This document shows positions 1 through 64,000 of a stretch of 64,000 nt of DNA, one piece after another. The notes under the pieces were generated by a model. That model did not search any database. It was not told the DNA's origin and was given only the letters and a program-made list of their open reading frames with translations. The stretch is from positions 5,210,501 through 5,274,500 of the forward strand of contig CM067314.1 in assembly GCA_034231615.1 (NCBI GenBank), given 5' to 3'. The translations under genes were made by a program, and so were the position numbers. Every line of letters begins with the position of its first letter. Position 1 is the first letter of the stretch. Source of the stretch: Meghimatium bilineatum (Eukaryota > Mollusca > Gastropoda > Stylommatophora > Philomycidae).

Positions 1-19
1 TAGTTACTTAATTGTCAGA

Positions 20-291
20 TTATCATCACTGAACTCCTGACATGTGCATAAGTGCTCTCATTTCATCATCATCATTGAACTCCTGACATGTACATAAGTG
101 CTCTCATTTAATCATCATCACTGAACTCCTGACATGTACATAAGTGCTCTCATTTAATCATCATCACTGAACTCCTGACATGTGCATAAGTGCTCTCATT
201 TAATCATCATCATTGAACTCCTGACATGTGCATAAGTGCTCTCATTTAATCATCATCACTGAACTCCTGACATGTACATAAGTGCTCTCAT
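20..291. repeat. 46-bp minisatellite, about six copies
   Basis: GAACTCCTGACATG recurs at 31, 77, 123, 169, 215 and 261, exactly 46 bp apart. On the minus strand it directly follows the LINE fragment at 292-700. The unit resembles that LINE's own 3' end, so it appears to be an expanded LINE tail. Confidence 0.9.
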
Positions 292-700
292 TCTCACTGA
301 TTCCCAGTTCTCTGTTGGTTGACAAACATTCTCCTATGCCCATAGTAGCACTGATTTCGAGCAATGCCACATTTCACGTTCAATTCCTTTATTTTGAACA
401 TGGAAAAAAAATCATCACCCTCATTCAAATTGCTCATGTTGTTTCTCATAAGGAGTTCAAAATTTGTGTATGATCCATTACTCTGACCACCAACCACAGT
501 AGCAGCTGATCAGCTTTCTCATTGCACCCACAATTACCATGGCTGTAATTGCCACAATTATGTAAGTAATTGCCAATATCCAGATCACTGCCCTCAGATC
601 CTGTACCACAGATGGCAGATCTAGGTATGCTCTTGGAAATCAACTTATTTTTGAATTTGGTACCCTCAAGCATTTTGGACTCAATTCCAAACATTCATTT
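292..700 (-). mobile_element. I/Jockey-like LINE 3' fragment (RNase H end)
   Basis: Minus-strand frames, with shifts, give an RNase-H-end motif (G-N-x-K-A-D-Q-L) and then RRMFVNQQRTG. The same C-terminal sequence is found in the plus-strand copies near 14.0, 37.0 and 60.6 kb. 5'-truncated and frameshifted. Confidence 0.65.
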
Positions 701-1384
701 GTTAAATTTGTGTTGTTGTGGTTCTTATTTTTGTACTGCTGTCCATGCTGCTTGGGTAATAATTTGTTGTTATTTCTGCTTTCTTATACCATCCACTTTT
801 CAACAAAACCCGCGTGAATGACTATATGTTTACACGTACATCATTGTCACCTTGAACTTCGTAGTGCTTACATGTCAATAGTGTCTCTAGTGCCTCTGTG
901 GTAGTAAATTTTATTTTTGGTAGGGAAAGCAATGTCCCAGTCAACTTAGTTTTCAATATTTTTATGGTTGTTTTCTTGACCGTTATTTGTTTCTTGAAAA
1001 AGGTCCAGATTGGACCAATATGTGGATAATTGTCTGTGTTCTTTGTTTTATTGTTATTTATTTATGTTTTACATCAATAGTTCATTATTTACTGTAACCT
1101 TGTACTTTATTTAGGATTTAACATTGTTTTTACTGTTTTTTTGTTTTTCACTGTTTGTTTTATATATTCTTGACAAAGACCTAACAGTTCGAAACGTTGA
1201 AAATGTCTTGTGTATTTTTATTTGTATGTTTTCGTGTTTACACCCCATAACCCTTTAATTAATGTCAGTTGTGTTCAAGTGAAACTTCAAAAACCTGTGT
1301 TCTACGTAAGTACTATCACAATTACAATATACAATAAAACACCACAATGAATTGGTCTGGATAGAAAATAATCGTCATAACAGA
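701..1384. other. AT-rich intron or flank, nothing recognised
   Basis: No open frame with family features, no splice-bounded block and no match to the repeats elsewhere in the window. T-rich with short poly-T runs. Confidence 0.5.
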
Positions 1385-1590
1385 ATCTCAGATTTTCTCT
1401 CAAACCCCAGGAATTACAAGCAGTTAACTCTTATTTCCTATGTGCAGTGCGTAGGTTTCTTTGAGCTTTCTTTCATATCCAGGAGGCTTCAGCATTCAGC
1501 TTAGTGCAATGCCTATTGAAGGATACTTCTACTCAGAGACAATATATTGATATGTCACGAGACGAGCTGATAGTTTGCTTGGGTCGCCCA
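1385..1590 (+). repeat. Dispersed repeat, copy 1 (partner at 61550)
   Basis: The blocks TTCCTATGTGCAGTG, GAGCTTTCTTTCATA and CAGCTTAGTGCAAT recur in the same order at 61550-61735. No coding signal. Class unknown. Confidence 0.7.
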
Positions 1591-1927
1591 TTGCTTGTCT
1601 TTCCTCTGATGAGAAGCTTTGCAACCATGTAGGAAGAGCATTCCATTACCACCCTTTGTGTGCCTAGCTCCCGGACCTAATTTCTTTCATATGAGCTGTG
1701 TTGGGTAACGGCGACGGTCGAATTATACTCAGTGTTGATACACCTTCCTAGTCGAGATTAACCACCATTTGGAAGGATAAGATCACTACCAATGTTAGAT
1801 TAACTTATATAAATCTTTGATTCTGTCAATACATCTATTCCTATATGGCTGTGAGACTTGGACTCTAACTGTGGATTTAGAGAGACGAATCTGTGGATTT
1901 AGAGAGAAGAATCCATGCATTTGAAAA

Positions 1928-2098
1928 CAAATGCTCCACTGAAGATGGATGTGTTGGGTCATTTGCGCAAATAAAATGGCAGCACAACACATTTCTATTA
2001 TCTGGACTGCATCCTGCTGGAAATATAATAGGACCATTGTCCTGCTACAAGAGATCTTGTGGGAGTTGAGAATGATTGCTGAAAAAAAAAAGAAGAAA
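1928..2098 (+). mobile_element. SINE-A copy (diverged)
   Basis: Head CTGAAGATGGATGTG, middle ATTTGCGCAAATAAAATGG, then CTGGACTGCATCCTGCTGG, and a purine tail (A)n-GAAGAA. Imperfect flanking repeats GAAAACAAATGC and GAAAATGAATGC may be the target duplication. Confidence 0.8.
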
Positions 2099-2224
2099 AT
2101 GAATGCTATAGACATGTTTTGGGTATCTGTTACAGAGAAAATAGGACCAATGTGTTTGTGCATGATAGAATTAATGTATTAGGGGATCAACAGGAACCAG
2201 TTAACAATCGTTAAACTTGTTAAC

Positions 2225-2455
2225 TTGAAGTTTGGTGATATGACAAGCGATGAGACAATCCTTGCTGACAAAATTGCCTTTCAAAGTACGATAGTAGGTG
2301 GAAGATGATGAGGTACCCAGAAGGTGACATGGCTGAATAACATCAAGGACTGGACTGAGTATGAAGTTTCTTAACTCATCAGGATGGTAGAGGATAGAGA
2401 TGTGTGGAGATCTTTCTGAATCAAATGTCTAAATCTGACACCCCTATGACCCTGA
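2225..2455 (+). mobile_element. LINE 3' fragment (C-terminal coding remnant)
   Basis: One frame gives TWLNNIKDWTEYE and later EDRDVWRSF, the usual C-terminal end of RTE-like LINE proteins. Short, with stops. Confidence 0.6.
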
Positions 2456-2494
2456 CAGGTAATGAGTTTTTATTATTCATTATTATTATTATTG

Positions 2495-2710
2495 TCCGGC
2501 TCTGTGGCACAGAGCGCATCTGTGACGGCAAAGGTACCGAGTTCGATCCTCACCACAGGCAATTGTGCATCCGGACCGTTCAGAAAGCAATGGCAACCTA
2601 CTGAACGTATTTATATTGCCTAGAAAATCACCACAGCCAACAAATGCTGGGTTGATAGCTACGTCCTGGATAGGATATGCTACCAATAAAAATTATTATT
2701 ATTATTATAG
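2495..2710 (+). mobile_element. tRNA-derived SINE (SINE-C)
   Basis: The head has a pol III A-box-like TGGCACAGAGCGC and a B-box GTTCGATCC in tRNA spacing. The body includes GCAATTGTGCATCCGGA and TAGAAAATCAC, and the tail is (ATT)n. It sits between ATT runs. Related copies lie at 9440-9910 (minus) and 28276-28400. Confidence 0.8.
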
Positions 2711-3139
2711 GATGAAAAATATACAAATTGTTGAATTATTTATTACAAGAAACAATACACAGAATCAAAATTTTGACCGAAAAGGTTTTCATCAAGATTG
2801 GGACAAACACAGAATAGGAACCACCAACTCAAGTAAAGAATACATGTCAGAGGAGCTGACTGGTTAGTTGGAGAAATGGTATGAGCATGAGGGTGTAAAA
2901 ATGTTGTGCTATCAATTTATTTTACACCACATAAGATTCCAGAATGGTGATTCAAGTGGGCTTCCCTAGACTGTGATTTCCTTCCATTCCATTGATTTGG
3001 TTCTAGAGTGTGTCAATTCTGTGCCATAGTTGTTTAACACCAGCTGATATCGTGGGTTTTATAGATTATTATTTCCCTGGGTGTTAGTTTTGAGGATGGA
3101 AACATAGTCAAGAGTTAACATGAACTATGATGTGCTTAC

Positions 3140-3316
3140 CTGAGAGTCAGGTTCACTACTTATATCAGCCTGAAAGCAAGCATTGCTAACATTTGCCATA
3201 TTGGGCATTTCAGTTTCATTTAATGATGTAATGTTGCCTGACTCATATGTATCATTGTAATATTTGTCAGCTGCAACCTTGATAGCAAGTGATATGGCCA
3301 AAAGATATGTCTGATC
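3140..3316 (-). CDS. Exon 16: sequon-rich segment with a one-base frame problem
   Basis: Acceptor TATATTTTTCAG, 177 nt, donor GTAAGC. Read in phase 0 all 59 codons are open, with sequons NDT, NIT, NET and NVS. Exon 15 ends in phase 1, so a direct join would need the frame that begins DQTYL. That frame meets a stop after a run of five T at about 3299-3303, and four T would restore it. Other readings are a missed intervening exon or use of an internal AG (GTTGCAG) about 55 nt downstream, which fits the phase. Later exons were not found in 1-3139. Confidence 0.65.
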
Positions 3317-6300
3317 TGAAAAATATAACCGTATTTATTACAAACAAATGAAACAATATTAGGTGAAATGAAGGAATGAAATGTACTGGGTTCTTATGTG
3401 ATTCTCAATGTTGTGTCTATTGTCTTTCCCAAGGTGGTTTGTTATCCTCTTGTTATTAAGCATAGGGGTGATTAGAGCTCGAGCCTGTGTTCCAAGGCCA
3501 GATGTGTCGCTTCTGCTCTGCTATGACCGTGTTTGTTCAGGATGTCCCTGACGTTTTCTATCCAACTTTTTCGTGGTCTTCCTCTGGCTTTGTACCCTGA
3601 TCTCATTTGGATATATGCCTGTACAGGGGCAACTTGTTGTGATGCATTCTCATAATATGGCCAAACCACTTGATCTGATGTCTTTTTATGTATTCTGTGC
3701 AATGTGTTAACATTGATGCAGTCAGAGAACATAATGTGTTGTGTTGTGGTTTACAGCTTGCAAGTTGGCTTATGACATCTGACCTCAGGGTGACATTCGG
3801 ATTTCCTTTAGCTTCTACAGGATGGGACAACTAACCCCACCTCCAAACCTCCCTAACTGCCTCTTATAGCATATGACAGGACATAGTGCTGCTACTCTTT
3901 GCTCCATTTTCAGGTCCTGGAAAGAAATTGGTGATGTTTCTGTCAGTCTCAATATAGAGATTCTATAGACTATGTTGATTTTGTTTACTTTTATCTTAAA
4001 AACTACATTTGAAGATATTTGTTAGTATGTTCCTAATATTCCAAAGACAGAACAGCGTCCCTTTTGATAGTATGTCCCCAATATTCCAACAACAAAACAG
4101 TACCCCATGTTAGCAGGGCCTATGTCACCAGTATTCCAATGAATACGGTGGATAGAAAACATCAAGATAACCTTGAACAAACATGGACTAAATGCAGCCT
4201 CTGCGACACATCTGGCCTTGGAACGACAGCTTAAGCTCCCACCCCTATGCTTAACGGCAAGTGTGAATGAGATCAACAATAATTCACCTGGGCAAAGACA
4301 ATAGACAATTTCAATGACAAAAATGCAACCATTGTGTTAGTCATCATTATCAGGTGCTATATCAGCTGGCGTAGGAAATCATGTTTCTCCACAGCTCTTT
4401 AACCTTTCTAGCATTATGTATTAAGATTTTAGTTGTTTTCCTGCCGTGCCAGGTTGTCAAACTGTCTAATATTTTCTCACATTATCGCCCTCTGTCACCT
4501 TCAATCTTGACTGTTGTGACTATGTTCTCCAAACCTCCCTGTCTCATGAAGTGGTCAAAAAATTAAGATTTTAAAAATTATATCTTATGTTAGTATGTCC
4601 CAATATTCCCATGACAAAACAGCACCCCTTTTCTTAGAATGTCTGCAGTATTCCTCACAAAACAACAAAGATTGTATGATATCTTTAAACATACCATAGT
4701 AAATAGATTTTCTCCTTACCATCAACAACAAAACTCTGATCTTCTTTAGCATACCATAACAATTGCTCAATAGTTTCATAAAGTCTTGTCAGTGGGATGA
4801 TTTCCTGGAAAAAATGTTAAGTCATGGTTACTAAGTAAAATATTGTGCTTGCCATTCTCTACAGAAGGGATGGAGAATAACTGAATCGCAGGCTGTAATA
4901 AACAGGAGGATCATTTGGCTTGGCCCACTGAGTACTAAACATTCAATAAATCTAGTATCTTATTGAAGACATTATAAATTTATATTAAATTAATCATAAT
5001 AACATATATATGTGGCTCACGAAAGAGAGGCAGTTACAGCCCTCACATTAGGGGGAAGTTATTTAAATGGAGTAAATATTGTAAGCTAATTTTGAAGTTA
5101 ACAGTTTTGTATGGAGTATGAATGATGCTATGAATTTACAAATAGCCCACAAATAATGATATACATTTACAAATGGCCTGCAACAGATATTATAAATGTA
5201 CAAATGGCCCATGAATGATATTTGCAAATGGCCCACAAACAATATTATAAATTTATACATGGGTCTTGGATATTATAAATTTACAAATGGTCCATAAACA
5301 ATAGTATAAATTTATAAATGGCCCTTGGTTAAAAGGTTCACAACTGCTGCTCTAAAGCTTTAATCCTTCCTAAACACACACACATGTATCATAATGCAGT
5401 GTATGTGCAGGCACATTTAGTGGATGTTCAACTAACGTTTAGCACGCCATAGTCCGAAACTTCTGAAAAAAAATGTGCATATCCCAAATTCCGGCGTCCA
5501 AACTTTCTGACAAACAACATAGGGGCGTTTATAGTGCATTGCAAAGCCTGTTTTGTTTTTACACATAATCGTGGACATACACAGTTGAAAGTCGGCATAT
5601 TCAACGTCCGTTCTCTCTCGCTCACAAAATTTGTACCAGCACGGCATAGTAATTTGTATTATCAAACCAACACCCACGCCATCAAGTTTGTTTATCATTG
5701 AAACCATTTTTGTTGACATTGTTATGGATGCTGATTCAGATGAGGAGGACTTTGCAGACATTTTAGAGGTAGATATCGCACCCATTAGATGATGTGGTGT
5801 TAGATAGAGATAAAAGTGACACTGATTCAGTAGACAGCATGGCTGATGACATTTTTAGGACAAAATTATTGAAAATTCTCGTGTCCCTTCGGGATATAGT
5901 CATGCTTGGCTTAGCGACTTCGATGAAGTTGTTGGACCTATAGGCGTAGCTGATAACATTAATGAGATAGACATGTTTCGTCTGTTTATTACAGATGATA
6001 TTGTGAACATGTTGGTATCTGAAACTAATTGTTACGCTAAGCAGGTTAGTGATTCGAAGGGACAGGACGCTGGCGATTTATCTCGTGTGAAGCTCTGGAA
6101 GGCAGTCACATCTGATGAGATGAAAGCCTTTGTTGCTTTGGTGCTCTTGATGGGACTGACCAAACGATCCTCCTATGATTTATAGTGGTCAAATGATTGT
6201 CTCCTTGAGATGCATGGGTTTAGGAATGTCATGAGTAGGAACAGATTTTTATCTATTCTTTCATTCCTGCACCTTGTGGACAACACAACAGCTGTTCCAC

Positions 6301-9300
6301 AAGGGCAACCCGGCCACAGCAAGGCGTTCAAGATAAAAAGGTTTTTTGACAAACTTCTTCCTCTGTTTCAACAATATTATAGTCCTTCGAAAGAAATTAG
6401 TGTCGATGAAAGCATGATTACTTTCAAGGGTAGAACTAGTCTTATGCAGTACATGCCCAAGAAACCCAACAAGTGGGGTATAAAGGCTTGGGCACTTGCT
6501 GAATCGAAGACTAGTTATCTCTAGAAGTGGAAGCTGTACCTTGGGAAGGAGGATGTCTATGACAAAAAAAGGATTTGGCTCACTGTGTTGTGAGTGATTT
6601 GTTATCCCCTATTCAAGGTAAGAGCCACGTTGTCTATATGAACAATTTCTTTTCCTCTCCAGCCCTTTTCAAGGAGCTTGCCGAGAACCAGATAGGCGCT
6701 TGCGGCACAATACAGTTGAAGCGCAAAGGGGTCCCTCTTGCGTTGAAGGGTCTAAAACTCAAGGCTGGTGACCCACTTCGTACTGCTATAGATGGCAACA
6801 TTCTCTACATGGCATGGTATGACAAGAGGCAAGTAAATTTGATGACATCTGCACATGATGCACAGACCTTCAATAAGAAGGTCTGTACCAAACATCACAA
6901 TGGTAATGTGCGGGATGTGGTAAAACCATGCACTATACAGGCCTATACCCGTCATATGGGAGGCGTTGATCGTGTTGACAAGCAGCTAACATATTATTTG
7001 TTATCCCACAGGACTTGCAAGTGGTGGAAGAAAATTTTCTTTTACATGTTGGAAACTTGCTTTGTGAATTCACTTGTCCTGTGACGGGCCAAACATCCTG
7101 GCAGAGTCAAGGCAGAAGAATTTCGCCTGCAGATCGTTCATGGGCTTCTTGAGGGTTGCCAGTCTAGGCCTTCTTCCAGTGGAGGAAGAAGGGTAAGCAA
7201 CCCACCTGATAGGATGATAGGAGCAACCCACTTAATTGTTCTCAATCCTAAATGGTTGCCCAGTGGCAAACCTTCAACTCCAGACTGTGTAGTCTATTCA
7301 GATCGGTCAAAGAAGTGCCACCAGACTCAGTATGTGTGCGTAGGGTCGGTCTGTGCCCATATCCCTGCTTCATAAGACACCACACATTATTGAATTTTAA
7401 AACTGATTGTACATCTGATCTACACACCAAGTAGGAGAACTCCACAGACAGTAGGTGTACTCCAGAGCTGTACGGCCAGTGGGTAAGTCATTTTCGAATT
7501 ATTTTTCTATCAATTTTTTGGGCAAATAATACCTTCACCTCTTCCTAACATCATCCATAGTTTACATAAAAAAACAAATTCCACACACATTTGCAGTATT
7601 CAATTCTGCATTTACGTATACAAAAATTATTTTAAAATCACAAATAACAAAAGAGTTGTTGCGTTTTCAAAACACCCATGTCATGGTGTTTGCATTTATT
7701 TTTTTGTAAAAAAAAAAATCTTCCTCACATCTCACGTAGGATACATTAAAAAAAATTACATACATATTTGCGGTATTCATTTCTGCATTTACATGCATAA
7801 AATTTATTTTTAAATCCTGTATAACAAAAAAGTTTGCGCAATTCCTGTACACCATCAAAAAAAAATGTCAATTCTCAAAAAAGAATCCAGATGCAGGGGG
7901 AAAATTTGTTTTTTTGTTTACAGTGTGCTAAAGGTTAAAATAAAATAACACAAACAAATCCAAGGGAGATTACAATACACCTTCCTGTCAGTAGTTAAAC
8001 AGATGATAAAAGAACTTTGAAGGAGATTGCCACTCTTGTTGGCTAGGTAGGTGATGGTGCTTTATTTTCATTTCAGATTAGTGTTTCTCTGGTGTTCTTT
8101 ATGATTAGAAAGTCTGCTTTAGATTTTGTTAAGTCACAGGTAACTGTTGCTGTAGGTGCACATAGTGTATAACTATAACTAATGAATAAATGAGAATATA
8201 ACTTGAGGGACTAAATATGTACTAAACCAAAAGAGAGTAATATTAATGTATGCCTCTTGAGTATATGTGTGGGATTGAGAATATATATGAGCATGTAGTG
8301 AATGCATACTAGGAAGTATTGGTCACAATACTATTAATAAGGCATCACAAAATTATGTGACCGAATTTTGTATAATTATGTATAAATGAACAGCAAAGAG
8401 ACTTGTATTTATATATTTGTATTTATGAATTACCTTGATTTGTATGCTTATTTTATGTATTGTATACTCATAGTATGATCAAAAGATGCTTATATTGTGT
8501 ATATAGGTTTGGACATTATTCTTAATATTAAAAATAAAATATAAATTTTTTGTTATTGAAAATAAACATATATATATATATATATAATAAGTTTAAAATT
8601 TTTTTAAATAATAATAATTAATTAAAAAACACAATCCTCTCTACAGAAGCAACGAACATCTATTTGGCACACCATGCAGCAGCCAAGACACTTTAAGAAG
8701 ATGTCCCGTCAGTCAAAACACCAGAAACATAATAAAGGAGAAAATGCAGCACAATAAATAGTAGCCCTGCCAATAGACAACCACTAAAGACCAGACCATA
8801 AAAAGCCCTTCTAAGGGCTACCAAACTAGACTACACCTTAGCATCCCATCACTGTCACTGCAGAAAGGCAAAACCACACCTAGTCCTTTTAAGGACTGCA
8901 ACTAGAAGGTACAGCAGCAAATCCGGCTGGATAGCCAAGTACTAGCGCCAACCAGATATACAAGGCACAAAGAACACAAGTTCCCAGACGCCCTGATATA
9001 ACCAAAATGGATATCAGTCCTAGGTTGAAGGGTGTACCTCGACTAATGAGGTGAAACCATCACTAAACAAACAATATATATATATGTCTGTGTGTGGTAG
9101 GTGGGGACAAGTGATGGCACATCTAGCATTCCACGCCACTTAGAAGTCTGCCACAGAAGGGCAAAGGTGCAATGTCTGCTAGCATGCATCTCTTCATCAT
9201 CCATGGGGGATTATTTAATATAAGACAAATGTAAGAAATTGAGACAAGATGCGACAAGACAAGGATGAAGGGACATAGATGACAGATTGTCAGTCTACCT

Positions 9301-12300
9301 TCCCAAAAATGTTCATTAGTCACCTACTATGACATGCCTGGAAACAAGACACTGACCCAATTCTTTGCTTCCAGAACTAAAAGTCCAGTCCCCAGTTGCC
9401 ACATGGGTGATATGCACACACACAAAATTTGTAGTGTAGTCCTATGTAGCCATCAACCCAGCATTGTTTGGCTGTAGTGATTTTCTAGACAATATAAATA
9501 TGTTCAGTAGTTTGCTATAGTTAACTTCAGTAGTTTGCTTCATTAGTTAACTACGCCTTTTTGGTCATATGAAACGCCTGTTTGGTCATTAAAGAGACAC
9601 AACTGTTTAGAAAGACAAATAATGGAGGGAAGAGTACTTGGGAAGAGGAGAAAGGGCAGACCAAGAAGACGATGGACTGATGACATTAAAGATAACATGA
9701 ATACATAGCTAGAAAATGAAAGCCACATCGCCCACGACAGAGAGAGGTTCAGAGAGTTCATTGGGAAGACAACATTCTGTAAGGAATACATCACATGACA
9801 CAGTTTGTTATTGCTTTCTGAACCATCCGGATGCACAATTGCCTGTGGCGGGAATCAAACTCGGTACCTTGGCCATCACAGATGCGTTCTATACCACTCC
9901 ACCACAAAGACACTCTCTGAACTTACATAAATGCAATAATTTTATGTTAGTATAGCGATATAATATAAGAAAATAACATCAATATAAACAGAAGTATTAC
10001 ACAGAAGGATAGTATTATTAACATTTTTACAAAAAGTATAGGCCTTTTGTTTTTCAAGTACTCACATCCACAGCGAATTCATCATTTAAATCATATAAAC
10101 CTCCTATTGAATATGAAACTGTAACTTCTTGCATAACTTTTACATCTTTGGGCTGGAAATAGACAACGCATATTTCCACTGGAGCCCACAACGTTCTCAG
10201 TAAAGTGTACTCTGAGAATGAATGTAAAAATGGTCAAGGTATTTAATGAAAGCATATGTTGAATTCATAATTTTGATTGAATATCTTATGACATCAGCTA
10301 CTTCTGAATTATTCTATGCTAAAAAGAGTTCCCTTCATTTTAATACCTGCAAACGTGGGTCTTGAGGGAAACCAAAGAGCAGACCGGCTCACTTGGCAAC
10401 GTAGTCACAATGAAAAGGGGCAGTTCAATAGATCATGCCAATATTTTGAATACAATCATGGAGTTGGACCAGTTGAAAGATATGGGATGTATTTCTTCTG
10501 TATCTATGGCTAGAATGCGGGATCTGGGAGGGAAGAGTGGCTAGAAATGAGCGGCATATAGGAGTTAATAAAAGAGTTATCGACCAACACAGAACTAGAG
10601 AAATCAGCTACCACATACTAAAGAATATCTTAAATATATGAAAATGGAGCACCTATAGAGACTTGCCATGATGATGATGATGATGATCTGACGACTAACT
10701 AACAACTTTTATAGTTGATTGAGAAGTTGATTCAAAGACCGAATTCTAAAAAAGCATATCCTGAGAACTACCATACATATTCATTAAATCCTAACTCATG
10801 ATTTTCTGTTTTCAATCACAATATGCATGCAGTTGTCAAGTATGTATGTCCCTCTCATTAAAGGAAATTAGTCTCTTAATCCTCTCATTTCCAGGTGTAG
10901 TTACTGCTACAGAACATTTCCAGGTACAGTATAGTTACTGCTACAGAACATTTCCAGGTACAGTATAGTTACTGCTACAGAGCACTTCCAGGTATAGTAT
11001 AGTTACTGCTACAGAACATTTTCAGGTATAGTTGCCGCTATAGAACATTTCCAGGTATAGTTACCACTACAGAGCATTTCCAGGTGCAGCTACTGCTACA
11101 GAAAATTTCTAGGTACAGTATAGTTACTGCTACAGAACTTCTCCAGGTATAGTATAGTTACTGCTACAGAACATTTCCAGGTATAGTATAGTTACTGCTA
11201 CAGAACATTTTCAGGTATAGTTGCCGCTATAGAACATTTCCAGGTATAGTTACCACTACAGAGCATTTCCAGGTGCAGCTACTGCTACAGAAAATTTCTA
11301 GGTACAGTATAGTTACTGCTACAGAACACTTCCAGGTATAGTATAGTTACAGCTACAGAACACTTCCAGGTATAGTATAGTTACTGTTACAGAACATTTC
11401 CAGTGTATTTCCATTTGACATTTATCATGGGTTTATTTGACCATTAACACAATGAAGACAAAAAAAATCACCAATGAAAGTCACAGGAAAAGTCGAATGT
11501 GTCACTTTAGAAAGATGAATCTCAATTATCCAGCAAGACTATAAATGACAGAAGACGAAGTGAAATTTCCAGTTTTTGTCAAAGATAAAATTATATATTT
11601 ATTAACGGGAGATAGCTTGGTTATCCATTTTACTACAAGGGGAAATGTAGGCGATAACTTCAGAACCTAATATTTCAATAGGTTAGACCTATACAGCAAG
11701 TTAATGTCCTTGATCATTAAGCAAAAATGGACCAAAAATATACGATATTTTCGAGTTTCACAGTAGAATCAATTTTAGTTTTCATGGATAAGAAATTTTT
11801 TTTGGTTGATACTTTTCTGGTTGAACCAAAACAACCAAAGGAAAAAAGGTAGGGATACAGTGTATCCAGAGAAAAAATCAGTGTATTATTATTGTTCTAT
11901 CTATCTATTGTCATTTCTACTTGTGCTGTTAAGCATCTTGGGGAAAGTTGGCCATTTGGGTCACATTGACCATGGTCAATCAGTGTCTATTTAAGGTTTC
12001 TTTGTCTCTACCCATCTAGTTCTGAGTTGTAATTCGATCTTCTGCTGTTGTATGCATGAAGGGCTGGTTACACTTTGTGCATTCTCATGAGGTGGTCAAA
12101 CCACATAGTTTGCTGTCTCTCAATGTAGTCTTGACATGAGATTATCTTTATTTCTTTTCTGATATATTCATTTCTCCACGTGTCTTTTCTGGGGACATTT
12201 ATAGCTTTCTTCAAACATATAATTTCAAATGGTGACATATTTTTCGCTAGTGCCTTTGTCAGGACCCATGTTTGACATTGGTAATACAAAGATGGTATAA

Positions 12301-15300
12301 AAGTACTGTTACAAAAATAAAAAATATTTTTAATGATTTTAAATTAGTGCAATTAATGAAATTTCTCAAATACTTCATCTCTATTTTTTTCCTTGTTCTC
12401 TCTCTCTCTCACACACACACACACAGACACTCACATACCAGAGCCTACAGATATCTTACCATAGATATTTGACATGGGAATCATATCCTGATATGATTGG
12501 ACAATTGTCAGAACAAGAGGGGTTGTGACAGATTTCTTTACAGCAGCAAAGAATACGTCCAGGATTACCTCATATCTAGTGAAGTTGGCAACTAAATCCC
12601 CAGGTTGAACAGTAATGTTTCCTTCTGATTTCAAAATGAACAAAATTTAACGGTAAAACAGGAAATATACTTTCACAATTTTGGAGCACATTTCACATAA
12701 TACATCTTCTATAGCATACATTAACTCATCCTCTACCATGAGTCTCAGACAGAGACCGTATATGTTATCCTCATTGCCATAAACCAAAAGGGGTGACCTG
12801 ATTTGATTTTTCGTAACATCATAATACTACACTTTTCCCTGCCTTACTCTGATCCATCTAAGTTTTTAATTCATCTTTATTACTGCACTATTTGAGAACA
12901 TAGAACATTAATTTGTCCTACAAAATCTTATCTTATGCATCAAATTTTACAAATAAGAAAGAAATACAACAGATGGATGTATATACAAATGAGAATGAAA
13001 ATTAAAAATCACTGCCTAAGTTTAATGTGTTGAGAAATTGGTGCAAAGAAAATTATACATATTTAATATGCAGGCAGGAATGTAGATAACACATTTATTA
13101 TTCCTATAAAATACATGACAAGGTTATTTAAGAGCACAACCTCTCAAGAAATGGAAGAAATATTTGAGAGTACAACCTCCCAAGAAATATTTGAGAGCAC
13201 AACCTCCCAAGAAATGGAAGAAATATTTGAGAGTACAACCTCCCAAGAAATGGAAGAATATTTGTGGAATTGACGGAAAAATTACACATTCTCTGAGACT
13301 ACAATTTACAATAGAATGGAGAAGAACAATCACAATTTAGTAAACATGCTACAAGTACTAGAGACCAACATTACTAAACAAGAAAACAGATATCAGCAAT
13401 CAAGACTTAAAATTATTGTGTTGTGGTTAAGCTGTTGAATGTTTTCTTGAGATATTTATTGCTTTCTGATATTAATAATATGGTAAAAGAAAAAGATTGC
13501 AAAAGAAAAAGATCAAGACCAAGAGAGACTCTTCACAGAAAAACCATTAAAGACTGTATGACTATGGGTCTCAATAACATGCAAGAATTACACACAGTAG
13601 CATCTCATCTCTCGAACTGGAGAGCTCTGGTTTCTATATTATATGTACCATATTCAGGATTGAAGGAAAAAATAAAGACAGACAGGCAGGTATGCAGACA
13701 GATAGATAAGCAAATATTAATAATTTATATTTATTGTTTATTATCCATCTTTCTTACACAAAAAAAGAAGATTTCTGAGACAGTACAATAACACTGAAGT
13801 ATTTAAATATTCTAGGGATCTTTTTGGTATGTTTTAGAGAAGTAGTGTGATCGAATTATGAGAACATGTCGACTCAAGTTGTGAGTTGAATAAGTGCCAA
13901 CTAAACAAACCAGGTTCACATGCTATCTACATTTTTCAGAACATTCTGGTGCAATAGTTAAACCATTTTTCTTTTGTCAAGACATCAAGTGTGAACATTT
14001 TGGAGGGCGCAGAAGAATGATGGTCAACCAGCATAGGATCGGTACTGTCAGCAGAAATGTGATGGCGGATACACTCAAGGAGAGATCGGAGCAACTATGG
14101 ATGTGTCCAGTTTGCAGTGATGATGATCCGACGACTAACTAACTAACTAACTAACTATCAAGGGTTATATTCCAGGTCATGAAATCCTGTTTACATTTTT
14201 CAGAAATCCCCAAGGACTATTGCTTGATTACTCTGCTCAGTTTAAGAATGAAGTGGGTCAAAATAAACCCCCATATTACTCTTAGAAAACAGCTGATTTT
14301 TAAACAGCTGATGACATGTAAAAACAATATTATTTAAAACATTTAAAGACAATTAAAAACAATATTTAAACAACATTTAAAAACAAAATTTAAAAACAAT
14401 ATTATTGGGCATATAACAGAGTATAGCAATGAATTTACATGATAGCATAGTACTCGTCAGGCAACATGCCATTGAGAGGGGCAGAGTATATACAAGGAAA
14501 TCCGTATACAATGAAGCCAGTCCTCTATGTTTTTTTAATCTAAATGTAGTCTTGTTTCCTGAAGATGCTCTATGTGTAAGAATGTGTAAATTAGTATGTC
14601 TCATTTCCTAGTTGGTAAACTACATGCAAATCAAAGAAGAAAGTCATGGTATGTCATTTTTTTACTTTTATGGTTTGTTCTAAAACCACCGCTAGATCTC
14701 TCTTGTAGCAAGACAAATGGTCCAACTAATCTAATCAGCAGTATGTAGTCAGTATGTAGTCGAAAAATGGAGATATGTTATTGTCAGTGTTATATTTGTA
14801 CCAATGGCCCGATATATCCAAAATTGTTAAGGTTGTATGTATGTGGCCAGTGTTTTATCAATTTCATAGAATCGTTGGCTTTCTTAGTCATATCATTAGT
14901 AAACAGGTCCTTTGTGTCACAGCCTGTTTATTAGCTTGCTTACACAGCACATTGAATGAAATAGATCATATGAAGGCAATCTGAAGCACATCCTTTGTCA
15001 CTTATATAAATGCTGATCATGGTCATTGACCTTGTGCCACTGCCTGGCTCACAATTCACCTGACTACAACTGATATGTTGATATGACCTACACTGCGTGT
15101 ATTAATAAAGATAATAGTTACCTTTGAAATAATCTGGAACCATTTTCAACAATTTATGATATCCAGGCAAGCGAAACAATTTGGCCATGTTGATTCTTTC
15201 AAATGCACCACGTGAGCTTATGTAATCCACTGAGGATGAGAAGATAATCTTAATTATTCCCTCAACATATTTTATTCATTGAGGATGGTTGCAAGATGGT

Positions 15301-18300
15301 TAAAAGACATCTATCTATAAATCCATAACGCATTAGGGTCATAGGGGTACTACATTGGGTACTCCTCATTAGATACATGCTTCAGCACACAGTCATCCAG
15401 CAATTTCTATCTTCAACGATAATAATGGTAAACGATAAAGGATGAGTGAGAAAAAATCTTGCCCTGGATGTTGTCTTACCATGTCTTTATTTTCCCTCCT
15501 CTGCTTCTCCCTCTTTGACGGTTCCCTGCAGTATTGTTTTTGACAAGGAATCATGTCTGCATACATGTCCAAACCATGCTAGTTTTCGTTTCATTATTGA
15601 AAGCAATGGTTCTTGTAAACCTGCATACATCTCTATTTTATTTCTTAAGTACACAATTTTTTTATGCTTTCTGTAGGAGATTCGTAGAATTCGTCTAATA
15701 TTTGTATTAGAAACCCTGTAATTATCTCTCCATGGCCACAGTAAGTATCCAACTCTCACAACCATAAAGCACAACAAAAAGCACTAGTGAGCTATACAGT
15801 TTGATTTTAGAAGTTTACATGATTAACAAATTATTTGTTCAGTTACCACGGCCATAGGGTCTCCGTAAAAGACATATGACTGTATAACCAGAACAGAATA
15901 GAACATCTGCAGAGTTATGAAAATCAGGACACAGAAAATCATTAACAGACAACTTCAAGGAATGGATTGGTCACAATGTTTCTACTCTCATTTACATCAT
16001 AGAATACAAAGATTGTTGATGACTATATTGATGCATCCAATATAGTACCCTTATACAATTCTGAGCTTTAATAGATTTTATGGATAAATTGTGCAAATAC
16101 ATAAATATCCTTCATGGTAATAGTTGTATAGCTACAAGACTCAGTATTTCCAGAATTTGGCCATCAAATTTATGTTTTAGTAATTTCTGTATTCATGATG
16201 AATTTAGAAATTTATTTCAAGTTTGGCTAATTTTGCCATACTTTATGTGATATGGCTATTAAATTTCCACTATCTGGCAACCCTGAAAGGATATATGGTT
16301 TATAATATTATGCATATAAAAAGTTGAAAATCAATGAAGACATGAACATGGTGCACCACACCTACCTGTGACTCTTACACGAAATGTTTCTGGTAGATTA
16401 GATCCAAAATCATAAATCAGCAGGTAATATGTATTTTGTCCCTCCATTCTTACACTGAGGAAGAAGATGTATACACATTGTGTAAACAAATATACAACTT
16501 TTTATTCTTTTTCCATGTTAGTTCTTCTTCAGCGTTCATTCTTAAACTTCTGCTGGTTTTCTCTTGCAGCAGGGAAATCGTCCTACTATATGTAGTCCAG
16601 AGAATGAAATTGCATTGTCGCTGTTTTATTTGTGCTAATGCAGTGACAAATACATGTTCGGTAGAGTGTTAGTACTATCTCTAAACTGTTGTTAACAGCT
16701 TTGCTGCAATATATGCACCTTTCAGCCTGACACATCTGACTTCAGCATGGCTTCTTGTTGTTGGCATTCTATGGGATGGAAGAGCCAACACTACCTATAA
16801 AACCTCAATAAATGCTACTTACAACGTATATGACAGGATGTTTAAACAGTCTTACTATTCTGTGCACCCCTATCAGGTCCAGAAACAGAAGCTGTAAATG
16901 CTAATTGTTCAACTATAGCTAATCATAGTATGTGTTTGGGGGGGAACTCCTTGGTATGGTGGTTAAGCTGTTCACTTTGTCAGCTGATAACCTTGGACTG
17001 ATGTGACCAAGAGTAACCCAGAAAAAAAAAATCGGTATATTACAAGTAGACGCCACATGTTTAATTATTTCCCCTGTCAATGTTTGAAAATTTCATGTTC
17101 GTTATTTAATAATTGAAATATTTATTTATTTAGGGCTGGGGTTATGGTTCATCATCATCATGTGCCATGCCGGCTGGCGTAGGCGGTCATGGCTCTCCAC
17201 AGCTCTCTATCCACAGTTATTATGTATCAAGGACGTTGTTTCTTTGCTGTGCCAGGTTGTCAATCTGTCTAATATTTTCTCACGTTATCACCCTCTGTTT
17301 CTGTTGCCTTTAATTTTGCCTGTTGTGACTATGTGACTAAAGCTGCCGGGGTCACCAGGCTTGATAGATTGCGAAATGAATATATCGGGGAAAGAATAGG
17401 TATAATATCTTGTACAGATTACATAGAGAGAGAACATATCAAGTGGTTTGGCCACAATATGAGAATGCATCACGAAAAGTTTCCCGTACAAGCATATAAC
17501 CAAATGAGATACACATGAGATACTTCAGGGTACAAAGCCAGAGGAAGACCACGGAAAAGATGGATAGAAAGCGTCAGGGACATCCTGTACAGACATGGTC
17601 ATAGCACAGCCGAGGCCACACGTCTGGCGATAGAACGCAAGCTCGAGCTCCAATCACCCCTATGCTTAATGGCAAGAATGGATCACAAACCACCTGGGGA
17701 TAGACAATAGACTATGTTCTCCAAACCTGCCTGTCTCATGAAGTGGCCAAAGTAAGTATATTGCCTTTTTCTTACATTGTTACGGTCCGTTTCACATTTG
17801 ATTCTTTCAACACCTCTACATTAGTTTTTCTGGCAGTCCATGATATTATCAACATTCTCCTGTAGAACCACATCTCTGTTGCCTCTAATTTCCCACTTTC
17901 CAGTTTGTTTATTGTCCAAGACTTGCACCCATATGTTAGTATAGGGGTTATATAGCACAGCAGAACTCTCTTTCTCACCTCTAATGACAAGGTCATATTA
18001 CACAGTATATTTTTCATTTTTCTGAATGTTGTTTTTGCCTGTCCTATTCTGCATCTTAAGATTAGATTTAGCATTTTATAATTCTCATTTTTAACTAGTT
18101 TGTAATTTGTTTAGATGTTACTATTTTCCTCATGTCATTGAAGATACTTTTAGCCATTCCTATACTCCTTTTAACTTTTGTTTCACATCTGCCGTCATTT
18201 GTGGCTATGTATTGTGTCCAAGATATTGATAATATTTTACCTATTGGAGTTTCTCTACATGCGCATGCGGTTGTTTCTGTGGTTCTCACCAATGGCTGGC

Positions 18301-21300
18301 TAGACAAACCAACCATGCTACAGAAAACCTTAGTAGATGACATGCTTTTATATTGAGGTTATCTTCCTATAGAAGCTTCATGGCACGTCATCTATACAAT
18401 CCCGTAGTCGAAACCTTCGATAACAGTTACCATGTTGTTCCGACAGGCCGACGCTGTGTTTGAATTAGTTACGGGCACAGCGTGGGTGGACAGAACAACA
18501 AAGAAACCTGTCGCAAGGGCCAGAGTTGTGCCCTGATGTCGACGTCTGTTTCGGCAGTATTGGACTCAAAATACCATCGAGTCGAATGGCTGCTGGAACA
18601 GAGGGCGGAGCACTTATGTGAATGCCACACATGCTGTGAGGCCAGTTGTCTAATCAAGAATCAAGTTTCTCTCAATGTATGTTTATGTTTAGCTCTTGTA
18701 CTTCTGTGTCTTTACTGTTTATTATGGTTTTTGATATTTATATCCAGTCCATATTCTTTGAAAAGAATATATTCCTAGTCTAGAAAAGTCCATATTCCTA
18801 GAAGATCACTACATTAAAAAAAGGCTGGGTTGATGACTACGTCCTGAATAGGATATACAGCCTATTTTTTTTTATATTTGGGCCTAACTCAGATTTGTGT
18901 ATTTATTGGCAGTTTGTAACAAAAACATCTGCTAAAAGAGTTTGTTGTGATGCTTGGTGTTGTCATACAAACCCTTTTTTGTAAAAGGGATGGGGGGGGG
19001 GAGTATCAATGTAAATCATGAAATTTACACATAGCAACAAGTAAGGGGTAAACCTGCATAAACAACTAAACTTCCACAAACAAATGTAGATAAATGTACA
19101 TTCCACAAAAATATAATAATAGGGTTTTAAAAATAATAAATTGCTTATTACGCCCAACAACACGCCCTGACGACAAGGCCGTAGATAGGAGGAGAATGTT
19201 CACACACCCTCCCAGCAAAACAGATTATGAATTTGATCAGGCTACTGTTAATTGACACAGCCAAAAAGGATGGCAAACAAACCCGAAGGACCTCTTTTTT
19301 TGGGTGGCTGTGGATGGAGACCCCCTCGACATTGTGTATTGTTTTGCATGCTAAATTATGGTTTTTCAGAACTTTTTGTATGGTTTTTAGTCTCGACTGG
19401 TTGACAACTATCAGCTATGTGTTATACAGGGAAATTTACTATAAAAGGATGCAGTATAGAGGGGTCCCACTGTATATCTACCACTTGTTAATTTCTGTTT
19501 TTTATTTACTGTTACATGTGCATTATCCATCTGGGTATGACATATTTTCTTCATTTCATTATTATTGATATATTTTTAAAAGTAATTTGTATTTTTGGTG
19601 ATGTATGCCTTTGTCTGTATTTGAGCTTTCATCAGCTTGAGAAGCAACTATACTTTTTTCAATTTTGCCATTGCTTCAAGTTCTGAGTTGAGCAAAAATA
19701 TATTATTGAGCATTGATATATTTTTATTTATACTATTGGTATGGCTTTTTCATTTTTAGATATATATCTGAGTTTGTTTTGATGCTCAAGAAGTACAAGG
19801 TCTTGTTTTCTATAACGCTAGAACATTTCTCAAGGGGCCCTTTTTTCATACTCAGAAGATTCCAACATGACAACAGCCCTGCAGCATACGGGTAGATGAT
19901 TATCATAAATTAGTAAAATTCAAGTACAGTACTAAAAAAATGACTGACTTGATATTTGTATTATACAAAAACTTGCTTACCTAAACAGTGCAAATATAGT
20001 TGCAACACTGACAGTCTACTTACACACAGCCATTATCTAAATGAATGCCATAGAGTGAATGTAGATGAGAATAATTGATAAATCTGACCTACTTTTTGAG
20101 GTCAGGTATTGACCAGGTAATCTGAGGATCATTTGCTCTTGTAATTCTGCAATCACTACATTCCAATCCAATTAGTAATCCTAACTTAGGTGTCACTAGA
20201 TTCCCGCAGTTCCGGAAACATCTGATGAAAAATAATTTTTTTTTTTATGGTTGAAAATACTAAAACAGTTCAATAAAATTGTTAAATGGGGAATAGGGCA
20301 TATAGGCCTATATAAGAAGTGATAAAACCATTTACCTGTATTATGTATTGATTATTATTTATGTCTACATAGGCCTATGTAAAAATTATATTTCCTACTA
20401 TACCAAGAAATATTTTTCACTTAAATCTGGTTGATCAATTATCTACTTGTTGAAATTCTGAAACAAAGTCATCAAAACATTTCTAGAATTTATGAACTGC
20501 TTAATGTTTTACATTTTCTTTTCATTATAGGATTTTCCTGTAGGAAAATATCTGGCAACAAAAACATAACTAGAAAGCTGCGTTAAGGTCTGCAGTGAAA
20601 TATCTGGCAACAAAAACATAACTAGAAAGCTGTGTTAAGGTCTGCAGTGAAATATCTGGCAACAAAAACATAACTAGACAGCTGTGTTGAGACCTGCATG
20701 AAAATATCTGGCAACAAAAACAGGGCATCTTTGTGAAAACATGTAATAAAACAAAATTTACTAACAGTAAAACACTGTGAATCTAGTTAAGTTTACTGAA
20801 AACAGTGAGGAATACCTGATGGTAAAAACTCCATGGCTCAGTGAGCCAAACGTAATTCTTCTTTCTACAGTTCCACTCACAATTAAATCTGCATCTGCTG
20901 GATGTTGATATGTCGCAGTGAACTTCACTGTTATCTGAGCACCTAGGACCATGTAGTGTGCCGGAATTAAAAGTGTTGTACCTGAAAAAGTAATAACAAT
21001 TTTTGCAAACTTTCTGCTGTTGCAATTGCTATCAAACTCCTGCAGATTAGCAGGATGTAGTCCAGAGTATGGAATGAGTTGTATCATGGTTTACAGCTTA
21101 GTTGCAATATCTGCGTTTTTCAGTCTGATACATCCGATATCAGCTTGGCTTATTGATCACTTTGATCCTGTTTATACTACTGTTCATCCATAACAAGTGA
21201 TAATGACCATTTGTTACATCCACTTTTGAAATTCAATTAGAGTTATGTCCTTGACTATGAGTTTGTAGATGACTAATAAGCACTATTCTTGTCGCAGTTG

Positions 21301-24300
21301 TCCTTGGACAGTTCGGGCATGGGTTGATCACTGTAGATAGTTTTTTTTTAACTTATGACTTACAAGTTACTCTCCACTGCTGAGCTGCTTCATTTATCCT
21401 CTTTTCACAAGATGCTGAGCTTTTTTTTCAATTTGACTCTATATAGGATGGGACATCCGACATCACACCAAAACCTCCTTAGTTGATTCTTGAGATATTC
21501 TTGGCAGGTAGCAATATTCCTATTTTGTGCTCTCCTTTCAGGCTCCAGCAACATCTTATAAAATCCATGTCATGTGATATTGTTCTAATAATCCATGCCA
21601 TGTGATATTGTTCTAATATTCTATGCCATGTGATATTGTTCTAATAATCCATGCCATGTGATATTGTTCTAATATTCTATGCCATGTGATATTGTTCTAA
21701 TAATCCATGCCATGTGATATTGCTAATCATTAATGCTCACAGCCTTATGTTTCCCGTTGCTGACAATTATTTCCAATACCAATGTTTTCCTATACCACAA
21801 TGCCAGGTTGCCTAACATCTCTTTTGGTCTTTTCCTAGCTATCTTGCTCTTCAACATGTCTCATGATGTATCCAAACAATGAGGTTTGTATCTTTCAGGT
21901 GTAGGTAAGCAGCTCTCTTCTAGAATTAACTTCATCATATCTCCATTACACTGTGTATTTGTCCATGGTGTTCTTAACATTCTTCTATAAAACCACATCT
22001 CTACTGCCTCTATACAATTGTTCACTTACTTGCAGATATGCCTATGCTATTGTTAATTATAGAATATAATAATATATTAAATATTGGCTATGTTTTGATG
22101 TCATTAGACTTTATGCAAATCCAAAGTGCCCAGATTTCCCAGAAACGTAATGGAATGCAGAGATGGTTTCTGTTATTCACTGGTTAACAGGAGGCATACT
22201 CTTTAATCTGCCCTACAGGTGTCCAGTCTTACTTGTGCTACATTTCTTCTTCTTCTTCTGCGTTCATTCTCAAACTCCTGCGAGATCTCTTGTAGCAGAA
22301 CAATGGCCGTACTAGATTTCCAGCAGGATGTAGTCCAGAGAATGGAAATGCGTTGTGTCGCCGTTTTATTTGCGCCAATGGCCCGACACATCCGTCTTCG
22401 GCGGGTGCTACATTTAATAACACATTTTCTTAGTCACAGCCCAAATATGTCACATCCCACTTGAAATATTGATGTCAACATTCAGCAGGCACACACTACG
22501 AAACTCCAGCACATCCCACTTAAAATATTGATGTCAACATTCAGCAGGCACACACTACGAAACTCCAGCGCATCCCAATTCAAATATTGATGTCAACATT
22601 CAGCAGGCACACACTACGAAACTCCAGCACATCCCAATTCAAATATTGATGTCAACATTCAGCAGGCACACACTACGAAACTCCAGCACATCCCAATTCA
22701 AATATCTACAGATCAAATGCAAATCATCTCAGTCTTTACACATGTATTATTGCATCTAATAATTTAATGTATTATACAAATTATTACCTTGTATTTTACA
22801 GGGGCACAAAAGAGGAGAAAATAAAAGTAACAATTCCACCTGCCATGCATGTTATAAGAGGAAACTGGCTGTGGGGTTTATTATCTCATCAAATGATTTC
22901 AGTAATCAACCCTATAAAAAAACATAGTTGGACTTATGGGACGGAAAGAATCAGCCCTTAGGCTATATCTGTTGCATGACATGATGAAATAATCGTTTTA
23001 GCTATGAGCATGTCGCTCTTGACAGCCCAGACCAGTCTTTCTGACAAAAGTACAGAATCTTCTCAGTTGTGTAACTGAGACGACACCTGGACTCCTATAA
23101 GGTTGCCTCAAGGCATGGTGTTGTGTAAGGAAGGTTTATGGATGCATGCTTAGTCCCAGAAGAGAGACATTCCAGTGTGGCAGTATCCAAGAATTATCAC
23201 ATTGTGCCAGAAGCACAGTACATATTTCAGGGACAAATATTTCATCATTCTTCTGTCAGATTTGTTGACCAATCCACAGTGATGACATCTAGCACCCCCC
23301 GTCACCTAGGAGTCTGCTACAAAAGGACAAAGGTGTAATGTCTGCTGACCTGAATGTCTTTGTCATCCATGTGAATTATATAATAGAAAACAAAAGTATG
23401 AAATTGAAATGAGATATGACAATTTTTTTTTCACATGTATCATGGTCAACCCTATCCTCCCCCTCCCCTAACTCTTCTTAGTCACCTTCTACAACATGCA
23501 TGGAAACAATAGTGGTCATATTCTTTGCACCCTGAACCAAGCCCTGGTTGCAACACAGGTGAATCAGTAGGACCTATACTGAAAGTAAGTCACAGCAATG
23601 CTACATCCAGAGTAGAAGACCATTTAGTCAATTGCATTGCAGAGTACAGCTACATTGCATGATGCAGCTGTTGTTGTTCATCCATCGCAAGTGATAATGA
23701 TCATTTGTTACATCCACTTTTGAAACATCAGAATTGTGTCCTTGATTATGAGTTTGTAGATGGCTAATAAGCCTTATTTGGGTCGCAAATGTCATTGGAC
23801 AGTTCAGTTTATGGTCTACCCATGGTACAGCTACAATGCATGGTACAGCTACACTGTGTGGTACAGCTACACTGCATGGTACAGCTACACTGCATGGTAC
23901 AGCTACACTGTGTGGTACAGCTACACTGCATGGTACAGCTACACTGCATGGTACAGCTACACTGTGTGGTACAGCTACATTAACTGTAAGTCAACTGGGA
24001 CTTGAAATAGCTATGGAAAATTTGTTCATCTACAGATTGCCAGATGCTACACTAATCTGGAGCTTAAAGTACAACTCTGATGCCTTGCACCGGAAACAGG
24101 AGTAACAGAATCATACTGCTTTGATGTTCTAGCATCATCATTAATATCATCTATTTTTTCTTTATTGTGTGAAAGCTTCAGATGTATTCATCACTAGAGT
24201 CATAGACAAATACATATTAATCTGGAATATTAACATTATTTGATTCTAATTTTTAGATTTGTCCTGTTACCACAGTTGTTAGTGCACTGCCATCTAAGAC

Positions 24301-27300
24301 TGCTTGTTTATAATTCATCTTCTTCATTGTTCAGTCTCACATTCCAGCTGGATCTCTCTTGTAGCAGGCCAATTATCCTACTTGAATTCTAGAAGGATGT
24401 AGTCCAGTCGTTGTGTCGCTTTATTATTTGTGCCAATGGCTCAACACATCCGGCTTTGGTTGGTTTATAATTAAATCCCAAGTTTAGGTGGAATTTCCTT
24501 CTTCTGCATTCATTCTCAAACTCCTGCAGATTTGCAGAATATAGTCCAGAGAATGAAATGCATGGTCTCTGATTTCTGCTCCTTTAAGCCTGACACATCT
24601 GATTTCAGCATGACTGTGGACCACTTTGACTCTATATGGAATTAGGCAATCAGTCCTTTCCCAAAATTTTATTAAATGTCTCTTACAACATGCATGGCAG
24701 ATTTCAGTTGTGCTATTCTCTGCTTCCCTCTCAGGTCCCAACAACACATGGGTAATTTTGGAATTAAAATTAATCTTTAAATACAATTATAAGGAAAGTC
24801 TGCAAAGTTGAGTAGAGAGTCAAATAAAATTGATACAAGAGCAAGTGTTCACAAAGTATTTTAACAAAAACAATATTTGATGAATCTTGTACCCTTTTCA
24901 TTCAGCAGTATTTCCGAATCATTTGTTATCGTTGGGTCATAGATTTCCAAGCCGGTTCGCAAACGCTGACACAATGAATGTCCACGACATCTCCATAGAA
25001 AGCTGGCAAGAGATCATAATATAAGACAAATCAAATCACGGTTGATAATGTATCAATATAAAAATGAAAATTTATAAAGAGAGAAATATAACACTACAGC
25101 TTCTGGTTACAGATGCCAGTCATAAATACAATAACATTTATGTGGCTATCCTAAACATTAACTAATAATGACTGTATCTCTTTCATGATCCCCTTGCATT
25201 GAACCCCATAATGGTCTTATGGCACTCAACTATATTATTTTTTACTTAAAAACTACATAAATATTGAAAAATATATATTAAAAGGATTAAATAGTAGTTT
25301 TATGTTGAATAATACACAGGATAATTCAATACACAGGATTGTCCAATATACAGAATCTTTCAATACACAAGATCATTGATTACACAGGAGCATTCAACAC
25401 ACAGTATCTTTCATTACACAGGATCCATCAACACACAGGATCTTTCATTACACAGGATCCATCAACACACAGGATCTTTCATTACACAGGATCCATCAAT
25501 ACGCAAGATCTTTCAATACACAGGATCATTCTTTTTCTTCTTCAGCATTCATTCTCAAACTCCTGCTGGATCACTCTTGTATTAGGACAATGGTCCTCTA
25601 GATTTCCAGCAGGATGTAATCCAGAGAATGAAAATGCGTTGTGCCATCACATTATTTGCGCCAATGGCCCGACACATCCGTCTTCGGCAGTGGATCATTA
25701 AATACACAGGATGTTTCAATACACAGGATCGTTCACTCACTACACAGTATCTTTTAATACACCAGATCATTCCACACACAGGATCGTTCAATACACAGAA
25801 TCATTCAATACACAGGATTTTTCCCACTATTATTCAAAGTAAAACTGCTATTTAACCATTTTTATATATTTTTGAGGGATTGTCCTTGGCATGATAGTTA
25901 AGATGTCTGCTTTGTGCTCAAGAGGTCGCAGGTTCTAATCCGGCTCGCATCATCTTTTTTATACAGGCTTTTTTTTGGAAATCCATGGGGATTATCGCTT
26001 GAAACTATGGAGTGCATACTATAAAGTGGTATTCTCAGCAAGCGACATGCCACTTTGTTGAGAGATGGAGACATGTGGGGTAATCCAAGTACAATGAAGT
26101 CAATCCTCTACACCTTTTGAACCATTTTATATTGTGTCACTTTTCACTTACTATACCATGCAGTTTTACTGTAGCCTCCAGATCACTCAATTAGTAAGTA
26201 TAACTACATATATAACTACAGATAAATACAAATTCTGGCTTTAGATCTATGTATGTTATTAACACTCTCCTTGTTCATTGTATTTTTTTCTATTTTATTG
26301 TTAAGCTCTAGGTAACTAGGATGATGCTGCCTGAAGAATTGTGTCTGTAGTGCTTTTATCACATTTTATATCATGGCTACAACATGTGACTTTGACCCAA
26401 CACACCCAACTTCGTCATAGTCAAGTCAACAGCTATAACTTTATTGATATTCTTATTATTTTCAGTTTGCAGTGGAATGCTTGCCACTGCAACTATTGCT
26501 CTCAAATATATTTGTGATGTTCTGTCTATTTCAGTCTAGCTCTGTAGTGGGGAAGTACAGAGCAAATCTTGGATGGTCAAGGTAGGCATTAGCACTAAAT
26601 TTTCAAATTGGGTTTATATCATTATAAACACCACATCTAGATAGCCCTTGAAATTTGCAATTCAACGACACCTCAACCATGTCTGTAGGTCAATTATGTG
26701 AAAAGTTATGAATTTTTTGGTCGAAATTTAACAAAAAGATAATTACATGAGAACATATAATAAAATATAAACAGACTGATGAAGAAAGTTGTGACCAAGA
26801 ATTGAAGCCGAATTAACAATTTATGAAATATTTTAGTTATTTACGATAAAATTTGCATAAAACTATACATTTTTGTGTCCGGGAAGGCAAGACGCATCTT
26901 TTGTATATTCTGCACACATTTTCAGACGTAATTGGGGCTAATTAATATTCAAAATGGTGGCTAATTTGCATAATTTACTTTCAATTGAATAGTCTAATTA
27001 TTTAATATTTCACTTATTTATGATAAAATACCCTACAAACTATACATTTTTGTGTTCGGAAATGTCAGACGCATCTTTTGAAATTACTGCACACATTTTC
27101 AGACGTAATTGGGGCTAATTAATATTCAAAATGGTGGCTAATTTGCATAATTTACTTTCAATTGAATAGTCTAGTTATTTAATATTTCACTTATTTATGA
27201 TAAAATACCCTACAAACTATACATTTTTGTGTTCGGAAATGTCAGACGCATCTTTTGAAATTACTGCACACATTTTCAGACGTAATTGGGGCTAATTAAT

Positions 27301-30300
27301 ATTCAAAATGGTGGCTAATCTGCATAATTTACTTTCAATTGAATAGTCTAATTATTTAATATTTCACTTATTTATGATAAAATACCCTACAAACTATACA
27401 TTTTTGTGTTCGGAAATGTCAGACGCATCTTTTGAAATTACTGCACACATTTTCAGACGTAATTGGGGCTAATTAATATTCAAAATGGTGGCTAATCTGC
27501 ATAATTTACTTTCAATTGAATAGTCTAATTATTTAATATTTCACTTATTTATGATAAAATACCCTACAAACTATACATTTTTGTGTTCGGAAATGTCAGA
27601 CGCATCTTTTGAAATTACTGCACACATTTTCAGACGTAATTGGGGCTAATTAATATTCAAAATGGTGGCTAATCTGCATAATTTACTTTCAATTGAATAG
27701 TCTAATTATTTAATATTTCACTTATTTATGATAAAATACCCTACAAACTATACATTTTTGTGTTCGGAAATGTCAGACGCATCTTTTGAAATTACTGCAC
27801 ACATTTTCAGACGTAATTGGGGCTAATTAATATTCAAAATGGTGGCTAATCTGCATAATTTACTTTCAATTGAATAGTCTAATTATTTAATATTTCACTT
27901 ATTTATGATAAAATACCCTACAAACTATACATTTTTGTGTTCGGAAATGTCAGACGCATCTTTTGAAATTACTGCACTCATTTTCAGACGTAATTGGGGC
28001 TAATTAATATTCAAAATGGTGGCTAATTTGCATAATTTACTTTCAATTGAATAGTCTAGTTATTTAATATTTCACTTATTTATGATAAAATACCCTACAA
28101 ACTATACATTTTTGTGTTCGGAAATGTCAGACGCATCTTTTGAAATTACTGCACACATTTTCAGACGTAATTGGGGCTAATTAATATTCAAAATGGTGGC
28201 TAATTTGCATAATTTACTTTCAATTGAATAGTCTAATTATTTAATATTTCACTTATTTATGATAAAATACCCTAGTCAAGGTGGGTCAATCCCTGCCGCA
28301 AGCAATTGTGCATCCAGATAATTCTGAAAGTAATGGCAACCTTTGGAACATATTTATATTTTCTAGAAAATCACTGCAGCTAAAAACTATGAGTTTATAC
28401 ATCCTGAATATATGCTCCCAATATTTTTTTGCATAAATCCATAACTGCATTATGACTGCCCGGTATATGGTTTTACCAGTTCCAATGAAATTTGGCATGG
28501 TGATTCATTGATGTTCGTCCGTCGTGATCGACGATGACCAAAAACTCAACCATAATAATAATAATAACAATAAATAATAAAGTTAATAGTGCGTTTTTAA
28601 ATGACTAGCAAGTCCGATGCGCGCACAAAATGTTCTTTTACAGAATTGACAATAATAGAAGGTATCTGTGTGAGGTTGAGATGTTTTTTCTTTTCTACGT
28701 GTCCGCTTCTGTCTTGCAGTTTCTTGTCTGAATTCTTCTGCCGCTAGTGCTCCCGTTCTAATGCTGTAAGGCCATGCTGATTCATTAGGTCATAAGTGTG
28801 TGCATGGTCAATATGATAAATCTTAAAAGTTCTCCCGTGGTCTGGCAAAGCTGACCATTGATATGATTCAACATTGATATGATTTAACAGGTTCGTTATT
28901 CTTTCTCCTTGCCATTTGCTAATGTCATGTATAAATTTGTCTATGAAGTGATCACAGAATAGTGTTTAAATCTGCGTTTCTATCTGATCTTAAAATCATA
29001 TTTATCGATCATCAAATTCTGCAGTAAACATTGTCATGAGAGTATGCAACATTTATAAAACTACAATTTTATGCTGTCTTTCTGGAATAGTCCATTTCGT
29101 ACACTGCAAGAAGTATATTATGGGAGGGACTCTGTGCTCATTCCAAGAAATAATGTTTTTTTTAATAATTTTGTTGCTTAACCTTTAACAAGCCAGATTA
29201 AAAAATACGAAACGTCTCCCTGCCACTGGATTCTTTTTTGAAAATTTGCGTTATTGATGGTGACTGTTTTGAAAATGTGATAATTTTTTGGTTGTTGGAG
29301 ATATTTAAATAATATTTGCACATATAAATAAAGAATTGAATTCTGCATATATTGGTGTAATTTATGTACGTGTGTGTGTGATACCAGACGTATGAGAATG
29401 TGGTAAAGACATTTTTCACACAAAAACATATTTTATAACAAATAAAGAGGAAAGATATTAGTAAAAAAATAACTTACCTTACTTATCGAATTGCTTGGCA
29501 ACACTGTACACTAAATCACACGAAAATCTGTTGTATTTATGTTCTTCAATTGCAAAATTATCAAAATATTGCAGGGGAAACTGTATAAAACATGTAGATT
29601 TGCAGTAAAATCGTTCTTTAAGCTTAGGCCTAGAGTCATTTTTGGTGCCACTTCAACATATTCGATATCACACATCTACAAGCCAACACGGCATTCTGTA
29701 TATTCATTGCTGTGAAACTAAGTAACCTAATAATCCATGATTCTTCTTCTTCTTCAGCGTTCATTCTCAAACTCCCACTGGATTTCTCTTGTATCAGGAC
29801 CATGGTCCTATTAGATTTCCAGAAGGATGTAGTCCAGAGAAAGGAAATGCGTTGTGTCGCCGTTTTATTTGCGCCAATGGCCCAGCACATTCATCTTCTG
29901 CGGTTTCATGATTCAAGCCACGATGCAATGTTATTTTATTCAAAATACGATGATAGAAAGGTCTATAAAACCGATACACCGTCATGGCATCTTACCGGTG
30001 TGCAGATGTGGTCAGATTAATTGCTCTTAAACGTGTACCTTCTAGATAGCCATTTTCAACAACGATCATTTCGGATGTGGGGATGTACTGGCTTCGATTG
30101 CACATGTCCCGAGCTATGTCCACGGACTGTGGTACGTGTAAATCTCACGATATCGTTGGATGGGTGTCGCCAACGGCGCGCGGCAACATTTTTTTTTGCC
30201 GACCTGTGTTAATATAGACGCAGTGAAGGTTAATACATAGAAACTAAAACATATCAAAGTCATTGTTACATTATAAAATATTTGCATCTATTCTATTTTT

Positions 30301-33300
30301 CTGTTTTGTTTTATTCTCGCTCTGGCAACTCAATGTATGGTATGACTTCTAATTCTACATAATAGTACTTCACTAAAGGTACTAGTAAGAGCACAGTCAA
30401 TGAAACTTGAGTATTCTCTGAACAAATATACAGAAAATCTGACTGGCATGGATTATGCCTACAACTATTTGCAGGATCACATTACCAAGCAAGTAATGTA
30501 TGACAAAAGTACCTGTAATTTAAATAACCATAGAAAAGAGTATCATAAACAGCAAAGATGCTATAATATTCTGTGACATTCAGTATTAAATCTCTCAAAG
30601 GCCATGTGAATTCTTCCGGTTCAGGGGACATCCATATCCGTACTGATGATTTGGATTCAATCATGTCTTTATGGAAATTCATGTAGAACACTAGAAATGC
30701 CTAGAAAAGAAATAAACAATACAACACATTCACCATTTTAATAAAATCATATAATAATAAGGAAATAGTGAATATAAATGTCTAGAAATGTTGTAAACAT
30801 GACATAATGTTGAATACATTAACTACCCGGTAAATAATATCATATAATGAATATCAATCAATAAATAAATCAAGTGCCATGCCGAATGACGTAGACGGCC
30901 ATTCTTCTCCACAACTCTCTGTCTCTCTTTTTGTGCTACAGTGACAACCCATCCAGAAATTTCTCTCATTGTCTTACCCTGTCTCTTCTCCCCTTGATCT
31001 TCCTGGTGGTTACTAAATATTAAAAATGTAGCCAAAAAGACTGCCTGTACTTCTTAACAAGAAAACAAACTGTAATGAAAGTTAGTAAATTACTAAATCT
31101 TCAAGTTTTACTTTCCTAGCCACATACCCTAAATTTTTTGATTGTCTGCTTCTAATTTTTGTTAATGAATATAATAGATGTATATTTTCATTTATTACCA
31201 ATGTCAAACATGATCCTTGACAAAGACGCTACCAAAAAAGATCACAGCATGTGAAATTATGTTTGAGGAAAGCTATAAATGTCACAAGAAGAGACTGACA
31301 GAGAAATGAAGATATTATTAAAAAAATAAAGACCATCTCATGTCAAGACTAGAGAGAAAATAAGAAAATTGGACACTTAATAAGAATTGAACAAACATAA
31401 TCAGCCCTTCACATACAACAGCAGAAAATTTGGTTACAATGCATGGGGAAGACTTCTTCTTCTTCTTTCGTTCACTTGAAACATGTAAAAAATATGGAAC
31501 GCTTCACGAATTTGCGTGTCATCCTTGCGCAGGGGGAAGACAAAGAACTAGATTTATGGAGGCAATCACAGAAACCTTAAATAGATGCATGGGGAATGTG
31601 ACCTGGCCAAAGAGAGCAAAGACAGACATCTCCAACTCTCCAACAGTGCTTAACGGCCTAAGTGGACATGACAATAGATATATAATAGATGTTTTCACTA
31701 GCACAATTGCAGCAAATTTATTCATGTTTAAACCCAAAAAAATGTATTAATGGTAGTATACTGAAGCTTGTATGTAGTTTAAAGTGGCCAGGAGAAATAT
31801 ATATGTTGTCTGTGCTATTGTAAGAATATTGTAATACTTGATCATCTCCTTCAGGAGATAGATTCTAATACTACCAGATGTCCATTCATATAATCTCATT
31901 TGAAATACAAATTACTCTTGTGGTTCACCCAGCCCACAGGTAGTAGTATACCAGGGTTATTGCACTGGAAAGGTTGAAGAATGGCACCATTGCTACTGAG
32001 CAAGTGTGGTAGGCGAAGCCAGTCAGGCAGTTTCTCGTCAACCACAGCTTATGAAGCTGAGCACTTATAGAAAAACCATGTTCTATGACACTGATTCATA
32101 ACTCTGATTACTTTGCCTGCCAGGTCTTACTGAATGAAAATAGAAAGATGAATGAAATTAAAATGTTGGCCATTGGCGCAAATAAAACGGCAACAAAACA
32201 CATTTCCATTCTCTTGACTACATCCTGTTGGAAATCTAGTAGGACTATTGTCCTGCTAGAAGAGAGATCCAGCGGGAGTTTGAGAAGAATGAACGCTAAA
32301 GAAGAAACCATTAGGGGCAGAGGTAATGTAATAATCAAAGATAAATGTAAATATAGATTGAGAGTATGACCTACACTGGCTAATCACATCATAACAAAAT
32401 AATATGCCACGTTCTATCATCAGTCAAGACTAAACATTGCAAAGCATAAGGCACCATCATTAGGTACAGTCCCCATACCAAAGGTTAACTGCAATGGAGA
32501 CCTGCAATTCAACAATGCTCAAGACTCAAAATCTTTTCCTCAATGTGCAGATAGTGCATGTCAACATAAACAGAATATAGTAGCGGTTGAAAATGAACAG
32601 ATAGAAAATGTCACTAACACTGTAGGTCTATATATCATCCAATCATACCTGGTAAACTCTACATTTGTGTCAAGCCGCCAAAACGGCCACATAAAACCAT
32701 CCTCTATGCTGGTTAGTCAATAAATCTTCCATTTTATCATGGTGTATAAATATATTAAAGCAGGACAAAAAATCCCAGATGAGATGACAGATACCACAGG
32801 AAACATTCCACTGAGATCAGATCACAAAGAGATTAGTAATGACTCTACAAAATACATCACAGGTGACAAATCTATGGCAAGAGATAAACAGAAAAAAAAC
32901 TACAACTATTAAAAAGCAGTATTTCTCCAGTGATAACATATGGATGTGAGTCTTGAGGTTGACATCTTCAATGGAAAATGAAATAGCAAGTGAAATGGAA
33001 TACAGTAGAAAGGTCTTAAGAATATCATGAACAGGAAGATGATCCAAGGAAGCAGTTTTAAAGACCTGAACTCAGAGGACACTAAACAAACAATTAGAAG
33101 ACAAAATTGATGCCTTTGAGATGTGGGTATATAGAAGAATAGGGAGAATATCATGGAAAGAGAAAACAACAAAGAGGTTCTAAAAATAATTAATATGAAG
33201 AAAGAATTACTAAGAGAAATAAAGATCAGACAAATAAAATATTTTGGACACATTAAAAGACATGACACCTTATTGAAGACCTTACTTGAAGGTAAAGTCA

Positions 33301-34873
33301 AAGGGAAGCAAGCAAGAGGTAGGCAGAGATACAAGTGGGAGAGTAACATCAGAAGATGGACAGGTTACAGTCTAGCAGAGTGCAACACCAAATCGAGACA
33401 GGGAATGTTGGAGGCCTGTTTCAGCCAACCTTCGTTGCAGAGACGACACTTGATGATAAACTCAGAGGAAGATTGACTGAAAACTAGTAACAAATATTAC
33501 AGTTAAAATTGATTGTTTATATGTTAACTGGTGGGTTTGCCTCATTTGACCATAGCACGCCCTTTCAACCTAGGAGTTCTTTCTTATACTAACATATTTT
33601 GAGCATGCTTCTTCTTCATATTTCAGTCTCAAATTCCTGCTGAATCTCTTGCAAAAGTACAATGGTCTAACTAGATTTCCAGTAGGATGTACCCCAGATA
33701 ATGGAAATGCATTGTGTTGCCATTTTATTTGTAGCATTGGCCCGACATCTATCTTCGGAGGGTTGAGCATGCAATAAGATACAATTAAATAAAAACATTA
33801 ATCTTGGAAGGACAAGTTCCAGGAAAAAACACGAGACTGCCCAAAACATTGATGGCCACAGGATATTGAGAACCTTTAAGATACGAAACTTGAGAAAGTG
33901 AAGCAGTATATACAGTATAGAGAGGCTTACAGAATGGCAGTCAGGACAAAGTTCTACAAAGGATATGTCACATACAAGAAGACAAACAACTCTCTGCTTG
34001 TCAATTAAAATGGTGACACTTACAACTTTGTTGATTATTAAATTACTGTTAAACACAGTCAATATAATGTGTTAACACTTAATCAAGAAAAAAAATGTAA
34101 ACATAGAAACTAAAGTTGCATTATAACAGACGTATATTCCCATAACTGTGCTACCAGTGCCGAACCTGGACAATGACAGCACAAAACAAAAGTTATATAG
34201 TGACAGCAGAAATGACATGTCTACAAAGAATACTCAGAGTGTAATTAAGAGATAGAATTAGAAACGATAACATCAGACAGATAACCAAAACAATACCAGT
34301 ATTGGAACACATCAAGAGACAACAGATCAAGTGGTTTTCACATACTTCTAGACTACCAACAGACAGCATGCCACAGATGGCCATGACATATAGACATCAC
34401 GGCTATAAAGCCAGAGGCAGACCATGTAAAAGATGGATCACATAAACCAAAGAGGCTACTAGAACAAGCTTACAAACAGCACACAAAAAGGTTATCTCCA
34501 GAGAATTCTACATCTGATGCACCAAGGCAAACAAGGGCCACAGCATATAGATAGACAGATAGATAAACGGATGGACGGACGGACATACGGACGGACGGAC
34601 GGAGACAGACAGACGGACAGAGACAGACAGACAGGCAGAGAGAGACAGAGAGAGACAGATAGGATAGGATTGGACTGGACTAGAACTATGACTAGGACTA
34701 GGACTAAAGTAGACAGGATAGATTAGATAGATATATTAGATAGATAGAAAGATTAGATTAGATTAGATTAGATTAGATTAGATTAGATTAGATTAGATTA
34801 GATTAGATTAGATTAGATTAGATTAGATTAGATTAGATTAGATTAGATTAGATTAGATTAGATTAGATTAGAT

Positions 34874-34932
<59 letters not shown>

Positions 34933-37900
34933 GTCAGGTTAGGGTAGACTAGATTAGACTAGACTGGATTAGATTGGACTAGACTAGGTTGGATTTAGAT
35001 TCTAGGCTTTAGTTTTTAGATTTTAATTTTTAGATTTCAATTTTTACATTTTAGTTTTTAGATTTTTAGTTTTCAGATTTTAGTTTTTAGATAGATGGGT
35101 GGTTGGAGGACAGAAAGGAAGACAGACAGCCTTGCAGGCAGGCAGGCAGACAGACAGGTAGGTAGATAGATTGACAGATTTGATTAACAATTATTGAAGA
35201 TAAAACTATAATGTTACATCTGGTACACTGGTATACCTTAATGAACTTACACATCGTCTCAAAGTTTTAGCGTTATTGGAGACTGTATTACAAATACGGT
35301 AGAAGCCAGGTGGAAATGTTGATGGTTGAATTATGAATTTTGACTCTCTTGATGGGCCAGGCAGTGATATTTGTAATATTTTAGAGGTATGGTCAGAAAC
35401 GTTGATCTGGTGGATAGAAATGATGTTAGCTCTCAGCATATGTAATCAAAACCCAACTTTATACAAGCTCATATGACAGAAATAGCAAAAGGAGTTATTC
35501 GAGGTAAATAGTGGAACTGAGTCAGCTTCCATGCCTATTTAAGAATTGTATGGCATCACAGGAGTCAACATTATACATTATCTTCTACAGTCATGTTTGA
35601 CATGTAATTAAGTCTTGGATTTACTCACTATTTCTTTTGTCAGTCACAATTTATTAAATTGTGGCAACGGAGCAAGTCAAGCAGTAGGTAGAAAATATTA
35701 TAAGAAAATGACAGTAGTGGGTAACAAACAGTGTAGATAATGACAGTAGTGGGTAATAGAGTAGATAATGAAAGAGAGAATAATGCATAAATTAGACAAT
35801 GAAAGTAGTTAGAATGTCATGTAGCAGATATTAAGAAATAAGTAGTTAATGAATGAACCATACTTATGAAAATGGGTAATGAATATATCATATATTGAGA
35901 AAAAAAAGTAGTTAATAAATGAACAATACTTATGAAAGTGAGTACTAAATGTAGCAGTTATTGAGAAATAAAGTAATTAATGAATGAACAATACTTATAA
36001 AAGTGGGTAATAAATGTATCACATATTGAGAAAAAGCAGTTAATGAATGAGCAATACCTATGAAAGTGGGTAATGAATGTAGCAGATATTGAGAAACAAG
36101 TAGTTAATGAATGAACCATACTTACAGAATTGAAGTGATTAATGAATGTAGCAGATTATTATTGAAACATATACTGAAAGTAACATAATGAAATGAACGA
36201 GAAGTGAAATGAGAAGAAATATAATACATTAATATAAGACAGATAATCAAATAGTCAGATATTGAATGGTCATATTAATATAGAAAGGATGAGGTAATTG
36301 AATATGGAAATAATGAAAGGATGAGGTAATTGAATATGGAAATAATGAAAGGATGAGGTAATTGAATATGGAAATAATGAAAGGATGAGGTAATTGAATA
36401 TGGAAATAATGAAAGGATGATGTGATGAATGTGTTTTCAAATTTATATCAGAGAAAAACTCAAATGTGTTGATAAATATTTACTGTGAGAAGTGCATGAA
36501 GCCAGTGGTGCCTTTACCGCAACAACAAGCAGTCTAACAATGAAAGTATTTACCAAAACGCAGGCACTTAACTGCTGGAAGCTCAAGCCTAGTTCCAAGC
36601 ATGCATACTAAGTGACTCAATGAATATAATTCAGAAATTCAAAACAGGTGATATATGTAGGGGATGGGTGGAGTCATTAGAGAGAGCTAAAATGCGAGCA
36701 TCACTACAAAAACTCACGATTATCTTTGTCCCCGGACATGTGGATGTGGAGGGAAACGAACGGACCAACGAATTACCCGGTAGCTAGCCTCACCCCCACA
36801 ACAGATGATCAGCCTATGGACCGAGCAGGCATACTCATTGTCCTTCCTGAGTCCTCACGATCAGAGGATTTTGAGATGAATGGGGAGTTAATATGGAGAA
36901 TGTGGAATTGGGAGTGAGGATGGGCATGGTCCATAGAGAACACCTGACAAGGAACACCAAAAATAGCAGTGAACCAACACAGAACCGGAACAATCAGCCG
37001 TTATACCCTGAGAGATTTACTGAAGCAGATATCTAAGCACCTATGGACGTGTCTGGTGTGCGAAGAGGATAATCAACATACCTAATATTTACTGTGCATC
37101 TGGAGGTGAATATGTTCTATATTCAATGCAATAACTTACATCTAAAACATAGAATGGATTCATGCATTGTGATGAGTAAATGCAATTTAAAAACTTCTAT
37201 CTATTGTCTTTTCTATGCTTTTTCTGTAGCAGGATTGAATGACAATTAGTTTTTGGGCTATGGCACATTTGGTCGCTTGATGTGCAGTAATATTATTACC
37301 TCTCAGAATGTTGGTAACTCCTTCAATAAATTTTCTTCTTGATCTTCCTCTGTTTCTTGGTGTTTCCATTTTCATATTGCTTTTGCTGCTGTCCAGTAAG
37401 GGTTCATCCTCATGAAGTGGCCAAACTATTTCAGTCTGTTTTTCAATATATTCGATCACAGACATTGTTCCAAGTTCTTGTAACGTCATCATTCCTCACA
37501 TGATCTCTTATTGTTCAATTTACTGCTTTTCTTAGATATCTTATTTCACATGCAGTAAACTTTCTCTCCTGTTCTTTAGTTAGTGTCCATGTCTGACATT
37601 GATAACACAATGTTGGTACAAGGATTGAATGTATGATTTGCCTTATAGTTTCCATTTGGGTAGATGTGTGCTTAAAGATTAGTATAAGTTCATAATTTAT
37701 GTAGTTAGCTTTTTCAATTCTTTTTCAAGTCTCCATCTCTCTGTCCATTCTTCTGTTATCTGTAAAAATGCACCCAAGATATTTACATTCCTGCACTTGC
37801 TTCAGTAGTTGATCATTTATCATTATCCTGATTGTATAGTTTTCTACCTATAGACAATACTTCTGGTTTTTATTTCTGTACTGATCGTCATGTTGCCATT

Positions 37901-40900
37901 GAGACAGCTTTTGTTGAGTAGGTTTATGTGATCTTGCAGTTCTTCACTTTAAATGTAGAGTAAGCACTGATCATCAGCAAATCTTTAAATAGCTTACCTC
38001 TCGAAAATGAAACAGATTCATGCACTGTTTTAAATATTTGTGGATCATTTGTCCATGGAACACTTTTTCAAAGGACCACTTTGGTCTCAAACCTTGCCAG
38101 CTTGCACATGCGTGTTGCTCAACGCTAACCTGTGTGAACAAATTATAGTGCAGTTTCAAAATATTGATAATATAGAGTCTTTTCTGATTTTGTCACTGTT
38201 GAATATGATGGTTCTAGTGGTAATGCTCTTGAAAATGTGAAACCATTTGTAAAATTCATTATTCTGGCTTGTTCTAATATTCATTGTCTGTCTTGTCATA
38301 TTTATTATCTTGTAATATCTATTATCTGTTTTGTTGTAACACTCAATGTCTGTCTTGTCATATTTATTGTCGGTCTTGAACTAATATATATTATTTTTCT
38401 TGTTTTGAACATTCATTGTCTAACTTTTTGTAATATTTATTTTCTGTCTTGTAATATTTATTGTCTGTCTTGTTGTAATATTTATTATTTGTCTTGTTGT
38501 AACATTCATTGTCTGTCTTTTTGTAATATTTATTGTCTGTCTTGTAATATTTATTGTCTGTTTTGTAATATTTATTGCTTGTCTTGTAATATTTATTGTC
38601 TGTCTTGTAATATTTATTATCTGTCTTGCAATTTTTATTGTCTGTCTTGCAATTTTTATTGTCTGTCTTGTAATATTTATTGTCTGTCTTGTAATATTTA
38701 TTGTCTGTCTTGTAATATTTATTGTCTGTCTTGTAATAATTATTGTCTGTCTTGTAATATTTATTGTCTGTCTTGTAATATTTACTGTCTGTCTTGCATA
38801 CCTGTCAACCTGTTGAGACTGAAAACCATAAAAAAAGTTATGAAAAACCATAATTGAGCATGAAAAACCGTAAAACCATACACGATGTCGAGGGGGACCC
38901 CATCAAAAAAAAAAGGTAATTCGGGTTTTTTACAGGTAGTTTGCCTTTGCTTAGCATAGACAGTCATAGTGTGGAAAATTATAGAGCACAAAGACTATGC
39001 TTATGTAACTTTAATACGAAAAAAAAGAAATATGGAAAAAAAATTATTGCAGAGAATGGATGCTTAGATCCGTTTGAAACTATTACAACTTGTTGGAGTG
39101 CTCTATAAAGCGTTTGACAATAATTTGAACTATCCATGAATAGCGGAGATCGCACAACTATGACCGGCAGAGAATGTGCATCAATGAACGGCGGAGATCA
39201 TGCATCTATGACTGGCGGAGATCGAGCATTTATGACCGGCGAAGAATGTGCACCTATGACTGGCGGAGAACGTGCACCTATGACTGGCGGAGAACGTGCA
39301 TCTATGAATAGCGGAGATTGTGCATCTATTATCGGTGGAGACCGTACAACTATGACTCGTGGAGATTGTGCATCTGTGAATAGCGGAGACTGTGCATCTA
39401 TTATCGGCGGAGACCGTACAGCTATGACTCGTGGAGATGTGCATCTGTGATCGGAAGCGATCGTGCATCTATAGCAGCGACTGCTTCATTTTCAGTCAGC
39501 GGCATCATTTTCCGTTTGTAATTCCTAAAAAGAAACATAACGTGACAATAAAATATTGGTTTATGATAAGTCTAAAGATCAGATTTAGGCCTGCATAAAC
39601 AAATACATATTCTATTATTTAACTATAGGCCTACCTACACTACGTAGGTCTAGGAGGCAAACAAAAACTTACAATATAAATTAAACGATGTATATAGTAG
39701 GCCTAGAAACAAAATACATGTTAGCATTTGTGTACTGTAGATACACTGAGTAACACTGTCAATGCACGTGGACAAAAATTCCCTAAGTTCGGTATAAAGA
39801 CAATGTCCCAAGCACAGAGAATAATTAAAGTACTGGGTAGTGTGTTAAAAGCATTGTTTCCAACAATACTTCGCCCCAAGACCAGATCAAATAAAACCCG
39901 CAAACGACACTATTGTGAATGAAACCCTGCACAAATCACTGTTACCACTAAAATATATACAAAAATATCAGTGTCACCACTATATTTAGTAAAATAAACC
40001 CAAAACGTACAGAACTGCAGAAATTCACGTAAAAACCCGTAAATGCTGGTGTATGCCCGTAAAACCGTACAGTTTGGAAGAAACCGTAAAAATTACTGCA
40101 ATTTACGGGCAGTTGACAGGTAAGGTCTTGTAATTTTTATTGTCTGTCTTGTAATATTTATTGTCTGTCTTGTAATATTTACTGTCTGTCTTGTAATATT
40201 TATTGTCAAAAAGAGTCAAAAATAGCAGCACTGTGACTTGCCATATGTCTATATGGTGTAAACAAATGACTAAATGTGTATGAGGTTGTATTTTCTCACT
40301 CATGGAAGGTCAAAGTGATCCAGCCGTGATTAAGTCAGATGGATCTCAATTTGCCCCTCCCCCAAAGAGCTACAGTATTTTACTGGGAACAATAAAGAAA
40401 AAATTAACACTTTGTGACAGCAACTTATCTATTTTCTCAAATTATTTGTACAATGAATAATAACAAACCTTAAAGAGAGTTGATATCCTTCTTATATGCA
40501 GTATTACCTTATGTCCCAGTTTGACCACTGTTGTCCTGGCTGGTTTGAATACACCTGTTTGACCAGGGTTACCCTGGCTGGTTTTAAATATGTTTCAGTT
40601 TCTATCAAGTTACAATTTTTTTAAATTGTAATGTGCACATATTTGAATTAACACACATAATAACGTAAGTAGGCTAGCTTATATAGATGTTATGACCGTC
40701 GATACTATACAATTTTGCTGTGAAAAAAGACATCGCTGCCATATTCCATCTAGTTAGAGTTTAACTTGTCTTTTTCTAGTGTTGCTAGCTCAAAATGAAT
40801 AAGTGATGATCGCTGAAGAAGAAATTTAATAATTTAGACAGCAGTAATGAAGTCAAAACCCAACCAAAAATCATAATTGATAAGCACAAACAAGAAAATG

Positions 40901-43900
40901 TCATTAATTGTGAATATCTGGTAGCAAAAATAAATAGTTCATGAGATTGTACTGCAGAAATCAAGAGCAGAGTAGCAATAATAACTTCAAAACTTGCACA
41001 AATGTAACATATTTGGCAAGGTACCAGCTGTAAAGCTAAATAATAACTGATTAGAGCAAGCATATCTGCAGTCGCAATTTTCTGGTTGTGAAAGATAGAG
41101 ACAATATTCATTGACAAAGAATAGCTGCCTTTAAAATATGCTGCTACAGAAAGATTCTGAGAAAACCATGGATAGCAAATAAATACCAAGAAGTGATAAA
41201 AACATTAACCATTGAAGAGGGATGGCTCTTAACCTTCACCGAGCCGATATGATATCCAGCCGCCGAAAAACAAAATGGCCGCGCGCGCTGATGGCGGGCC
41301 GTCCCACCCAGCGAGATTATCGTGAGATTTACACGTACCACACTCCGTGCACATAGCTGGGGACATGCGCAATCGAAGCCGGTACATCCCCCACTTCCGA
41401 CATGATCGTTTTTGAGAATGGCTGGCTATTCGTAAAAGTTTAAGAGAAATTAATCTGACCACATCTGTACACCGGTACGATGCCATGATGATGGATCGGT
41501 TTTACAGACCTTTATTTCATCGTATTTCGAATAAAATAACATTGAATCGTGGATTGAATCATGGATTATTAGGTTATTTAGTTTCACAGCAGTGAATATA
41601 CAGAATGCCGTGCTGGTTTGGGGACTTGTACGTTTGATATCGAATATTTTGAAGTGGCAGAAAAAATAACTCTAGGCCTAAGCTCAAAGAACGATTTTAC
41701 TGCAAATCTACATGTTTTATACAGTTCCCCCGGCTATATTTTGATAATTTCGCAGTGAAAGAACATAAATACAACAGATTTACGTGATTTAGTTGACAGT
41801 GTTGCCAAGGTAAGTTATTTTTTTTTCTTATTTTTTCCCTCTTTATTTGTTATAAAATATATGTTTTTTGTGAAAAACGTCTTTACCACTTTCTCATACG
41901 TCTGGTATCACACACACACGTACATAAATTACACCAATATATGCATAATTCAATTCTTTATTTATATGTGCAAATATTATTTAAATATCTCTAACAGCCA
42001 AAAAATTATCACATTTTCAAAGCAGTCACCATCAATAATGCAAATTTTCAAAAAAGAATCCGGTGGCAGGGAGACGTTTCGTATTTTTTAATCTGGCTTG
42101 CTAAAGGTTAACTCTTAAACAACATTATAACAAGAAAGCTGAGATTTATTTGGCCATATAAAGAGACAAAACAGCATGGAAAAATTAATAATGGAAGGTA
42201 TGGTTCCTGGAAGCAGGAGTAGGGCTGATCAATATGATAATAACTAGAAACATCTGAGATTGTTTAATTATGTCCTCACTGCAGCAGGTCAACTCGTCCA
42301 GAATAATAAGTTCAGAAAATCCATAAAGATGACTACATTCTGGAAATAATATACCACCTGAAAAGAGACTGCAGTAAACTTTTACAACAATAGTTTATTA
42401 CCCAAAAACAAGAGTCAAACTAACACATATGTTTTGTGAAAGTAAAACAATTAAAAATTTTATATTAAAATAAAAAAAAAATAAAAAAAATATTTAGAAC
42501 AGGTTGCAAAATATTCATTATCAGTCATATATTAGATCTACATTGTTCTGTTCCAGTTTCCATGTTTTGTGCTACTAATGATGGTCTGTCTCAGTGTTAC
42601 AACCAAAATATTATGGCAGCTCTACTTATGCTTCTGTAAAGGGGGAGGCAGGGCACTGAAACTATTTTTTTATAACCACAGGCTAGGAGGATCCAATATA
42701 ACCAAGTTGAATACAGTTGTACATGATTTGAATAACTATAGGCCTACAGCACAGCTAGAGAAGAATGCAGAAACCAAGGACTGGGAATAATGGATGTTTT
42801 ATCACTGATAACATCTATGACAAAGATTTCACAAGGTGAAGAGTGCTGCAGTAACACAAATTAGATGCGATCAAACCTATGATAAAGATCCGACAAAGTG
42901 GAGAGTCTCACAGTACAAAAATTAGATGCGATCAAACCTATGATAAAGATCCGACAAAGTGGAGAGTCTCACAGTACAAAAATTAGATGCGATCAAACCT
43001 ATGATAAAGATCCGACAAAGTGGAGAGTGTCACAGTACAAACATTAGATGCGATCAAACCTATGATAAAGATTCGACAAAATGGAGAGTGTCACAGTAAC
43101 AAAACGTAAAAAGCGAAAAGACATATGATAAAGATATTGTTATTGCTTCTTATTTTTGATACTACATCACTCCCCACCTTGTGAGATATCCTCTGACAGT
43201 TTGATTATTATTTATGTATTATTATTGTTTATTACTATTACAGCTTTTACAGGTAACACTGTGTTACCAGTGCCAAACCTGGTCTCTCTCATCGTCACAT
43301 TACAGAAAGATAGTGACGTGAGATGAAATGCTTGAAGAAAGCCACTGGGGTCACCAGGCTAAGTAGATTACGAAATGAAGATATTAGGGAAAGAATAGGT
43401 ATAATACCTTGTACAGATTACATAGAAAACCAGTAGATCAAGTGGTTTGGCCACATTATGAGAATGAATCACAAGTTGCCCATACAGGCATATAACCAAA
43501 TGTGATCAGGGTACAAAGCCAAAAGATTATCACGAAAAGCACAGAAAGATGGATAGAAAACATCAGTGACATCCTGAACAACACAGTCATAGCAAAGCCA
43601 AGGTCACACATCTGGCTTTAGAAAGCAAGCTAGAGATCCAATCACCCCTACTCTTACTTGCAAGAGTGGATAACAAACCACCTGGGGAAAGATAATAAAC
43701 AGCTGTTATTATTACTAATACTGTTGGTGATTTACAAAATTTTTAGTTGAGCTAGAAATTGAACAAATTTCCACAATAAATTAAGTCATCTATATCTTTG
43801 ACAAAACTGCCAGTACAGAAATATTTAAAAATTAAGTTTTTCATTTATATTTTATTTGTAATCACCTTTGTCCATTTTTCCACAGCTAGTTCAATAGTCC

Positions 43901-46900
43901 TAGAAGTATAAAAAAAGGTTGATGCTGAAAAATACAAGCATTTAAGTACAAAATTATTTTCCCATGAAATGACTAAATTAAAGAATTGTGAAGTATTTTT
44001 GAACTAAATGAAAATACCAATTTTAGAAATAAAAATTTATATCTATTGTCATTTCTGCTTGTGCTGTTAAGCCTATTGGGGGAGGGAGGAATCAGTTTTT
44101 TCATCTTTGACCATTTGAGTTGCATTGGCTATGGTAAGTCCATGTCTATTTAATGTTTCTTTGATTGTTTCTGCCCATCTAGTTCTTAGTTTTCCTCATG
44201 CCTTGTATTTCCATCTTCTGCTAATTTTTGCACAAAGGGCTGGTTGCACAGGTTCTATTCTCATGACATGACCAAACCAACTGGTTTGCTGCCTCTCGAT
44301 TTAGTCTTGACTTGAGATAGTCTTTACTTCTTTCCTGATATCTTCATTTCTCCAGCGATCTCTTCTCGTGGCCTTTTATAACTTTTCTCAAACATCTCAT
44401 TTCACAAACTATGATCTTTTTCGCTAGTGTCTTTGTCAAGGGCCATGTTTGACACTGGTAACACAGAGTTGGTATAAAAATGTTGTTTATCAAATGTATT
44501 TTGTAGCCATGCAGATTGATGGGTGTTTAATTGGAAAGCAGCTTGGGGGTAGTGACCACAGACCAGTATTTCTGGAAATCCACAATGAATTTACCAAGGA
44601 CAGCAGCACGCTCACTAGGTGGAACTATAAGAGGGTAGACTCGAAAATGTACCAGCATTTAACCAGTGTTCTTGTTAAGGACATGAACTTGGACAAAGAC
44701 ATCAATAGAGCAGTGATTGAATTTAATAGATGTATACTACATGCTGCTAGTAAAACCATACCCAGGGGGGCACGCAAAAACTACAAACCCTACTGGAATG
44801 ATGAACTGGAAAAGCTGCAAAATGAGATGGAAACATCTAGACAGCAGGCTGAGAACAGACCTAGCCAAGAACATCACAACAAATATCAGCAAACAAAGGC
44901 TTAATTTTAAAGAGTCAAGTTACAAGCCAGATGGAGCAGCTGGAAAGAAAAAAACAGAGTTGCTGAACCTAGAAAGAGATACTAGGAAATTATGGAAACT
45001 TGTAAAACAACTAAATGACGAAGGTGCAGGGAGAAATACCAGGATCACACTTTATAAAGATAGAAACATTTTAACAGGTAAACATGCAGCTGATTACTTT
45101 GCAGATTCCTTTGCAGAAGACAATAACGTCAAAGTTAGCACAGACAAACAACAGGAGGTTCGAGAGAACCAGCAAAACATTGGACAAGGCGAACCTGTAC
45201 CTGAAGGCGAACCTGTACCTGAAGTCATGGAGGCATCAATCTCAATGAAAGAACTGGTGCATGCAATATCTAAATTGAAAATGAAAAAGTCCCCTGGAGC
45301 TGATGGAGTGTCCAATGAAATGATTAAAAACCTGGGAAATGCAGCAAGAGCAAAGCTACTGCAGATCTTTAACACAAGCTGGTCCACAGGTAATGTACCA
45401 CATGCGTGGAGAGAAGCAATAATGATACCACTCCTCAAATCAGGAAAAGATGGCAACACAGTCTCCAATTACAGGCCCATCAGCCTCACAAGCTGTCTAT
45501 GCAAAACAATGGAACGCATTATCAATCTTAGGATGCAGTGGTACCTTGAAAGTTAAAACCTTCTGGTATCACAGCAAGCAGGTTTCAGACAGTGCTACCC
45601 TACTGAAGATCAGGCAACCTACCTCTCCCAAGAGATTGAGGATGCCTTCCAAGATAAGAAACTGGTACTAGCAGCATGGATAGACCTCAGGAAAGCATTT
45701 GATAAGGTCTGGAAAGAAGGGCTCTTAAAGAAATTGCGAAAATGCAGGGTTAGCTCAAGAATGTACAAATGGGTAAAAGCATACCTGCACAATGGAAGAG
45801 CCAGGGTACAATTAGATGGTCTCAAAAGCAAGAAAATCCTACTGCGTCATGGAGTCCCCCAGGAAGAAGTCCTGTCACCCACACTTTTCTTGGTTTATAT
45901 CAATGACCTAATTTCAGAACTACCACATGGGATCACAGTGGCAATGTATGCTGACGACCTGGTGATCTGGTGCACAGAAGAACATGCGACAGTGGCCACT
46001 AAACAAATACAAAGAGCTGTCAATGCCCTAACCTTAGAAGCAAATAGATGGTGCGTCATCATTAACACAGATAAGTGCAGCACTACACTCTTTACCCTCT
46101 CACCACAACAGAAAGCCGGTCATATCAAGATAGATGGAGAGCTCTTGAAAGAAGACAAACAACCCACATACCTCGGAGTTACTTTTGATGATAAGCTGAC
46201 ATGGAAGCAGCACATAAATAAAGCAACAACAAAAGCCAGGAGGACGTTAGCTATCCTGAGAAAACTAAGTGGAACCACATGGGGAGCCAGTGGAAATATA
46301 CTCAGTAAAGTTTACCAGCACGGCATAAGACCACACCTGGAATATAGTTCAGCTGCTTGGTGTCCTGTATCAAACACCACATTACAAGATCTAGATAAAG
46401 TGCAAAACCAGGCACTTAGAATAATAATTTTTTACTTGCTCAAACTTGCTTGTAATTCAAAGCACAGACAAGCTGACATTTAGATTTTACTGGAAATGTG
46501 GTGTAATATAATAAGCAGACTTTGTTCATCAATAGGGTGGGGGCGGGGGGGGGGGGGGTGTCAAAGTTGAAGATAGACATGTTCATTTGTAGGCCTGGTC
46601 ATTGGGGTGCAATGAGAGATTAGACAGGCTGGTCAGTTCTTTCATAGTTTCAATAGGTAGAGTAATTGACCCAACTGATATATCTAACTCATTACAAGAA
46701 ACGGCATGGGCAAATGATCTTAATCATTTTCCCATGTCCAGAAAAGGAACTGGATTTCAAAATGCACCATTGCTAAATTGTGGGCTTTGAAGAATGTTTG
46801 TCAGTTATCAATTAATGGAGAAATAGAACTATATTCATCATGCAATTGCAGATATACTCAAGAGAGATCAAATCACATATGGATATGTCCTATAAGCAGT

Positions 46901-49900
46901 GCTGCTGATCTAACAGCTTACTGGACAACTAACATATCTTTCATCAGATCTTCGCATACATGTCTAACAATTTATGTTATCTATGTTTCATCAGATCTTC
47001 TCATACATGTCTAACAATAGGGTAGCCTGGGGCAGTTATGCGCAAGAGGAAAGATTCGCAGCTGTTTTTTTTTCTCGGAACTATAAGTTTTCTCGCACAC
47101 CATGTGACCACGTCAGACGCTAACATCCGATTCTGTCGCACAACGAATATTCATCGGTCAAGGGCAGGTCATTTTTTAGCCATGAGATAAATTAAATTTT
47201 TAATATTTTCGATCTAACTTTTTTCAAATTCTCAGCCTTTGTCCGCTGTTAGCATTACTGTCAAGTTATTTGGCATGTCTAAACTGAAACATATATTGTA
47301 TTATTAAGTTATTAAATTAAGCACGTTACCTTGTCAAGATACTTTGTTTTTTCTTGATATTTTATAAAAATTTGTTAACAGTGTAATTTGGGGTAAAGTC
47401 GCGCAGTGACGGGGAAAACATGCACTACTTTCTGCGCATGTTTTCCCCGGTAACTGCCTCCTCATGTTCCAAAAACTTCACTTTACCTGTATGTTTCTTT
47501 TTAGGAATTATAAACGGAAAAATGAGAAATGAAGCAGCTGACTGAAAATGAAGCTGTTGCTGCTATATATGTACAATCTCCGCAGGTCATAGATGCAAAA
47601 TCTCCGCAGGTCATAGATGCATGATCTCCGCTATTCATAGATGCATGATCTCCGCTATTCATAGATGGACAATCTCTGTCAATCATAGATGCACAACGTC
47701 GTTATTCATAGATGTACGTCCTCCACCTGTGATAGATGTGCGTTCTCCGCAGGTCATCGATGCAGGATCTCCGCCGGTCATTTTTGCACAATCTTCGCCG
47801 GTTGTAGATGCACAATCTTGGCTATTCATAGATGCACAATCTCCGCTATTCATAAATGTACAATCTCCGCTACTCATAAATGTACAATCTCCGCTATTCA
47901 TATATGCACAATCTCTTCTATTCATAGATGTACAATCTCTGCTATTCATAGATGCACAATCTCTGCTATTCATAGATGTACAATCTCCGCTATTCATAGA
48001 GGCACGATCTCCGCTGGTCATAGATGCACAATCTCTGCTATTCATAGATTTTGCTGTTTTTGTCAATTCTCCCTTGATTTTGTAATTGTTTTTACCTGTG
48101 CACGTTTGTCCCAAAACGTGGGGCAAAGGTGACATTTTACTCATGCTCATAAAATCTCATTCTATGGACTAAAAGTAACTGTATGTTGTAAATACCCTCA
48201 CTATTGTTAGATGGATGGATAAGCTACACACCCAAAGAATTCTGCTGCCAGTTTGGACTCTCATAGTTAAGTCTATTTGTTAGAATATGCAAAAAAAAGT
48301 GAAAAATGCACATAGCTACCCCATACTACTGTATATGCTGTATATATTTGATCAGATCTTCTCATACATGTCGAACTATTTATTTTGTATATGTTTGATC
48401 AGATTATCACAAAAACACTTCCAATAGTTGATAAGATGTTCACGTATATGTGTGTAACAACTTGCTTCTCTGTTATCAAACAAATCAGAAGGCAGCAGAT
48501 GAAATTTGAACCTAGTCTGATCAGATGACAGCAAATTGCTTCAAAACATAAGTCAACATGTTTTCCTAATCAGTGTCCTTACAAAAAAATAGGTGATTTG
48601 TTTAGTTAAAAAATCCAAGGTGTGTTTTATCTTCTATATCATCCTACATTTTTACTAGCAGAGTTTCAGAAACAATGAGTGAGATTACATGAATCAGAGT
48701 GAGTGAACCAGATTGTGTTGAGATCTTCATCAGGTAATATATCCTTGACAGGATGTAGCAGTCATCACAGCTTTCACCAAACTCATGCTTAACTTCATGC
48801 TTCCAGCTAATCTTCCTGCTTCTGTGAGTATCATGTTCATGTGGTCTTTGATATCTTGTTTGTTTGTTTGTTTTGCGTTCGCTCCATTGTAACCATCACG
48901 GATATCCGTGCGATTTCCGCCGGGAGCGTGATTACGTTGTGCCACCGTTATGCGCCTTGTAGGCCTAAAACATCCGATTTCGGTATGTCTTTGATATCTT
49001 GCATCCATCATCTTCGTGGCATACCTCTTTTTCATTGTCCTGGCACAATCCCATTTATTATATTTTCTAGGTTGTTATGCCATTTGATATGGCCCAAAAT
49101 ATTGTAATTTTCTAGAGAGAACTTAATTGTTTAGCCAGTTTTCTTTTACTTTCAATTCTATATGTCCCTATTGGTGGTCTGTTTAGGCAATGGCATTATG
49201 AAGATTCATCTGTAAAATATTTGTTCAAATGCCACAATTTTGTTTCCTCATTGGTGATTGTCCAAGATTCACATCAACATATTGCAACTGGAAATATGCT
49301 TGATCTAAGGAAAGTTAGTACTGTTATTTTATTACAGTCCAGCCTTATATTTTTCATTTGTATCTTTTTATTTGATTCACTTGCCAACCTTCGCCTGACT
49401 TCTCTTCATAGCATTTACTACTTATAAAAGAACAAGGTACCGGGTATTTGAAACTGGTAACTTGCTCTAGCTCTCTGGTTATTGATAACGTTATTGAAAT
49501 CTTATGATACCTATAAATGTGATACTGCTAACAAACTTATGCAGTGCAAAACTTGCAGACATCAACGAGAGACAGCATATCCTGCTGAAAAATGTATCTT
49601 TTTGAATGTAGATGTTTAATTGAGAGCCTTACAATTCACGTTCAATGTAAAATTTCACAACATAAAACATCTGCATATTCTGTTGGCGACGAGGAGAGTT
49701 TTTTCACTAGTCTCACACACAAACCTCAGATTTGTATTCTTCTTCTCTAAAATGTCACATATTGTGTTCCTGTCCCAAAATGAAGGTCTACCTTCATACT
49801 TTGTATAAAATATGTGACAATCCACAATTTTGGGAGGTCATTTATTGCCTGTTTAGTCCTACACACAAAAAGATGCACATGCGGTTGCATCTGTGGGTCT

Positions 49901-52900
49901 CACCAATGGTTCACTAGACAAACCAACTATGCAACAGAAAACCTTAGTAGATGACATGCCTTTATATTGAGGTTATCTTCTTATAGAAACTTCATGCACA
50001 TCATCTATACAATCCCATAGTTGTAACCTTCAATAACAGTTATCATGTTGTTCCGACAGGCAGATGTTGTGCTTGAACTAGTTACGGGCATGGCGTAGGT
50101 GGGCGGAACAACAAAGAAACATGTCGCAAGGTCCAGAGTTGTGCCCTAATGTCGACATCTGTTTCAGCAGCATTAGACTCGAAATACCATCGAGTCAAGT
50201 GGCTGCTGGAACAGAGGGCGGAGCACTTATGGGAATGCCCCACATGCTGTGAGGCCAGTTTCTAATCAAGAACCAAGAAGAACAAAATAACTACTGTAAT
50301 AAGTTTGTTAGAGATGTACAATTCTGTTACAGTTGTGAGGACTGCAGCAGGATGTGACGATTTTCAAGCCACTCACTGAGACCCCCCCCTCCCAATCTGC
50401 GTGCGATCCGCTGAGAGACCCATCCCTATAGCTGTCCTAAAATGAATATCTCGACCCTGAACAAATGATAAGTAATTATAGACCAATTAGACAAAGGAAA
50501 TAATTTGCACAAAAAAAGGCCTAAATTTCATTTTGCATTCCGCAAAAACTGAGACTTATTTTGTGATAGGACCCATATTGTTTTAAGGCAACATAATTAG
50601 GACACTTAAATATAAATAAATTGTCTATTATATATTGCTAGTGACAACAATAATTTTACATATGTTAGATAATCAAACAAGTAAATGAACAGAAATAAGC
50701 AGCAAGCTAAAAATAATTACTCTTACAATATATGTCCACAAAAAACTGGCCCACAGAATCACAGTGAATTGTATCTGTTTCATCTGGTGAAATCACTTTC
50801 ACATTTATAAATATACTATGTATATTTTCAACAGTCTGTTAAAAATAGTAAAATTTTATTTATATTAAACACCAGAGTATCAGAGAAAATTCAGGAAACA
50901 GGTGTTAGGCAGTGGGTATTATTATAGTAGGTGATGTAGTAGGGAAAGACAGGAATGCTTCTAGTAGGTGATATTGACAGGGACAGACAGACAGGGATCC
51001 ATCACATGTCATGGAAAAAAACTTCAGGTAAATAAAAACAATAAAAAAATTTAACATCCCAATTTCACTGGCGTGTTGCTTGGATCCAAGGAGGGATCCA
51101 AGAATAGAAACCCTGTTTAACCTTTCACACAATAACCTTCCACACAATTTGACAAAATAAAATATCTGCATAGTTCATTGACGATAAAGATAGTATTTTT
51201 ACTAGTCTCACACACTGACCTAAATTTTGTATTCTCCCTCCCTAAAATGTCACATATTGTGCACCTATCCCAAAATAAAGGTCTACCTTCACACTTTGTA
51301 TAAAATCGGTGACAATCCACAATTTTGAGATGTCATTTACTGCCTGTTTAGTCCAAGACACAAAATGGCTACTGTAATCTAAGTTTGTTAGAAATGTACA
51401 ATTCTCTTATAATTGCGAGGACTGCAGCAGGAGTTGACGATTTTTTTTAGCCACTCACTTACAGGCCCCCTCTCAATATGCGTGCCAGAGATGACAAAGG
51501 ATCTTATGGGGTAGAGTTGGCAATTCCATCCCATAAAGGGTAAAAGTGTCCCAGAATCCATGCTAGAGTTGAATATGTCAGGCTACTCACAGTAAATCTG
51601 TAAATCATGACACAACATATTCAGTTCTCCAGACTACACCCTACTAATATGCAGAAAAGAAGAAATATCTTCATATTTGTTTAACATTTATACAGAAAAC
51701 ATATTGAGAAATGTATGAGATGACCAGACCCCAATACAGTTTCATCCAATTAACATCGGAGCACAATAGATCATAGAGATTAGATTAGCCAATGACATAG
51801 TTCTTGTAACAACTAACAGGGAAGGTCTGAAACAACTGATTCTATCAACAGAAGGAAACAGTATATTGGTATATAATAAAACAGTATTGTCGATGTCGAC
51901 TTTTGTCAACACTCCAGCCTCCCCCTTGTCAAAAAATGTCATCCTTTCTCAGACTCCCCACACCCTCCTCCCCTTGCAATTATTAACATAGTTTATGGAC
52001 GGCCTCAAACCAGGTTTTTTATTTGTTCACATAAGAAATTTCTGTAGAAGACAGATGTGTCAAGCCATAGGCACACATAAACCAGCGACACAGTGTATTT
52101 CCATTCTCTGGACTTCATCCTGCTGGAAATTTGGAAGGATTATTGTCCTGTTTGAAGTGAGATACAGAGGGAGTTTGAGAATGAACGCTGAAGAAGTAAG
52201 AATAAGAAATTGTTCAGTTCCGTACATTATCAGCAAGGACATGTGAATGCCAAAGTAGAAAATAATTTTTCATTGAATACACAGTTTCAAACTTCTTCAC
52301 TTACAACAAAAAGGGTGTTGGAACAGCATTCAGTTCTAATTTTCTAGAGTTTCATTGTGAAACAAAAAAGTGTTAGTATCTTAAGTTTTCTTTTTATCAG
52401 AATTAAGCATTATTTGAATATGTACTTTTTCTTCTTCAGCGTTCATTCTCAAACTCCTGCTGGATCTATCCTGTAGCAGTACTACTAGATCTCCAGCAGG
52501 ATGCAGTCCAGAGAATGGAAATGCATTGTGTCGCCGTTTTATTTGCGCCAATGGCCCGACACATCTGTCTTCGGCAGAATTTGAATATGTACTTAATTAT
52601 ACAGTTTTTCTTACCGGGTAAGTATTTTACCCCCCCCCCTCTCTCTCTTTCTCTCTGTGTGGCCTATTGTGTATTTTCTAGGGTGTTGACACTAACAGTA
52701 TAGACCATTATTCTTAGTAATCACAATATGCCATCTTTTGATCTAGATAAACAATCACTGTATATATAGAAGCATAGAGGATTTATTATCAAAGAAAAAT
52801 CGTGATTTTATTAAATATGATGTGATTTTAGTCAAGACTTTCAAAGTGTATATTCCCAAGCTACTATAAATAGAGACTGGTTGATTGACGCACAGACAAC

Positions 52901-55900
52901 AACAACACACACACTGCACAGGTATGTCAATTTCTCAAGAACTATGAATGTTTAATATTAGCAAGTGCATATGCTTCGATACTACAATGACCAAATTAGG
53001 TCTACTTGTAAAACAGGAATAACACATATATAATGTTGCTTCAGATGTGACAAGAGTAAATTGTCTATCCCCAGGTGAATGATTGTTGATAGCATTCACA
53101 CTTGCCGTTATCGTAGGGGTGGTATCTTAAGCTGTCGTTTCAAGGCCAGATGTGTCGCCGAGATTGCATTTAGTTCACGTTTGTTCAAGGTTATCTTAAT
53201 GTTTTCTATCCGTTTTCTTGGTCTACCTTTGGCTTTACACCCAGATATTCTTGTATTATATGCTCTTATTGGTATTTGGTTTGGCTTCATTCTCATAAGG
53301 TGACCGAACCATTTTACTTTGTGTCTCTCAATATGTTCGATACATGATATACCAACTCTTTTCCTAATTTCTTATTTTATCTAGTTTGGTAATCATCGCA
53401 GCTTTCCTCAGACACTTCATTTCACATGTGACGATTTTTCTTTGCTGCGAAGCTGTTAAAGACCATGTTTGACATTGGTAGCACAGTGTTGGTATAAAAA
53501 TTGTTATAGAAACATCTATATCTATTTATCTATGTTCCTTAAGCGCAAAAAATAGGGCAAAAACCAGAGCTCTCCATTCTGAGTAATGTGATTCTACTCT
53601 ATGTAATTCTTACATGTTGTGGAGACCCATAATCATACCCTCTTTGATGGTTGCTCTGAGATCTTATTCTTTTGCCATCTGATACCCATTTTAATGCTTG
53701 TAGTGGCAGTCTATTTTTATTAATTCTAAGTACATGTCCAGTATAAGTCCATTGTTTTCTACAATGTTTCTTATTGTTGTAGAAACATATTGCTGTTTGG
53801 TGTATTCTCTTGCTTGTTTGACTTGAATACTTCCCAACCAATATTCAATAGTTTTTCTATGAATTTATTTTCAAATGAATTTAATTTCTTCTCCAGTGCT
53901 TTTGTTATCTTCCAACTTTCACAACCTTACGTTAATACAGATAATACATTGGAATTGAACAGTTGTAGCTTGGTATATTTACTTATTGTTTTGAATTTCC
54001 AGATGTTTGTTAGCATTTATATAGAAGTATGTATAAATATACGCATATTCTTATTGATAAGCAATATAAAAACTTACTCCATTATCATCTGTTACTTGCA
54101 TCTCATAAATATTGCCGTCAGTGAATCTGTGAGGCACTGCGGTTACCCGGTATAATCCATACCTCTCAAGGCTCATCGCTATGACGTGAACATTTCTGGG
54201 GGATGGATACATTTATTATCTGATATATATTTGTTTGTTCGTTCTCAAACTACTATCAGATCTTTCTTGTAGCATATGTTTCTAATATATTTCCAGTAGG
54301 ACTTAGTACAGAGAATGGAAAAGTGTTGGTGTCACCATTTTATTTATAGCAATGATCTGACACAGCAAACTTTGGTATTATTTATTTTATAACAGATATT
54401 GTTTTACATGATAGTATATATTTATTGTGTGAGACTATGGCACAATTTGCCGGCCTAGCATAGCTTTGAAATGCTATAACAGATATTGTTTTACATGAGA
54501 GACAGTATATATTTATTGTGTGAGAATATGGCACAATTTGCCGGCCTAGCATAGCTTTGAAATGCTATAACAGATATTGTTTTACATGAGAGACAGTATA
54601 TATTTATTGTGTGAGACTATGGCACAATTTGCCGGCCTAGCGTAGCTTTGAAATGCTATAAGAAAATCCCCAAAGAGAAACTCAATGCAAAGAGCTCAAC
54701 AAACACTAGTAGGTAAAGAACTAAGGAAAGTTATGAAAAATGAAATGTGTCAAGCAATATAAACTTCTTTTATCACGTTAATCAGTTACTGGAGAAGAGA
54801 GACTCCTGGATTGTTTATATCATCATCATCATCAGGTGCCATGTCGGGTGGCGTAGGCGGTCATGGCTCTCCACAGCTCTCTATCCACAGTATTATGTAT
54901 CAAAGTCGTTGTTGTTTCTTTGCCGTGCCAGGTTGTCAAACTGTCTAATATTTTCTCACGTTGTCGCCCTCTTTCTCTGGTGCCTTCAATCTTGCCTGTT
55001 GTGATTATGTTTTCTAAACCTGCCTGTCTCATGAAGTGGCCAAAAAAAGAAGATTGCCTTTTTCTTATATTCTTGATTAAGGTCCGTTTCGCATTTAACT
55101 CTTTTAACACCTTTAAATTAGTTTTTCTGGCAGTCCATGGTATTCTCAGCATTCTTCTGTAGAACCACATCTCTGTTGCCTCCAATCTCCCACTTTCCAG
55201 TTTGTTTATTGTCCAAGACTCGCACCCATATGTTAGTATAGGGGTTATATAGCACTGCATAACTCTCTTTCTCACCTCTAATGACAAGGTCATATTACAC
55301 AGTATATTTTTCATTTTTCTGAATGTTGTTTTTGCCTGTCCTATTCCGCATCTTATTTCTGTTGAACTTCTTCCATCTGCTGTAATAATTGTACCTAGAT
55401 ATTTGAATTGGTGGACCTGTTTTAATACTATATCATTCACTATGATCTTGCAAGGTGTGTTATTTTCTTTCTTTGAAATAACCATTACTTCTGTTTTCTT
55501 GATATTTAGGAAGAGGCCTTTCTCTTTGCTTTCTGTGACTACTACTTTAATTAAGTTTTGAAGGTCTTCCTCACTTTTTGCAATCAGAACAGTGTCATCC
55601 GCATATCTCAAATTATTTATGTTATGTCCTCCCACTGATATTCCTGGGATATCTACTATTGCCCGCAATATGTTTTCACTGTATAGAGAGAACAGGTCTG
55701 GTGAAAGCACGCATCCCTGTCTGACTCCTTGTTTTATTTGTTGAAAAGGGCCAAATTGATTTCCTACTCTTATTGCTGCTGATTGTTGCCAGAACATGTT
55801 CTTGATTATTCTTAAATCCTTGCTGTCAATGTTCAGATTCTCTAGCATGTGTATAATTTCGCTATGTTTAACTTTGTCAAAAGCTTTAGTGTAGTCTATA

Positions 55901-58900
55901 AAACAGAGGTACAGATCTGTTTTTACTTCTATAGACCTCTCTATTAGTGTTCTCAATATATAAATCGCATTGTTGGTGCCTTTGCCGTCTACAAATCCAC
56001 ATTGTTCTGGACTTATTTCTGATTTTATTTTGTTTCTCACTCTCTTCATGATGATTCTGAGAAGTATTTTGGTTATTTGGCTCATGAGGCTGATTGTACG
56101 GTGTTCTTCACATTCGGTGGTCCCTGGTTTATAAATGTTTATATAAACATTTAAAAATAGTTTCATGAAGTTAATATTGAAATAATTGTTAATATTTATT
56201 ATATTCCTGGTCCTTTTTTTCATATTTTGTCCTCAAACTCCTGTAGAATAGATGGATGTGGTCCTGAGAACAGGGTTTGCTGTGTCACGGTTGACACCTT
56301 CGTTGCAATATCTTCGCCTTTCAGCCTGAAACATCTGAACATCATGACTTTTGAGTAAATTTGACCCTATATAAATAAGAGGTCAGACAGCCAACTTCAC
56401 ACCATAACCTTAGTCACCTCTTACAACATGCTTGGAGGGTAAACAATGTTGCTATTCTTTGCTCCCCTTTCAGGCTCCGGCAAAAAATATGTGTAACCAG
56501 TACTAAGCATTGTTATGATTTTCTAATGGGCGATTGGCATTCTCTCCCCCTCTAGTCTATGGGATTGACAATTCCCAGATTGTTATAGTGATAGTCTGAT
56601 GGCTAAGCTGATAAATTAACCAGTCTTCAAGAAATAGGCATAGATGGAAAAGACATCAGACTGATTAGAAATATAGATTGGGAACAAACTGCATCAATAA
56701 GGTGTGAAACAGATACTCACCATACATGGAAATAAGAAGAGGGGTAAGACAAGACTGCATTTTATCACCAAGCCTATTTAATATCTACAAAGAAAATATG
56801 TTTAAAAATATATAATAAATGCCAGGACTCAAGATCAATGGGAAAATAAACAACCTGAGATATGCAGATGCCACTGTTCTTTTAGCAGAAAGTGAACATG
56901 AACTGCAAAGACTAATAGATCAAGTCAAAAATTCGAGTAATTAATATGGACTGGATATAATTAGCCAAAAAACAAAAACTATGATAATCAGCAAAGACAC
57001 AGAAGAACAAGAGCTAAACATAAACATACATGAAGAGAAACTACAACAAGTAAAACATTAACAAAATCTTGGACAAATAGTCACAAATGACGGCAGATGT
57101 GAAACAGAAGTTAAAAGGAGAATAGAAATAGCTAAAAGTACCCTCAATGACATAAGGAAAAAAGTAATATCTAAACAAATTATAAAAAGTTAAAAATGAG
57201 AATTATAAAATGCTACATCTACTCTATGTTAATGTATGGCTCGGAAACATGGACACTTAATAAACAATTAGAAGACAAAACTGATGCCTTTGAGATGTGG
57301 GTATATAGATGAAAAGGGAGAATATCATGGAAAGAGAAAGAAAAACAAATAAAGAGGCTCTAAAACCACTTAATATGAAGAAAGAATTATTAAGATAAAT
57401 AAAATATTTTGGACACATTAAAAGGCATGACACCTTATTGAAGACCTTACTTGAGGGTAAAGTCAAAGGGAAGCGAGCAAGAGGTAGACAGAGATATAAG
57501 TGGGAGAGTAACGTAACATCACAAGATAGACAGGTTACAGTCTAGCATAGTGCACCACCAAAATAAGAGACAGGGGATGTTGGAGATCTGTTGCAGCCAA
57601 CCTTTGTTGCGGAGACGGCACTTGATAATGATGATGGCTAAGTAGGCATGATCAAGTGCCTTGCAGTACAAATAAAAATAAAAACATGAACAGATATCAA
57701 GGACTGGACAAAACATGATTTTTTATCACTCTTCCATATTGCTGAAGACAGAAATCCCTGGAGACTCTGTGTGCTGAAGCATTCAATGTGGTACCCCTGA
57801 TGGGTTATGGGTTTATAGATAGATAGATGTTGTGATTTCTCACTTGACACGACCACTCCTCCAGTCGACTCAGCTGTAAATGAGTACCTGAAGCATGAGT
57901 TAGGGAAGGTAAAAAAACAGCAAGGAAGGGAACTGGCCACCCCACCTAATAGTTGCTGCGGCTTAGTACATGAAGAGTTATCTTCATCCCCGACGGCAGA
58001 TGCCATGGAACCTACCTTAAAAAAAAAAAGATTAACAGTTATGGGAACAAAAAATTATGGAAAAGGAAAACACACCATTCACATTCAATTATAAATAATG
58101 TATGGGAAAAGGAAATCCTGGAGAAAAAAAGTAAGAGGATATCAAGAAGAAAACCCTAAAAAATAAGTGGCCAAAGGGGATAAAATAACATCTGATAAAT
58201 AAGTAGCCAAGTGGATAAAATAACATCTGATAAATAAGTAGCCAAGTGGATAAAATAACATCTGATAAATAAGTAGCCAAATGGATAAAATAACATCTGA
58301 TAAATAAGTAGCCAAGTGGATAAAATAACATCTGATAAATAAGTAGCCAAGTGGATAAAATAACATCTGATAAATAAGTAGCCAAGTGGATAAAATAACA
58401 TCTGATAAATAAGTAGCCAAGTGGATAAAATAACATCTGATAAATAAGTAGCCAAGTGGATAAAATAACATCTGATAAATAAGTAGCCAAGTGGATAAAA
58501 TAACATCTGATAAATAAGTAGCCAAGTGGATAAAATAACATCTGATAAATAAGTAGCCAAGTGGATAAAATAACATCTGATAAATAAGTAGCCAAGTGGA
58601 TAAAATAACACCTGATACCCTTTTGGAAAGAAGAGGCTGCACTAATGGGATATTTACACCCACATCAAATCAGTGAGAGCATCGTGTAAGTCTGCATGAG
58701 TGCATATGTGTTTGTATTTGTATGTGAGTGTGTAGGGCTATGCTGTGCATGTGTACATGTAAATAGAGTGAGCTATGCAAATCACAATGAACATAGCCTA
58801 TATATATATAGCTCATCTGTCTCTCATGTATGTTTGTGCATTTCTACTTGTGTATGTGTTAATGTGCATTTTAAAAGCATATATCGACTACATACTTGTA

Positions 58901-61263: not shown

Positions 61264-61549
61264 CTGTATGATAATTGATGAAATATTAAAACCATTATTG
61301 TTATTCTTATAAATTGATGGTTTCATAAAATAAATGGAAATAAAAACGTTTTGAAAGAAGCATGAGATGACATTTTTTGGAACGCTTATTCATGTCTGAC
61401 CATCTGAAAGTTTCAAATCCCTAATACTATTGGTAAATTTTTTTAATTGATTTCTTAAAATAATAACACCTCTGATAATGTATTATTATCACTAATTACT
61501 AATATAACTATAAATAGAAAAAAATAGCAAAATAACTAATATGATTGTT

Positions 61550-61735
61550 TGTTTGAGAACCCCAGAAATTGTGAGCGATTAGTTCTTACTTCCTATGTGT
61601 AGTGAAGTTATTTTTTTAAGCTTTCTTTCATACCAGGAGACTTATGCTTTCAGCTTAGTGCAATCTCTATTGAAGTTCTACTCAGAGGGGGTATATAATT
61701 GTATAGATGACATGCTACAAACCGTCCATAAGAGA
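61550..61735 (+). repeat. Dispersed repeat, copy 2 (partner at 1385)
   Basis: AACCCCAGAAATTG, TTCCTATGTGTAGTG, AGCTTTCTTTCATACCAGGA and CAGCTTAGTGCAATCTC in the same order as 1385-1590. Confidence 0.72.
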
Positions 61736-61850
61736 GGCTCAATATAACGGCATGTCATCTGCTAAGGTTTTCTGTTGTATGGTTCGTTTGTCTAGTGGGC
61801 CATTGGTGGGACCCACAGATGCAACTGCATATGTTCCATTAATAGTAGTC
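61736..61850 (-). repeat. Repeat X fragment, minus
   Basis: Minus strand GCAGTTGCATCTGTGGGTCC, ACAACAGAAAACCTTAGCAG and ATGACATGCCGTTATATTGA match the first 110 bp of 49871-50281. Confidence 0.82.
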
Positions 61851-62039
61851 GTACAAATTGGAATAACAGACTTCATTAATGGTAATCTTACAAACTGGAG
61901 ATTCTGACTATTAAAAATAGTCCTACAGACTGTAATAACCGACTTTGGTCTAATTATCTGTTTAAACGAAAATGACTCAAAACACATTCAAAAGGACACA
62001 AATAATGCCCTCATTGAGAATGTAGTAGGTTATATCTTA

Positions 62040-62300
62040 ATCTTATTCCGCGTTTATTATCAAACTCCTTTTAATTAGCAGGATGTAATCCAGAGAATGA
62101 AATGCATTGCACCATGGTTTTCTGTGACTGTGATATCTGTGCCATTCACCAAGACATCCGTCTTCAGCATGGCATTTGGGTCACTACCTACCTGATGGGA
62201 CAATCAATCCTGCCATCAAAACTTCCTTAGCCATTTCTTGCAACATAAATTACAAGCCACAATGTTGCCATTATTCACTCTCTATTTAGACCCTAGCAAT
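62040..62300 (-). mobile_element. SINE-B, minus
   Basis: TTATCAAACTCCTTTTAATTAGC, GATGTAATCCAGAGAATG, AGACATCCGTCTTCAGCATG and GACCCTAGCAATGC mark tail to head. Confidence 0.8.
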
Positions 62301-62364
62301 GCACAGGAGATATCCAATTCAGGATGTTGGCAATCAACTCAGAATTTAAAGATAAGATCGCCTG

Positions 62365-62640
62365 TGTGTTGCCGGGCCCGAAAAGGGGGCAAAGAATAGC
62401 AACACTGTTTACCTTCCACACATGTCGTAAAAGTGACTAAGGAGGTTATGGGATGGAGTTGGCTGCCCCATCCCATATAGGGTCAGTGACCCAAACATGC
62501 TGAAGTCGGATGATTCAGGCCGAAAGGCGCAGCTATCGCAGGTATGCTGTAAACCATGACACAACGCATTCCGTTCTCCGGACTACATCCTGCTAATCTG
62601 CAGGAGTTTGAGAATGAACGCAGAAGAAGAAAGAGAAGAT
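62365..62640 (+). mobile_element. SINE-B, plus, near full length
   Basis: GCCGGGCCCGAAAAGGGGGC, CATGTCGTAAAAGTGACTAA, GGGATGGAGTTGGCTGCCCC, TGCTGAAGTCGGATGATTCA, AAGGCGCAGCTATCGC, CTCCGGACTACATCCTGCTA and a GAACGCAGAAGAAGAAAG tail. Best reference copy in the window, about 270 bp. Confidence 0.88.
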
Positions 62641-62689
62641 AAAGACACACTATCTCATATTTGAGGAACAAGTGGACACCATCAAGTGA

Positions 62690-62860
62690 CATTTTCACAA
62701 AGAAAGTGGGCCACAATGGATCTCCAACTCCAACACCATTTGTCTCTTGTTTTGGTAGTGCACTCTGCTAGACCTATCCATGATAACCTGTCAAGTTTGT
62801 CATGTTTCCTTCCACTTGTATCTCTGCCTATCTTTTGCTCATGCCTCCTCACCCCCACTC
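62690..62860 (-). mobile_element. RTE-like LINE C-terminal scrap, minus
   Basis: Reads KIGRDTSGRKHDKLDRLSW and GLAECTTKTRDKWCW, matching the C-terminus at 33330-33420. Confidence 0.7.
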
Positions 62861-62944
62861 CAACCTCAACATATCTCATATTTGGTGAACGGGTGAACAT
62901 ACATTTGTACTAAGCTTAAAATATACTTCTTCATCTTCTTATTT

Positions 62945-63330
62945 GCAGTTGAACATGTCTACACAGCAAGTCTGGTTTTCTTGATAAATGCTGCTGTATT
63001 TGAAAGCTCCTCAATACTCCCATAGTCTAACCCATACAGTTTTCTGTGAATGTCTGTCTCAGTGGGCCAGTGCTCCTCCCTCAATTGGTTTAGTGTAATG
63101 TAGTCATGCAGGATATGTTCTGCTGTCTGCCCACATGGACACAATGGTGATGGAACTTTTCTCAGTCTATTTAAATTTATGTTTATTGTATCCTGATGCA
63201 GAAGAACTTGATCAGCTCTTTCAAAATAGTATAGTTGTCTTTTTGATGGTTGTCTTTCCTAATAGCTTTGATAAAGGTCATCTTTCCACTAATAGGGAAT
63301 GTCTTGGTCCTTAAGTATGATAAATCCACA
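62945..63330 (-). mobile_element. LINE C-terminus with CPCG...EHIL motif
   Basis: Minus strand reads FERADQVLLHQ, NRLRKVPSP, then CPCGQTAEHILHDYITLNQL, REEHWPTETD, KLYG and AAFIKKTRLAV. This Cys/His ending is known from RNase-H-bearing LINEs of invertebrates. A different family from the other I-like copies here. Confidence 0.75.
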
Positions 63331-63399
63331 CGAATAAAGATTGTCCTTATACTTACACAAATATGGCTATCAATGCCAGAATTGACAACTGACACCTAC

Positions 63400-63835
63400 A
63401 CATAAGAGAAAAATCGAGACTTGCAAAATGAAATGTCTAAGGAAGACTATTTGAGTCACCAGACTCAACAAAATGTGCAGTGAGAAAATCGGAACAATAA
63501 TAGATATGCAGTGCGAAAATCAGAACGATAATAGATATAACATTATGCATCAAATATATAGAGAAACAACAGATATAATGGTTTGGACATCTTATGAGGA
63601 TGAACGATCAATTTCCCATAAGAGCTTATAACAAGATGGAATCAGGATACAGATTCAAGGATAGACCAAGGAAAAAATGGATAGACAACATCATGACCAT
63701 CCTGAATAAACATGAGTACATCTCACCCAGAGCAACACATCTGGCTCTGGAATGTAGATTACATGTTCTTCACAAACCCCTATGCTCAACAGCAAGTGTG
63801 GAATCTATGACAACACCACCTGGGGGTAAACAATA
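63400..63835 (+). mobile_element. LINE tail, GACAATA-type family
   Basis: Reads [13 protein letters not shown]-like sequence, FPIRAYNKMESGYRFKDRPR, KKWIDNIMTILNKHEY and HLALECRLHVL, ending CACCTGGGGGTAAACAATAG. A 31-bp duplication at about 63480-63535 (GTGAGAAAATCGGAAC / GTGCGAAAATCAGAAC). Confidence 0.82.
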
Positions 63836-63904
63836 GACACAAATATGAAGGAATTAACTATGTTATTGAGGTAACAGAAGAGATAATAAACTGTCACCTG
63901 TCTT

Positions 63905-64000
63905 GCATATACAGGATAACTAAGAAGGTTTAGGATGGAGTTTGTTGTACCATGCCACAGAGGGTCAATGTGACCTAGCCAGGTTGAACTTGGATGTGTC
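63905..64000 (+). mobile_element. SINE-B, cut by the window edge
   Basis: GATAACTAAGAAGGTTTAGG, ATGGAGTTTGTTGTACCATG and GTTGAACTTGGATGTGTC match the first half of SINE-B. Confidence 0.75.

Follow-up and report, generated by a model that had tools for sequence, protein, structure and literature searches.

The 64,000-nt stretch of Meghimatium bilineatum DNA analysed here (the window; C17:5210501-5274500, in a genome of 1.61 Gb on 32 contigs) very probably holds the 5' part of a multi-exon REJ-type gene of the PKD1 family, hereafter gene A, of which 16 modelled exons encoding 711 residues fall inside it. Judged by homology, this is a real gene for a polycystin-1-type membrane receptor, and its family is already known. 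The new points are modest: a tandem pair of such genes, an intact intronless paralogue, and a degenerate GPS common to them.

Exon structure of the window gene

A first search of the window's minus strand for open blocks with splice sites at their ends yielded several convincing peptides, and five single-exon peptides returned nothing over any Pfam cut-off. A whole-genome search with the REJ profile (PF02010) gave five matches, one of them inside a 2194-codon open frame on another contig (C11:44617396-44623977). This C11 paralogue is an intact single frame without introns, with a hydrophobic N-terminus and a full channel. The kinship of its protein to the window peptides is plain, and the paralogue served as the template for the window exons. 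We analysed 264 kb (the window plus 100 kb on either side) and 30 kb around the C11 frame. With low-complexity matches disregarded, tblastn of the C11 protein against the 264-kb stretch produced ordered minus-strand matches from window position 61313 to far below window base 1, as well as a second set of matches upstream of the window gene. Exons were placed by a spliced-alignment script that penalises stops, so their openness is partly built in.

The 16 minus-strand exons, running from window position 61295 to 3140, splice into an open product of 711 aa with no stop, its 2133 coding bases lying within 58.2 kb. An earlier note on this DNA had described sixteen small minus-strand blocks of 59-188 nt. 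Such blocks are indeed present, the 15 exons after exon 1 spanning 59-188 nt, and although that note gave no block list we infer that our exons are probably the same set. The product length proposed there, about 700 residues, was near the mark, and the count of about nine sequons was somewhat low, as we find 11. Each block had been said to carry an acceptor and a donor, which agrees with the AG acceptors and GT donors found throughout, the sole exception being a GC donor (CAG|GCAAGT) after exon 1.

Twelve of the 16 exons are individually supported: when they were scored against the C11 paralogue with phase not enforced, at most one of 300 shuffled templates did as well or better; their boundaries had been picked earlier with the same template, which makes this test somewhat flattered and not wholly independent. 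No shuffle equalled exon 1 (61099..61295; score 75 to residues 39-92 of the C11 paralogue), exon 5 (37998..38129), exon 6 (35251..35406; score 145), exon 7 (30513..30700; 188 nt), exon 8 (24893..25002; near the start of the PF02010 match), exon 10 (20093..20221), exon 11 (16366..16454), exon 13 (12460..12624), exon 14 (10066..10211) or exon 16 (3140..3315). One did so for exon 3 (50727..50835) and one for exon 9 (20816..20981), which, like exon 10, belongs to the REJ region. For exon 9 we preferred the ends 20981 and 20816 and dropped 21039 and 20881. Exon 16 is the last modelled exon in the window, and the gene goes on below window base 1. Exon 1 contains a possible start codon at 61295; alternatively, it is an internal exon starting at 61263, the position given in the earlier note. 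The donor end of exon 1 is present twice, owing to a 48-bp duplication (61042-61137) whose first copy has the GC donor.

The remaining four exons (2, 4, 12 and 15) are not significant alone and are held in the model by their context. Template residues 96-136 were initially unplaced, and exon 2 (54078..54195) came top of an unconstrained ranking of open blocks in the gap, with phases that fit (2 to 0); its homology score is 30, where the top blocks in two control stretches reach 27 and 29, and shuffles did as well in 47 of 1000 and 58 of 300 trials. Exon 4 (43866..43924), of 59 nt, was equalled by 48 of 300 shuffles. Exon 12 (15122..15229; 20 of 300) fits by phase and length, and its best lone match falls elsewhere in the C11 paralogue. 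Exon 15 (4720..4804; 84 of 300) has good splice sites and phase, and its lone homology selects another frame. A further block with good sites (7729-7816) was left out, because a block of that length between exons 14 and 15 would put them out of frame. From an 18-block scored run, the blocks 56621-56660, 55226-55275 and 1849-1890 were dropped, and the end of the first block was moved in the final model.

Extent and integrity of gene A

Beyond the window, downstream exons contribute a further 1419 residues and a terminal stop at C17:5112284. Gene A as a whole thereby comprises about 45 modelled exons and about 2130 residues, and spans 159.5 kb from start codon to stop, with a median intron of 3.1 kb (counted over 43 exons, exons 1 and 2 left out). 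The earlier extent of 58 kb therefore falls well short of the roughly 160 kb modelled here. A few downstream blocks near template residues 1495-1560 are doubtful; gene A and its tandem paralogue, gene B, differ there.

A polycystin pseudogene is an unlikely reading of the window blocks. Such a pseudogene could account for the GC donor of exon 1, for the overlap of that exon with the duplication of its own donor end, and for the weakness of some splice sites, of which the exon 8 donor (score 2.6) is an example. Against it, neither the 711-aa product nor the 2026-codon chain of 43 gene A exons contains a stop before the terminal one, with the proviso that the script disfavours stops, and in the comparison with the C11 paralogue conservation falls off sharply at third codon positions. 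Identities at positions 1, 2 and 3 are 54.6%, 66.9% and 40.2%, a pattern that would be expected under selection at the protein level; dS, at 2.36 or outside what the formula can handle, is saturated, which leaves the estimate of selection rough, and dN is 0.48-0.55.

Nor do we think it at all likely that the ectodomain encoded in the window and the channel encoded downstream are two genes, one for a secreted or single-pass REJ protein and the other for a polycystin channel. Precedent exists in the sea urchin, where SpREJ1 and SpREJ2 are without a large transmembrane (TM) region as far as the available text of PMC1934368 describes them. However, the C11 paralogue has both halves in one 2194-codon frame, and in gene A overlapping spliced alignments continue from exon 16 through the last channel exon. 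A single gene for ectodomain and channel is our preferred model.

Homology and intron phase

Spliced alignment of the C11 template to the minus strand of the window scored 777 in the 18-block run, which includes the three later-dropped blocks. The five controls were the plus strand, the template reversed, two shuffles of the template against the minus strand and one against the plus strand; they scored 121, 134, 132, 114 and 126.

Agreement of intron phase at 14 of 15 joins had previously been put forward as very unlikely by chance. The agreement itself is there: all 15 joins match in the final model, and 13 of 15 agree when frames are taken from each exon's own C11 alignment, both failures touching exon 15. 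Because phase was enforced when the boundaries were chosen, the match at 15 of 15 is not independent evidence. The improbability does not stand. At a splice cut-off of 4, phase-consistent chains reach at most 39 blocks on the minus strand and 37 on the plus strand, against 25-32 for six dinucleotide-shuffled sequences; the corresponding values are 113, 106 and 72-95 at a cut-off of 2, and 20, 21 and 10-18 at a cut-off of 5. The phase argument therefore carries no weight, and we rejected it as evidence, chains of more than 16 blocks being present in shuffled DNA at cut-offs 2 and 4. The evidence for the window gene is, by these comparisons, homology and not phase statistics.

The ease with which such chains form in shuffled DNA is what would speak for the blocks being open stretches, flanked by splice-like sites, that line up by chance. 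That account is highly improbable given that 12 individually significant exons are collinear with one intact protein (777 against at most 134) and that the exons continue into channel exons; it is already refuted for those 12 and may yet be true of one or more of the four weak exons.

An intronless copy and a tandem paralogue

The C11 frame matches Polycystin_dom (E = 2.3e-16) and PKD_channel (E = 2.8e-7). Its REJ domain scored 31.3 bits in the six-frame search, despite which hmmscan of the whole frame at E up to 10 listed neither REJ nor PLAT; the frame has no match in NCBIfam. We infer that this copy arose by retroposition, because every modelled intron is lost and because it lies on another contig. 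Its flanks, inspected by eye, have no clear poly-A tail.

Gene B is a tandem paralogue that lies upstream of gene A in the same orientation (C17:5302474 to at least 5372769), and the comparisons made with it rest on its C-terminal part. From template residue 1104 on, gene A has 21 acceptor boundaries and gene B 24, of which 18 are common in position and phase, both sets having been found with the same C11 template. Pairwise identities among the three are near equal, at 39.6% between gene A and the C11 copy (1992 residues), 43.5% between gene B and the C11 copy (1167 residues) and 44.5% between gene A and gene B (1155 residues).

Domains of the encoded protein

In Pfam at E up to 10, the window product matches only REJ (PF02010; 27.8 bits, E = 1.2e-6, cut-off 25), at profile positions 123-269 of 452, or about a third of the profile. 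Of the two profiles named in the earlier note for comparison with the spliced product, REJ is accordingly present, and PKD repeats (PF00801) were found in neither the window product nor the downstream product at E up to 10, a listing that is incomplete because HMMER filters drop most matches above E of about 0.1. Downstream, outside the window, the product of gene A matches Polycystin_dom (PF20519; E = 8.2e-21) and PKD_channel (PF08016; E = 1.3e-9), which together with the REJ match upholds the polycystin/REJ-type identity first proposed; a PLAT match there reaches 17 bits, under the Pfam cut-off of 23.

Downstream, gene A encodes in order a GPS-like region, a single TM helix, a putative PLAT-like domain, and ten more hydrophobic helices with the polycystin domain and the channel core. 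By hydropathy, gene A modelled without exons 1 and 2 has 13 segments, the C11 frame 14 and the partial gene B 9. Those of gene A may be interpreted as 11 TM helices, a pore helix and a weak segment in the ectodomain, in the expected order, and those of the C11 frame in the same way, as 11 TM helices and a pore helix plus one or two others. Compared with solved structures, a profile of the three paralogues matches 20 distinct sequences at E up to 0.001, including polycystin-2 (E = 1.8e-18), polycystin-1 (6a70_B; E = 3.7e-14, from TM1 through the PLAT stretch), PKD1L3 (7d7e_A; E = 4.5e-13) and PKD2L1. The polycystin domain and pore region of polycystin-2 (PKD2, PKD2L1) align with this profile. 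Gene A, gene B and the C11 paralogue have an invariant LET, in contrast to the LGD of PKD2 with which it aligns and which we take to be the PKD2 filter. PKD2 is not known to contain REJ, GPS or PLAT.

Cleavable GPS motifs read HL|S/T before TM1. The GPS-like cysteine-rich segment of the snail proteins keeps its cysteines and reads CICDRG in gene A, CRCDRG in gene B and CRCDKG in the C11 paralogue, so that all three have CxCD(R/K)G where the motif has HL|T; the GPS profile PF01825 was found in neither gene A nor the C11 frame in Pfam at E up to 10. Because of this replacement in three paralogues, the protein of the window gene is probably not self-cleaved at the GPS, unlike polycystin-1 and SpREJ3, for which cleavage there is described in the available part of PMC1934368.

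Comparison with known relatives

Gene A is like the polycystin-1 family (PKD1, PKD1L1-3; 6a70_B, 7d7e_A) in its partial REJ match, its putative PLAT-like domain after TM1, its roughly 11 TM helices, its polycystin domain and its channel core. It differs in lacking detected PKD (PF00801) repeats, in a GPS-like segment without the cleavage residues, and in length, at about 2130 residues against about 4300 given for human PKD1 in the accessible text of PMC5318412.

With PKDREJ and the sea urchin proteins SpREJ3 and SpREJ4, gene A has in common REJ plus an 11-TM polycystin architecture, and no PKD repeats are given for human PKDREJ either, as far as the available text of PMC1934368 goes. The same text calls human PKDREJ intronless, as the C11 paralogue is, and testis-expressed, and gives 20-52 exons for the sea urchin REJ genes. 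The window gene is unlike PKDREJ and the sea urchin REJs in its roughly 45 modelled exons and degenerate GPS. The sources conflict on PKDREJ, which PMC5318412 counts among large multi-exon genes; that paper also found no pkdrej in the teleost genomes examined there. The listed titles and abstract beginnings of literature on REJ in molluscs or octopus and on polycystin in snail and sperm contained nothing on the window gene, and in the retrogene literature PKDREJ is not mentioned among the matches listed.

Intron content and other loci

The introns had been described as transposon-filled, and we do find a transposase ORF and two reverse-transcriptase regions between exons. Intron 1 contains a minus-strand reverse-transcriptase ORF (54832..56232; RVT_1, E = 1.8e-37). 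Intron 3 has a plus-strand reverse-transcriptase element region (44428..46483), where RVT_1 matches at E = 5e-25 on 45557-46483 and E = 0.0036 on 44717-45556 and has no match on 44428-44904. The transposase fragment is in intron 14, on the plus strand (6563..7084; DDE_Tnp_1_7, E = 4.9e-33). There are also intronic tandem arrays at 26827-28274 (a 177-bp unit in 8.2 copies, 98% matches), 58161-58617 (a 35-bp unit x13), 10886-11408 (189-bp and 34-bp units) and 34719-35001 (TAGAT x60).

Elsewhere in the genome, the other REJ-domain matches at C23:34794482-34806920, C23:52737799-52738149 and C1:104256505-104256636 are probably three further REJ-type loci, and a cluster of PLAT-domain matches lies on the minus strand at C21:40205665-40388437. 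PF14830, which we take to be the molluscan haemocyanin domain, has 50 genome matches, with clusters at C15:48.69-49.24 Mb and C22:44.15-44.27 Mb, and no match in 14 control genomes, the kinds of which are not given. The two clusters are consistent with duplicated chromosomes; for the stylommatophorans Deroceras and Achatina, 31 chromosomes and an ancestral genome duplication are described in the available part of PMC12506671, a pattern that the two clusters fit.

Proposed function and implications

On the model of its family, the protein of gene A would sit in the plasma or ciliary membrane with the glycosylated ectodomain encoded in the window on the outside. This ectodomain would sense an extracellular ligand or force, and the signal would pass via the TM bundle to a cation conductance, with a PKD2-type subunit as the probable partner in a complex. 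By analogy with REJ proteins and PKDREJ, the protein may plausibly act in germ cells.

The work shows that an intronless paralogue from the same genome can serve as template for reassembling a large receptor gene whose exons are dispersed through 160 kb of repeats. The REJ-polycystins, which are linked to sperm-egg recognition and to kidney disease, gain from it a tandem pair and an intronless copy. We put forward tentatively, and with some doubt, that REJ-type polycystins have become intronless conserved retrogenes more than once, in the mammalian PKDREJ lineage and independently in land snails (C11:44617396-44623977), and that the snail genes lost GPS self-cleavage ahead of the divergence of the copies, the receptors signalling as one uncut chain. 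If the independent retroposition and the common loss of the GPS are true, these genes would allow natural tests of what makes REJ genes become intronless and of whether polycystin-1-type proteins need cleavage.
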